Shown one piece after another: positions 1 through 64,000 of a stretch of DNA of 64,000 nucleotides. How positions within the stretch are numbered: the first letter of the stretch is position 1; each line of letters starts with the position of its first letter. The notes under the pieces are model-generated. The model was given only the letters and a program-made list of their open reading frames with translations. It was not told where the DNA came from and made no database searches. Source of the stretch: Phorcus lineatus (lineage: Eukaryota; Mollusca; Gastropoda; Trochida; Trochidae); contig OV121082.1 in the NCBI GenBank assembly GCA_921293015.1, positions 51,232,971 to 51,296,970 on the forward strand. Direction: 5' to 3'. The position numbers were made by a program, and so were the translations under genes.

Positions 1-1876
1 TTAACAAATCCCATTTAGAGCATACATGTATTTGAGAGTGAACATATTTTATGATTTTGTACATCACAGAGGAGCAATTGAAAATTGAAAAGGTACTCAA
101 GAGTATTCTTAGATTTGATTTGCAAGACATGAATATTCATTCATATCTGTGGTTTAGTATGCCAAATATGGACAGGTTTAAGTGACACATGTAAATTTCT
201 GCTTTTTCGTTGTAAGCAAGGAAATCTTTAGACATACTAGTCATTTTATGTAACATACCACAAAATCAATTTGAAAAGATAATAGATTTCATAATAATAA
301 TAAAATCATAATACGAAATAATCAAAAAGAATTATGCTTATATCAAAACAGATAATCTTCTTCATGATCCATATCCAAATGGAAGGAAACACAATTTTCA
401 GGACCAGACAAGAAATGTAGAGTTACTTAAATTAATTTCTATAATTACTTTTCTGTAATTTGCAAAAATTTTCCAACACGGAGGGTTGTATTTCTAAAAT
501 ATATTTCCTTGGTAACTTTTCCACTGACGAGTATTCATATAAGTATGTGTATAAATAAATAACAGTTTACAGGGCTACAGATAACTTTTTAGGTTAAGTG
601 TACATACACCTTGAATATAAAGTGGAGGTGTACTGAAACTTTTGGGGGTGTACTCACTATTTTAGTACTTGCAAAGTGTGAGCACGTTTGTATGTTGTTT
701 ATGAAGGTGTAAAGTGTAAAGTGTTATAATCAACCAATGAAATCGCCAATGTATTACCGACGGAAACTAGCGAAGCTGTACATAATATAAGAAGTACATT
801 TTACAAGGTATCAACAATCGATAATTGTTTGTCAAATGAACCTGAACATGAAATTATTATATTCATGAATTAGAACATCCTTGATAAATTTAGAAATACG
901 ATACGCATGGAAATTAATGTCCAAGCGTAAACAGGCATGTATGTGCGTACATGATATGCATGGAATTTATTTTAGGGCCGTACTTAGTAATTTTATAGGC
1001 GTACATTACGCGTGTACAACCCTTATCTGTAGCACTGAGTTTACCTATGACAAAATTTATTCAAAACCAAAGAAATTATAATGGTAAAAATGAAATCCTT
1101 GAACAGAATATTAAATAAGTTTGGGTGTCTAATTGCTGTTAATCACGTACAGTGACCAAGATCTTCCCTTTTCTGCAATCAATATTCAATGAAACTTCAA
1201 GCCTAATTCTTTCTGAAAAAGGTTTCTTCTAACAAACTTAAATATACTTTATTACCATTTAAACTAAAATATGACCTGTTCAATTCATGATAAGCAAATG
1301 ATATATGCTGATAGCAAGAGAACTTTAATCTGAATGTTGCCTACAGTACTGTTTAGTTCTCCCTTCCGGAACATTCCATGGACCACAAGATCACAACATA
1401 CTATCGCAGGCACTCGCTTTTTGCAAGAAAACATGAAAATCTGTGATAATTATGTAAAGTGAGAATACATTTGGCACAAATCACCGTTTTCTTCCTGCAA
1501 ATTATTTTATTGTTAACTTCAGCCTATTCCATGAGGTGAAAAAGTGTATGTTTATAGTATCAAACAATTGATTGCACTTGTGTTTAATGTATACACAGAC
1601 AGCTTACCAATAATTGATTTCACCTGAGAGAACTTAAATCTAAGCTTTCAAGTATCTTGTTGAAGATTATCATTTCAACATTAGATCTAGGCCTACCGCA
1701 AAAAACATTATTTAGTTTATTGTAAGTGGAGAAGCATTGTATACTCGCTTCACATTAAGAAACCCATTCATTCGACCGCTAGTAGGAAATATTTTAAACC
1801 AATCGCCATATATTTTATCCAAACAAACACTAATAGAGCTATCCGATGACTTGAAATAAAATGTTAATTTGAAAGC
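1..1876. other. AT-rich non-coding DNA, no gene seen
   Basis: This stretch is strongly AT-rich, with stop codons in all frames. The only ORF above 60 codons lies at 881-1081; its predicted product has no recognisable motif and its composition follows the surrounding DNA. No RNA gene, terminal repeat or array-related sequence was recognised. It is most likely intergenic or intronic DNA. Confidence 0.6.
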
Positions 1877-2233
1877 ATGGTTTACACAATGAGTAGGATT
1901 TGCAAGTGTAACATTGAAAATGAAGATGTTGACAGCCATGGAACAACTCTGTCGTCTGACAAGACAGCAGTCATACAAAAACGGGTTCTTGGTTCTAGAC
2001 ACGTTAACTTTTTGAAATTGTATGATCATTTACTAAGAGAGAATAATTTGGAAAACAGCTCACTAGTTCGAACAGGTTCCCCGTCAACAAAATGGCGGAC
2101 ATTCAGTCTTTCCTACCGAGACGCGCAGAAGAAAGCAACAAGAACGATAACTCTTGGTACGAACTCAAATCCAAATGATTATATCTCGGGGCTAAATTTC
2201 ATTTTATTCAATGCATTAAGTATAGCTATTTAG
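1877..2233 (+). CDS. Possible small ORF or exon, unknown
   Basis: An ORF of 118 codons in a slightly less AT-rich island. I do not recognise the product. It has an acidic stretch (IENEDVDS) and a K-R-rich segment containing RHVNF, which fits the loose RVxF pattern with one inserted residue. A second ORF overlaps it in another frame at 2092-2178. No TATA box or poly(A) signal is evident close by. It could be an exon, a decayed gene or chance. The minus-strand ORF at 1712-2029 overlaps it and at most one of these is real. Confidence 0.2.
   Translation: MVYTMSRICKCNIENEDVDSHGTTLSSDKTAVIQKRVLGSRHVNFLKLYDHLLRENNLENSSLVRTGSPSTKWRTFSLSYRDAQKKATRTITLGTNSNPNDYISGLNFILFNALSIAI
2092..2178 (+). CDS. Possible first exon (28 codons), unknown
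   Basis: A very short ORF beginning MADIQSFLPRR in a strong Kozak-like context (A at -3, G at +4), in an island richer in G+C than its surroundings. A GT within the tail (after codon 22, TTG/GTACG) could act as a splice donor, so this may be the first coding exon of a gene whose other exons are not visible here. The evidence is only the start context and local composition, and chance is quite possible. Confidence 0.18.
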   Translation: MADIQSFLPRRAEESNKNDNSWYELKSK

Positions 2234-2384
2234 TTGAAGCTTCACCTTGTTTTGTCATTAAAAATGCCTTTGTTCAGAGTTTAATCCAAAAATGTATATC
2301 TAAAAGAAGAAGAAAATAAAAAGAAGAATTTGGTAAAAAGCTTGGGTACAAAGCGAAATTTAAGTAAGGGACAGGTCATTTAGG

Positions 2385-3500
2385 GACCGGTCATTTATTA
2401 CAGGGGGGTGGGCCGGGTTTTTTCTCTTTGGATTGTCTTTAAAAATGTGGCCCTCCCCAACTCCTCGTAACTTCTTTCATGGCCCATCCCATTTAAGCAT
2501 GACCCTCCCCCAATTCATATCTACGAAACTTCTTGAAATTGGTCTTTTGAAGATTTATGGTCGGTTCTACATTCCCATTTTTTTTTTGATATTTCCGAAA
2601 GAGAAGCTTTTTTAAGTAACACTTAAAATGTTGTTGAAAAGAAACAGATTTACCCTTCCATCGATGGGTTTAAGATGCTGTCTGATAATGGTCTATAGTG
2701 TTTAAAAAGCTGTTTTATTAGAACTTTCTTTTACAGAAAGCATCTTAGAACATCAACTGCATATCAAAATAGGTTTTGAATACCATTGCTTATAATACAT
2801 ACATACGTGTAAATTCTATCTTTGAAAGTTGAATGAATGTATTCTAAGTTTACTTTTCAAGGCTCATTCTTTATTTATTTTAAAAATTCAAATCACAATG
2901 TGTTTTTTATCTTGAAATAACAAAATAGGTTAGCACTAAGGAAGATAAGGAATGTTTTATGGATAATCAACTTCTTTATTGAATTTACTTTCAACAGCGA
3001 TAAAAAGAGCTTAAGATATTGCACAAGTTAAAAATTCCATCAAAATACATGGCTTGCTCACATTATTCCACTGAAAACTTGAAACAATGAATTCATAAAT
3101 TGATAAAACTATGGAAGGACCATGATTGGAGATAAGCTCTGGACATAATGATTTCTTCAAAGCAGCAAAAAGGTTTAAAATCTATCTACAAATACTTTCA
3201 GAGTAAAGGACCAAACGATGTAAAATGTCAAAACTTCACTTCATAGGAATTAAATTATCAAATTTCATAACATTTAAACTATTAGTGTATGAGTTTGATT
3301 AAAACAAATTCCAACGTCTACATTAAGTCTGTAGCACAAGAAATCTATAGAATTTTGGAAGGTACATAACATAAGGATAATAAAGGCACATCTAGGAGTC
3401 ATGGAAATTACATTTGTTACTTGATACATAATATTTAAACGATAAGTGTTTCAGATATGATAGGAACAAAAACCAAGAAGTATGGAAGCTGAAGTATGAA
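2385..3500 (+). repeat. Diverged direct repeat, copy A
   Basis: Copy A opens with GACCGGTC followed by TTATTACAGG. It matches copy B, starting at 3984, in the same order along about 1.1 kb. Shared blocks include 'gatgggtttaa..tg.tgtctgataatgg', 'gaataccat', 'aaaagagctta.gatattgcac', 'atggaaggaccatg' and 'aataagctct.gaca'. The copies differ by many substitutions and indels, so the duplication is old. No coding capacity or terminal inverted repeat is evident. It could be a dispersed repeat present twice or a local tandem duplication. Edges are approximate. Confidence 0.6.
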
Positions 3501-3983
3501 TATATAGCAAACGTTCCCAATTTTTAAAATATCAACAATGGAATTTATTTTTCTGAATATGAATTTAGATATTTTTCAAAAGTATGGCTTTATTAACAAA
3601 TTTGCACCAATCAAACCATCTGCTAAAGGGTTTCATAACTTTGTATCATTGAGAAAGATTAATATAATCATTCAAATATTGATAATTTGACTAGCTGTTT
3701 TAATTTATGAGTCTATGAGTTATCACATATGCATCTACGTTTTATAAAAATATAGCAAACACCTGTTATATATTAACTGCTTGTATAAATTCTCCGTCCA
3801 ACAGAACTTCTTTTCTACTTTTTGTTCTATAAGTATAAAGAACTTGTTCTATAAGTATAAAGAACAATGAATTTGGCAGTGACTTAATGGTGATAAGGCT
3901 TAATGATAATGTTTCAGCCTCTCTTTCAATTGCTAAAGAAAGATGGTTTTATAACTGACTATTTTAAAATGACCCTCCCCAAT
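3501..3983. other. AT-rich spacer between the two repeat copies
   Basis: Non-coding AT-rich DNA between repeat copies A and B. The only structure seen is the short tandem duplication at 3822-3865. Confidence 0.5.
3822..3865. repeat. 22-bp perfect tandem duplication
   Basis: Two exact adjacent copies of a 22-mer (ttgttctataagtataaagaac) at 3822-3843 and 3844-3865. It looks like a simple replication-slippage duplication; no function is implied. Confidence 0.85.
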
Positions 3984-5045
3984 GACCGGTCCCTTATTAC
4001 AGGCAGAGTTGGAGCAAGGACTGTTATTATATATTCTATACAGGTCTTTGGGTGGAGGGAACCCTTGGGGTTTTATATATAAATACAGCCCTCGCAGTAA
4101 TTTTCTTCATGGACCTTCCCATTTCATTGTATATTTTCATGACCTTCCCCTAAAACATATCTTTGAAACTTCTTGCAATTGGTCTTATGAAGATAAAAGT
4201 TCAGTTCTACGTTAAATTTTTTTCCTTCGACACTTTAAAGAATGTTGAAAACAAACAAATTTTCTCTTCAGTTGATGGGTTTAACATGATGTCTGATAAT
4301 GGTGTTTGATGTTTTAGACTCAGTGTCACAACACTTTTTTTTACATCTTAGTAGATATACACCAGCTGCATATAAAAAAGGTTTCGAATACCATTTCAAA
4401 TAATAAATAGATATGTTTCACATTGTGCAAATTTAATCTTTGAAAGGTGAAAGAATGCTCTTTGATCGTGGTTTACTTTTGAATGCCCATTTCTTATTAA
4501 TTTTATGTATTCACATCAAAATGTCTTATTTATCTATAAATAAGAGAATAAGTGACCACTGCTAACTCATATACCCCCACTTCCAACAGTGATCAAAAGA
4601 GCTTACGATATTGCACTAGTTTAAGATTCAAACGATATACAAAAGTCTTACTCACATCAGTAACGTATATAGTTTATGGTTGAGCCGTGTTCAGAGGTTG
4701 GTGAAGGGAGCAAGTATATTTGGGAGATATGCCTTGAAAAAATTTACTTCCTCGATAGCTCAGTATGTGCAACGGTACATTGAAAATTTAAAATAATGAA
4801 ATTCATAAATAGATAAAAGCATGGAAGGACCATGTTTGACACATGTATTACTTTTGTATACTAGCATGTATAGGTTTGGAAATAAGCTCTAGACAACATG
4901 ATTTCTCCAAAGTACGAAAAAAGGTTCAAATAAATTACATATGTTACATATCATTTAAACAAATAGTTTTTGAGCTATGAGAGTAACAAAAAACATCAAG
5001 CATTTTTTAAGATATAAGAATAAGTTTTAACGAATATAAACCAGT
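3984..5045 (+). repeat. Diverged direct repeat, copy B
   Basis: Second copy of the ~1.1 kb repeat, starting GACCGGTC then TTATTACAGG. It contains insertions relative to copy A, for example around 4640-4780 and 4830-4880. It ends within a few dozen bases of the retrotransposon target site. No gene is visible in it. Confidence 0.6.
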
Positions 5046-5087
5046 CTTGCTCAAATTCTGGACATGCAACGTCTAAACACTGACATG
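5046..5087 (+). pseudogene. Diverged fragment of the 215-aa array gene, left of the retrotransposon
   Basis: Just before the left LTR, the DNA around 5066-5083 matches the plus-strand array gene where it encodes QRLNT (residues 118-122 of the 215-aa protein) at about 17 of 19 bases. On the other side of the element the match resumes near residue 150. Upstream similarity is weak, and a stop codon lies about 16 codons before the LTR. The simplest reading is that the element inserted into a diverged, internally deleted copy at the array edge. Because the match is short, this call is tentative; the right-hand piece (14758-14962) is far clearer. Confidence 0.45.
5084..5087. repeat. Target-site duplication (CATG), left copy
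   Basis: CATG directly abuts the TG of the left LTR and recurs directly after the CA of the right LTR at 14757-14760. A 4-bp duplication fits Ty3/Gypsy integration. A 5-bp ACATG reading is possible if the LTR end is moved by one base. Confidence 0.8.
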
Positions 5088-5958
5088 TGTCATATATTAC
5101 TTTTATTTACTACTTCCTCTCGCCACGCTTACTCGCTTGACGTGGGGAACTCGCTTATAAGCCTGCAAGAGGTACACTTTGTAAATGAATACAAGGAAAG
5201 GTTTTTCATTATTTTATTACAAAAACATTTAAAGCAGTTACATCAATACACAATTCCTATTCCTACCTACCTACCTACCTATTAACCCTAACCCCATACT
5301 TACTTTACTCCCTTCATACATTACCCATCCTATCCGACGTTGGCCTCCCTGGTCCAACTTCCTACTCTTCCTGGGTCAGCTCTGCTCTTCCGAAAGGTTC
5401 CTCTAACTGACCGTGCATCCCCTTTTTAACCCTTGATCACATTAATCTTCTCATGGGTGTGTTTTTCTCTTGACCAATCATTTCTTTACTATACCCTATG
5501 ACATATGTCAGTCAGAAGTGTACTCTGACCTTCGACCTCGATAACTTCGAACCTTAACCTCTTTGTGACGTCACTACCTACTTTCTCTAATTGAATAATA
5601 CACTTTAGCAAATGCTTAGTAATTCATAACGTCACGATAATGCATTTTATCTCTCATTTATTCTTCTTACCAAGCTGTTTTTGACATAAGAATGATTACA
5701 TGTTTGGCTTGGTCGTAAATTCCAATTGACCAAATGTCACATATGTCAGAATACTTGGCCTAAACTCATTTCTCTTCCTTGTTCCTCATGATTAATAACT
5801 AAAGAACACGCACCTTTTGATCACCTGTCCTATTATGTCTTTTGTCTACACATTTGCTACTTTGAAATAATATTTAACTATTCTAACCTTATTTTAAATA
5901 TACTGAATATTTCCTAAAAACCCATATTCTAATTTACTTTTAATCTCACTACATAACA
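5088..5958 (-). repeat. 3' LTR of the Gypsy element
   Basis: 871 bp, TG...CA ends (plus strand TGTCATATATT...CTACATAACA). It contains a short (CTAC)n run near 5262-5280 and a perfect TGACGTCA. As the minus-strand 3' LTR it follows the polypurine tract directly. The ORF starting at 5064 that runs into it has no coding meaning. Confidence 0.95.
5566..5573. promoter_or_regulatory. CRE/ATF-like palindrome in LTR (left)
   Basis: TGACGTCA, the full consensus palindrome for CREB/ATF-family factors, within the LTR. The same site is at 14364-14371 in the promoter-proximal LTR. Binding is inferred from the motif only. Confidence 0.5.
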
Positions 5959-5969
5959 CCTCCCCCCTT
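5959..5969 (-). other. Polypurine tract
   Basis: On the minus strand this reads AAGGGGGGAGG immediately before the TG of the 3' LTR, the expected position and composition for the plus-strand DNA primer of an LTR retroelement. It fixes the element's orientation. Confidence 0.85.
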
Positions 5970-7817
5970 ACAAATATGAGTCGCCCTCGACTCAACGAAG
6001 AACTAAACATGTAAAGAACCAAGTCAATACTGGGTACACCACGGTAGAGCAATATTCTACCTTAAAACATTATTGAAATAGCCAAAACAAAGTAAGGCAT
6101 GAAGTATGAATTTGGAATAGTAATACAGCAACCCAATATTGATTGGCAATGCAAACACAGTAATAACCTAATACCTGAAAAAGAAACATGTAAGCACATA
6201 TAATACGAAGTCCATCTAGAATCACAACAGTTAAGAGTTCATCACTTTGCTGTTTGACCACTGCACTGAATATACGTAACGTTAAAGTTCATAGTGCATT
6301 TTTGGCTGTCGTCCTCCTCAGAAAGTGAGTGCGTAAACTGAGGTACTGTCCACCAACACCACCTAGTCATCTTCCATGGCTGAAGTTCACAATGTTCCGC
6401 ACATCTGGCCATATATATATAAATGTTATCTCAGTCTCCGGAGATGTCTATTGTAGATGATAGACAAAATCCGATAGATATATAAGTGTTCACTGTCCGT
6501 TTAATTCACCACGGTAGGCACAATTCATAGTCACCAATCACTTAGTACGACACCACACTGACATCGTAGTCAATATTCTGAGACCCTATTGAAAGTCACA
6601 TTGGTTTCGTCACCGTGTGTCCTCTGGCGGTCCTCCGTATGTAGAACTAGTAGGTTGACACCCTATCACGGTCAACTTCTTCGATACGCCCCTGCAATAG
6701 GCACGCCATTCCAGTAGTAGTCCTGAGCAGATCCGTAGTAAGCTTCATCTGCTGAGGCCATCTGCCCTCGCGACCCGCCGACATCACGTGATCCATTCGT
6801 AAAGAGTATGCGAACAGCCGTGGACTTGACGTTTGGCCAGGTTAATTACATCAATCAGAGAACAGCAACAGTTCCTATAACACTTGAAAACGAATGTCAG
6901 AATCCAAACAACATGGACAACAGATATATAACCCCATTACGCACCTGAAACTAATGACCTCTTTGACAATAACATAAGGTCTATCCGCAAAACTTCATGA
7001 AACATCATTCTCTATTCTAGAAACATTCCTGACACACTCAGTCATCGTCGAAGAATCATCGTGTATAATAACAACAGACGGCAACGCATTTCTTCTATGT
7101 TATGTAATAGTATCGTATCTCTGTATGTACGTCTGCATGTATCCTACTGCGGACTACACCTGGACAATATACACTTTTGTCCATCGCGGATACGTCTGTA
7201 ATACCCGTCCTCTTATTCATTATACTCTCCATAAACTCCAATTTCAGGAAGTCAATAGAACTCAGTAAAACCATCCATCAATATCAAATCTATATTCTGA
7301 CATAATCATGAATACACCTTCATGGTTGTATACTAATTGAATATACTTGTACAACATAAGACTGTGTTTGCATTTCTAATAACATAATAACTTCAGAAAA
7401 TAAATAAATACCTTGCTCACATAAAACAATATTATGGGGGGTTTTTCTTATCAGACATTTGTGTTTCTTCACATACAATGTATAAAGTTAATTTTGGCTT
7501 CAATTCCCCTTTCTTTCTCGTATTTTATAATTTTAAAAAAATTCTCTGTGTATCCTGAAAAATTAGTAAAGATCGAAACAGCCATTAATTTGAAAAGAAA
7601 AAGACTGCCAATGTCCTAAGTTGATAAGTATAAAGAGAAAAACCTGTCTCAGACATTCATTTTGACTTTATAAAGAAGGAAGAAAGTCGAGATCAAGAGA
7701 AAGATGAATGAAAAGAAAAGATAGTTACAGTAAAGTCTTTTGCAAGAATGAATTAATCCTGTATGTTGCTTTTATATTTTCATTTCCATTTATTTCAAGG
7801 TAATCAAAAGAAAAGCA

Positions 7818-8130
7818 CCAAAAAGAATCAGTCGCCTCTTACGACAGGTCCATTGACGTAATGGTTCTGTGCCGTCAATAAACCGCGGTGCTATTCTAGC
7901 CAGACTAGAAGTTATACGTTGGTTTCTAGCCACCCCCGGACACCACACGGGATCTAGGACCTAATTTTAATGTAAGAATAAAAAGATTTGTCCTAAAAAG
8001 AATTAGTCGCCTTTTACGACCGACCTGTGGATGACATTCTTTCAGTATCATCCAAAAGTCTTGGTGCTATTCTATCCAGGCACGGACCGGATGCCGTTGC
8101 CACTCCCCGGTCACCAAACGGGGTTGAATA
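7818..8130. repeat. Two adjacent copies of a SINE-like sequence
   Basis: Two diverged copies, about 7818-7955 and 7992-8130. Both begin with CCaaAAAGAATyAGTCGCCTyTTACGAC, continue to GGTGCTATTCTA.CCAG, and end in a CCCCGG..CACCA.ACGGG segment. An AGTCGCC..TTACGAC core like this recurs in dispersed short elements of invertebrate genomes as I recall them, but the family is not identified here. The A-rich DNA before and between them could be associated tails. Confidence 0.45.
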
Positions 8131-8818
8131 ATGTCAACTTTTCGCGCTTACTGTATCTTACAGTTCATTCCGTCGCGTTTCATGTGTATCCCGTGTTACT
8201 CGCAATTAATCCTGAACCGTTGTAATGCGGACAACTGAACGATACACGACACGCAACCGACCCGAGTCGCTTTCAAACATAACATGTATTGATCCCAATC
8301 GACAATGGACAAATGCCGACCGACACTGTAAATCATAATAATAATCACTTGACTATATATCGGTCACGAATATGTATACAACATCAGTATGATTCCAATT
8401 GATTCGGATAGGAATCTCTATAACGTATAGATTAAACGACCGCAAAGTTGTCCCTGAAACCAATTTCTTTAAAATCCAACGCAACATGCATTTCATTTGG
8501 AACCCCCTATTCGTTCCGATACTATCAACTTCATATCTTCATACTCATAAAAGTAGATAGTTGTAGTTTGAAGACGCAATCCCGTCATTATGTAATTTTA
8601 GTTCGCCGCGATTTCCTTTCCCGCGCACACATCGCAAACGAAGTAACTCATATTTCCTCACGTCTCTGTGAAGATGCCCCTGTCGGCTACGCGTACATAC
8701 TCCATGATCTCTGTCACCGACTGACATTTCCGCAAACTCATGTCTCGGTACCTGTATACCTTCTTAAGGTAAGGGTCTCATTTCATCTCTCATCGACATA
8801 AGACCTCGTCTGTAGCTC

Positions 8819-8892
8819 ATCGTAATTGCATAACTCATAAATGCATACCTCGTAATTGAATAACTCGTATTTGTATAACTCATAATCGTATA
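8819..8892. repeat. Degenerate short tandem repeat
   Basis: Several imperfect copies of a unit near 16-18 bp with the core 'cgtaattg.ataactc' run in succession. It looks like an old minisatellite inside the retrotransposon tail. Confidence 0.55.
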
Positions 8893-9466
8893 ACTTGTAC
8901 CACTGCACAATAAGTACCTCAGCTACCAGCTGGCTTTTCATAATCCATCTCACGTGTGGATATGAAACTCATTATGCAACTTCTAGGCTAGTATTCGCCT
9001 GCACTATAGTAGACCTTTACACCGCTTGTAAGGACTCCGTGTCACTTCTGCACGACATCATAATCTTGTAATACGTCCTCGACGTTTCGTATAACACAGT
9101 ACTGTACCCTCTGTAATATATTCGTCATAATATCTCCGCTCTTGTGGTAAACAAGTCTCTGCTCCACAAGACTATATCAATATAGCGTTTCTTAATAAAT
9201 AAGGAAATAAATATATCATTACAAATATCTCTCATTGGTATCCATTGCAAAAGATACCTCGTCGTAATTGTAAGTCTAACTACTGCCATCATATCTCAAT
9301 AAATCATTGTAAGTTCCTCAGCTCTCATCCGACATCTATATTATCAATCTTACTGTGGACTATGCAAACCATCAACACAACCTATAGGCGAACCGTTGCC
9401 TTAACCATCTTATGTAGGTATGTCTGTGTAACATCTAGAAACTGATCTCTCTTCCCTGAGAGATAC

Positions 9467-9508
9467 GTAAGCTTCACATTCTGTAATGTAAGCTTCACAT
9501 TCTGTAAT
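9467..9508. repeat. 21-bp perfect tandem duplication
   Basis: Two exact 21-bp copies (gtaagcttcacattctgtaat) at 9467-9487 and 9488-9508, close to the end of the integrase ORF. Probably a slippage duplication. Confidence 0.85.
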
Positions 9509-9757
9509 ATCGCCGTAACAATCGTCAGACTGTTAATATATACGTTTGTCCACTTAAACTGGAAATAATCCTACATAAATAAAACACTAATTGTAATAAT
9601 CAACTCCAAATGGTAATTGTAAAGAGCATCTCATAGCAAGTGTGCACCCTTGCGTCCGACAAACTCTCCACACCATAAAGAGATAATTAGTTTTAATTGA
9701 AAAGAAATAAACTTCGTATAATCATGTATCTCACACAGTCACCCTTAAAGACTATAT

Positions 9758-10807
9758 CTATTGACGTCTATTCTTACGTCTCTTCTTCGCATTCGAACGT
9801 ACTGTTTGTGAAATTTGATAAGCTTGTATCAAATCACGTGAAATATTCGTACTAGGCTCCCATGTAGCCTCTGAAACTGGATACCCTTCCCAGTGTACCT
9901 TGTAATACGGCAAACCATTTATTTTCTTACTTGACATTATTCGCTGAACCTTATACACCTCTGGTTGGCCCAACTTAATATCCTCATTGCCTTCTTCATC
10001 CTCCATATCCTTGTCATCTCGTAATTCACTCTCTATTTTCGTATTATCATCTTTATTTTCATCAGCAAACCTCACTTTCTTCACACTAATATTACTCTGA
10101 TTTACTGTTGTATCCTTTGTATCATCCACCACCTCTACTCTTTCTGCTTCGTCACTGTCAACGTCTGCACCATCCCCTTGTGTATCTCTTATCATTGGAT
10201 CTACAAAACGCTTAAGTCTATCAGCATGAACCGGTACTTTAAGTAAGCTGTTGTCTTCTACTTTACGTAATTGATATGTACAGTGACCCATTAAATCACT
10301 AATGTAGTAAGGACCTGTAAAGCTGGAACTTAATTTCTTTGATAACCCGGTCCCAACTGCACGTCGATCTAACCACACCTTATCTCCCAATTCATAATCT
10401 GGCATTTCAGTTTTTCTATCATAATATTCTTTTGATCGTTCCCGTGCTTTTACTAAATTCTGTTTCGCTATATCCCTAGTTACTGTAACTAATTCAGATA
10501 TTTCCTGGATGCGCTGTTGAATTGTCTGAGGCATCCCACTATTCGCTTGTAATTCTAAATCAATAGGTAATACTGCCTCTTGTCCGAATACTAAGAAATA
10601 AGGACTAAAGCCAGTTCCTTGTGAATGAGGAGTCGAATTATAAGCAAACGTAACACTAGACAAATACTTATCCCAATCATTTTGCCTTTTATCTATGTAG
10701 TATTTCAGTGTGACCTCTAAGAAATAATTAAAACGTTCCGAAGCTCCGTTTGTTGCCTGGTGATGACTCGCCGTACGCAGTGATGTAATACCCATAATTT
10801 TACACAA
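9758..10807 (-). CDS. Gypsy integrase, C-terminal part, with chromodomain (truncated)
   Basis: A 349-codon ORF whose reading frame continues upstream without a start to about 10890. It starts inside the integrase catalytic core. The third acidic residue of the DDE triad is visible as E24 in ATNGASERFN; the zinc-binding N-terminus and the first D are gone. Then come the core tail (AYNSTPHSQGTGFSPYFLVFG, about 55-75), a GPY/F-type module (GPYYISDLMG, about 165-174), an acidic linker, and a chromodomain at about 285-330 (YKVQRI, YYKVHWEGYP, ATWEPSTNI). Chromodomains in chromovirus-type integrases are known to steer insertion to modified chromatin. The linker also holds KVRF (244-247), a match to the PP1-docking pattern. 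No functional integrase can come from this copy. Confidence 0.9.
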   Translation of the reverse strand: MCKIMGITSLRTASHHQATNGASERFNYFLEVTLKYYIDKRQNDWDKYLSSVTFAYNSTPHSQGTGFSPYFLVFGQEAVLPIDLELQANSGMPQTIQQRIQEISELVTVTRDIAKQNLVKARERSKEYYDRKTEMPDYELGDKVWLDRRAVGTGLSKKLSSSFTGPYYISDLMGHCTYQLRKVEDNSLLKVPVHADRLKRFVDPMIRDTQGDGADVDSDEAERVEVVDDTKDTTVNQSNISVKKVRFADENKDDNTKIESELRDDKDMEDEEGNEDIKLGQPEVYKVQRIMSSKKINGLPYYKVHWEGYPVSEATWEPSTNISRDLIQAYQISQTVRSNAKKRRKNRRQ

Positions 10808-10824
10808 GTGTTGAAATACTCGAC

Positions 10825-13452
10825 TTATAAAAGCACTTCCATTATCCGATAAAACTGATTTCGGTATTCCAAAAACACAGATAAACCTGTCATAAAATAT
10901 TCTGATTTAAATACTTCTTGTATTACCCTGGAGAACGTGCAAGGTGCACCTGATAACCCAAATGGCATTCTAGTAAATTTATATGACCCATCCTGTGTCA
11001 CAAATGTCGCTATATCTTGAGACTCTTTTGACAGTGGAATTTGAAAATATCCCGAAAATAAGTCAATCGTACTAAAATATTCACTCTTTTTCTCCCCCAA
11101 ACAATCAATTACATCCTCTATTCGTAATAACGGTGCAACTTCCTTTGTCGTACTATACCTATTTATTAACCTCATATCTACGGCTAATCTCCATTCTTGT
11201 GGTTTTCCCAGACTACGTTTCTTTTTAACTAATATGACGGGCGATCCCCACGGACTAGAAAAGTTTTCCTCACATATTCCTTTGTCTAACCAATCGCCAA
11301 CCTGACGATTAATTTCAGCCCGTGCCTGTGGATTAACTCTATAAAAGCGCTGTTTCACTGGTTTATTATCACCTACATCTATTTTATGTTCTAATATTTT
11401 ACAATGTCCCATCTCTGATAACGTCGTTGCAAAACAATCTCTATTCTCTGCCAAAAGTATCTTTAAGTCACGTACTTGACCTAATGTTAAATCCTTATTG
11501 TCCAAATTTATTTCCAATTCTTTAATTATCTCATTTAATTCCTCCTCAGACCAATCCTTCAAAACCGTTTTACTCGGTTTTGTCTCAGATTCGCGAATTT
11601 TTGTAATCTCATTTTCTCTAATATGGTAACAAACTGCCACCTGAGTACCTTTCTCTATCGTTATATCTTCATTATGAACATTAAGCACTCTATAATTCGC
11701 AACCCCCTTTGGCGCCGAAACTAAACACCTAGCCCCTAACACAACATTCTCATTTTGAACTGACGAAAGAGGTTCGCATAGAATATTATCAGTGTCTAAA
11801 ACATTTGGTATGTACACCTGTATTATCATTTCCGAATTTTGTGGTACTACCGTGCGTTTCAATACTCTTACAGGTGTAAGTGGATTACAACGTGACTCTT
11901 TCATAGCATGGTCATCACTTTTCATCGTAATGTTACAGAGAGGAGAAAATAATTCTTTGTCAGGAAATGTTACTTCATTTGTCCTAAAATTAATAACCAC
12001 CCTATGAAATCTCATAAAATCCAAACCTAAAAATACAGGAAATATAAGCGATTTTACTACATGAAATGTGTGTTCTAAATGTAGATTTCCTATACGAAAA
12101 GGAATTGTAATGCGCCCCAATACTTTAAATATATTCTCACCTATCCCATGTAATTTCGAAATAGTCGACGCTTGTATCTGATATTTTGAAATTAACCCTG
12201 TTTCCTTTAAGAGATGTTCCGTTATAATTGATACTGACGCCCCAGAATCTAATATACATTCCTGTACATAAGAACCATCCAGAATTATTTGTAATTTCAT
12301 TACCTCTAGTGAATTAGCCATCCCTGTAAATGCTTTGCTGTTATCATTACACACTGCGCTAGATTTCACATATCCTGTTCTACTCTTAGAAAACCCCAAC
12401 CGTTTACCTCTATTATAACAACTAGCCCTCCTTCTTTTACTACCACTACGATTCAATGTTTTCTCTTGTAGTCTCTTAGACTGTATACTCTTTGACAATC
12501 TACAAACTCTGGCAAAGTGACCCTCTTTGCCACAATTGAAACATACCGATGTCCTTGCCGGACATACTAGATAATGAGAATTGTTGAACTCACCTTGTCC
12601 GCACCTGTAACAACTCCTAGAATAGATACTTCCCGGGTGATTCCTGCCGCTAATCCTTTTTTGCTGTCCGTATGATTTATTATTTATTCCTTTCCGAAAG
12701 CCTTCTTCTGTTTTCTTTTCCAAACGTCCACTCCAATCACGTCTCTGGTCCGGAACTCCGGTCCCTCTTGATCTGCTCACTGCATCCTTCCTATTGCCTT
12801 GCCTAGCCCAGCCATTATTCTGTAACCCATTAGTCCTCCTTAATAAATCCCTTTCTTTTTCATCTAATATATCAAATAAGGTCTGAAGTCTTTGAAAGCA
12901 CCCCTGTACTACTGTTAGCCCTGCCTCATCTTCTACCGAATTGGCTAATTTCGCCAATTCTACCGCTTCTGCCAGGGAACAGGGTTTTTGTATTACTACT
13001 AAAGATTTAACCTTCGCTGGAAGCCCTTGAATGAAAGTCTCCTTTACATTATCCTCTGTTTTGTTTAGACCTGTTGCTAAAGTAGTTAAGTCTGCTAAAT
13101 AGTGATCCAAACATTCCCCAACTTGCAATTTTCTACTGTGAAATTTGCTCAGTAAATTCCATTTAGGTATCTTGTGTACATAACGCTCCTTAAATTTATT
13201 TTGAATACATTCAAAATCCGATAGATCACTGTCTTTTAAATTATTCAACCACAAGTATGCGCTTTCTTTCATAAAAAGTTGAAAAGCCTTGGCCTTCTGT
13301 ATCCCTGACCATTTTTTAAATTCAGCGAATAGCTTAAAACGGCTTAAAAATTCACTTGCTACTGAATGATCTGTACCATTAAAGCTGTCTGGACATAACA
13401 ATCTATCTACCATTGTATTCACTATGTCTTCAATTCTCAGTCCCTTTGTCAC
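10825..13452 (-). CDS. Gypsy Gag-protease-partial reverse transcriptase (truncated polyprotein)
   Basis: An 875-codon ORF. Residues 1-~200 are a Gypsy-type Gag (SRFKLFAEFKKWSG, LWLNNL, F..RY). Two zinc knuckles follow: C281-C284-H293-C297, with an unusually long C-to-H spacing, and a canonical C304-C307-H312-C317. An aspartic protease has its active-site triad as DSGAS at 402-406. Reverse transcriptase begins near residue 690 (WGSPVILVKKK) and includes the first catalytic Asp in FSTIDLFSGYFQ and the GLSGAPCTF segment. The protein then stops short of the YxDD active site: the last ~18 codons are out-of-frame integrase sequence joined by deletion near 10885-10895. RT and RNase H activity are therefore lost. 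The first ATG follows a leader of about 430 bp after the primer binding site. Confidence 0.93.
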   Translation of the reverse strand: MTKGLRIEDIVNTMVDRLLCPDSFNGTDHSVASEFLSRFKLFAEFKKWSGIQKAKAFQLFMKESAYLWLNNLKDSDLSDFECIQNKFKERYVHKIPKWNLLSKFHSRKLQVGECLDHYLADLTTLATGLNKTEDNVKETFIQGLPAKVKSLVVIQKPCSLAEAVELAKLANSVEDEAGLTVVQGCFQRLQTLFDILDEKERDLLRRTNGLQNNGWARQGNRKDAVSRSRGTGVPDQRRDWSGRLEKKTEEGFRKGINNKSYGQQKRISGRNHPGSIYSRSCYRCGQGEFNNSHYLVCPARTSVCFNCGKEGHFARVCRLSKSIQSKRLQEKTLNRSGSKRRRASCYNRGKRLGFSKSRTGYVKSSAVCNDNSKAFTGMANSLEVMKLQIILDGSYVQECILDSGASVSIITEHLLKETGLISKYQIQASTISKLHGIGENIFKVLGRITIPFRIGNLHLEHTFHVVKSLIFPVFLGLDFMRFHRVVINFRTNEVTFPDKELFSPLCNITMKSDDHAMKESRCNPLTPVRVLKRTVVPQNSEMIIQVYIPNVLDTDNILCEPLSSVQNENVVLGARCLVSAPKGVANYRVLNVHNEDITIEKGTQVAVCYHIRENEITKIRESETKPSKTVLKDWSEEELNEIIKELEINLDNKDLTLGQVRDLKILLAENRDCFATTLSEMGHCKILEHKIDVGDNKPVKQRFYRVNPQARAEINRQVGDWLDKGICEENFSSPWGSPVILVKKKRSLGKPQEWRLAVDMRLINRYSTTKEVAPLLRIEDVIDCLGEKKSEYFSTIDLFSGYFQIPLSKESQDIATFVTQDGSYKFTRMPFGLSGAPCTFSRVIQEVFKSEYFMTGLSVFLEYRNQFYRIMEVLL

Positions 13453-13872
13453 TGAAAAACCACGCGATCCCTGCGCAATAGGTAATTATTATCTGCCAAC
13501 TCTATGGACATATTTGATCTGTACCTTTCAAATTAACTACACATGGGAACATTCGAATTTCTTTTATTCCACTACCTACACTCCTTCTACTTTCTGTAAA
13601 ATCCTCAAATCTGCTACAGAAACAAATTTATCCTGTATATATTCTAAAATTTCATCCGTATAACGAACCTTCTAACAACCTTGCGTAATATCATCTTAAT
13701 CAATTACATTATTTCCTTCAACGATATTTCCCGTATTCAACTCGTTAGTCTCGCCAAGGAGTTTCTACCACATTTATACTTACTCATCATTTTGAATTAT
13801 TTCATCTAACCCCACTCGAAAGAAACCCCCTGCATTTTAGTATTTTAAATATTTAAACCTACCTTTAATTTT
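13453..13872 (-). other. 5' leader of the Gypsy element
   Basis: Untranslated DNA between the primer binding site and the Gag start, where packaging signals of such elements normally lie. Nothing specific was recognised. Confidence 0.5.
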
Positions 13873-13885
13873 GCATCTCCTACCA
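13873..13885 (-). other. Primer binding site
   Basis: On the minus strand the LTR's terminal CA is followed at once by TGGTAGGAGATGC. TGG complements the CCA end of a tRNA. The site is close to, but not identical with, the complement of an initiator-Met tRNA 3' end, so the primer tRNA is left open. Confidence 0.7.
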
Positions 13886-14756
13886 TGTCATATATTACTT
13901 TTATTTACTACTTCCTCTCGCCACGCTTACTCGCTTGACGTGGGGAACTCGCTTATAAGCCTGCAAGAGGTACACTTTGTAAATGAATACAAGGAAAGGT
14001 TTTTCATTATTTTATTACAAAAACATTTAAAGCAGTTACATCAATACACAATTCCTATTCCTACCTACCTACCTACCTATTAACCCTAACCCCATACTTA
14101 CTTTACTCCCTTCATACATTACCCATCCTATCCGATGTTGGCCTCCCTGGTCCAACTTCCTACTCTTCCTGGGTCAGCTCTGCTCTTCCGAAAGGTTCCT
14201 CTAACTGACCGTGCATCCCCTTTTTAACCCTTGATCACATTAATCTTCTCATGGGTGTGTTTTTCTCTTGACCAATCATTTCTTTACTATACCCTATGAC
14301 ATATGTCAGTCAGAAGTGTACTCTGACCTTCGACCTCGATAACTTCGAACCTTAACCTCTTTGTGACGTCACTACCTACTTTCTCTAATTGAATAATACA
14401 CTTTAGCAAATGCTTAGTAATTCATAACGTCACGATAATGCATTTTATCTCTCATTTATTCTTCTTACCAAGCTGTTTTTGACATAAGAATGATTACATG
14501 TTTGGCTTGGTCGTAAATTCCAATTGACCAAATGTCACATATGTCAGAATACTTGGCCTAAACTCATTTCTCTTCCTTGTTCCTCATGATTAATAACTAA
14601 AGAACACGCACCTTTTGATCACCTGTCCTATTATGTCTTTTGTCTACACATTTGCTACTTTGAAATAATATTTAACTATTCTAACCTTATTTTAAATATA
14701 CTGAATATTTCCTAAAAACCCATATTCTAATTTACTTTTAATCTCACTACATAACA
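13886..14756 (-). repeat. 5' LTR of the Gypsy element
   Basis: 871 bp, the same length as the left LTR and, by eye, one base different. As the minus-strand 5' LTR it should hold the promoter. It carries the same TGACGTCA palindrome and short CTAC run. Confidence 0.95.
14364..14371. promoter_or_regulatory. CRE/ATF-like palindrome in the 5' LTR
   Basis: Perfect TGACGTCA in the promoter-bearing LTR. A half-site-like 'cgtcac' lies a little further along. It would make element transcription cAMP- or stress-responsive if bound; this is inference from the motif. Confidence 0.5.
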
Positions 14757-14760
14757 CATG
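14757..14760. repeat. Target-site duplication (CATG), right copy
   Basis: Matches the CATG at 5084-5087 and shows that the two flanks were once contiguous. Confidence 0.8.
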
Positions 14761-14962
14761 CCTGCTTGTCACATATTTGAAATCAACAGACCTTAAAAAA
14801 CTCCGCAAACTGGACATGAGTGTGCTGAAACGTTTTTCAAGAAATCACTTCAACAAAAAATCCAAGAAAAAATTTCTCCACGGGAGAGGTGAAGACATTA
14901 CCCATTCAGGTTGCCTTTTTGGGCTCTTGAAAGTTTATCGACACACAGATTATCTTCAATGA
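14758..14962 (+). pseudogene. 215-aa array gene, 3' fragment cut by the retrotransposon
   Basis: Sequence downstream of the right LTR matches the plus array gene from about residue 150 (ACHIF) to its stop. The first ~60 bp are clearly more diverged than other copies. Between the ACHIF and KLDMSV segments there is a TAA stop in the upper frame and a net +1 base, so the copy is dead even without the insertion. From about 14810 it resembles the normal gene. Its AATAAA at 15035-15040 is retained. Confidence 0.85.
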
Positions 14963-15379
14963 AGTCGTGTTCATTCCAGTGATGTAAATGAATGCTCATA
15001 TGTTTGACAGTGCTAATATACTGATGTTGATACCAATAAAGCATTTATATTTATTCGAGTCTCCGTCTCCTTTTTGGATATGTCCAAGGTTTTATATCAG
15101 AATGTCAATACACGTTTTCATAATTTACTTAACCTTCTGCTGAAGTAAAACATGCATTTACACCGTGCATTCATTTACACCGTGAATGCACAAAAAAGTT
15201 GAATCAAGAATATACTTTCGATAGAAGAATGCAGTGTCAATCTGGTAGGTAACAAAAACAAATACCTTTCTCTTATCTTGAGATTGTTTTATTCAAAATC
15301 AACAATAGGTAGATAGTCAGACAAACTATAAACACATAAAGCACTTTAAACATATCAAACATAACAAAATGGGATGCAG

Positions 15380-15889
15380 TTAGTCCCTAACATTTAAACA
15401 CAGTCCTTGTTTCAGCAGTAACTGCAGCATCGTCGTCCTTCTTTTGGATGATAGGTTGTCAGGCTCTGTCAACTTGCTTTGGGCTTTTTTCCTGGGCAAT
15501 CTGTTTTTCCTAACAAATGTAACTCTTCGTGGACTGAATCGTCTGAATACGTCAGTGTCCTTTTTAATTTTCTTGAGGGGACTACCGCAGCAGTCCTCTG
15601 TCTTCTTCAAAGTTTGAAGCAATAGCCTGCTCTTGCGTCTTTCTTCTTCTCCCTTCTCACTTTCTAAGGTCATATGAACTTTTTTCTGAATATAACCATG
15701 GTCGATACTTGAACATTTGGCCGGCTCAACGTTTGCCAGTTCCTTTGATGTGATGAATGATAGAAGATGTTCTATGGTATGGTTAAGAATGTTGGTTGAC
15801 GTGTGTTCAAAACTGTCGTGTTCTTCGTCATCATCGCTCATTGAGTAGTTAACTAGAGGAAAGTAATCTTCATGAAATGAAATATCCAT
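15380..15889 (-). CDS. 169-aa minus-strand array protein, copy 1 (promoter displaced)
   Basis: Coding sequence intact. It differs from the array consensus at residue 58 (Lys, not Asn) and 131 (Leu, not Ser). A 1.34 kb insert at 15966-17309 separates its leader from the TATA box, now at 17321-17330, so this copy is probably silent or driven by the insert. See the entry at 19363 for the protein. Confidence 0.75.
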   Translation of the reverse strand: MDISFHEDYFPLVNYSMSDDDEEHDSFEHTSTNILNHTIEHLLSFITSKELANVEPAKCSSIDHGYIQKKVHMTLESEKGEEERRKSRLLLQTLKKTEDCCGSPLKKIKKDTDVFRRFSPRRVTFVRKNRLPRKKAQSKLTEPDNLSSKRRTTMLQLLLKQGLCLNVRD

Positions 15890-15965
15890 ACCAAATGTTA
15901 CAGATGGATTTGCACACAGACAAAAGTACGATTTCGAGGTTATTTCCAATGAGATGGCAATAATT

Positions 15966-17309
15966 AAGGATTCAGCAATTTTGCTGAATCCTTATTGTTA
16001 TTGGCGTGTTTTATTTTTTTATTTATTTATTTTTTTTTTTCCACCGATTTTGTGGACCCGATTTAGCCCAAACCGCTAAAGCTACAACAGCCAAACTTGG
16101 CAGTCTGGTAGAACTTCATGAGAAGGGGTTCTAATAAGCTTTTGGGCTTAATCGGATTAAACGTTAAAGGCACAGTACCAATCAAATTTTCAAAAATTAA
16201 CATGGGATTTTTTTTCAAAATGCACTTAGAGACCTGAAACTTTTTTTAAACGATAGGCAAATACATTTGGAGCAAAAAAGTAAATCATGGCGACTTCGTA
16301 GCATGCATACTTACGCCGCCATATTACTTTTTTTGACTTTTTGAAATTTTCGGACCCCACGCACCTTTGAGAATCTTCTCCTCCGAAGATACTAGCATCT
16401 CAGAGCTGAAAGTTACATATGTTGTAGCTGAAGTACTGAGGAGAAAAGGATACTCTAAATTGTTCCTCAAACTTTAATACTTTTTACTCAGCAACCCTTC
16501 GAAGTCGGGCGACTTAGCACATGTGAGCATGTTTAAGGGGCGATAACTCAAAAAGTTAGACTCACAACTGCATCATTTTCACAGGAATGTGAAACCACTA
16601 TGGGCACTTTACAAATCAATAAAAACATTGGTCGCGAACAGTCATTTCCGTTCACAATACTCGATCAAAATTGGTAAAAAGTACCCTTTTAAAAATTAAC
16701 ATGGGCTAATTTTTCAAAATGCACTTAGAGACCTGAAACTTGTTTTGAATGAAGCGTACTAACAGTATCAACAAAAAAGTCAATCATGACGATTTCATAA
16801 CTATTATAGTTTTTTGGCATTATCAACTTATTTGTTCCAGAAATAGGTTTTCATTATTCCACAATTCTTGTGAACACGATTCAGCCAAAACCGCTCAAGC
16901 TATTACAGCCAAACTTGCCAGTCTGATAGAACTGCATGAGACGAAGCCACAATAAGCTTTTGGGCTTAATCGGCTTAAGTGTTAAAGGCACAGTACGATC
17001 CAAAGTTCGAAAAATTAACATGGGAATTTTTTTCAAAATGCACTTAGAGACTTGTAATTTGATTTAAACTATAGGCAATTACATCACGAGCAAAAAAGCA
17101 AATCACGGCGAATTCCTAAGTAGCATACTTTTTGCACATTATCAACTTCTTTGCAATAATCGCAATTTCCAGATAAAACATGCCGCTGAAGCTTAATGCA
17201 TGCACCAATCTTCATGAAATTTTCAGTGAAGCTAGCTAACATTACTATCTTTGTACTGAATGTGCTTTTTATGCGCTGAATCCTTTTGTCGTCGCTTGCG
17301 ACTATATTT
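15966..17309. mobile_element. Hairpin-ended non-autonomous insert (Helentron/MITE-like)
   Basis: 1,344 bp present only in this unit, between 'caataatt' and 'cttgttctag', which adjoin in all other units. The left end is a perfect 28-bp hairpin, AAGGATTCAGC.. to ..GCTGAATCCTT (15966-15993). The right end repeats GCTGAATCCTT (about 17273-17286), then a small GTCGC-TT-GCGAC stem and TATATTT. A T/A-rich microsatellite lies at about 16008-16040. Internally, about 16048-16310 recurs at 16866-17133, with a third partial copy near 16676-16830. No clear target duplication is seen and both junctions are T-rich. Terminal hairpins, T-rich junctions and internal repeats fit Helentron-associated or 'pearl'-like bivalve elements, but a TIR element (MITE) is an alternative. 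It has no coding capacity. Confidence 0.75.
16048..17133 (+). repeat. Internal direct repeats of the insert
   Basis: Copy 1 (about 16048-16310) and copy 2 (about 16866-17133) share 'cagccaaactt.ccagtctg.tagaact.catgaga', 'aagcttttgggcttaatcgg' and 'ttcaaaatgcacttagaga'. The last motif occurs a third time near 16711. The period is about 818 bp between the two full copies. Confidence 0.75.
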
Positions 17310-18240
17310 CTTGTTCTAGTCTTTTATATAAAATGATTAGACACTGATTGACTTGCTCAATAAATGTCAGGGATTCAATCAGCAACCAATCAGTGTTGAG
17401 GTATTTGGTAATTGACACGCCCACAGACTGATTACTTCTAAAAACATCTTGAGTCGGCCTGATCGTTTGACCCAAGGAAAACATGAACAAGCACTACTCT
17501 TCTGCGTCAATACGAACAAGGTACTGCTCCACATCATGACACCATGACATAACCTTGTAGTTAGATGGTTGTATACTTTCTCGTCAGAAGCAATCAATTA
17601 TTTATCGGGACAATATTGGTAAAATTTGAATTTGAGTGATTTTATTTACATTGATAGTGGTTTACTCTTTTCCATAGGAGGGCAACCACATGTTTAGAGT
17701 TTAGCTCTACAACCTTTTTTACAACGCATGCTGAGTTAGGATGTCAAATGGCGGTTTCAGGGACCAACTCAAATAGTAAAGATTGTTTTTGAAGAGGATA
17801 GTTGCAATTCCTTCCGTAGTAGAGACCTGTCAAATATAAACAAATGCAATGTAAGATGTTATGTTTGAATTGGTATCTAAAGAACTAGAATACCTTTCGC
17901 TAACTAGACGTGTCAAACAGCTCGAAACTTCAAAGAAGTAAAACATGTGTCTTTTACTTTGTAAACACCACAGATTGGATTTAAATTTTCGCTGAATACT
18001 TCAGTGCAAAATGTAAGGCTATATTCAAACAGAATGCTTTCTGGGATTTCTTGTTTAATCCAATCTACGTCAATCTATACAGCTACGTTAAGAGCACCAG
18101 AACCATATCATGTGTTTTCATAACAGCGGAGGCAGACAAAAGATTCCAATCTGTCTTTATTGATGCTTCTAAACGAGACTGAATGCATTTGAATAAGACT
18201 ACAAACTTTCGTAAACAAGCAATGCCCTTTGGCTATGAAA
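17310..18240. promoter_or_regulatory. Divergent promoter region of the first complete unit
   Basis: The canonical region between the TATA box of the minus gene (17321-17330) and that of the plus gene (18246-18252). The conserved ORFs here (for example minus-strand 17302-17490, 17379-17597 and 18108-18299) are judged non-coding, because similar stretches are deleted in other units without affecting the genes. Confidence 0.6.
18146..18150 (+). promoter_or_regulatory. CCAAT box upstream of the plus gene
   Basis: CCAAT about 96 bp upstream of the TATA box, in the usual distance range for NF-Y. It is repeated in every complete unit. Function inferred. Confidence 0.4.
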
Positions 18241-18245
18241 AAGAA

Positions 18246-18252
18246 TATAAAA
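18246..18252 (+). promoter_or_regulatory. TATA box of the plus gene
   Basis: TATAAAA about 50 bp before the ATG of the 215-aa gene. With a start site ~30 bp downstream the 5' leader would be only about 15-25 nt. The same sequence precedes every plus-gene copy, including those in the short units. Confidence 0.7.
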
Positions 18253-18297
18253 CTTTGGCATTGCTGACCTAGGTGACATATACCATTAAACCTCAAC

Positions 18298-18945
18298 ATG
18301 AAACGCTCCTCGGACGTTATCTACACCTACTTGGATAAAAGTAAAAGCGAATTTCAAAGGATTCCAAAGTTCAACTTTTCAGAAAATGGCAATCGATTAG
18401 TGGACTATTCTTTCACCGATGTCAGTGACAGTGATGACGACTGTAGTGAAGATGGCATTTGCAAAATTGACCCACTTCAAAAGCTTCAATCGGACTTAGT
18501 CATTTTAAAATCAAAACTGAGTAGTACGCAAAAAAACCGGTTTTCACAGTTGATGAAGTCAAAGCAGGGAGGAAGTCTGAGAATGAGAGCTTCTAGAAAG
18601 CTAAAGATTGAAGAAGACAAGGAAAAGCTAAGAAATGAAGATGTCCTGCAACGGCTGAACACTGCCTTTTCTGAAGCAAAAAGCATCCCTTTTATCGATT
18701 CTTCATCGCCGATTGTAAAGAAACTAGGTGTAAATGGCAGCAAGTCTGCGTGTCACATATTTGACACCAACAGACCTTCCAAAAAACGCAAACTGGACAT
18801 GAGTGTGCTGAAACGTTTTTCAAGAAAACACTTCAACAAAAAATCCAAGAAAAAACTTCTCCACGGGAGAGGTGAAGACATTACCCATTCAGGTTGCCTT
18901 TTTGGGCTCTTGAAAGTTTATCGACACACAGATTATCTTCAATGA
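18298..18945 (+). CDS. 215-aa nuclear-type protein of the array, reference copy (unknown family)
   Basis: I do not recognise this protein. Seen in order: a block F27-x-E-x4-L34-V-D-Y-S38; an acidic, Ser-rich patch at 41-52 (DVSDSDDDCSED); two likely amphipathic helices rich in K, E and L (about 58-92 and 97-128); and a strongly basic tail with PSKKRKLD at 160-167, close to a classical nuclear localisation signal, VLKRFS at 170-175 and KKSKKK at 181-186. No signal peptide or membrane segment. It is intronless, with the ATG in a good context (A at -3), a TATA box close upstream and AATAAA about 75 nt after the stop. A nuclear or chromatin role is inferred from composition only. The F..LV.YS and P.KK.K.D..V..RFS blocks also occur in the facing minus-strand protein, so the two are probably paralogs. 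This copy has the consensus protein. Confidence 0.85.
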   Translation: MKRSSDVIYTYLDKSKSEFQRIPKFNFSENGNRLVDYSFTDVSDSDDDCSEDGICKIDPLQKLQSDLVILKSKLSSTQKNRFSQLMKSKQGGSLRMRASRKLKIEEDKEKLRNEDVLQRLNTAFSEAKSIPFIDSSSPIVKKLGVNGSKSACHIFDTNRPSKKRKLDMSVLKRFSRKHFNKKSKKKLLHGRGEDITHSGCLFGLLKVYRHTDYLQ

Positions 18946-19017
18946 AGTCGTGTTCATTCCAGTGATGTAAATGGATGCTCATATGTTTGACAGTGCTAAT
19001 ATACTGATGTTGATACC

Positions 19018-19023
19018 AATAAA
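19018..19023 (+). terminator. Poly(A) signal of the plus gene
   Basis: AATAAA about 73 nt after the stop codon, followed by a T/G-rich stretch ('cctttttggatatgtcc') suited to a downstream element. Present in all units. Confidence 0.8.
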
Positions 19024-19147
19024 GCATTTATATTTATTCGAGTCTCCGTCTCCTTTTTGGATATGTCCAAGGTTTTATATCAGAATGTCAATACACGTTT
19101 TCATAATTTACTTAACCTTCTGCTGAAGTAAAACATGCATTTACACC

Positions 19148-19174
19148 GTGCATTCATTTACACCGTGAATGCAC
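19148..19174. other. Hairpin between the convergent genes
   Basis: Perfect 9-bp arms GTGCATTCA / TGAATGCAC around a 9-nt loop, midway between the two poly(A) signals. It overlaps a 17-bp direct repeat (ACACCGTG..). One repeat is lost in the units starting at 47115, 54002, 58250 and 60872, which shortens the hairpin. It could help separate the two transcription units; this is inference. Confidence 0.6.
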
Positions 19175-19270
19175 AAAAAAGTTGAATCAAGAATATACTT
19201 TCGATAGAAGAATGCAGTGTCAATCTGGTAGGTAACAAAAACAAATACCTTTCTCTTATCTTGAGATTGT

Positions 19271-19276
19271 TTTATT
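19271..19276 (-). terminator. Poly(A) signal of the minus gene
   Basis: AATAAA on the minus strand about 87 nt after that gene's stop. With the plus-gene signal at 19018 it leaves roughly 200-250 bp between the two 3' ends, so normally processed transcripts need not overlap. Confidence 0.8.
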
Positions 19277-19362
19277 CAAAATCAACAATAGGTAGATAGT
19301 CAGACAAACTATAAACACATAAAGCACTTTAAACATATCAAACATAACAAAATGGGATGCAG

Positions 19363-19872
19363 TTAGTCCCTAACATTTAAACACAGTCCTTGTTTCAGCA
19401 GTAACTGCAGCATCGTCGTCCTTCTTTTGGATGATAGGTTGTCAGGCTCTGTCAAGTTGCTTTGGGCTTTTTTCCTGGGCGATCTGTTTTTCCTAACAAA
19501 TGTAACTCTTCGTGGACTGAATCGTCTGAATACGTCAGTGTCCTTTTTAATTTTCTTGAGGGGACTACCGCAGGAATCCTCTGTCTTCTTCAAAGTTTGA
19601 AGCAATAGCCTGCTCTTGCGTCTTTCTTCTTCTCCCTTCTCACTTTCTAAGGTCATATGAACTTTTTTCTGAATATAACCATGGTCGATACTTGAACATT
19701 TGGCCGGCTCAACGTTTGCCAGTTCCTTTGATGTGATGAATGATAGAAGATGTTCTATGGTATGGTTAAGAATGTTGGTTGACGTGTGTTCAAAACTGTC
19801 GTGTTCTTCGTCATCATCGCTCATTGAGTAGTTAACTAGAGGAAAGTAATCTTCATGAAATGAAATATCCAT
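19363..19872 (-). CDS. 169-aa minus-strand array protein, reference copy (unknown family, RVxF motif)
   Basis: Not recognised. From the first ATG: a block F5-x-E-x4-L12-V-N-Y-S16; an acidic run S18-DDDEEHD; a helical, charged middle; then P104-LKKIKKD111, V114-F-R-R-F-S119 and R122-V-T-F125, followed by a basic tail. RVTF fits the protein phosphatase 1 docking consensus ([RK]-[VI]-x-[FW]) with basic flanks, so a PP1-targeting role is possible. No signal peptide or membrane segment; no intron. The frame stays open 20 codons upstream to a TTG at 19930-19932, but that lies at the start site expected from the TATA box. The ATG used here has G at -3 and +4. One unit (27150) has a stop in the upstream stretch. 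This copy differs from consensus at 58 (Lys), 100 (Ser) and 139 (Asn). Confidence 0.82.
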   Translation of the reverse strand: MDISFHEDYFPLVNYSMSDDDEEHDSFEHTSTNILNHTIEHLLSFITSKELANVEPAKCSSIDHGYIQKKVHMTLESEKGEEERRKSRLLLQTLKKTEDSCGSPLKKIKKDTDVFRRFSPRRVTFVRKNRSPRKKAQSNLTEPDNLSSKRRTTMLQLLLKQGLCLNVRD

Positions 19873-19959
19873 ACCAAATGTTACAGATGGATTTGCACAC
19901 AGACAAAAGTACGATTTCGAGGTTATTTCCAATGAGATGGCAATAATTCTTGTTCTAGT

Positions 19960-19969
19960 CTTTTATATA
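19960..19969 (-). promoter_or_regulatory. TATA box of the minus gene
   Basis: TATATAAAAG on the minus strand. A start about 30-34 nt downstream falls at 19933-19938, where TCATT resembles an initiator. This leaves a ~60-nt leader before the ATG at 19872 and is the main argument against starting translation at the upstream TTG. Confidence 0.75.
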
Positions 19970-19979
19970 AAATGATTAG

Positions 19980-20035
19980 ACACTGATTGACTTGCTCAAT
20001 AAATGTCAGGGATTCAATCAGCAACCAATCAGTGT
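19980..20035. promoter_or_regulatory. CCAAT box within an inverted repeat, minus-gene promoter
   Basis: The arms ACACTGATTG (19980-19989) and CAATCAGTGT (20026-20035) are exact inverted copies 36 bp apart. The right arm overlaps AACCAATCAG (CCAAT at 20025-20029), a good match to the NF-Y consensus, about 55-60 bp upstream of the TATA box. Conserved in every unit that keeps the minus gene. Confidence 0.5.
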
Positions 20036-20065
20036 TGAGGTATTTGGTAATTGACACGCCCACAG

Positions 20066-20067
20066 AT
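20066..20067. other. 130-bp deletion junction in the divergent region
   Basis: Only this unit lacks 130 bp found elsewhere between 'cacgcccacaga' and 'tagttagatgg'. Both flanking genes are intact, so the missing DNA is not needed for the coding regions and the small ORFs it carries in other units are unlikely to be genes. Confidence 0.8.
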
Positions 20068-20806
20068 AGTTAGATGGTTGTATACTTTCTCGTCAGAAGC
20101 AATCAATTATTTATCGGGACAATATTGGTAAAATTTGAATTTGAGTGATTTTATTTACATTGATAGTGGTTTACTATTTTCCATAGGAGGGCAACCACAT
20201 GTTTAGAGTTTAGCTCTACAACCTTTTTTACAACGCATGCTGAGTTAGGATGTCAAATGGCGGTTTCAGGGACCAACTCCAATAGTAAAGATTGTTTTTG
20301 AAGAGGATAGTTGCAATTCCTTCCGTAGTAGAGACCTGTCAAATATAGACAAATGCAATGTAAGATGTTAAGTTTGAATTGGTATCTAAAGAACTAGAAT
20401 ACCTTTCGCTAACTAGACGTGTTAAACAGCTCGAAACTTTAAAGAAGTAAAACATGTGTCTTTTACTTTGTAAACACCACAGATTGGATTTAAATTTTCG
20501 CTGAATACTTCAGTGCAAAATGTAAGGCTATATTCAAACAGAATGCTTTCTGGGATTTCTTGTTTAATCCAATCTACGTCAATCTATACAGCTACGTTAA
20601 GAGCACCAGAACCATATCATGTGTTTTCATAACAGCGGAGGCAGACAAAAGATTCCAATCTGTCTTTATTGATGCTTCTAAACGAGACTGAATGCATTTG
20701 AATAAGACTACAAACTTTCGTAAACAAGCAATGCCCTTTGGCTATGAAAAAGAATATAAAACTTTGGCATTGCTGACCTAGGTGACATATACCATTAAAC
20801 CTCAAC

Positions 20807-21454
20807 ATGAAACGCTCCTCGGACGTTATCTACACCTACTTGGATAAAAGTAAAAGCGAATTTCAAAGGATTCCAAAGTTCAACTTTTCAGAAAATGGCA
20901 ATCGATTAGTGGACTATTCTTTCACCGATGTCAGTGACAGTGATGACGACTGTAGTGAAGATGGCATTTGCAAAATTGACCCACTTCAAAAGCTTCAATC
21001 GGACTTAGTCATTTTAAAATCAAAACTGAGTAGTACGCAAAAAAACCGGTTTTCACAGTTGATGAAGTCAAAGCAGGGAGGAAGTCTGAGGATGAGAGCT
21101 TCTAGAAAGCTAAAGATTGAAGAAGACAAGGAAAAGCTAAGAAATGAAGATGTCCTGCAACGGCTGAACACTGCCTTTTCTGAAGCAAAAAGCATCCCTT
21201 TTATCGATTCTTCATCGCCGATTGTAAAGAAACTAGGTGTAAATGGCAGCAAGTCTGCGTGTCACATATTTGACACCAACAGACCTTCCAAAAAACGCAA
21301 ACTGGACATGAGTGTGCTGAAACGTTTTTCAAGAAAACACTTCAACAAAAAATCCAAGAAAAAACTTCTCCACGGGAGAGGTGAAGACATTACCCATTCA
21401 GGTTGCCTTTTTGGGCTCTTGAAAGTTTATCGACACACAGATTATCTTCAATGA
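20807..21454 (+). CDS. 215-aa array protein, copy 2
   Basis: Same protein as the reference copy. It has a silent AGG (not AGA) at Arg96. Its upstream divergent region is the shortened one (130-bp deletion), but the TATA box and the proximal promoter are unchanged. Confidence 0.85.
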   Translation: MKRSSDVIYTYLDKSKSEFQRIPKFNFSENGNRLVDYSFTDVSDSDDDCSEDGICKIDPLQKLQSDLVILKSKLSSTQKNRFSQLMKSKQGGSLRMRASRKLKIEEDKEKLRNEDVLQRLNTAFSEAKSIPFIDSSSPIVKKLGVNGSKSACHIFDTNRPSKKRKLDMSVLKRFSRKHFNKKSKKKLLHGRGEDITHSGCLFGLLKVYRHTDYLQ

Positions 21455-21871
21455 AGTCGTGTTCATTCCAGTGATGTAAATGGATGCTCATATGTTTGAC
21501 AGTGCTAATATACTGATGTTGATACCAATAAAGCATTTATATTTATTCGAGTCTCCGTCTCCTTTTTGGATATGTCCAAGGTTTTATATCAGAATGTCAA
21601 TACACGTTTTCATAATTTACTTAACCTTCTGCTGAAGTAAAACATGCATTTACACCGTGCATTCATTGACACCGTGAATGCACAAAAAAGTTGAATCAAG
21701 AATATACTTTCGATAGAAGAATGCAGTGTCAATCTGGTAGGTAACAAAAACAAATACCTTTCTCTTATCTTGAGATTGTTTTATTCAAAATCAACAATAG
21801 GTAGATAGTCAGACAAACTATAAACACATAAAGCACTTTAAACATATCAAACATAACAAAATGGGATGCAG

Positions 21872-22381
21872 TTAGTCCCTAACATTTAAACACAGTCCTT
21901 GTTTCAGCAGTAACTGCAGCATCGTCGTCCTTCTTTTGGATGATAGGTTGTCAGGCTCTGTCAACTTGCTTTGGGCTTTTTTCCTGGGCGATCTGTTTTT
22001 CCTAACAAATGTAACTCTTCGTGGACTGAATCGTCTGAATACGTCAGTGTCCTTTTTAATTTTCTTGAGGGGACTACCGCAGGAATCCTCTGTCTTCTTC
22101 AAAGTTTGAAGCAATAGCCTGCTCTTGCGTCTTTCTTCTTCTCCCTTCTCACTTTCTAAGGTCATATGAACTTTTTTCTGAATATAACCATGGTCGATAC
22201 TTGAACATTTGGCCGGCTCAACGTTTGCCAGTTCCTTTGATGTGATGAATGATAGAAGATGTTCTATGGTATGGTTAAGAATGTTGGTTGACGTGTGTTC
22301 AAAACTGTCGTGTTCTTCGTCATCATCGCTCATTGAGTAGTTAACTAGAGGAAAGTAATCTTCATGAAATGAAATATCCAT
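21872..22381 (-). CDS. 169-aa array protein, copy 3
   Basis: Intact; Lys58 and Ser100, otherwise consensus. Shares these left-side variants with the 19363 copy, so the leftmost units form a sub-lineage. Confidence 0.82.
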   Translation of the reverse strand: MDISFHEDYFPLVNYSMSDDDEEHDSFEHTSTNILNHTIEHLLSFITSKELANVEPAKCSSIDHGYIQKKVHMTLESEKGEEERRKSRLLLQTLKKTEDSCGSPLKKIKKDTDVFRRFSPRRVTFVRKNRSPRKKAQSKLTEPDNLSSKRRTTMLQLLLKQGLCLNVRD

Positions 22382-23445
22382 ACCAAATGTTACAGATGGA
22401 TTTGCACACAGACAAAAGTACGATTTCGAGGTTATTTCCAATGAGATGGCAATAATTCTTGTTCTAGTCTTTTATATAGAATGATTAGACACTGATTGAC
22501 TTGCTCAATAAATGTCAGGGATTCAATCAGCAACCAATCAGTGTTGAGGTATTTGGTAATTGACACGCCCACAGACTGATTACTTCTAAAAACATCTTGA
22601 GTCGGCCTGATCGTTTGACCCAAGGAAAACATGAACAAGCACTACTCTTCTGCGTCAATACGAACAAGGTACTGCTCCACATCATGACACCATGACATAA
22701 CCTTGTAGTTAGATGGTTGTATACCTTCTCGTCAGAAGCAATCAAAGATTTATCGGGACAATATTGGTAAAATTTGAATTTGAGTGATTTTATTTACATT
22801 GATAGTGGTTTACTATTTTCCATAGGAGGGCAACCACATGTTTAGAGTTTAGCTCTACAACCTTTTTTACAACGCATGCTGAGTTAGGATGTCAAATGGC
22901 GGTTTCAGGGACCAACTCCAATAGTAAAGATTGTTTTTGAAGAGGATAGTTGCAATTCCTTCCGTAGTAGAGACCTGTCAAATATAGACAAATGCAATGT
23001 AAGATGTTATGTTTGAATTGGTATCTAAAGAACTAGAATACCTTTCGCTAACTAGACGTGTCAAACAGCTCGAAACTTTAAAGAAGTAAAACATGTGTCT
23101 TTTACTTTGTAAACACCACAGATTGGATTTAAATTTTCGCTGAATACTTCAGTGCAAAATGTAAGGCTATATTCAAACAGAATGCTTTCTGGGATTTCTT
23201 GTTTAATCCAATCTACGTCAATCTATACAGCTACGTTAAGAGCACCAGAACCATATCATGTGTTTTCATAACAGCGGAGGCAGACAAAAGATTCCAATCT
23301 GTCTTTATTGATGCTTCTAAACGAGACTGAATGCATTTGAATAAGACTACAAACTTTCGTAAACAAGCAATGCCCTTTGGCTATGAAAAAGAATATAAAA
23401 CTTTGGCATTGCTGACCTAGGTGACATATACCATTAAACCTCAAC

Positions 23446-24093
23446 ATGAAACGCTCCTCGGACGTTATCTACACCTACTTGGATAAAAGTAAAAGCGAAT
23501 TTCAAAGGATTCCAAAGTTCAACTTTTCAGAAAATGGCAATCGATTAGTGGACTATTCTTTCACCGATGTCAGTGACAGTGATGACGACTGTAGTGAAGA
23601 TGGCATTTGCAAAATTGACCCACTTCAAAAGCTTCAATCGGACTTAGTCATTTTAAAATCAAAACTGAGTAGTACGCAAAAAAACCGGTTTTCACAGTTG
23701 ATGAAGTCAAAGCAGGGAGGAAGTCTGAGAATGAGAGCTTCTAGAAAGCTAAAGATTGAAGAAGACAAGGAAAAGCTAAGAAATGAAGATGTCCTGCAAC
23801 GGCTGAACACTGCCTTTTCTGAAGCAAAAAGCATCCCTTTTATCGATTCTTCATCGCCGATTGTAAAGAAACTAGGTGTAAATGGCAGCAAGTCTGCGTG
23901 TCACATATTTGACACCAACAGACCTTCCAAAAAACGCAAACTGGACATGAGTGTGCTGAAACGTTTTTCAAGAAAACACTTCAACAAAAAATCCAAGAAA
24001 AAACTTCTCCACGGGAGAGGTGAAGACATTACCCATTCAGGTTGCCTTTTTGGGCTCTTGAAAGTTTATCGACACACAGATTATCTTCAATGA
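23446..24093 (+). CDS. 215-aa array protein, copy 3
   Basis: Consensus protein, with AGA at Arg96. Unit of standard 2,639-bp length. Confidence 0.85.
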   Translation: MKRSSDVIYTYLDKSKSEFQRIPKFNFSENGNRLVDYSFTDVSDSDDDCSEDGICKIDPLQKLQSDLVILKSKLSSTQKNRFSQLMKSKQGGSLRMRASRKLKIEEDKEKLRNEDVLQRLNTAFSEAKSIPFIDSSSPIVKKLGVNGSKSACHIFDTNRPSKKRKLDMSVLKRFSRKHFNKKSKKKLLHGRGEDITHSGCLFGLLKVYRHTDYLQ

Positions 24094-24510
24094 AGTCGTG
24101 TTCATTCCAGTGATGTAAATGGATGCTCATATGTTTGACAGTGCTAATATACTGATGTTGATACCAATAAAGCATTTATATTTATTCGAGTCTCCGTCTC
24201 CTTTTTGGATATGTCCAAGGTTTTATATCAGAATGTCAATACACGTTTTCATAATTTACTTAACCTTCTGCTGAAGTAAAACATGCATTTACACCGTGCA
24301 TTCATTGACACCGTGAATGCACAAAAAAGTTGAATCAAGAATATACTTTCGATAGAAGAATGCAGTGTCAATCTGGTAGGTAACAAAAACAAATACCTTT
24401 CTCTTATCTTGAGATTGTTTTATTCAAAATCAACAATAGGTAGATAGTCAGACAAACTATAAACACATAAAGCACTTTAAACATATCAAACATAACAAAA
24501 TGGGATGCAG

Positions 24511-25020
24511 TTAGTCCCTAACATTTAAACACAGTCCTTGTTTCAGCAGTAACTGCAGCATCGTCGTCCTTCTTTTGGATGATAGGTTGTCAGGCTCTGT
24601 CAACTTGCTTTGGGCTTTTTTCCTGGGCGATCTGTTTTTCCTAACAAATGTAACTCTTCGTGGACTGAATCGTCTGAATACGTCAGTGTCCTTTTTAATT
24701 TTCTTGAGGGGACTACCGCAGCAATCCTCTGTCTTCTTCAAAGTTTGAAGCAATAGCCTGCTCTTGCGTCTTTCTTCTTCTCCCTTCTCACTTTCTAAGG
24801 TCATATGAACCTTTTTCTGAATATAACCATGGTCGATACTTGAACAGTTGGCCGGCTCAACGTTTGCCAGTTCCTTTGATGTGATGAATGATAGAAGATG
24901 TTCTATGGTATGGTTAAGAATGTTGGTTGACGTGTGTTCAAAACTGTCGTGTTCTTCGTCATCATCGCTCATTGAGTAGTTAACTAGAGGAAAGTAATCT
25001 TCATGAAATGAAATATCCAT
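24511..25020 (-). CDS. 169-aa array protein, copy 4
   Basis: Consensus protein (Asn58, Cys100, Ser131), first of the central series. Confidence 0.82.
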   Translation of the reverse strand: MDISFHEDYFPLVNYSMSDDDEEHDSFEHTSTNILNHTIEHLLSFITSKELANVEPANCSSIDHGYIQKKVHMTLESEKGEEERRKSRLLLQTLKKTEDCCGSPLKKIKKDTDVFRRFSPRRVTFVRKNRSPRKKAQSKLTEPDNLSSKRRTTMLQLLLKQGLCLNVRD

Positions 25021-26084
25021 ACCAAATGTTACAGATGGATTTGCACACAGACAAAAGTACGATTTCGAGGTTATTTCCAATGAGATGGCAATAATTCTTG
25101 TTCTAGTCTTTTATATAAAATGATTAGACACTGATTGACTTGCTCAATAAATGTCAGGGATTCAATCAGCAACCAATCAGTGTTGAGGTATTTGGTAATT
25201 GACACGCCCACAGACTGATTACTTCTAAAAACATCTTGAGTCGGCCTGATCGTTTGACCCAAGGAAAACATGAACAAGCACTACTCTTCTGCGTCAATAC
25301 GAACAAGGTACTGCTCCACATCATGACACCATGACATAACCTTGTAGTTAGATGGTTGTATACTTTCTCGTCAGAAGCAATCAAAGATTTATCGGGACAA
25401 TATTGGTAAAATTTGAATTTGAGTGATTTTATTTACATTGATAGTGGTTTACTATTTTCCATAGGAGGGCAACCACATGTTTAGAGTTTAGCTCTACAAC
25501 CTTTTTTACAACGCATGCTGAGTTAGGATGTCAAATGGCGGTTTCAGGGACCAACTCCAATAGTAAAGATTGTTTTTGAAGAGGATAGTTGCAATTCCTT
25601 CCGTAGTAGAGACCTGTCAAATATAGACAAATGCAATGTAAGATGTTAAGTTTGAATTGGTATCTAAAGAACTAGAATACCTTTCGCTAACTAGACGTGT
25701 CAAACAGCTCGAAACTTTAAAGAAGTAAAACATGTGTCTTTTACTTTGTAAACACCACAGATTGGATTTAAATTTTCACTGAATACTTCAGTGCAAAATG
25801 TAAGGCTATATTCAAACAGAATGCTTTCTGGGATTTCTTGTTTAATCCAATCTACGTCAATCTATACAGCTACGTTAAGAGCACCAGAACCATATCATGT
25901 GTTTTCATAACAGCGGAGGCAGACAAAAGATTCCAATCTGTCTTTATTGATGCTTCTAAACGAGACTGAATGCATTTGAATAAGACTACAAACTTTCGTA
26001 AACAAGCAATGCCCTTTGGCTATGAAAAAGAATATAAAACTTTGGCATTGCTGACCTAGGTGACATATACCATTAAACCTCAAC

Positions 26085-26732
26085 ATGAAACGCTCCTCGG
26101 ACGTTATCTACACCTACTTGGATAAAAGTAAAAGCGAATTTCAAAGGATTCCAAAGTTCAACTTTTCAGAAAATGGCAATCGATTAGTGGACTATTCTTT
26201 CACCGATGTCAGTGACAGTGATGACGACTGTAGTGAAGATGGCATTTGCAAAATTGACCCACTTCAAAAGCTTCAATCGGACTTAGTCATTTTAAAATCA
26301 AAACTGAGTAGTACGCAAAAAAACCGGTTTTCACAGTTGATGAAGTCAAAGCAGGGAGGAAGTCTGAGAATGAGAGCTTCTAGAAAGCTAAAGATTGAAG
26401 AAGACAAGGAAAAGCTAAGAAATGAAGATGTCCTGCAACGGCTGAACACTGCCTTTTCTGAAGCAAAAAGCATCCCTTTTATCGATTCTTCATCGCCGAT
26501 TGTAAAGAAACTAGGTGTAAATGGCAGCAAGTCTGCGTGTCACATATTTGACACCAACAGACCTTCCAAAAAACGCAAACTGGACATGAGTGTGCTGAAA
26601 CGTTTTTCAAGAAAACACTTCAACAAAAAATCCAAGAAAAAACTTCTCCACGGGAGAGGTGAAGACATTACCCATTCAGGTTGCCTTTTTGGGCTCTTGA
26701 AAGTTTATCGACACACAGATTATCTTCAATGA
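26085..26732 (+). CDS. 215-aa array protein, copy 4
   Basis: Consensus protein. The 3' region carries the second haplotype (cgtaacc ... gtgtaaat) instead of the first (cttaacc ... gtgtcaat), marking a switch between the two sequence classes of the array. Confidence 0.85.
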   Translation: MKRSSDVIYTYLDKSKSEFQRIPKFNFSENGNRLVDYSFTDVSDSDDDCSEDGICKIDPLQKLQSDLVILKSKLSSTQKNRFSQLMKSKQGGSLRMRASRKLKIEEDKEKLRNEDVLQRLNTAFSEAKSIPFIDSSSPIVKKLGVNGSKSACHIFDTNRPSKKRKLDMSVLKRFSRKHFNKKSKKKLLHGRGEDITHSGCLFGLLKVYRHTDYLQ

Positions 26733-27149
26733 AGTCGTGTTCATTCCAGTGATGTAAATGGATGCTCATATGTTTGACAGTGCTAATATACTGATGTTGA
26801 TACCAATAAAGCATTTATATTTATTCGAGTCTCCGTCTCCTTTTTGGATATGTCCAAGGTTTTATATCAGAATGTCAATACACGTTTTCATAATTTACGT
26901 AACCTTCTGCTGAAGTAAAACATGCATTTACACCGTGCATTCATTGACACCGTGAATGCACAAAAAAGTTGAATCAAGAATATACTTTCGATAGAAGAAT
27001 GCAGTGTAAATCTGGTAGGTAACAAAAACAAATACCTTTCTCTTATCTTGAGATTGTTTTATTCAAAATCAACAATAGGTAGATAGTCAGACAAACTATA
27101 AACACATAAAGCACTTTAAACATATCAAACATAACAAAATGGGATGCAG

Positions 27150-27659
27150 TTAGTCCCTAACATTTAAACACAGTCCTTGTTTCAGCAGTAACTGCAGCAT
27201 CGTCGTCCTTCTTTTGGATGATAGGTTGTCAGGCTCTGTCAACTTGCTTTGGGCTTTTTTCCTGGGCGATCTGTTTTTCCTAACAAATGTAACTCTTCGT
27301 GGACTGAATCGTCTGAATACGTCAGTGTCCTTTTTAATTTTCTTGAGGGGACTACCGCAGCAATCCTCTGTCTTCTTCAAAGTTTGAAGCAATAGCCTGC
27401 TCTTGCGTCTTTCTTCTTCTCCCTTCTCACTTTTTAAGGTCATATGAACTTTTTTCTGAATATAACCATGGTCGATACTTGAACAGTTGGCCGGCTCAAC
27501 GTTTGCCAGTTCCTTTGATGTGATGAATGATAGAAGATGTTCTATGGTATGGTTAAGAATGTTGGTTGACGTGTGTTCAAAACTGTCGTGTTCTTCGTCA
27601 TCATCGCTCATTGAGTAGTTAACTAGAGGAAAGTAATCTTCATGAAATGAAATATCCAT
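27150..27659 (-). CDS. 169-aa array protein, copy 5 (upstream stop fixes the start)
   Basis: Glu76 is replaced by Lys; otherwise consensus. A G-to-T change at about 27696 (plus strand) puts an in-frame stop in the stretch upstream of the ATG, while the protein from the ATG stays intact. This copy is direct support for the 169-aa start. Its unit also has a 1-bp deletion in the divergent region near 27890. Confidence 0.85.
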   Translation of the reverse strand: MDISFHEDYFPLVNYSMSDDDEEHDSFEHTSTNILNHTIEHLLSFITSKELANVEPANCSSIDHGYIQKKVHMTLKSEKGEEERRKSRLLLQTLKKTEDCCGSPLKKIKKDTDVFRRFSPRRVTFVRKNRSPRKKAQSKLTEPDNLSSKRRTTMLQLLLKQGLCLNVRD

Positions 27660-28722
27660 ACCAAATGTTACAGATGGATTTGCACACAGACAAAATTACG
27701 ATTTCGAGGTTATTTCCAATGAGATGGCAATAATTCTTGTTCTAGTCTTTTATATAAAATGATTAGACACTGATTGACTTGCTCAATAAATGTCAGGGAT
27801 TCAATCAGCAACCAATCAGTGTTGAGGTATTTGGTAATTGACACGCCCACAGACTGATTACTTCTAAAAACATCTTGAGTCGGCCTGATTTTTGACCCAA
27901 GGAAAACATGAACAAGCACTACTCTTCTGCGTCAATACGAACAAGGTACTGCTCCACATCATGACACCATGACATAACCTTGTAGTTAGATGGTTGTATA
28001 CTTTCTCGTCAGAAGCAATCAAAGATTTATCGGGACAATATTGGTAAAATTTGAATTTGAGTGATTTTATTTACATTGATAGTGGTTTACTATTTTCCAT
28101 AGGAGGGCAACCACATGTTTAGAGTTTAGCTCTACAACCTTTTTTACAACGCATGCTGAGTTAGGATGTCAAATGGCGGTTTCAGGGACCAACTCCAATA
28201 GTAAAGATTGTTTTTGAAGAGGATAGTTGCAATTCCTTCCGTAGTAGAGACCTGTCAAATATAGACAAATGCAATGTAAGATGTTAAGTTTGAATTGGTA
28301 TCTAAAGAACTAGAATACCTTTCGCTAACTAGACGTGTCAAACAGCTCGAAACTTTAAAGAAGTAAAACATGTGTCTTTTACTTTGTAAACACCACAGAT
28401 TGGATTTAAATTTTCACTGAATACTTCAGTGCAAAATGTAAGGCTATATTCAAACAGAATGCTTTCTGGGATTTCTTGTTTAATCCAATCTACGTCAATC
28501 TATACAGCTACGTTAAGAGCACCAGAACCATATCATGTGTTTTCATAACAGCGGAGGCAGACAAAAGATTCCAATCTGTCTTTATTGATGCTTCTAAACG
28601 AGACTGAATGCATTTGAATAAGACTACAAACTTTCGTAAACAAGCAATGCCCTTTGGCTATGAAAAAGAATATAAAACTTTGGCATTGCTGACCTAGGTG
28701 ACATATACCATTAAACCTCAAC

Positions 28723-29370
28723 ATGAAACGCTCCTCGGACGTTATCTACACCTACTTGGATAAAAGTAAAAGCGAATTTCAAAGGATTCCAAAGTTCAAC
28801 TTTTCAGAAAATGGCAATCGATTAGTGGACTATTCTTTCACCGATGTCAGTGACAGTGATGACGACTGTAGTGAAGATGGCATTTGCAAAATTGACCCAC
28901 TTCAAAAGCTTCAATCGGACTTAGTCATTTTAAAATCAAAACTGAGTAGTACGCAAAAAAAACGGTTTTCACAGTTGATGAAGTCAAAGCAGGGAGGAAG
29001 TCTGAGGATGAGAGCTTCTAGAAAGCTAAAGATTGAAGAAGACAAGGAAAAGCTAAGAAATGAAGATGTCCTGCAACGGCTGAACACTGCCTTTTCTGAA
29101 GCAAAAAGCATCCCTTTTATCGATTCTTCATCGCCGATTGTAAAGAAACTAGGTGTAAATGGCAGCAAGTCTGCGTGTCACATATTTGACACCAACAGAC
29201 CTTCCAAAAAACGCAAACTGGACATGAGTGTGCTGAAACGTTTTTCAAGAAAACACTTCAACAAAAAATCCAAGAAAAAACTTCTCCACGGGAGAGGTGA
29301 AGACATTACCCATTCAGGTTGCCTTTTTGGGCTCTTGAAAGTTTATCGACACACAGATTATCTTCAATGA
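28723..29370 (+). CDS. 215-aa array protein, copy 5
   Basis: Asn80 is changed to Lys by one base next to an A-run; otherwise consensus. AGG at Arg96, second 3' haplotype. Confidence 0.85.
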   Translation: MKRSSDVIYTYLDKSKSEFQRIPKFNFSENGNRLVDYSFTDVSDSDDDCSEDGICKIDPLQKLQSDLVILKSKLSSTQKKRFSQLMKSKQGGSLRMRASRKLKIEEDKEKLRNEDVLQRLNTAFSEAKSIPFIDSSSPIVKKLGVNGSKSACHIFDTNRPSKKRKLDMSVLKRFSRKHFNKKSKKKLLHGRGEDITHSGCLFGLLKVYRHTDYLQ

Positions 29371-29787
29371 AGTCGTGTTCATTCCAGTGATGTAAATGGA
29401 TGCTCATATGTTTGACAGTGCTAATATACTGATGTTGATACCAATAAAGCATTTATATTTATTCGAGTCTCCGTCTCCTTTTTGGATATGTCCAAGGTTT
29501 TATATCAGAATGTCAATACACGTTTTCATAATTTACGTAACCTTCTGCTGAAGTAAAACATGCATTTACACCGTGCATTCATTGACACCGTGAATGCACA
29601 AAAAAGTTGAATCAAGAATATACTTTCGATAGAAGAATGCAGTGTAAATCTGGTAGGTAACAAAAACAAATACCTTTCTCTTATCTTGAGATTGTTTTAT
29701 TCAAAATCAACAATAGGTAGATAGTCAGACAAACTATAAACACATAAAGCACTTTAAACATATCAAACATAACAAAATGGGATGCAG

Positions 29788-30297
29788 TTAGTCCCTAACA
29801 TTTAAACACAGTCCTTGTTTCAGCAGTAACTGCAGCATCGTCGTCCTTCTTTTGGATGATAGGTTGTCAGGCTCTGTCAACTTGCTTTGGGCTTTTTTCC
29901 TGGGCGATCTGTTTTTCCTAACAAATGTAACTCTTCGTGGACTGAATCGTCTGAATACGTCAGTGTCCTTTTTAATTTTCTTGAGGGGACTACCGCAGCA
30001 ATCCTCTGTCTTCTTCAAAGTTTGAAGCAATAGCCTGCTCTTGCGTCTTTCTTCTTCTCCCTTCTCACTTTCTAAGGTCATATGAACCTTTTTCTGAATA
30101 TAACCATGGTCGATACTTGAACAGTTGGCCGGCTCAACGTTTGCCAGTTCCTTTGATGTGATGAATGATAGAAGATGTTCTATGGTATGGTTAAGAATGT
30201 TGGTTGACGTGTGTTCAAAACTGTCGTGTTCTTCGTCATCATCGCTCATTGAGTAGTTAACTAGAGGAAAGTAATCTTCATGAAATGAAATATCCAT
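29788..30297 (-). CDS. 169-aa array protein, copy 6
   Basis: Consensus protein. The upstream divergent region has one T-to-C change (near 30431) also seen near 46184 and 62528, a marker shared by distant units. Confidence 0.82.
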   Translation of the reverse strand: MDISFHEDYFPLVNYSMSDDDEEHDSFEHTSTNILNHTIEHLLSFITSKELANVEPANCSSIDHGYIQKKVHMTLESEKGEEERRKSRLLLQTLKKTEDCCGSPLKKIKKDTDVFRRFSPRRVTFVRKNRSPRKKAQSKLTEPDNLSSKRRTTMLQLLLKQGLCLNVRD

Positions 30298-31361
30298 ACC
30301 AAATGTTACAGATGGATTTGCACACAGACAAAAGTACGATTTCGAGGTTATTTCCAATGAGATGGCAATAATTCTTGTTCTAGTCTTTTATATAAAATGA
30401 TTAGACACTGATTGACTTGCTCAATAAATGCCAGGGATTCAATCAGCAACCAATCAGTGTTGAGGTATTTGGTAATTGACACGCCCACAGACTGATTACT
30501 TCTAAAAACATCTTGAGTCGGCCTGATCGTTTGACCCAAGGAAAACATGAACAAGCACTACTCTTCTGCGTCAATACGAACAAGGTACTGCTCCACATCA
30601 TGACACCATGACATAACCTTGTAGTTAGATGGTTGTATACTTTCTCGTCAGAAGCAATCAAAGATTTATCGGGACAATATTGGTAAAATTTGAATTTGAG
30701 TGATTTTATTTACATTGATAGTGGTTTACTATTTTCCATAGGAGGGCAACCACATGTTTAGAGTTTAGCTCTACAACCTTTTTTACAACGCATGCTGAGT
30801 TAGGATGTCAAATGGCGGTTTCAGGGACCAACTCCATTAGTAAAGATTGTTTTTGAAGAGGATAGTTGCAATTCCTTCCGTAGTAGAGACCTGTCAAATA
30901 TAGACAAATGCAATGTAAGATGTTAAGTTTGAATTGGTATCTAAAGAACTAGAATACCTTTCGCTAACTAGACGTGTCAAACAGCTCGAAACTTTAAAGA
31001 AGTAAAACATGTGTCTTTTACTTTGTAAACACCACAGATTGGATTTAAATTTTCGCTGAATACTTCAGTGCAAAATGTAAGGCTATATTCAAACAGAATG
31101 CTTTCTGGGATTTCTTGTTTAATCCAATCTACGTCAATCTATACAGCTACGTTAAGAGCACCAGAACCATATCATGTGTTTTCATAACAGCGGAGGCAGA
31201 CAAAAGATTCCAATCTGTCTTTATTGATGCTTCTAAACGAGACTGAATGCATTTGAATAAGACTACAAACTTTCGTAAACAAGCAATGCCCTTTGGCTAT
31301 GAAAAAGAATATAAAACTTTGGCATTGCTGACCTAGGTGACATATACCATTAAACCTCAAC

Positions 31362-32009
31362 ATGAAACGCTCCTCGGACGTTATCTACACCTACTTGGAT
31401 AAAAGTAAAAGCGAATTTCAAAGGATTCCAAAGTTCAACTTTTCAGAAAATGGCAATCGATTAGTGGACTATTCTTTCACCGATGTCAGTGACAGTGATG
31501 ACGACTGTAGTGAAGATGGCATTTGCAAAATTGACCCACTTCAAAAGCTTCAATCGGACTTAGTCATTTTAAAATCAAAACTGAGTAGTACGCAAAAAAA
31601 CCGGTTTTCACAGTTGATGAAGTCAAAGCAGGGAGGAAGTCTGAGAATGAGAGCTTCTAGAAAGCTAAAGATTGAAGAAGACAAGGAAAAGCTAAGAAAT
31701 GAAGATGTCCTGCAACGGCTGAACACTGCCTTTTCTGAAGCAAAAAGCATCCCTTTTATCGATTCTTCATCGCCGATTGTAAAGAAACTAGGTGTAAATG
31801 GCAGCAAGTCTGCGTGTCACATATTTGACACCAACAGACCTTCCAAAAAACGCAAACTGGACATGAGTGTGCTGAAACGTTTTTCAAGAAAACACTTCAA
31901 CAAAAAATCCAAGAAAAAACTTCTCCACGGGAGAGGTGAAGACATTACCCATTCAGGTTGCCTTTTTGGGCTCTTGAAAGTTTATCGACACACAGATTAT
32001 CTTCAATGA
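31362..32009 (+). CDS. 215-aa array protein, copy 6
   Basis: Consensus protein, first 3' haplotype (cttaacc, gtgtcaat), AGA at Arg96; a first-class unit flanked by second-class units. Confidence 0.85.
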   Translation: MKRSSDVIYTYLDKSKSEFQRIPKFNFSENGNRLVDYSFTDVSDSDDDCSEDGICKIDPLQKLQSDLVILKSKLSSTQKNRFSQLMKSKQGGSLRMRASRKLKIEEDKEKLRNEDVLQRLNTAFSEAKSIPFIDSSSPIVKKLGVNGSKSACHIFDTNRPSKKRKLDMSVLKRFSRKHFNKKSKKKLLHGRGEDITHSGCLFGLLKVYRHTDYLQ

Positions 32010-32426
32010 AGTCGTGTTCATTCCAGTGATGTAAATGGATGCTCATATGTTTGACAGTGCTAATATACTGATGTTGATACCAATAAAGCATTTATATTTA
32101 TTCGAGTCTCCGTCTCCTTTTTGGATATGTCCAAGGTTTTATATCAGAATGTCAATACACGTTTTCATAATTTACTTAACCTTCTGCTGAAGTAAAACAT
32201 GCATTTACACCGTGCATTCATTGACACCGTGAATGCACAAAAAAGTTGAATCAAGAATATACTTTCGATAGAAGAATGCAGTGTCAATCTGGTAGGTAAC
32301 AAAAACAAATACCTTTCTCTTATCTTGAGATTGTTTTATTCAAAATCAACAATAGGTAGATAGTCAGACAAACTATAAACACATAAAGCACTTTAAACAT
32401 ATCAAACATAACAAAATGGGATGCAG

Positions 32427-32936
32427 TTAGTCCCTAACATTTAAACACAGTCCTTGTTTCAGCAGTAACTGCAGCATCGTCGTCCTTCTTTTGGATGATA
32501 GGTTGTCAGGCTCTGTCAACTTGCTTTGGGCTTTTTTCCTGGGCGATCTGTTTTTCCTAACAAATGTAACTCTTCGTGGACTGAATCGTCTGAATACGTC
32601 AGTGTCCTTTTTAATTTTCTTGAGGGGACTACCGCAGCAATCCTCTGTCTTCTTCAAAGTTTGAAGCAATAGCCTGCTCTTGCGTCTTTCTTCTTCTCCC
32701 TTCTCACTTTCTAAGGTCATATGAACCTTTTTCTGAATATAACCATGGTCGATACTTGAACAGTTGGCCGGCTCAACGTTTGCCAGTTCCTTTGATGTGA
32801 TGAATGATAGAAGATGTTCTATGGTATGGTTAAGAATGTTGGTTGACGTGTGTTCAAAACTGTCGTGTTCTTCGTCATCATCGCTCATTGAGTAGTTAAC
32901 TAGAGGAAAGTAATCTTCATGAAATGAAATATCCAT
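32427..32936 (-). CDS. 169-aa array protein, copy 7
   Basis: Consensus protein with an unaltered promoter. Confidence 0.82.
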   Translation of the reverse strand: MDISFHEDYFPLVNYSMSDDDEEHDSFEHTSTNILNHTIEHLLSFITSKELANVEPANCSSIDHGYIQKKVHMTLESEKGEEERRKSRLLLQTLKKTEDCCGSPLKKIKKDTDVFRRFSPRRVTFVRKNRSPRKKAQSKLTEPDNLSSKRRTTMLQLLLKQGLCLNVRD

Positions 32937-34000
32937 ACCAAATGTTACAGATGGATTTGCACACAGACAAAAGTACGATTTCGAGGTTATTTCCAATGAG
33001 ATGGCAATAATTCTTGTTCTAGTCTTTTATATAAAATGATTAGACACTGATTGACTTGCTCAATAAATGTCAGGGATTCAATCAGCAACCAATCAGTGTT
33101 GAGGTATTTGGTAATTGACACGCCCACAGACTGATTACTTCTAAAAACATCTTGAGTCGGCCTGATCGTTTGACCCAAGGAAAACATGAACAAGCACTAC
33201 TCTTCTGCGTCAATACGAACAAGGTACTGCTCCACATCATGACACCATGACATAACCTTGTAGTTAGATGGTTGTATACTTTCTCGTCAGAAGCAATCAA
33301 AGATTTATCGGGACAATATTGGTAAAATTTGAATTTGAGTGATTTTATTTACATTGATAGTGGTTTACTATTTTCCATAGGAGGGCAACCACATGTTTAG
33401 AGTTTAGCTCTACAACCTTTTTTACAACGCATGCTGAGTTAGGATGTCAAATGGCGGTTTCAGGGACCAACTCCAATAGTAAAGATTGTTTTTGAAGAGG
33501 ATAGTTGCAATTCCTTCCGTAGTAGAGACCTGTCAAATATAGACAAATGCAATGTAAGATGTTAAGTTTGAATTGGTATCTAAAGAACTAGAATACCTTT
33601 CGCTAACTAGACGTGTCAAACAGCTCGAAACTTTAAAGAAGTAAAACATGTGTCTTTTACTTTGTAAACACCACAGATTGGATTTAAATTTTCACTGAAT
33701 ACTTCAGTGCAAAATGTAAGGCTATATTCAAACAGAATGCTTTCTGGGATTTCTTGTTTAATCCAATCTACGTCAATCTATACAGCTACGTTAAGAGCAC
33801 CAGAACCATATCATGTGTTTTCATAACAGCGGAGGCAGACAAAAGATTCCAATCTGTCTTTATTGATGCTTCTAAACGAGACTGAATGCATTTGAATAAG
33901 ACTACAAACTTTCGTAAACAAGCAATGCCCTTTGGCTATGAAAAAGAATATAAAACTTTGGCATTGCTGACCTAGGTGACATATACCATTAAACCTCAAC

Positions 34001-34648
34001 ATGAAACGCTCCTCGGACGTTATCTACACCTACTTGGATAAAAGTAAAAGCGAATTTCAAAGGATTCCAAAGTTCAACTTTTCAGAAAATGGCAATCGAT
34101 TAGTGGACTATTCTTTCACCGATGTCAGTGACAGTGATGACGACTGTAGTGAAGATGGCATTTGCAAAATTGACCCACTTCAAAAGCTTCAATCGGACTT
34201 AGTCATTTTAAAATCAAAACTGAGTAGTACGCAAAAAAACCGGTTTTCACAGTTGATGAAGTCAAAGCAGGGAGGAAGTCTGAGGATGAGAGCTTCTAGA
34301 AAGCTAAAGATTGAAGAAGACAAGGAAAAGCTAAGAAATGAAGATGTCCTGCAACGGCTGAACACTGCCTTTTCTGAAGCAAAAAGCATCCCTTTTATCG
34401 ATTCTTCATCGCCGATTGTAAAGAAACTAGGTGTAAATGGCAGCAAGTCTGCGTGTCACATATTTGACACCAACAGACCTTCCAAAAAACGCAAACTGGA
34501 CATGAGTGTGCTGAAACGTTTTTCAAGAAAACACTTCAACAAAAAATCCAAGAAAAAACTTCTCCACGGGAGAGGTGAAGACATTACCCATTCAGGTTGC
34601 CTTTTTGGGCTCTTGAAAGTTTATCGACACACAGATTATCTTCAATGA
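34001..34648 (+). CDS. 215-aa array protein, copy 7
   Basis: Consensus protein, AGG at Arg96, second 3' haplotype. The unit is 2,612 bp because of a 27-bp deletion in the divergent region (junction near 35903). Confidence 0.85.
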   Translation: MKRSSDVIYTYLDKSKSEFQRIPKFNFSENGNRLVDYSFTDVSDSDDDCSEDGICKIDPLQKLQSDLVILKSKLSSTQKNRFSQLMKSKQGGSLRMRASRKLKIEEDKEKLRNEDVLQRLNTAFSEAKSIPFIDSSSPIVKKLGVNGSKSACHIFDTNRPSKKRKLDMSVLKRFSRKHFNKKSKKKLLHGRGEDITHSGCLFGLLKVYRHTDYLQ

Positions 34649-35065
34649 AGTCGTGTTCATTCCAGTGATGTAAATGGATGCTCATATGTTTGACAGTGCT
34701 AATATACTGATGTTGATACCAATAAAGCATTTATATTTATTCGAGTCTCCGTCTCCTTTTTGGATATGTCCAAGGTTTTATATCAGAATGTCAATACACG
34801 TTTTCATAATTTACGTAACCTTCTGCTGAAGTAAAACATGCATTTACACCGTGCATTCATTGACACCGTGAATGCACAAAAAAGTTGAATCAAGAATATA
34901 CTTTCGATAGAAGAATGCAGTGTAAATCTGGTAGGTAACAAAAACAAATACCTTTCTCTTATCTTGAGATTGTTTTATTCAAAATCAACAATAGGTAGAT
35001 AGTCAGACAAACTATAAACACATAAAGCACTTTAAACATATCAAACATAACAAAATGGGATGCAG

Positions 35066-35575
35066 TTAGTCCCTAACATTTAAACACAGTCCTTGTTTCA
35101 GCAGTAACTGCAGCATCGTCGTCCTTCTTTTGGATGATAGGTTGTCAGGCTCTGTCAACTTGCTTTGGGCTTTTTTCCTGGGCGATCTGTTTTTCCTAAC
35201 AAATGTAACTCTTCGTGGACTGAATCGTCTGAATACGTCAGTGTCCTTTTTAATTTTCTTGAGGGGACTACCGCAGCAATCCTCTGTCTTCTTCAAAGTT
35301 TGAAGCAATAGCCTGCTCTTGCGTCTTTCTTCTTCTCCCTTCTCACTTTCTAAGGTCATATGAACTTTTTTCTGAATATAACCATGGTCGATACTTGAAC
35401 AGTTGGCCGGCTCAACGTTTGCCAGTTCCTTTGATGTGATGAATGATAGAAGATGTTCTATGGTATGGTTAAGAATGTTGGTTGACGTGTGTTCAAAACT
35501 GTCGTGTTCTTCGTCATCATCGCTCATTGAGTAGTTAACTAGAGGAAAGTAATCTTCATGAAATGAAATATCCAT
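35066..35575 (-). CDS. 169-aa array protein, copy 8
   Basis: Consensus protein. The 27-bp deletion lies about 330 bp upstream of its ATG, beyond the TATA and CCAAT boxes. Confidence 0.82.
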   Translation of the reverse strand: MDISFHEDYFPLVNYSMSDDDEEHDSFEHTSTNILNHTIEHLLSFITSKELANVEPANCSSIDHGYIQKKVHMTLESEKGEEERRKSRLLLQTLKKTEDCCGSPLKKIKKDTDVFRRFSPRRVTFVRKNRSPRKKAQSKLTEPDNLSSKRRTTMLQLLLKQGLCLNVRD

Positions 35576-36612
35576 ACCAAATGTTACAGATGGATTTGCA
35601 CACAGACAAAAGTACGATTTCGAGGTTATTTCCAATGAGATGGCAATAATTCTTGTTCTAGTCTTTTATATAAAATGATTAGACACTGATTGACTTGCTC
35701 AATAAATGTCAGGGATTCAATCAGCAACCAATCAGTGTTGAGGTATTTGGTAATTGACACGCCCACAGACTGATTACTTCTAAAAACATCTTGAGTCGGC
35801 CTGATCGTTTGACCCAAGGAAAACATGAACAAGCACTACTCTTCTGCGTCAATACGAACAAGGTACTGCTCCACATCATGACACCATGACATAACCTTGT
35901 AGAAGCAATCAAAGATTTATCGGGACAATATTGGTAAAATTTGAATTTGAGTGATTTTATTTACATTGATAGTGGTTTACTATTTTCCATAGGAGGGCAA
36001 CCACATGTTTAGAGTTTAGCTCTACAACCTTTTTTACAACGCATGCTGAGTTAGGATGTCAAATGGCGGTTTCAGGGACCAACTCCAATAGTAAAGATTG
36101 TTTTTGAAGAGGATAGTTGCAATTCCTTCCGTAGTAGAGACCTGTCAAATATAGACAAATGCAATGTAAGATGTTAAGTTTGAATTGGTATCTAAAGAAC
36201 TAGAATACCTTTCGCTAACTAGACGTGTCAAACAGCTCGAAACTTTAAAGAAGTAAAACATGTGTCTTTTACTTTGTAAACACCACAGATTGGATTTAAA
36301 TTTTCACTGAATACTTCAGTGCAAAATGTAAGGCTATATTCAAACAGAATGCTTTCTGGGATTTCTTGTTTAATCCAATCTACGTCAATCTATACAGCTA
36401 CGTTAAGAGCACCAGAACCATATCATGTGTTTTCATAACAGCGGAGGCAGACAAAAGATTCCAATCTGTCTTTATTGATGCTTCTAAACGAGACTGAATG
36501 CATTTGAATAAGACTACAAACTTTCGTAAACAAGCAATGCCCTTTGGCTATGAAAAAGAATATAAAACTTTGGCATTGCTGACCTAGGTGACATATACCA
36601 TTAAACCTCAAC

Positions 36613-37260
36613 ATGAAACGCTCCTCGGACGTTATCTACACCTACTTGGATAAAAGTAAAAGCGAATTTCAAAGGATTCCAAAGTTCAACTTTTCAGAAA
36701 ATGGCAATCGATTAGTGGACTATTCTTTCACCGATGTCAGTGACAGTGATGACGACTGTAGTGAAGATGGCATTTGCAAAATTGACCCACTTCAAAAGCT
36801 TCAATCGGACTTAGTCATTTTAAAATCAAAACTGAGTAGTACGCAAAAAAACCGGTTTTCACAGTTGATGAAGTCAAAGCAGGGAGGAAGTCTGAGGATG
36901 AGAGCTTCTAGAAAGCTAAAGATTGAAGAAGACAAGGAAAAGCTAAGAAATGAAGATGTCCTGCAACGGCTGAACACTGCCTTTTCTGAAGCAAAAAGCA
37001 TCCCTTTTATCGATTCTTCATCGCCGATTGTAAAGAAACTAGGTGTAAATGGCAGCAAGTCTGCGTGTCACATATTTGACACCAACAGACCTTCCAAAAA
37101 ACGCAAACTGGACATGAGTGTGCTGAAACGTTTTTCAAGAAAACACTTCAACAAAAAATCCAAGAAAAAACTTCTCCACGGGAGAGGTGAAGACATTACC
37201 CATTCAGGTTGCCTTTTTGGGCTCTTGAAAGTTTATCGACACACAGATTATCTTCAATGA
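36613..37260 (+). CDS. 215-aa array protein, copy 8
   Basis: Consensus protein; second consecutive 2,612-bp unit with the 27-bp deletion (junction near 38515). Confidence 0.85.
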   Translation: MKRSSDVIYTYLDKSKSEFQRIPKFNFSENGNRLVDYSFTDVSDSDDDCSEDGICKIDPLQKLQSDLVILKSKLSSTQKNRFSQLMKSKQGGSLRMRASRKLKIEEDKEKLRNEDVLQRLNTAFSEAKSIPFIDSSSPIVKKLGVNGSKSACHIFDTNRPSKKRKLDMSVLKRFSRKHFNKKSKKKLLHGRGEDITHSGCLFGLLKVYRHTDYLQ

Positions 37261-37677
37261 AGTCGTGTTCATTCCAGTGATGTAAATGGATGCTCATATG
37301 TTTGACAGTGCTAATATACTGATGTTGATACCAATAAAGCATTTATATTTATTCGAGTCTCCGTCTCCTTTTTGGATATGTCCAAGGTTTTATATCAGAA
37401 TGTCAATACACGTTTTCATAATTTACGTAACCTTCTGCTGAAGTAAAACATGCATTTACACCGTGCATTCATTGACACCGTGAATGCACAAAAAAGTTGA
37501 ATCAAGAATATACTTTCGATAGAAGAATGCAGTGTAAATCTGGTAGGTAACAAAAACAAATACCTTTCTCTTATCTTGAGATTGTTTTATTCAAAATCAA
37601 CAATAGGTAGATAGTCAGACAAACTATAAACACATAAAGCACTTTAAACATATCAAACATAACAAAATGGGATGCAG

Positions 37678-38187
37678 TTAGTCCCTAACATTTAAACACA
37701 GTCCTTGTTTCAGCAGTAACTGCAGCATCGTCGTCCTTCTTTTGGATGATAGGTTGTCAGGCTCTGTCAACTTGCTTTGGGCTTTTTTCCTGGGCGATCT
37801 GTTTTTCCTAACAAATGTAACTCTTCGTGGACTGAATCGTCTGAATACGTCAGTGTCCTTTTTAATTTTCTTGAGGGGACTACCGCAGCAATCCTCTGTC
37901 TTCTTCAAAGTTTGAAGCAATAGCCTGCTCTTGCGTCTTTCTTCTTCTCCCTTCTCACTTTCTAAGGTCATATGAACTTTTTTCTGAATATAACCATGGT
38001 CGATACTTGAACAGTTGGCCGGCTCAACGTTTGCCAGTTCCTTTGATGTGATGAATGATAGAAGATGTTCTATGGTATGGTTAAGAATGTTGGTTGACGT
38101 GTGTTCAAAACTGTCGTGTTCTTCGTCATCATCGCTCATTGAGTAGTTAACTAGAGGAAAGTAATCTTCATGAAATGAAATATCCAT
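37678..38187 (-). CDS. 169-aa array protein, copy 9
   Basis: Consensus protein; shares the shortened divergent region with copy 8, so the two units probably arose by local duplication. Confidence 0.82.
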   Translation of the reverse strand: MDISFHEDYFPLVNYSMSDDDEEHDSFEHTSTNILNHTIEHLLSFITSKELANVEPANCSSIDHGYIQKKVHMTLESEKGEEERRKSRLLLQTLKKTEDCCGSPLKKIKKDTDVFRRFSPRRVTFVRKNRSPRKKAQSKLTEPDNLSSKRRTTMLQLLLKQGLCLNVRD

Positions 38188-39224
38188 ACCAAATGTTACA
38201 GATGGATTTGCACACAGACAAAAGTACGATTTCGAGGTTATTTCCAATGAGATGGCAATAATTCTTGTTCTAGTCTTTTATATAAAATGATTAGACACTG
38301 ATTGACTTGCTCAATAAATGTCAGGGATTCAATCAGCAACCAATCAGTGTTGAGGTATTTGGTAATTGACACGCCCACAGACTGATTACTTCTAAAAACA
38401 TCTTGAGTCGGCCTGATCGTTTGACCCAAGGAAAACATGAACAAGCACTACTCTTCTGCGTCAATACGAACAAGGTACTGCTCCACATCATGACACCATG
38501 ACATAACCTTGTAGAAGCAATCAAAGATTTATCGGGACAATATTGGTAAAATTTGAATTTGAGTGATTTTATTTACATTGATAGTGGTTTACTATTTTCC
38601 ATAGGAGGGCAACCACATGTTTAGAGTTTAGCTCTACAACCTTTTTTACAACGCATGCTGAGTTAGGATGTCAAATGGCGGTTTCAGGGACCAACTCCAA
38701 TAGTAAAGATTGTTTTTGAAGAGGATAGTTGCAATTCCTTCCGTAGTAGAGACCTGTCAAATATAGACAAATGCAATGTAAGATGTTAAGTTTGAATTGG
38801 TATCTAAAGAACTAGAATACCTTTCGCTAACTAGACGTGTCAAACAGCTCGAAACTTTAAAGAAGTAAAACATGTGTCTTTTACTTTGTAAACACCACAG
38901 ATTGGATTTAAATTTTCACTGAATACTTCAGTGCAAAATGTAAGGCTATATTCAAACAGAATGCTTTCTGGGATTTCTTGTTTAATCCAATCTACGTCAA
39001 TCTATACAGCTACGTTAAGAGCACCAGAACCATATCATGTGTTTTCATAACAGCGGAGGCAGACAAAAGATTCCAATCTGTCTTTATTGATGCTTCTAAA
39101 CGAGACTGAATGCATTTGAATAAGACTACAAACTTTCGTAAACAAGCAATGCCCTTTGGCTATGAAAAAGAATATAAAACTTTGGCATTGCTGACCTAGG
39201 TGACATATACCATTAAACCTCAAC

Positions 39225-39872
39225 ATGAAACGCTCCTCGGACGTTATCTACACCTACTTGGATAAAAGTAAAAGCGAATTTCAAAGGATTCCAAAGTTCA
39301 ACTTTTCAGAAAATGGCAATCGATTAGTGGACTATTCTTTCACCGATGTCAGTGACAGTGATGACGACTGTAGTGAAGATGGCATTTGCAAAATTGACCC
39401 ACTTCAAAAGCTTCAATCGGACTTAGTCATTTTAAAATCAAAACTGAGTAGTACGCAAAAAAACCGGTTTTCACAGTTGATGAAGTCAAAGCAGGGAGGA
39501 AGTCTGAGGATGAGAGCTTCTAGAAAGCTAAAGATTGAAGAAGACAAGGAAAAGCTAAGAAATGAAGATGTCCTGCAACGGCTGAACACTGCCTTTTCTG
39601 AAGCAAAAAGCATCCCTTTTATCGATTCTTCATCGCCGATTGTAAAGAAACTAGGTGTAAATGGCAGCAAGTCTGCGTGTCACATATTTGACACCAACAG
39701 ACCTTCCAAAAAACGCAAACTGGACATGAGTGTGCTGAAACGTTTTTCAAGAAAACACTTCAACAAAAAATCCAAGAAAAAACTTCTCCACGGGAGAGGT
39801 GAAGACATTACCCATTCAGGTTGCCTTTTTGGGCTCTTGAAAGTTTATCGACACACAGATTATCTTCAATGA
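39225..39872 (+). CDS. 215-aa array protein, copy 9
   Basis: Consensus protein, AGG at Arg96; the following unit length returns to 2,639 bp. Confidence 0.85.
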   Translation: MKRSSDVIYTYLDKSKSEFQRIPKFNFSENGNRLVDYSFTDVSDSDDDCSEDGICKIDPLQKLQSDLVILKSKLSSTQKNRFSQLMKSKQGGSLRMRASRKLKIEEDKEKLRNEDVLQRLNTAFSEAKSIPFIDSSSPIVKKLGVNGSKSACHIFDTNRPSKKRKLDMSVLKRFSRKHFNKKSKKKLLHGRGEDITHSGCLFGLLKVYRHTDYLQ

Positions 39873-40289
39873 AGTCGTGTTCATTCCAGTGATGTAAATG
39901 GATGCTCATATGTTTGACAGTGCTAATATACTGATGTTGATACCAATAAAGCATTTATATTTATTCGAGTCTCCGTCTCCTTTTTGGATATGTCCAAGGT
40001 TTTATATCAGAATGTCAATACACGTTTTCATAATTTACGTAACCTTCTGCTGAAGTAAAACATGCATTTACACCGTGCATTCATTGACACCGTGAATGCA
40101 CAAAAAAGTTGAATCAAGAATATACTTTCGATAGAAGAATGCAGTGTAAATCTGGTAGGTAACAAAAACAAATACCTTTCTCTTATCTTGAGATTGTTTT
40201 ATTCAAAATCAACAATAGGTAGATAGTCAGACAAACTATAAACACATAAAGCACTTTAAACATATCAAACATAACAAAATGGGATGCAG

Positions 40290-40799
40290 TTAGTCCCTAA
40301 CATTTAAACACAGTCCTTGTTTCAGCAGTAACTGCAGCATCGTCGTCCTTCTTTTGGATGATAGGTTGTCAGGCTCTGTCAACTTGCTTTGGGCTTTTTT
40401 CCTGGGCGATCTGTTTTTCCTAACAAATGTAACTCTTCGTGGACTGAATCGTCTGAATACGTCAGTGTCCTTTTTAATTTTCTTGAGGGGACTACCGCAG
40501 CAATCCTCTGTCTTCTTCAAAGTTTGAAGCAATAGCCTGCTCTTGCGTCTTTCTTCTTCTCCCTTCTCACTTTCTAAGGTCATATGAACCTTTTTCTGAA
40601 TATAACCATGGTCGATACTTGAACAGTTGGCCGGCTCAACGTTTGCCAGTTCCTTTGATGTGATGAATGATAGAAGATGTTCTATGGTATGGTTAAGAAT
40701 GTTGGTTGACGTGTGTTCAAAACTGTCGTGTTCTTCGTCATCATCGCTCATTGAGTAGTTAACTAGAGGAAAGTAATCTTCATGAAATGAAATATCCAT
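40290..40799 (-). CDS. 169-aa array protein, copy 10
   Basis: Consensus protein with full-length divergent region. Confidence 0.82.
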   Translation of the reverse strand: MDISFHEDYFPLVNYSMSDDDEEHDSFEHTSTNILNHTIEHLLSFITSKELANVEPANCSSIDHGYIQKKVHMTLESEKGEEERRKSRLLLQTLKKTEDCCGSPLKKIKKDTDVFRRFSPRRVTFVRKNRSPRKKAQSKLTEPDNLSSKRRTTMLQLLLKQGLCLNVRD

Positions 40800-41863
40800 A
40801 CCAAATGTTACAGATGGATTTGCACACAGACAAAAGTACGATTTCGAGGTTATTTCCAATGAGATGGCAATAATTCTTGTTCTAGTCTTTTATATAAAAT
40901 GATTAGACACTGATTGACTTGCTCAATAAATGTCAGGGATTCAATCAGCAACCAATCAGTGTTGAGGTATTTGGTAATTGACACGCCCACAGACTGATTA
41001 CTTCTAAAAACATCTTGAGTCGGCCTGATCGTTTGACCCAAGGAAAACATGAACAAGCACTACTCTTCTGCGTCAATACGAACAAGGTACTGCTCCACAT
41101 CATGACACCATGACATAACCTTGTAGTTAGATGGTTGTATACTTTCTCGTCAGAAGCAATCAAAGATTTATCGGGACAATATTGGTAAAATTTGAATTTG
41201 AGTGATTTTATTTACATTGATAGTGGTTTACTATTTTCCATAGGAGGGCAACCACATGTTTAGAGTTTAGCTCTACAACCTTTTTTACAACGCATGCTGA
41301 GTTAGGATGTCAAATGGCGGTTTCAGGGACCAACTCCAATAGTAAAGATTGTTTTTGAAGAGGATAGTTGCAATTCCTTCCGTAGTAGAGACCTGTCAAA
41401 TATAGACAAATGCAATGTAAGATGTTAAGTTTGAATTGGTATCTAAAGAACTAGAATACCTTTCGCTAACTAGACGTGTCAAACAGCTCGAAACTTTAAA
41501 GAAGTAAAACATGTGTCTTTTACTTTGTAAACACCACAGATTGGATTTAAATTTTCGCTGAATACTTCAGTGCAAAATGTAAGGCTATATTCAAACAGAA
41601 TGCTTTCTGGGATTTCTTGTTTAATCCAATCTACGTCAATCTATACAGCTACGTTAAGAGCACCAGAACCATATCATGTGTTTTCATAACAGCGGAGGCA
41701 GACAAAAGATTCCAATCTGTCTTTATTGATGCTTCTAAACGAGACTGAATGCATTTGAATAAGACTACAAACTTTCGTAAACAAGCAATGCCCTTTGGCT
41801 ATGAAAAAGAATATAAAACTTTGGCATTGCTGACCTAGGTGACATATACCATTAAACCTCAAC

Positions 41864-42511
41864 ATGAAACGCTCCTCGGACGTTATCTACACCTACTTGG
41901 ATAAAAGTAAAAGCGAATTTCAAAGGATTCCAAAGTTCAACTTTTCAGAAAATGGCAATCGATTAGTGGACTATTCTTTCACCGATGTCAGTGACAGTGA
42001 TGACGACTGTAGTGAAGATGGCATTTGCAAAATTGACCCACTTCAAAAGCTTCAATCGGACTTAGTCATTTTAAAATCAAAACTGAGTAGTACGCAAAAA
42101 AACCGGTTTTCACAGTTGATGAAGTCAAAGCAGGGAGGAAGTCTGAGAATGAGAGCTTCTAGAAAGCTAAAGATTGAAGAAGACAAGGAAAAGCTAAGAA
42201 ATGAAGATGTCCTGCAACGGCTGAACACTGCCTTTTCTGAAGCAAAAAGCATCCCTTTTATCGATTCTTCATCGCCGATTGTAAAGAAACTAGGTGTAAA
42301 TGGCAGCAAGTCTGCGTGTCACATATTTGACACCAACAGACCTTCCAAAAAACGCAAACTGGACATGAGTGTGCTGAAACGTTTTTCAAGAAAACACTTC
42401 AACAAAAAATCCAAGAAAAAACTTCTCCACGGGAGAGGTGAAGACATTACCCATTCAGGTTGCCTTTTTGGGCTCTTGAAAGTTTATCGACACACAGATT
42501 ATCTTCAATGA
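41864..42511 (+). CDS. 215-aa array protein, copy 10
   Basis: Consensus protein, AGA at Arg96 combined with the second 3' haplotype, a recombinant combination. Third unit with the 27-bp deletion (junction near 43766). Confidence 0.85.
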   Translation: MKRSSDVIYTYLDKSKSEFQRIPKFNFSENGNRLVDYSFTDVSDSDDDCSEDGICKIDPLQKLQSDLVILKSKLSSTQKNRFSQLMKSKQGGSLRMRASRKLKIEEDKEKLRNEDVLQRLNTAFSEAKSIPFIDSSSPIVKKLGVNGSKSACHIFDTNRPSKKRKLDMSVLKRFSRKHFNKKSKKKLLHGRGEDITHSGCLFGLLKVYRHTDYLQ

Positions 42512-42928
42512 AGTCGTGTTCATTCCAGTGATGTAAATGGATGCTCATATGTTTGACAGTGCTAATATACTGATGTTGATACCAATAAAGCATTTATATT
42601 TATTCGAGTCTCCGTCTCCTTTTTGGATATGTCCAAGGTTTTATATCAGAATGTCAATACACGTTTTCATAATTTACGTAACCTTCTGCTGAAGTAAAAC
42701 ATGCATTTACACCGTGCATTCATTGACACCGTGAATGCACAAAAAAGTTGAATCAAGAATATACTTTCGATAGAAGAATGCAGTGTAAATCTGGTAGGTA
42801 ACAAAAACAAATACCTTTCTCTTATCTTGAGATTGTTTTATTCAAAATCAACAATAGGTAGATAGTCAGACAAACTATAAACACATAAAGCACTTTAAAC
42901 ATATCAAACATAACAAAATGGGATGCAG

Positions 42929-43438
42929 TTAGTCCCTAACATTTAAACACAGTCCTTGTTTCAGCAGTAACTGCAGCATCGTCGTCCTTCTTTTGGATGA
43001 TAGGTTGTCAGGCTCTGTCAACTTGCTTTGGGCTTTTTTCCTGGGCGATCTGTTTTTCCTAACAAATGTAACTCTTCGTGGACTGAATCGTCTGAATACG
43101 TCAGTGTCCTTTTTAATTTTCTTGAGGGGACTACCGCAGCAATCCTCTGTCTTCTTCAAAGTTTGAAGCAATAGCCTGCTCTTGCGTCTTTCTTCTTCTC
43201 CCTTCTCACTTTCTAAGGTCATATGAACTTTTTTCTGAATATAACCATGGTCGATACTTGAACAGTTGGCCGGCTCAACGTTTGCCAGTTCCTTTGATGT
43301 GATGAATGATAGAAGATGTTCTATGGTATGGTTAAGAATGTTGGTTGACGTGTGTTCAAAACTGTCGTGTTCTTCGTCATCATCGCTCATTGAGTAGTTA
43401 ACTAGAGGAAAGTAATCTTCATGAAATGAAATATCCAT
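42929..43438 (-). CDS. 169-aa array protein, copy 11
   Basis: Consensus protein; shortened divergent region. Confidence 0.82.
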   Translation of the reverse strand: MDISFHEDYFPLVNYSMSDDDEEHDSFEHTSTNILNHTIEHLLSFITSKELANVEPANCSSIDHGYIQKKVHMTLESEKGEEERRKSRLLLQTLKKTEDCCGSPLKKIKKDTDVFRRFSPRRVTFVRKNRSPRKKAQSKLTEPDNLSSKRRTTMLQLLLKQGLCLNVRD

Positions 43439-44475
43439 ACCAAATGTTACAGATGGATTTGCACACAGACAAAAGTACGATTTCGAGGTTATTTCCAATG
43501 AGATGGCAATAATTCTTGTTCTAGTCTTTTATATAAAATGATTAGACACTGATTGACTTGCTCAATAAATGTCAGGGATTCAATCAGCAACCAATCAGTG
43601 TTGAGGTATTTGGTAATTGACACGCCCACAGACTGATTACTTCTAAAAACATCTTGAGTCGGCCTGATCGTTTGACCCAAGGAAAACATGAACAAGCACT
43701 ACTCTTCTGCGTCAATACGAACAAGGTACTGCTCCACATCATGACACCATGACATAACCTTGTAGAAGCAATCAAAGATTTATCGGGACAATATTGGTAA
43801 AATTTGAATTTGAGTGATTTTATTTACATTGATAGTGGTTTACTCTTTTCCATAGGAGGGCAACCACATGTTTAGAGTTTAGCTCTACAACCTTTTTTAC
43901 AACGCATGCTGAGTTAGGATGTCAAATGGCGGTTTCAGGGACCAACTCCAATAGTAAAGATTGTTTTTGAAGAGGATAGTTGCAATTCCTTCCGTAGTAG
44001 AGACCTGTCAAATATAGACAAATGCAATGTAAGATGTTAAGTTTGAATTGGTATCTAAAGAACTAGAATACCTTTCGCTAACTAGACGTGTCAAACAGCT
44101 CGAAACTTTAAAGAAGTAAAACATGTGTCTTTTACTTTGTAAACACCACAGATTGGATTTAAATTTTCACTGAATACTTCAGTGCAAAATGTAAGGCTAT
44201 ATTCAAACAGAATGCTTTCTGGGATTTCTTGTTTAATCCAATCTACGTCAATCTATACAGCTACGTTAAGAGCACCAGAACCATATCATGTGTTTTCATA
44301 ACAGCGGAGGCAGACAAAAGATTCCAATCTGTCTTTATTGATGCTTCTAAACGAGACTGAATGCATTTGAATAAGACTACAAACTTTCGTAAACAAGCAA
44401 TGCCCTTTGGCTATGAAAAAGAATATAAAACTTTGGCATTGCTGACCTAGGTGACATATACCATTAAACCTCAAC

Positions 44476-45123
44476 ATGAAACGCTCCTCGGACGTTATCT
44501 ACACCTACTTGGATAAAAGTAAAAGCGAATTTCAAAGGATTCCAAAGTTCAACTTTTCAGAAAATGGCAATCGATTAGTGGACTATTCTTTCACCGATGT
44601 CAGTGACAGTGATGACGACTGTAGTGAAGATGGCATTTGCAAAATTGACCCACTTCAAAAGCTTCAATCGGACTTAGTCATTTTGAAATCAAAACTGAGT
44701 AGTACGCAAAAAAACCGGTTTTCACAGTTGATGAAGTCAAAGCAGGGAGGAAGTCTGAGAATGAGAGCTTCTAGAAAGCTAAAGATTGAAGAAGACAAGG
44801 AAAAGCTAAGAAATGAAGATGTCCTGCAACGGCTGAACACTGCCTTTTCTGAAGCAAAAAGCATCCCTTTTATCGATTCTTCATCGCCGATTGTAAAGAA
44901 ACTAGGTGTAAATGGCAGCAAGTCTGCGTGTCACATATTTGACACCAACAGACCTTCAAAAAAACGCAAACTGGACATGAGTGTGCTGAAACGTTTTTCA
45001 AGAAAACACTTCAACAAAAAATCCAAGAAAAAACTTCTCCACGGGAGAGGTGAAGACATTACCCATTCAGGTTGCCTTTTTGGGCTCTTGAAAGTTTATC
45101 GACACACAGATTATCTTCAATGA
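44476..45123 (+). CDS. 215-aa array protein, copy 11
   Basis: Consensus protein with two silent changes: TTG for a Leu in the first helix and TCA for Ser161. The TCA gives an A7 run, which reappears in the broken right-hand copies. First 3' haplotype. Confidence 0.85.
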   Translation: MKRSSDVIYTYLDKSKSEFQRIPKFNFSENGNRLVDYSFTDVSDSDDDCSEDGICKIDPLQKLQSDLVILKSKLSSTQKNRFSQLMKSKQGGSLRMRASRKLKIEEDKEKLRNEDVLQRLNTAFSEAKSIPFIDSSSPIVKKLGVNGSKSACHIFDTNRPSKKRKLDMSVLKRFSRKHFNKKSKKKLLHGRGEDITHSGCLFGLLKVYRHTDYLQ

Positions 45124-45540
45124 AGTCGTGTTCATTCCAGTGATGTAAATGGATGCTCATATGTTTGACAGTGCTAATATACTGATGTTGATACCAATAA
45201 AGCATTTATATTTATTCGAGTCTCCGTCTCCTTTTTGGATATGTCCAAGGTTTTATATCAGAATGTCAATACACGTTTTCATAATTTACTTAACCTTCTG
45301 CTGAAGTAAAACATGCATTTACACCGTGCATTCATTGACACCGTGAATGCACAAAAAAGTTGAATCAAGAATATACTTTCGATAGAAGAATGCAGTGTCA
45401 ATCTGGTAGGTAACAAAAACAAATACCTTTCTCTTATCTTGAGATTGTTTTATTCAAAATCAACAATAGGTAGATAGTCAGACAAACTATAAACACATAA
45501 AGCACTTTAAACATATCAAACATAACAAAATGGGATGCAG

Positions 45541-46050
45541 TTAGTCCCTAACATTTAAACACAGTCCTTGTTTCAGCAGTAACTGCAGCATCGTCGTCCT
45601 TCTTTTGGATGATAGGTTGTCAGGCTCTGTCAACTTGCTTTGGGCTTTTTTCCTGGGCGATCTGTTTTTCCTAACAAATGTAACTCTTCGTGGACTGAAT
45701 CGTCTGAATACGTCAGTGTCCTTTTTAATTTTCTTGAGGGGACTACCGCAGCAATCCTCTGTCTTCTTCAAAGTTTGAAGCAATAGCCTGCTCTTGCGTC
45801 TTTCTTCTTCTCCCTTCTCACTTTCTAAGGTCATATGAACCTTTTTCTGAATATAACCATGGTCGATACTTGAACAGTTGGCCGGCTCAACGTTAGCCAG
45901 TTCCTTTGATGTGATGAATGATAGAAGATGTTCTATGGTATGGTTAAGAATGTTGGTTGACGTGTGTTCAAAACTGTCGTGTTCTTCGTCATCATCGCTC
46001 ATTGAGTAGTTAACTAGAGGAAAGTAATCTTCATGAAATGAAATATCCAT
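45541..46050 (-). CDS. 169-aa array protein, copy 12
   Basis: Consensus protein with one silent change in an Ala codon (near 45896). Confidence 0.82.
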   Translation of the reverse strand: MDISFHEDYFPLVNYSMSDDDEEHDSFEHTSTNILNHTIEHLLSFITSKELANVEPANCSSIDHGYIQKKVHMTLESEKGEEERRKSRLLLQTLKKTEDCCGSPLKKIKKDTDVFRRFSPRRVTFVRKNRSPRKKAQSKLTEPDNLSSKRRTTMLQLLLKQGLCLNVRD

Positions 46051-47114
46051 ACCAAATGTTACAGATGGATTTGCACACAGACAAAAGTACGATTTCGAGG
46101 TTATTTCCAATGAGATGGCAATAATTCTTGTTCTAGTCTTTTATATAAAATGATTAGACACTGATTGACTTGCTCAATAAATGCCAGGGATTCAATCAGC
46201 AACCAATCAGTGTTGAGGTATTTGGTAATTGACACGCCCACAGACTGATTACTTCTAAAAACATCTTGAGTCGGCCTGATCGTTTGACCCAAGGAAAACA
46301 TGAACAAGCACTACTCTTCTGCGTCAATACGAACAAGGTACTGCTCCACATCATGACACCATGACATAACCTTGTAGTTAGATGGTTGTATACTTTCTCG
46401 TCAGAAGCAATCAAAGATTTATCGGGACAATATTGGTAAAATTTGAATTTGAGTGATTTTATTTACATTGATAGTGGTTTACTATTTTCCATAGGAGGGC
46501 AACCACATGTTTAGAGTTTAGCTCTACAACCTTTTTTACAACGCATGCTGAGTTAGGATGTCAAATGGCGGTTTCAGGGACCAACTCCAATAGTAAAGAT
46601 TGTTTTTGAAGAGGATAGTTGCAATTCCTTCCGTAGTAGAGACCTGTCAAATATAGACAAATGCAATGTAAGATGTTAAGTTTGAATTGGTATCTAAAGA
46701 ACTAGAATACCTTTCGCTAACTAGACGTGTCAAACAGCTCGAAACTTTAAAGAAGTAAAACATGTGTCTTTTACTTTGTAAACACCACAGATTGGATTTA
46801 AATTTTCGCTGAATACTTCAGTGCAAAATGTAAGGCTATATTCAAACAGAATGCTTTCTGGGATTTCTTGTTTAATCCAATCTACGTCAATCTATACAGC
46901 TACGTTAAGAGCACCAGAACCATATCATGTGTTTTCATAACAGCGGAGGCAGACAAAAGATTCCAATCTGTCTTTATTGATGCTTCTAAACGAGACTGAA
47001 TGCATTTGAATAAGACTACAAACTTTCGTAAACAAGCAATGCCCTTTGGCTATGAAAAAGAATATAAAACTTTGGCATTGCTGACCTAGGTGACATATAC
47101 CATTAAACCTCAAC

Positions 47115-47762
47115 ATGAAACGCTCCTCGGACGTTATCTACACCTACTTGGATAAAAGTAAAAGCGAATTTCAAAGGATTCCAAAGTTCAACTTTTCAGA
47201 AAATGGCAATCGATTAGTGGACTATTCTTTCACCGATGTCAGTGACAGTGATGACGACTGTAGTGAAGATGGCATTTGCAAAATTGACCCACTTCAAAAG
47301 CTTCAATCGGACTTAGTCATTTTAAAATCAAAACTGAGTAGTACGCAAAAAAACCGGTTTTCACAGTTGATGAAGTCAAAGCAGGGAGGAAGTCTGAGGA
47401 TGAGAGCTTCTAGAAAGCTAAAGATTGAAGAAGACAAGGAAAAGCTAAGAAATGAAGATGTCCTGCAACGGCTGAACACTGCCTTTTCTGAAGCAAAAAG
47501 CATCCCTTTTATCGATTCTTCATCGCCGATTGTAAAGAAACTAGGTGTAAATGGCAGCAAGTCTGCGTGTCACATATTTGACACCAACAGACCTTCCAAA
47601 AAACGCAAACTGGACATGAGTGTGCTGAAACGTTTTTCAAGAAAACACTTCAACAAAAAATCCAAGAAAAAACTTCTCCACGGGAGAGGTGAATCCATTA
47701 CCCATTCAGGTTGCCTTTTTGGGCTCTTGAAAGTTTATCGACACACAGATTATCTTCAATGA
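47115..47762 (+). CDS. 215-aa array protein, copy 12 (D194S)
   Basis: Asp194 is replaced by Ser through two adjacent base changes (GAC to TCC). The 3' region is a hybrid: first-class 'cttaacc', the 17-bp hairpin deletion and second-class 'gtgtaaat'. Confidence 0.85.
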   Translation: MKRSSDVIYTYLDKSKSEFQRIPKFNFSENGNRLVDYSFTDVSDSDDDCSEDGICKIDPLQKLQSDLVILKSKLSSTQKNRFSQLMKSKQGGSLRMRASRKLKIEEDKEKLRNEDVLQRLNTAFSEAKSIPFIDSSSPIVKKLGVNGSKSACHIFDTNRPSKKRKLDMSVLKRFSRKHFNKKSKKKLLHGRGESITHSGCLFGLLKVYRHTDYLQ

Positions 47763-48162
47763 AGTCGTGTTCATTCCAGTGATGTAAATGGATGCTCATA
47801 TGTTTGACAGTGCTAATATACTGATGTTGATACCAATAAAGCATTTATATTTATTCGAGTCTCCGTCTCCTTTTTGGATATGTCCAAGGTTTTATATCAG
47901 AATGTCAATACACGTTTTCATAATTTACTTAACCTTCTGCTGAAGTAAAACATGCATTTACACCGTGAATGCACAAAAAAGTTGAATCAAGAATATACTT
48001 TCGATAGAAGAATGCAGTGTAAATCTGGTAGGTAACAAAAACAAATACCTTTCTCTTATCTTGAGATTGTTTTATTCAAAATCAACAATAGGTAGATAGT
48101 CAGACAAACTATAAACACATAAAGCACTTTAAACATATCAAACATAACAAAATGGGATGCAG

Positions 48163-48672
48163 TTAGTCCCTAACATTTAAACACAGTCCTTGTTTCAGCA
48201 GTAACTGCAGCATCGTCGTCCTTCTTTTGGATGATAGGTTGTCAGGCTCTGTCAACTTGCTTTGGGCTTTTTTCCTGGGCAATCTGTTTTTCCTAACAAA
48301 TGTAACTCTTCGTGGACTGAATCGTCTGAATACGTCAGTGTCCTTTTTAATTTTCTTGAGGGGACTACCGCAGCAATCCTCTGTCTTCTTCAAAGTTTGA
48401 AGCAATAGCCTGCTCTTGCGTCTTTCTTCTTCTCCCTTCTCACTTTCTAAGGTCATATGAACTTTTTTCTGAATATAACCATGGTCGATACTTGAACAGT
48501 TGGCCGGCTCAACGTTTGCCAGTTCCTTTGATGTGATGAATGATAGAAGATGTTCTATGGTATGGTTAAGAATGTTGGTTGACGTGTGTTCAAAACTGTC
48601 GTGTTCTTCGTCATCATCGCTCATTGAGTAGTTAACTAGAGGAAAGTAATCTTCATGAAATGAAATATCCAT
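48163..48672 (-). CDS. 169-aa array protein, copy 13
   Basis: Leu131 instead of Ser, as in copy 1 at the left edge; the leader carries a G-to-T change at about 48694. Confidence 0.82.
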   Translation of the reverse strand: MDISFHEDYFPLVNYSMSDDDEEHDSFEHTSTNILNHTIEHLLSFITSKELANVEPANCSSIDHGYIQKKVHMTLESEKGEEERRKSRLLLQTLKKTEDCCGSPLKKIKKDTDVFRRFSPRRVTFVRKNRLPRKKAQSKLTEPDNLSSKRRTTMLQLLLKQGLCLNVRD

Positions 48673-49736
48673 ACCAAATGTTACAGATGGATTTTCACAC
48701 AGACAAAAGTACGATTTCGAGGTTATTTCCAATGAGATGGCAATAATTCTTGTTCTAGTCTTTTATATAAAATGATTAGACACTGATTGACTTGCTCAAT
48801 AAATGTCAGGGATTCAATCAGCAACCAATCAGTGTTGAGGTATTTGGTAATTGACACGCCCACAGACTGATTACTTCTAAAAACATCTTGAGTCGGCCTG
48901 ATCGTTTGACCCAAGGAAAACATGAACAAGCACTACTCTTCTGCGTCAATACGAACAAGGTACTGCTCCACATCATGACACCATGACATAACCTTGTAGT
49001 TAGATGGTTGTATACTTTCTCGTCAGAAGCAATCAAAGATTTATCGGGACAATATTGGTAAAATTTGAATTTGAGTGATTTTATTTACATTGATAGTGGT
49101 TTACTATTTTCCATAGGAGGGCAACCACATGTTTAGAGTTTAGCTCTACAACCTTTTTTACAACGCATGCTGAGTTAGGATGTCAAATGGCGGTTTCAGG
49201 GACCAACTCCAATAGTAAAGATTGTTTTTGAAGAGGATAGTTGCAATTCCTTCCGTAGTAGAGACCTGTCAAATATAGACAAATGCAATGTAAGATGTTA
49301 AGTTTGAATTGGTATCTAAAGAACTAGAATACCTTTCGCTAACTAGACGTGTCAAACAGCTCGAAACTTTAAAGAAGTAAAACATGTGTCTTTTACTTTG
49401 TAAACACCACAGATTGGATTTAAATTTTCGCTGAATACTTCAGTGCAAAATGTAAGGCTATATTCAAAGAGAATGCTTTCTGGGATTTCTTGTTTAATCC
49501 AATCTACGTCAATCTATACAGCTACGTTAAGAGCACCAGAACCATATCATGTGTTTTCATAACAGCGGAGGCAGACAAAAGATTCCAATCTGTCTTTATT
49601 GATGCTTCTAAACGAGACTGAATGCATTTGAATAAGACTACAAACTTTCGTAAACAAGCAATGCCCTTTGGCTATGAAAAAGAATATAAAACTTTGGCAT
49701 TGCTGACCTAGGTGACATATACCATTAAACCTCAAC

Positions 49737-50384
49737 ATGAAACGCTCCTCGGACGTTATCTACACCTACTTGGATAAAAGTAAAAGCGAATTTCAAAGGA
49801 TTCCAAAGTTCAACTTTTCAGAAAATGGCAATCGATTAGTGGACTATTCTTTCACCGATGTCAGTGACAGTGATGACGACTGTAGTGAAGATGGCATTTG
49901 CAAAATTGACCCACTTCAAAAGCTTCAATCGGACTTAGTCATTTTAAAATCAAAACTGAGTAGTACGCAAAAAAACCGGTTTTCACAGTTGATGAAGTCA
50001 AAGCAGGGAGGAAGTCTGAGAATGAGAGCTTCTAGAAAGCTAAAGATTGAAGAAGACAAGGAAAAGCTAAGAAATGAAGATGTCCTGCAACGGCTGAACA
50101 CTGCCTTTTCTGAAGCAAAAAGCATCCCTTTTATCGATTCTTCATCGCCGATTGTAAAGAAACTAGGTGTAAATGGCAGCAAGTCTGCGTGTCACATATT
50201 TGACACCAACAGACCTTCCAAAAAACGCAAACTGGACATGAGTGTGCTGAAACGTTTTTCAAGAAAACACTTCAACAAAAAATCCAAGAAAAAACTTCTC
50301 CACGGGAGAGGTGAAGACATTACCCATTCAGGTTGCCTTTTGGGGCTCTTGAAAGTTTATCGACACACAGATTATCTTCAATGA
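49737..50384 (+). CDS. 215-aa array protein, copy 13 (F202L)
   Basis: Phe202 is replaced by Leu (TTT to TTG); otherwise consensus. Full-length 2,639-bp unit with its minus gene present. Confidence 0.85.
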   Translation: MKRSSDVIYTYLDKSKSEFQRIPKFNFSENGNRLVDYSFTDVSDSDDDCSEDGICKIDPLQKLQSDLVILKSKLSSTQKNRFSQLMKSKQGGSLRMRASRKLKIEEDKEKLRNEDVLQRLNTAFSEAKSIPFIDSSSPIVKKLGVNGSKSACHIFDTNRPSKKRKLDMSVLKRFSRKHFNKKSKKKLLHGRGEDITHSGCLLGLLKVYRHTDYLQ

Positions 50385-50801
50385 AGTCGTGTTCATTCCA
50401 GTGATGTAAATGGATGCTCATATGTTTGACAGTGCTAATATACTGATGTTGATACCAATAAAGCATTTATATTTATTCGAGTCTCCGTCTCCTTTTTGGA
50501 TATGTCCAAGGTTTTATATCAGAATGTCAATACACGTTTTCATAATTTACGTAACCTTCTGCTGAAGTAAAACATGCATTTACACCGTGCATTCATTGAC
50601 ACCGTGAATGCACAAAAAAGTTGAATCAAGAATATACTTTCGATAGAAGAATGCAGTGTAAATCTGGTAGGTAACAAAAACAAATACCTTTCTCTTATCT
50701 TGAGATTGTTTTATTCAAAATCAACAATAGGTAGATAGTCAGACAAACTATAAACACATAAAGCACTTTAAACATATCAAACATAACAAAATGGGATGCA
50801 G

Positions 50802-51311
50802 TTAGTCCCTAACATTTAAACACAGTCCTTGTTTCAGCAGTAACTGCAGCATCGTCGTCCTTCTTTTGGATGATAGGTTGTCAGGCTCTGTCAACTTGCT
50901 TTGGGCTTTTTTCCTGGGCGATCTGTTTTTCCTAACAAATGTAACTCTTCGTGGACTGAATCGTCTGAATACGTCAGTGTCCTTTTTAATTTTCTTGAGG
51001 GGACTACCGCAGCAATCCTCTGTCTTCTTCAAAGTTTGAAGCAATAGCCTGCTCTTGCGTCTTTCTTCTTCTCCCTTCTCACTTTCTAAGGTCATATGAA
51101 CCTTTTTCTGAATATAACCATGGTCGATACTTGAACAGTTGGCCGGCTCAACGTTTGCCAGTTCCTTTGATGTGATGAATGATAGAAGATGTTCTATGGT
51201 ATGGTTAAGAATGTTGGTTGACGTGTGTTCAAAACTGTCGTGTTCTTCGTCATCATCGCTCATTGAGTAGTTAACTAGAGGAAAGTAATCTTCATGAAAT
51301 GAAATATCCAT
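50802..51311 (-). CDS. 169-aa array protein, copy 14
   Basis: Consensus protein. The next unit to the right has no minus gene. Confidence 0.82.
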   Translation of the reverse strand: MDISFHEDYFPLVNYSMSDDDEEHDSFEHTSTNILNHTIEHLLSFITSKELANVEPANCSSIDHGYIQKKVHMTLESEKGEEERRKSRLLLQTLKKTEDCCGSPLKKIKKDTDVFRRFSPRRVTFVRKNRSPRKKAQSKLTEPDNLSSKRRTTMLQLLLKQGLCLNVRD

Positions 51312-52375
51312 ACCAAATGTTACAGATGGATTTGCACACAGACAAAAGTACGATTTCGAGGTTATTTCCAATGAGATGGCAATAATTCTTGTTCTAGTCT
51401 TTTATATAAAATGATTAGACACTGATTGACTTGCTCAATAAATGTCAGGGATTCAATCAGCAACCAATCAGTGTTGAGGTATTTGGTAATTGACACGCCC
51501 ACAGACTGATTACTTCTAAAAACATCTTGAGTCGGCCTGATCGTTTGACCCAAGGAAAACATGAACAAGCACTACTCTTCTGCGTCAATACGAACAAGGT
51601 ACTGCTCCACATCATGACACCATGACATAACCTTGTAGTTAGATGGTTGTATACTTTCTCGTCAGAAGCAATCAAAGATTTATCGGGACAATATTGGTAA
51701 AATTTGAATTTGAGTGATTTTATTTACATTGATAGTGGTTTACTATTTTCCATAGGAGGGCAACCACATGTTTAGAGTTTAGCTCTACAACCTTTTTTAC
51801 AACGCATGCTGAGTTAGGATGTCAAATGGCGGTTTCAGGGACCAACTCCAATAGTAAAGATTGTTTTTGAAGAGGATAGTTGCAATTCCTTCCGTAGTAG
51901 AGACCTGTCAAATATAGACAAATGCAATGTAAGATGTTAAGTTTGAATTGGTATCTAAAGAACTAGAATACCTTTCGCTAACTAGACGTGTCAAACAGCT
52001 CGAAACTTTAAAGAAGTAAAACATGTGTCTTTTACTTTGTAAACACCACAGATTGGATTTAAATTTTCGCTGAATACTTCAGTGCAAAATGTAAGGCTAT
52101 ATTCAAACAGAATGCTTTCTGGGATTTCTTGTTTAATCCAATCTACGTCAATCTATACAGCTACGTTAAGAGCACCAGAACCATATCATGTGTTTTCATA
52201 ACAGCGGAGGCAGACAAAAGATTCCAATCTGTCTTTATTGATGCTTCTAAACGAGACTGAATGCATTTGAATAAGACTACAAACTTTCGTAAACAAGCAA
52301 TGCCCTTTGGCTATGAAAAAGAATATAAAACTTTGGCATTGCTGACCTAGGTGACATATACCATTAAACCTCAAC

Positions 52376-53023
52376 ATGAAACGCTCCTCGGACGTTATCT
52401 ACACCTACTTGGATAAAAGTAAAAGCGAATTTCAAAGGATTCCAAAGTTCAACTTTTCAGAAAATGGCAATCGATTAGTGGACTATTCTTTCACCGATGT
52501 CAGTGACAGTGATGACGACTGTAGTGAAGATGGCATTTGCAAAATTGACCCACTTCAAAAGCTTCAATCGGACTTAGTCATTTTAAAATCAAAACTGAGT
52601 AGTACGCAAAAAAACCGGTTTTCACAGTTGATGAAGTCAAAGCAGGGAGGAAGTCTGAGAATGAGAGCTTCTAGAAAGCTAAAGATTGAAGAAGACAAGG
52701 AAAAGCTAAGAAATGAAGATGTCCTGCAACGGCTGAACACTGCCTTTTCTGAAGCAAAAAGCATCCCTTTTATCGATTCTTCATCGCCGATTGTAAAGAA
52801 ACTAGGTGTAAATGGCAGCAAGTCTGCGTGTCACATATTTGACACCAACAGACCTTCCAAAAAACGCAAACTGGACATGAGTGTGCTGAAACGTTTTTCA
52901 AGAAAACACTTCAACAAAAAATCCAAGAAAAAACTTCTCCACGGGAGAGGTGAAGACATTACCCATTCAGGTTGCCTTTTGGGGCTCTTGAAAGTTTATC
53001 GACACACAGATTATCTTCAATGA
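52376..53023 (+). CDS. 215-aa array protein, copy 14 (F202L, minus gene absent)
   Basis: Intact, with F202L. It keeps its TATA box and poly(A) signal, but its partner minus gene is deleted from this 1,626-bp unit. It can therefore be made without a partner in cis. Confidence 0.85.
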   Translation: MKRSSDVIYTYLDKSKSEFQRIPKFNFSENGNRLVDYSFTDVSDSDDDCSEDGICKIDPLQKLQSDLVILKSKLSSTQKNRFSQLMKSKQGGSLRMRASRKLKIEEDKEKLRNEDVLQRLNTAFSEAKSIPFIDSSSPIVKKLGVNGSKSACHIFDTNRPSKKRKLDMSVLKRFSRKHFNKKSKKKLLHGRGEDITHSGCLLGLLKVYRHTDYLQ

Positions 53024-53388
53024 AGTCGTGTTCATTCCAGTGATGTAAATGGATGCTCATATGTTTGACAGTGCTAATATACTGATGTTGATACCAATAA
53101 AGCATTTATATTTATTCGAGTCTCCGTCTCCTTTTTGGATATGTCCAAGGTTTTATATCAGAATGTCAATACACGTTTTCATAATTTACGTAACCTTCTG
53201 CTGAAGTAAAACATGCATTTACACCGTGCATTCATTGACACCGTGAATGCACAAAAAAGTTGAATCAAGAATATACTTTCGATAGAAGAATGCAGTGTAA
53301 ATCTGGTAGGTAACAAAAACAAATACCTTTCTCTTATCTTGAGATTGTTTTATTCAAAATCAACAATAGGTAGATAGTCAGACAAACT

Positions 53389-53390
53389 AC
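53389..53390. other. Junction of the 1,013-bp deletion that removes the minus gene (first)
   Basis: 'agacaaacta' from the 3' UTR of the minus gene, just beyond its poly(A) signal, is joined to 'ccacatgttt' from the middle of the divergent region. The whole minus gene and its promoter are lost, while the plus gene's 3' end and the next plus promoter are kept. No microhomology is obvious at the joint. Confidence 0.9.
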
Positions 53391-54001
53391 CACATGTTTA
53401 GAGTTTAGCTCTACAACCTTTTTTACAACGCATGCTGAGTTAGGATGTCAAATGGCGGTTTCAGGGACCAACTCCAATAGTAAAGATTGTTTTTGAAGAG
53501 GATAGTTGCAATTCCTTCCGTAGTAGAGACCTGTCAAATATAGACAAATGCAATGTAAGATGTTAAGTTTGAATTGGTATCTAAAGAACTAGAATACCTT
53601 TCGCTAACTAGACGTGTCAAACAGCTCGAAACTTTAAAGAAGTAAAACATGTGTCTTTTACTTTGTAAACACCACAGATTGGATTTAAATTTTCGCTGAA
53701 TACTTCAGTGCAAAATGTAAGGCTATATTCAAAGAGAATGCTTTCTGGGATTTCTTGTTTAATCCAATCTACGTCAACCTATACAGCTACGTTAAGAGCA
53801 CCAGAACCATATCATGTGTTTTCATAACAGCGGAGGCAGACAAAAGATTCCAATCTGTCTTTATTGATGCTTCTAAACGAGACTGAATGCATTTGAATAA
53901 GACTACAAACTTTCGTAAACAAGCAATGCCCTTTGGCTATGAAAAAGAATATAAAACTTTGGCATTGCTGACCTAGGTGACATATACCATTAAACCTCAA
54001 C

Positions 54002-54649
54002 ATGAAACGCTCCTCGGACGTTATCTACACCTACTTGGATAAAAGTAAAAGCGAATTTCAAAGGATTCCAAAGTTCAACTTTTCAGAAAATGGCAATCGA
54101 TTAGTGGACTATTCTTTCACCGATGTCAGTGACAGTGATGACGACTGTAGTGAAGATGGCATTTGCAAAATTGACCCACTTCAAAAGCTTCAATCGGACT
54201 TAGTCATTTTAAAATCAAAACTGAGTGGTACGCAAAAAAACCGGTTTTCACAGTTGATGAAGTCAAAGCAGGGAGGAAGTCTGAGAATGAGAGCTTCTAG
54301 AAAGCTAAAGATTGAAGAAGACAAGGAAAAGCTAAGAAATGAAGATGTCCTGCAACGGCTGAACACTGCCTTTTCTGAAGCAAAAAGCATCCCTTTTATC
54401 GATTCTTCATCGCCGATTGTAAAGAAACTAGGTGTAAATGGCAGCAAGTCTGCGTGTCACATATTTGACACCAACAGACCTTCCAAAAAACGCAAACTGG
54501 ACATGAGTGTGCTGAAACGTTTTTCAAGAAAACACTTCAACAAAAAATCCAAGAAAAAACTTCTCCACGGGAGAGGTGAATCCATTACCCATTCAGGTTG
54601 CCTTTTTGGGCTCTTGAAAGTTTATCGACACACAGATTATCTTCAATGA
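54002..54649 (+). CDS. 215-aa array protein, copy 15 (S76G, D194S)
   Basis: Ser76 to Gly and Asp194 to Ser (the same two-base change as at 47115). Related to the 47115 copy by D194S and the 17-bp deletion, and to the 58250 copy by S76G. Confidence 0.85.
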   Translation: MKRSSDVIYTYLDKSKSEFQRIPKFNFSENGNRLVDYSFTDVSDSDDDCSEDGICKIDPLQKLQSDLVILKSKLSGTQKNRFSQLMKSKQGGSLRMRASRKLKIEEDKEKLRNEDVLQRLNTAFSEAKSIPFIDSSSPIVKKLGVNGSKSACHIFDTNRPSKKRKLDMSVLKRFSRKHFNKKSKKKLLHGRGESITHSGCLFGLLKVYRHTDYLQ

Positions 54650-55049
54650 AGTCGTGTTCATTCCAGTGATGTAAATGGATGCTCATATGTTTGACAGTGC
54701 TAATATACTGATGTTGATACCAATAAAGCATTTATATTTATTCGAGTCTCCGTCTCCTTTTTGGATATGTCCAAGGTTTTATATCAGAATGTCAATACAC
54801 GTTTTCATAATTTACTTAACCTTCTGCTGAAGTAAAACATGCATTTACACCGTGAATGCACAAAAAAGTTGAATCAAGAATATACTTTCGATAGAAGAAT
54901 GCAGTGTCAATCTGGTAGGTAACAAAAACAAATACCTTTCTCTTATCTTGAGATTGTTTTATTCAAAATCAACAATAGGTAGATAGTCAGACAAACTATA
55001 AACACATAAAGCACTTTAAACATATCAAACATAACAAAATGGGATGCAG

Positions 55050-55559
55050 TTAGTCCCTAACATTTAAACACAGTCCTTGTTTCAGCAGTAACTGCAGCAT
55101 CGTCGTCCTTCTTTTGGATGATAGGTTGTCAGGCTCTGTCAACTTGCTTTGGGCTTTTTTCCTGGGCAATCTGTTTTTCCTAACAAATGTAACTCTTCGT
55201 GGACTGAATCGTCTGAATACGTCAGTGTCCTTTTTAATTTTCTTGAGGGGACTACCGCAGCAATCCTCTGTCTTCTTCAAAGTTTGAAGCAATAGCCTGC
55301 TCTTGCGTCTTTCTTCTTCTCCCTTCTCACTTTCTAAGGTCATATGAACTTTTTTCTGAATATAACCATGGTCGATACTTGAACAGTTGGCCGGCTCAAC
55401 GTTTGCCAGTTCCTTTGATGTGATGAATGATAGAAGATGTTCTATGGTATGGTTAAGAATGTTGGTTGACGTGTGTTCAAAACTGTCGTGTTCTTCGTCA
55501 TCATCGCTCATTGAGTAGTTAACTAGAGGAAAGTAATCTTCATGAAATGAAATATCCAT
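55050..55559 (-). CDS. 169-aa array protein, copy 15
   Basis: Leu131; leader change as in the 48163 copy. It lies in the long half of the first higher-order repeat. Confidence 0.82.
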   Translation of the reverse strand: MDISFHEDYFPLVNYSMSDDDEEHDSFEHTSTNILNHTIEHLLSFITSKELANVEPANCSSIDHGYIQKKVHMTLESEKGEEERRKSRLLLQTLKKTEDCCGSPLKKIKKDTDVFRRFSPRRVTFVRKNRLPRKKAQSKLTEPDNLSSKRRTTMLQLLLKQGLCLNVRD

Positions 55560-56623
55560 ACCAAATGTTACAGATGGATTTTCACACAGACAAAAGTACG
55601 ATTTCGAGGTTATTTCCAATGAGATGGCAATAATTCTTGTTCTAGTCTTTTATATAAAATGATTAGACACTGATTGACTTGCTCAATAAATGTCAGGGAT
55701 TCAATCAGCAACCAATCAGTGTTGAGGTATTTGGTAATTGACACGCCCACAGACTGATTACTTCTAAAAACATCTTGAGTCGGCCTGATCGTTTGACCCA
55801 AGGAAAACATGAACAAGCACTACTCTTCTGCGTCAATACGAACAAGGTACTGCTCCACATCATGACACCATGACATAACCTTGTAGTTAGATGGTTGTAT
55901 ACTTTCTCGTCAGAAGCAATCAAAGATTTATCGGGACAATATTGGTAAAATTTGAATTTGAGTGATTTTATTTACATTGATAGTGGTTTACTATTTTCCA
56001 TAGGAGGGCAACCACATGTTTAGAGTTTAGCTCTACAACCTTTTTTACAACGCATGCTGAGTTAGGATGTCAAATGGCGGTTTCAGGGACCAACTCCAAT
56101 AGTAAAGATTGTTTTTGAAGAGGATAGTTGCAATTCCTTCCGTAGTAGAGACCTGTCAAATATAGACAAATGCAATGTAAGATGTTAAGTTTGAATTGGT
56201 ATCTAAAGAACTAGAATACCTTTCGCTAACTAGACGTGTCAAACAGCTCGAAACTTTAAAGAAGTAAAACATGTGTCTTTTACTTTGTAAACACCACAGA
56301 TTGGATTTAAATTTTCGCTGAATACTTCAGTGCAAAATGTAAGGCTATATTCAAACAGAATGCTTTCTGGGATTTCTTGTTTAATCCAATCTACGTCAAT
56401 CTATACAGCTACGTTAAGAGCACCAGAACCATATCATGTGTTTTCATAACAGCGGAGGCAGACAAAAGATTCCAATCTGTCTTTATTGATGCTTCTAAAC
56501 GAGACTGAATGCATTTGAATAAGACTACAAACTTTCGTAAACAAGCAATGCCCTTTGGCTATGAAAAAGAATATAAAACTTTGGCATTGCTGACCTAGGT
56601 GACATATACCATTAAACCTCAAC

Positions 56624-57271
56624 ATGAAACGCTCCTCGGACGTTATCTACACCTACTTGGATAAAAGTAAAAGCGAATTTCAAAGGATTCCAAAGTTCAA
56701 CTTTTCAGAAAATGGCAATCGATTAGTGGACTATTCTTTCACCGATGTCAGTGACAGTGATGACGACTGTAGTGAAGATGGCATTTGCAAAATTGACCCA
56801 CTTCAAAAGCTTCAATCGGACTTAGTCATTTTAAAATCAAAACTGAGTAGTACGCAAAAAAACCGGTTTTCACAGTTGATGAAGTCAAAGCAGGGAGGAA
56901 GTCTGAGAATGAGAGCTTCTAGAAAGCTAAAGATTGAAGAAGACAAGGAAAAGCTAAGAAATGAAGATGTCCTGCAACGGCTGAACACTGCCTTTTCTGA
57001 AGCAAAAAGCATCCCTTTTATCGATTCTTCATCGCCGATTGTAAAGAAACTAGGTGTAAATGGCAGCAAGTCTGCGTGTCACATATTTGACACCAACAGA
57101 CCTTCCAAAAAACGCAAACTGGACATGAGTGTGCTGAAACGTTTTTCAAGAAAACACTTCAACAAAAAATCCAAGAAAAAACTTCTCCACGGGAGAGGTG
57201 AAGACATTACCCATTCAGGTTGCCTTTTGGGGCTCTTGAAAGTTTATCGACACACAGATTATCTTCAATGA
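56624..57271 (+). CDS. 215-aa array protein, copy 16 (F202L, minus gene absent)
   Basis: F202L, short unit; matches the 52376 copy 4,248 bp to the left. Confidence 0.85.
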   Translation: MKRSSDVIYTYLDKSKSEFQRIPKFNFSENGNRLVDYSFTDVSDSDDDCSEDGICKIDPLQKLQSDLVILKSKLSSTQKNRFSQLMKSKQGGSLRMRASRKLKIEEDKEKLRNEDVLQRLNTAFSEAKSIPFIDSSSPIVKKLGVNGSKSACHIFDTNRPSKKRKLDMSVLKRFSRKHFNKKSKKKLLHGRGEDITHSGCLLGLLKVYRHTDYLQ

Positions 57272-57636
57272 AGTCGTGTTCATTCCAGTGATGTAAATGG
57301 ATGCTCATATGTTTGACAGTGCTAATATACTGATGTTGATACCAATAAAGCATTTATATTTATTCGAGTCTCCGTCTCCTTTTTGGATATGTCCAAGGTT
57401 TTATATCAGAATGTCAATACACGTTTTCATAATTTACGTAACCTTCTGCTGAAGTAAAACATGCATTTACACCGTGCATTCATTGACACCGTGAATGCAC
57501 AAAAAAGTTGAATCAAGAATATACTTTCGATAGAAGAATGCAGTGTAAATCTGGTAGGTAACAAAAACAAATACCTTTCTCTTATCTTGAGATTGTTTTA
57601 TTCAAAATCAACAATAGGTAGATAGTCAGACAAACT

Positions 57637-57638
57637 AC
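57637..57638. other. Junction of the 1,013-bp deletion (second)
   Basis: Same breakpoints as at 53389/53390, exactly 4,248 bp further on. Confidence 0.9.
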
Positions 57639-58249
57639 CACATGTTTAGAGTTTAGCTCTACAACCTTTTTTACAACGCATGCTGAGTTAGGATGTCAAA
57701 TGGCGGTTTCAGGGACCAACTCCAATAGTAAAGATTGTTTTTGAAGAGGATAGTTGCAATTCCTTCCGTAGTAGAGACCTGTCAAATATAGACAAATGCA
57801 ATGTAAGATGTTAAGTTTGAATTGGTATCTAAAGAACTAGAATACCTTTCGCTAACTAGACGTGTCAAACAGCTCGAAACTTTAAAGAAGTAAAACATGT
57901 GTCTTTTACTTTGTAAACACCACAGATTGGATTTAAATTTTCGCTGAATACTTCAGTGCAAAATGTAAGGCTATATTCAAACAGAATGCTTTCTGGGATT
58001 TCTTGTTTAATCCAATCTACGTCAACCTATACAGCTACGTTAAGAGCACCAGAACCATATCATGTGTTTTCATAACAGCGGAGGCAGACAAAAGATTCCA
58101 ATCTGTCTTTATTGATGCTTCTAAACGAGACTGAATGCATTTGAATAAGACTACAAACTTTCGTAAACAAGCAATGCCCTTTGGCTATGAAAAAGAATAT
58201 AAAACTTTGGCATTGCTGACCTAGGTGACATATACCATTAAACCTCAAC

Positions 58250-58897
58250 ATGAAACGCTCCTCGGACGTTATCTACACCTACTTGGATAAAAGTAAAAGC
58301 GAATTTCAAAGGATTCCAAAGTTCAACTTTTCAGAAAATGGCAATCGATTAGTGGACTATTCTTTCACCGATGTCAGTGACAGTGATGACGACTGTAGTG
58401 AAGATGGCATTTGCAAAATTGACCCACTTCAAAAGCTTCAATCGGACTTAGTCATTTTAAAATCAAAACTGAGTGGTACGCAAAAAAACCGGTTTTCACA
58501 GTTGATGAAGTCAAAGCAGGGAGGAAGTCTGAGAATGAGAGCTTCTAGAAAGCTAAAGATTGAAGAAGACAAGGAAAAGCTAAGAAATGAAGATGTCCTG
58601 CAACGGCTGAACACTGCCTTTTCTGAAGCAAAAAGCATCCCTTTTATCGATTCTTCATCGCCGATTGTAAAGAAACTAGGTGTAAATGGCAGCAAGTCTG
58701 CGTGTCACATATTTGACACCAACAGACCTTCAAAAAAACGCAAACTGGACATGAGTGTGCTGAAATGTTTTTCAAGAAAACACTTCAACAAAAAATCCAA
58801 GAAAAAACTTCTCCACGGGAGAGGTGAAGACATTACCCATTCAGGTTGCCTTTTTGGGCTCTTGAAAGTTTATCGACACACAGATTATCTTCAATGA
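58250..58897 (+). CDS. 215-aa array protein, copy 17 (S76G, R173C)
   Basis: Last full-length reading frame. Ser76 to Gly and, unusually, Arg173 to Cys inside the shared VLKRFS block. Ser161 is TCA. The poly(A) region has 'aaagcatatatat', also seen in the next, broken copy, which therefore shares its ancestry. Confidence 0.83.
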   Translation: MKRSSDVIYTYLDKSKSEFQRIPKFNFSENGNRLVDYSFTDVSDSDDDCSEDGICKIDPLQKLQSDLVILKSKLSGTQKNRFSQLMKSKQGGSLRMRASRKLKIEEDKEKLRNEDVLQRLNTAFSEAKSIPFIDSSSPIVKKLGVNGSKSACHIFDTNRPSKKRKLDMSVLKCFSRKHFNKKSKKKLLHGRGEDITHSGCLFGLLKVYRHTDYLQ

Positions 58898-59297
58898 AGT
58901 CGTGTTCATTCCAGTGATGTAAATGGATGCTCATATGTTTGACAGTGCTAATATACTGATGTTGATACCAATAAAGCATATATATTTATTCGAGTCTCCG
59001 TCTCCTTTTTGGATATGTCCAAGGTTTTATATCAGAATGTCAATACACGTTTTCATAATTTACTTAACCTTCTGCTGAAGTAAAACATGCATTTACACCG
59101 TGAATGCACAAAAAAGTTGAATCAAGAATATACTTTCGATAGAAGAATGCAGTGTCAATCTGGTAGGTAACAAAAACAAATACCTTTCTCTTATCTTGAG
59201 ATTGTTTTATTCAAAATCAACAATAGGTAGATAGTCAGACAAACTATAAACACATAAAGCACTTTAAACATATCAAACATAACAAAATGGGATGCAG

Positions 59298-59807
59298 TTA
59301 GTCCCTAACATTTAAACACAGTCCTTGTTTCAGCAGTAACTGCAGCATCGTCGTCCTTCTTTTGGATGATAGGTTGTCAGGCTCTGTCAACTTGCTTTGG
59401 GCTTTTTTCCTGGGCGATCTGTTTTTCCTAACAAATGTAACTCTTCGTGGACTGAATCGTCTGAATACGTCAGTGTCCTTTTTAATTTTCTTGAGGGGAC
59501 TACCGCAGGAATCCTCTGTCTTCTTCAAAGTTTGAAGCAATAGCCTGCTCTTGCGTCTTTCTTCTTCTCCCTTCTCACTTTCTAAGGTCATATGAACCTT
59601 TTTCTGAATATAACCATGGTCGATACTTGAACAGTTGGCCGGCTCAACGTTTGCCAGTTCCTTTGATGTGATGAATGATAGAAGATGTTCTATGGTATGG
59701 TTAAGAATGTTGGTTGACGTGTGTTCAAAACTGTCGTGTTCTTCGTCATCATCGCTCATTGAGTAGTTAACTAGAGGAAAGTAATCTTCATGAAATGAAA
59801 TATCCAT
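59298..59807 (-). CDS. 169-aa array protein, copy 16
   Basis: Ser100, otherwise consensus. Its Ser100 is elsewhere found only at the left end (19363, 21872), a sign of long-range shuffling. Confidence 0.82.
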   Translation of the reverse strand: MDISFHEDYFPLVNYSMSDDDEEHDSFEHTSTNILNHTIEHLLSFITSKELANVEPANCSSIDHGYIQKKVHMTLESEKGEEERRKSRLLLQTLKKTEDSCGSPLKKIKKDTDVFRRFSPRRVTFVRKNRSPRKKAQSKLTEPDNLSSKRRTTMLQLLLKQGLCLNVRD

Positions 59808-60871
59808 ACCAAATGTTACAGATGGATTTGCACACAGACAAAAGTACGATTTCGAGGTTATTTCCAATGAGATGGCAATAATTCTTGTTCTAGTCTTTTA
59901 TATAAAATGATTAGACACTGATTGACTTGCTCAATAAATGTCAGGGATTCAATCAGCAACCAATCAGTGTTGAGGTATTTGGTAATTGACACGCCCACAG
60001 ACTGATTACTTCTAAAAACATCTTGAGTCGGCCTGATCGTTTGACCCAAGGAAAACATGAACAAGCACTACTCTTCTGCGTCAATACGAACAAGGTACTG
60101 CTCCACATCATGACACCATGACATAACCTTGTAGTTAGATGGTTGTATACTTTCTCGTCAGAAGCAATCAAAGATTTATCGGGACAATATTGGTAAAATT
60201 TGAATTTGAGTGATTTTATTTACATTGATAGTGGTTTACTATTTTCCATAGGAGGGCAACCACATGTTTAGAGTTTAGCTCTACAACCTTTTTTACAACG
60301 CATGCTGAGTTAGGATGTCAAATGGCGGTTTCAGGGACCAACTCCAATAGTAAAGATTGTTTTTGAAGAGGATAGTTGCAATTCCTTCCGTAGTAGAGAC
60401 CTGTCAAATATAGACAAATGCAATGTAAGATGTTAAGTTTGAATTGGTATCTAAAGAACTAGAATACCTTTCGCTAACTAGACGTGTCAAACAGCTCGAA
60501 ACTTTAAAGAAGTAAAACATGTGTCTTTTACTTTGTAAACACCACAGATTGGATTTAAATTTTCGCTGAATACTTCAGTGCAAAATGTAAGGCTATATTC
60601 AAAGAGAATGCTTTCTGGGATTTCTTGTTTAATCCAATCTACGTCAATCTATACAGCTACGTTAAGAGCACCAGAACCATATCATGTGTTTTCATAACAG
60701 CGGAGGCAGACAAAAGATTCCAATCTGTCTTTATTGATGCTTCTAAACGAGACTGAATGCATTTGAATAAGACTACAAACTTTCGTAAACAAGCAATGCC
60801 CTTTGGCTATGAAAAAGAATATAAAACTTTGGCATTGCTGACCTAGGTGACATATACCATTAAACCTCAAC

Positions 60872-61519
60872 ATGAAACGCTCCTCGGACGTTATCTACAC
60901 CTACTTGGATAAAAGTAAAAGCGAATTTCAAAGGATTCCAAAGTTCAACTTTTCAGAAAATGGCAATCGATTAGTGGACTATTCTTTCACCGATGTCAGT
61001 GACAGTGATGACGACTGTAGTGAAGATGGCATTTGCAAAATTGACCCACTTCAAAAGCTTCAATCGGACTTAGTCATTTTAAAATCAAAACTGAGTAGTA
61101 CGCAAAAAAACCGGTTTTCACAGTTGATGAAGTCAAAGCAGGGAGGAAGTCTGAGAATGAGAGCTTCTAGAAAGCTAAAGATTGAAGAAGACAAGGAAAA
61201 GCTAAGAAATGAAGATGTCCTGCAACGGCTGAACACTGCCTTTTCTGAAGCAAAAAGCATCCCTTTTATCGATTCTTCATCGCCGATTGTAAAGAAACTA
61301 GGTGTAAATGGCAGCAAGTCTGCGTGTCACATATTTGACACCAACAGACCTTAAAAAAAACGCAAACTGGACATGAGTGTGCTGAAATGTTTTTCAAGAA
61401 AACACTTCAACAAAAAATCCAAGAAAAAACTTCTCCACGGGAGAGGTGAAGACATTACCCATTCAGGTTGCCTTTTTGGGCTCTTGAAAGTTTATCGACA
61501 CACAGATTATCTTCAATGA
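60872..61519 (+). pseudogene. 215-aa array gene with nonsense codon at 161
   Basis: TCA at codon 161 became TAA (61352-61354) within the A-run, leaving 160 aa. This cuts off the nuclear-signal-like SKKRKLD and the basic tail. R173C downstream links it to the 58250 copy. The promoter and poly(A) signal look intact, so a truncated product could be made unless the mRNA is unstable. Confidence 0.85.
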
Positions 61520-61919
61520 AGTCGTGTTCATTCCAGTGATGTAAATGGATGCTCATATGTTTGACAGTGCTAATATACTGATGTTGATACCAATAAAGCA
61601 TATATATTTATTCGAGTCTCCGTCTCCTTTTTGGATATGTCCAAGGTTTTATATCAGAATGTCAATACACGTTTTCATAATTTACTTAACCTTCTGCTGA
61701 AGTAAAACATGCATTTACACCGTGAATGCACAAAAAAGTTGAATCAAGAATATACTTTCGATAGAAGAATGCAGTGTCAATCTGGTAGGTAACAAAAACA
61801 AATACCTTTCTCTTATCTTGAGATTGTTTTATTCAAAATCAACAATAGGTAGATAGTCAGACAAACTATAAACACATAAAGCACTTTAAACATATCAAAC
61901 ATAACAAAATGGGATGCAG

Positions 61920-62394
61920 TTAGTCCCTAACATTTAAACACAGTCCTTGTTTCAGCAGTAACTGCAGCATCGTCGTCCTTCTTTTGGATGATAGGTTGTC
62001 AGGCTCTGTCAACTTGCTTTGGGCTTTTTTCCTGGGCAATCTGTTTTTCCTAACAAATGTAACTCTTCGTGGACTGAATCGTCTGAATACGTCAGTGTCC
62101 TTTTTAATTTTCTTGAGGGGACTACCGCAGCAATCCTCTGTCTTCTTCAAAGTTTGAAGCAATAGCCTGCTCTTGCGTCTTTCTTCTTCTCCCTTCTCAC
62201 TTTCTAAGGTCATATGAACTTTTTTCTGAATATAACCATGGTCGATACTTGAACAGTTGGCCGGCTCAACGTTTGCCAGTTCCTTTGATGTGATGAATGA
62301 TAGAAGATGTTCTATGGTATGGTTAAGAATGTTGGTTGACGCTCATTGAGTAGTTAACTAGAGGAAAGTAATCTTCATGAAATGAAATATCCAT
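61920..62394 (-). pseudogene. 169-aa array gene broken by a 35-bp deletion
   Basis: 35 bp are missing at 62340/62341, just after residue 18. The frame is lost before the acidic run, and the PP1 motif and basic tail cannot be made from the normal start. The rest is intact, with Leu131. The opposing plus gene in this unit is also broken, so the whole unit is dead. Confidence 0.88.
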
Positions 62395-63458
62395 ACCAAA
62401 TGTTACAGATGGATTTTCACACAGACAAAAGTACGATTTCGAGGTTATTTCCAATGAGATGGCAATAATTCTTGTTCTAGTCTTTTATATAAAATGATTA
62501 GACACTGATTGACTTGCTCAATAAATGCCAGGGATTCAATCAGCAACCAATCAGTGTTGAGGTATTTGGTAATTGACACGCCCACAGACTGATTACTTCT
62601 AAAAACATCTTGAGTCGGCCTGATCGTTTGACCCAAGGAAAACATGAACAAGCACTACTCTTCTGCGTCAATACGAACAAGGTACTGCTCCACATCATGA
62701 CACCATGACATAACCTTGTAGTTAGATGGTTGTATACTTTCTCGTCAGAAGCAATCAAAGATTTATCGGGACAATATTGGTAAAATTTGAATTTGAGTGA
62801 TTTTATTTACATTGATAGTGGTTTACTATTTTCCATAGGAGGGCAACCACATGTTTAGAGTTTAGCTCTACAACCATTTTTACAACGCATGCTGAGTTAG
62901 GATGTCAAATGGCGGTTTCAGGGACCAACTCCAATAGTAAAGATTGTTTTTGAAGAGGATAGTTGCAATTCCTTCCGTAGTAGAGACCTGTCAAATATAG
63001 ACAAATGCAATGTAAGATGTTAAGTTTGAATTGGTATCTAAAGAACTAGAATACCTTTCGCTAACTAGACGTGTCAAACAGCTCGAAACTTTAAAGAAGT
63101 AAAACATGTGTCTTTTACTTTGTAAACACCACAGATTGGATTTAAATTTTCGCTGAATACTTCAGTGCAAAATGTAAGGCTATATTCAAACAGAATGCTT
63201 TCTGGGATTTCTTGTTTAATCCAATCTACGTCAATCTATACAGCTACGTTAAGAGCACCAGAACCATATCATGTGTTTTCATAACAGCGGAGGCAGACAA
63301 AAGATTCCAATCTGTCTTTATTGATGCTTCTAAACGAGACTGAATGCATTTGAATAAGACTACAAACTTTCGTAAACAAGCAATGCCCTTTGGCTATGAA
63401 AAAGAATATAAAACTTTGGCATTGCTGACCTAGGTGACATATACCATTAAACCTCAAC

Positions 63459-64000
63459 ATGAAACGCTCCTCGGACGTTATCTACACCTACTTGGATAAA
63501 AGTAAAAGCGAATTTCAAAGGATTCCAAAGTTCAACTTTTCAGAAAATGGCAATCGATTAGTGGACTATTCTTTCACCGATGTCAGTGACAGTGATGACG
63601 ACTGTAGTGAAGATGGCATTTGCAAAATTGACCCACTTCAAAAGCTTCAATCGGACTTAGTCATTTTAAAATCAAAACTGAGTAGTACGCAAAAAAACCG
63701 GTTTTCACAGTTGATGAAGTCAAAGCAGGGAGGAAGTCTGAGAATGAGAGCTTCTAGAAAGCTAAAGATTGAAGAAGACAAGGAAAAGCTAAGAAATGAA
63801 GATGTCCTGCAACGGCTGAACACTGCCTTTTCTGAAGCAAAAAGCATCCCTTTTATCGATTCTTCATCGCCGATTGTAAAGAAACTAGGTGTAAATGGCA
63901 GCAAGTCTGCGTGTCACATATTTGACACCATCAGACCTTCAAAAAAAACGCAAACTGGACATGAGTGTGCTGAAACGTTTTTCAAGAAAACACTTCAACA
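63459..64000 (+). pseudogene. 215-aa array gene with frameshift, cut by the window edge
   Basis: An extra A in the run at codons 161-163 (A8 instead of A6/A7) shifts the frame before the basic tail; Asn158 is also Ile. The shifted frame has no stop before position 64000, where the window ends. TATA box and ATG are normal. A single-base error in a homopolymer should be excluded by re-reading. Confidence 0.8.

Follow-up and report, generated by a model that had tools for sequence, protein, structure and literature searches.

A homogenised tandem array of convergent gene pairs in the gastropod Phorcus lineatus encodes an undescribed family of small basic proteins

A 64,000-nucleotide stretch of Phorcus lineatus DNA (contig OV121082.1, positions 51,232,971 to 51,296,970 of the forward strand; hereafter the window) contains a homogenised tandem array built from two small genes, A and B, whose products belong to an undescribed protein family. 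Tentatively, we read it as a dosage array of the histone kind, serving a new family of regulators that are small, basic and probably nuclear and that carry an invariant site of CDK type.

When one unit was compared with the window by blastn, units of ~2.6 kb were found head to tail from position ~14,762 to past the right end of the window (14762..64000, open at right), bearing out the array proposed in a preliminary description of this DNA. The reference unit of 2639 bp (20807..23445) runs from one gene A start to the next. The 18 start-to-start distances were 2639 (seven times), 2622 and 2612 (three times each), 1626 (twice), and 2638, 2587 and 2509 bp (once each). Gene A lies on the forward strand and gene B on the reverse strand; in the reference unit their 3' ends are 417 bases apart, and the interval between the 5' end of B and that of the next A measures 1064 bases. 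The two genes thus face each other, as had been described, and the absence of introns claimed for them holds for the coding frames of both genes; a leader might contain one. The earlier count of at least 19 tandem gene-pair units stood for gene A (20 copies, 19 starts) but not for the pair, as two 1626-bp units lack gene B (52376..54001 and 56624..58249; blastn). The second of these, with the unit that follows it, repeats an earlier block: positions 52376-56623 (one 1626-bp and one 2622-bp unit) recur as 56624-60871, which suggests that the right part of the array expanded by duplication of blocks. The window contained no Rfam families or tRNAs.

Gene A (215 aa) is present as 19 start codons between 18298 and 63459 and one copy cut short where the array begins on the left, and 17 of these 20 copies have intact frames. 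Besides the reference copy (P0001; 20807..21454, + strand; ORF, blastn), full-length copies start at 18298, 23446, 26085, 28723, 31362, 34001, 36613, 39225, 41864, 44476, 47115, 49737, 52376, 54002, 56624 and 58250. The others are the 5'-truncated copy, 95% identical (14762..14962, +; blastn), a copy that stops early, at codon 161 (60872..61519, +), and one that loses its frame near the 3' part and is cut by the window end (63459..64000, +). Of the 17 copies of gene B (169 aa), 16 are intact: the reference copy (P0002; 21872..22381, − strand; ORF, blastn) and those with low coordinates at 15380, 19363, 24511, 27150, 29788, 32427, 35066, 37678, 40290, 42929, 45541, 48163, 50802, 55050 and 59298. 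The broken copy (61920..62394, −; blastn) carries an internal deletion and a frame loss. Taking A and B together, 33 of 37 gene copies in the window are intact.

To the left, the array is adjoined by an LTR retrotransposon lying outside it (5088..14757, −), with matches to Ty3-type capsid, protease, reverse transcriptase and chromo-domain. Its two LTRs are identical but for 1 of 872 positions, and CATG flanks it on both sides, which by eye looks like an intact target-site duplication. Since the DNA beyond the element is not array DNA (blastn), it seems to have inserted at most a few bases from the array boundary.

The units are very similar to one another, with a mean difference of 0.32% (range 0 to 0.62%) among the 18 start-to-start units, counting aligned columns only, ignoring gaps and including the two short units; two pairs of units were identical in aligned columns. 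Variable positions numbered 10 of 648 in gene A, 7 of 510 in gene B, 4 of 417 in the 3'-3' spacer and 16 of 1064 in the 5'-5' spacer. The genes are therefore no less variable than the spacers, which indicates that homogenisation keeps the units alike. Scoring each base change singly against the commonest codon, we counted 7 nonsynonymous to 3 synonymous changes in A (18 copies) and 5 to 3 in B (16 copies). The A copy that stops early was included, with the two changes in its premature stop codon each scored separately; the broken B and the cut and truncated A copies were excluded. The per-site nonsynonymous/synonymous ratios within the array were 0.61 for A and 0.43 for B, from too few changes to separate either from neutral.

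Searches of 5.8 billion proteins yielded three relatives with A and five with B. A B profile recovered the same five B relatives together with four more (P0013, E 7e-15; P0014, 3e-14; P0015, 0.014; P0016, 0.09), the last being uncharacterized protein LOC121378347 of another gastropod, Gigantopelta aegis, encoded on an 81.6-Mb sequence; this relative gives the family a mollusc affinity. With a profile built without P0015 and P0016, E fell to 9.1e-10 for P0016 and 1.6e-5 for P0015 at the same database size. Against this profile the A-type proteins reached 17.5 to 21.4 bits (E no better than 55 at the same database size), compared to at most 9.2 bits in 2000 shuffles of P0015/P0016 and 1000 of A-type proteins. 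The Gigantopelta protein, at 28% identity, has PLVDYSFSD, a charged stretch, FRRFSPRR and a C-terminal LCF arranged as in gene B.

LV[DN]Y[STP] occurs in 12 of the 14 members, P0011 and P0012 starting later, and is followed colinearly by the charged stretch and a basic RF[ST] motif, which is missing from the truncated A relative P0007, as this ends before it. FRRFSPRR is found in 10 of 10 B-type proteins and is their only invariant stretch; KRF[ST]RK is found in three of four A-type proteins, that is, in all that reach the motif. A, B and P0005-P0016 thus make up a protein family, which we regard as undescribed from sequence searches. Among the matches listed from open-licence papers, as far as their available text goes, there was no description of it, nor any mention of the Gigantopelta locus. 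Pattern matches in viral contigs (256 and 41 in IMG/VR) and in GTDB contigs (231) included none confirmed as relatives. Of the relatives, three A-type and three B-type ones lie on contigs whose lengths agree in pairs (2637, 2642 and 2667 bases); two further contigs, of 2826 and 594 bases, gave a B relative only. From this agreement and the unit-sized lengths, we infer that each of these A-type relatives shares its contig with a B-type one and that every such contig is a single unit, as would be assembled from a collapsed tandem array or from a circle. This suggests that the linked pair, perhaps the whole array, is conserved in other sources.

Every one of the 14 members, even the fragments, is hydrophilic and basic (pI 8.8-10.5), and the A and B proteins are probably disordered. 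Their common plan consists of an acidic-aromatic N-terminal LVDYSFSD, the charged stretch, which is probably helical, the basic motif and a short C-terminal tail. S-P-x-R is a full consensus site for CDKs, and RRxS one for basophilic kinases. We take FRRFSPRR of B to be a candidate CDK site (S-P-x-R) overlapping RRxS, where A's KRF[ST]RK has no proline. For LVDYSxSD we also considered a possible SUMO-interaction motif. Pfam gave no family for A or B at E up to 10, in keeping with the earlier remark that neither protein belonged to a recognised family. Across the 14 members there were matches to eight Pfam families, one member each (best Tub, E 0.0038), none common to two members and none histone. 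The best NCBIfam match had E 0.059, the best PHROGs match for A and B 0.2, and PDB sequences gave at best 0.087 for A, 0.76 for B and none for the B profile; we attributed these weak matches to chance. The A-type stretch RRLK...LNDAF resembles bHLH at first sight, but this idea was dropped when Pfam gave no match. A role as a PP1 regulator through RVxF was set aside: RVxF lies beside FRRFSPRR in only 5 of 10 B-type proteins, and A-type proteins lack it there. Histone identity was rejected, as Pfam found neither a histone fold nor a linker-histone domain in either protein.

BLASTP between A and B found nothing significant (E 0.25). Compared as profiles without distant relatives, they aligned with a probability of 41%, or 26% with trimmed columns. 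The trimmed-column score was reached by 0 of 400 column shuffles and by 13 of 400 shuffles of 15-column blocks, so that this weaker score leans on local motifs. When the distant B relatives were included, hhalign gave a probability of 94.9% (E 4.2e-8, score 54.5); the control for this stronger score was by column shuffles, where block shuffles served the weaker one, and reached at most 20.8, with 0 of 300 as good. Both proteins also have in common the order LV[DN]YS with acidic residues, leucine-rich segment, charged stretch and basic motif around RFS. We conclude that A and B are most likely ancient paralogs, a well-supported relationship. The preliminary description was right to place the pair outside known families, but the two proteins are most likely not unrelated to each other. 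A may be the derived form; the distant relatives are all B-type, but the search for them started from B.

The two genes carry separate TATA boxes and poly(A) signals. The gene A TATA box, ATATAAAA, lies at −53 (20754..20761, +), at the same offset in 19 of 19 copies, and that of gene B, TATATAAA, at −97 (22471..22478, −) in 16 of 17. The one exception is the first gene B, where other DNA sits inserted (15966..17303) in place of the TATA region. AATAAA follows the stop of gene A by 72 bases (21527..21532, +; the same in 18 of 18 copies) and also serves gene B (TTTATT on the + strand; 21780..21785, −) in the one unit examined, the reference. The 5'-5' spacer of 1064 bp (22382..23445), from which both promoters diverge, contains eight CCAAT boxes on the two strands compared to 2.7 in shuffles, again in one unit. 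TATA boxes, CCAAT boxes and separate poly(A) signals had all been noted before, and all were upheld by these counts. In a scan of ten motifs, the spacer also held five TTTGAA (2.1 expected) and two CRE-like sites (0.5 expected), no heat-shock element (1.7 expected), and no CArG, AP-1 or NF-kB-like site. The excess of CCAAT and TTTGAA, two to three times expectation and modest given ten motifs scanned, weakly fits promoters of the cell-cycle type. The most likely reading of the CCAAT/TTTGAA-rich spacer, taken with the basic, hydrophilic proteins and the invariant FRRFSPRR, is a nuclear regulator linked to the cell cycle and made in bulk.

The relative P0005 is predicted with 21 more N-terminal residues than the gene A product. 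Back-translated and compared with the DNA upstream of A, TATA box included, this extension scored 43 of a maximum of 63, against highest values of 17 in 1000 shuffles and 16 in 1000 segments drawn from the window's left part. The extension therefore most likely represents promoter and leader DNA, conserved between sources and misread as protein by a gene finder. The same comparison of the gene B leader with the P0008 extension was weaker (29 of a maximum of 81; shuffle maximum 20, random-window maximum 21).

We propose that one ancestral gene gave rise, by inverted duplication, to the convergent pair, which would then have been amplified head to tail, with unequal exchange or conversion holding the units alike. 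Each gene would be driven from the common CCAAT-rich spacer and end at its own poly(A) signal. A and B may both bind one and the same nuclear partner, with CDK phosphorylation switching B in the cell cycle and A blind to CDK. The many copies would supply bulk protein when transcription time is short, as in the cleavage embryo or the germline; early-embryo or germline use is suggested by the array layout and by analogy with histone and pmar1-like arrays. The dosage-array reading draws on the intact copies (17 of 20 A, 16 of 17 B), the relatives of both genes on equal unit-sized contigs, FRRFSPRR in 10 of 10 proteins, KRF[ST]RK, the paralogy and the basic pI. It draws further on the conservation of the gene A promoter in another source, the CCAAT/TTTGAA enrichment and the missing heat-shock element. 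We count against it that within-array changes give no clear purifying selection, with genes as variable as spacers, that two units lack B and several copies are broken, that the CDK and kinase consensuses are short motifs, that the CCAAT/TTTGAA excess is modest, and that the weaker paralogy score depends on local motifs. A broader proposal, which we consider doubtful, is that molluscs have a second, non-histone class of histone-style repeat, in which paralogous, cell-cycle-gated nuclear proteins from a convergent pair would be made in bulk in the first cleavages or the germline, as phospho-switchable and constitutive forms of one activity.

The array could also consist of ampliconic conflict genes, expanded through meiotic drive or gamete competition, with A and B opposed to each other as paralogs of which one lacks the proline-directed site. 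This would fit the high copy number, the homogenisation, the units with A alone and the unlike motifs of the paralogs, but conflict genes usually change fast, whereas FRRFSPRR is rigid over wide distances and the pair seems to be maintained in other sources; we consider it unlikely. Less likely still are inducible somatic response genes comparable to hsp70 or immediate-early genes, kept in many copies for fast, strong induction in adult tissue. Single-exon frames, a TATA box in nearly all copies and the two CRE-like sites agree with such genes, but the spacer lacks heat-shock element, CArG, AP-1 and NF-kB-like sites, and neither protein has a chaperone or known response-gene domain.

A gene-bearing satellite, in which a once functional pair spreads and is homogenised by unequal exchange while most copies are passive, would account for genes as variable as spacers, for broken copies and for units missing a gene. 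That 33 of 37 copies are intact, and that both proteins and the gene A leader are conserved in other sources, argue against it, and we rank it lower again. Least probable by far is an integrated concatemer of a circular virus or viral satellite, with the unit-length contigs elsewhere as its free circles. The size of the unit, its pair of convergent genes and the contigs of the same length do recall small circular viruses, but A and B have no replication or capsid domain, two scans of IMG/VR stretches gave no confirmed relative, the best PHROG match was at E 0.2, and one relative lies on the 81.6-Mb G. aegis sequence.

To our knowledge, few protein genes are maintained as large homogenised tandem arrays, and outside histones such arrays tend to mark extreme product need or genetic conflict. 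An array of two paralogs encoding a motif-rigid, undescribed family would offer a direct handle on bulk needs beyond histones and on regulators restricted to a lineage. In assemblies from short reads, such an array may be reduced to a single unit, as is suggested by the unit-length contigs that carry relatives, and this could explain why the array was overlooked.

The closest likeness in layout is to tandem histone clusters, which, like the A/B array, have small intronless genes in homogenised tandem units, TATA and CCAAT boxes and opposed orientation; tandem histone gene clusters have been described in bivalves (PMC4106214, PMC3003622). The earlier comparison, histone-like in layout but not histones, holds in its several parts: units are homogenised, genes lie on both strands, and Pfam found no histone domain. 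Unlike histone clusters, the array has poly(A) signals, and the consensus of the histone 3' stem-loop had no match on either strand of the window. The sea urchin hbox12/pmar1/micro1 genes, used in specific early-embryo blastomeres, form head-to-tail clusters of 6 to 22 copies in seven individuals (PMC5370098). They resemble the A/B array in clustered head-to-tail copies and variable copy number, but encode a homeodomain in two exons with one intron, with a single gene per repeat instead of two convergent paralogs (PMC5370098). The primate ELOA3 retrogene cluster consists of Elongin A homologs of known activity with a single gene per repeat, and its likeness to the A/B array is one of layout: tandem homogenised copies of a nuclear-regulator gene, conserved among related species (PMC10664989).

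The left edge of the array lies only a few bases from the insertion point of a Ty3-type LTR element (5088-14757), which is flanked by an apparent target duplication of 4 bases. The two LTRs of this element show 1 difference in 872 positions, and the element is very young. The left flank of the array also carries a diverged tandem duplicate (2498-3128 and 4138-4838), the pieces of which are 72-86% identical.

Within the first unit, an insertion of about 1.3 kb (15966-17303) has replaced the TATA region of the gene B copy; it contains diverged internal repeats (16030-16312 and 16848-17130) with an identity of 82%. In the spacer between the 3' ends of genes A and B, the 17-base motif CATGCATT.ACACCGTG is present in ~2.4 tandem copies at 21643-21682. 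This repeat occurs at 15 places across the window, counting 14 similar to that at 21643-21682, and certain array units are without the motif.

The N-terminal motif of the A/B protein family, LV[DN]Y[STP], is present in two copies in each of P0014 and P0015, both distant relatives. Its doubling in these proteins points to a short linear motif for binding, one able to multiply.
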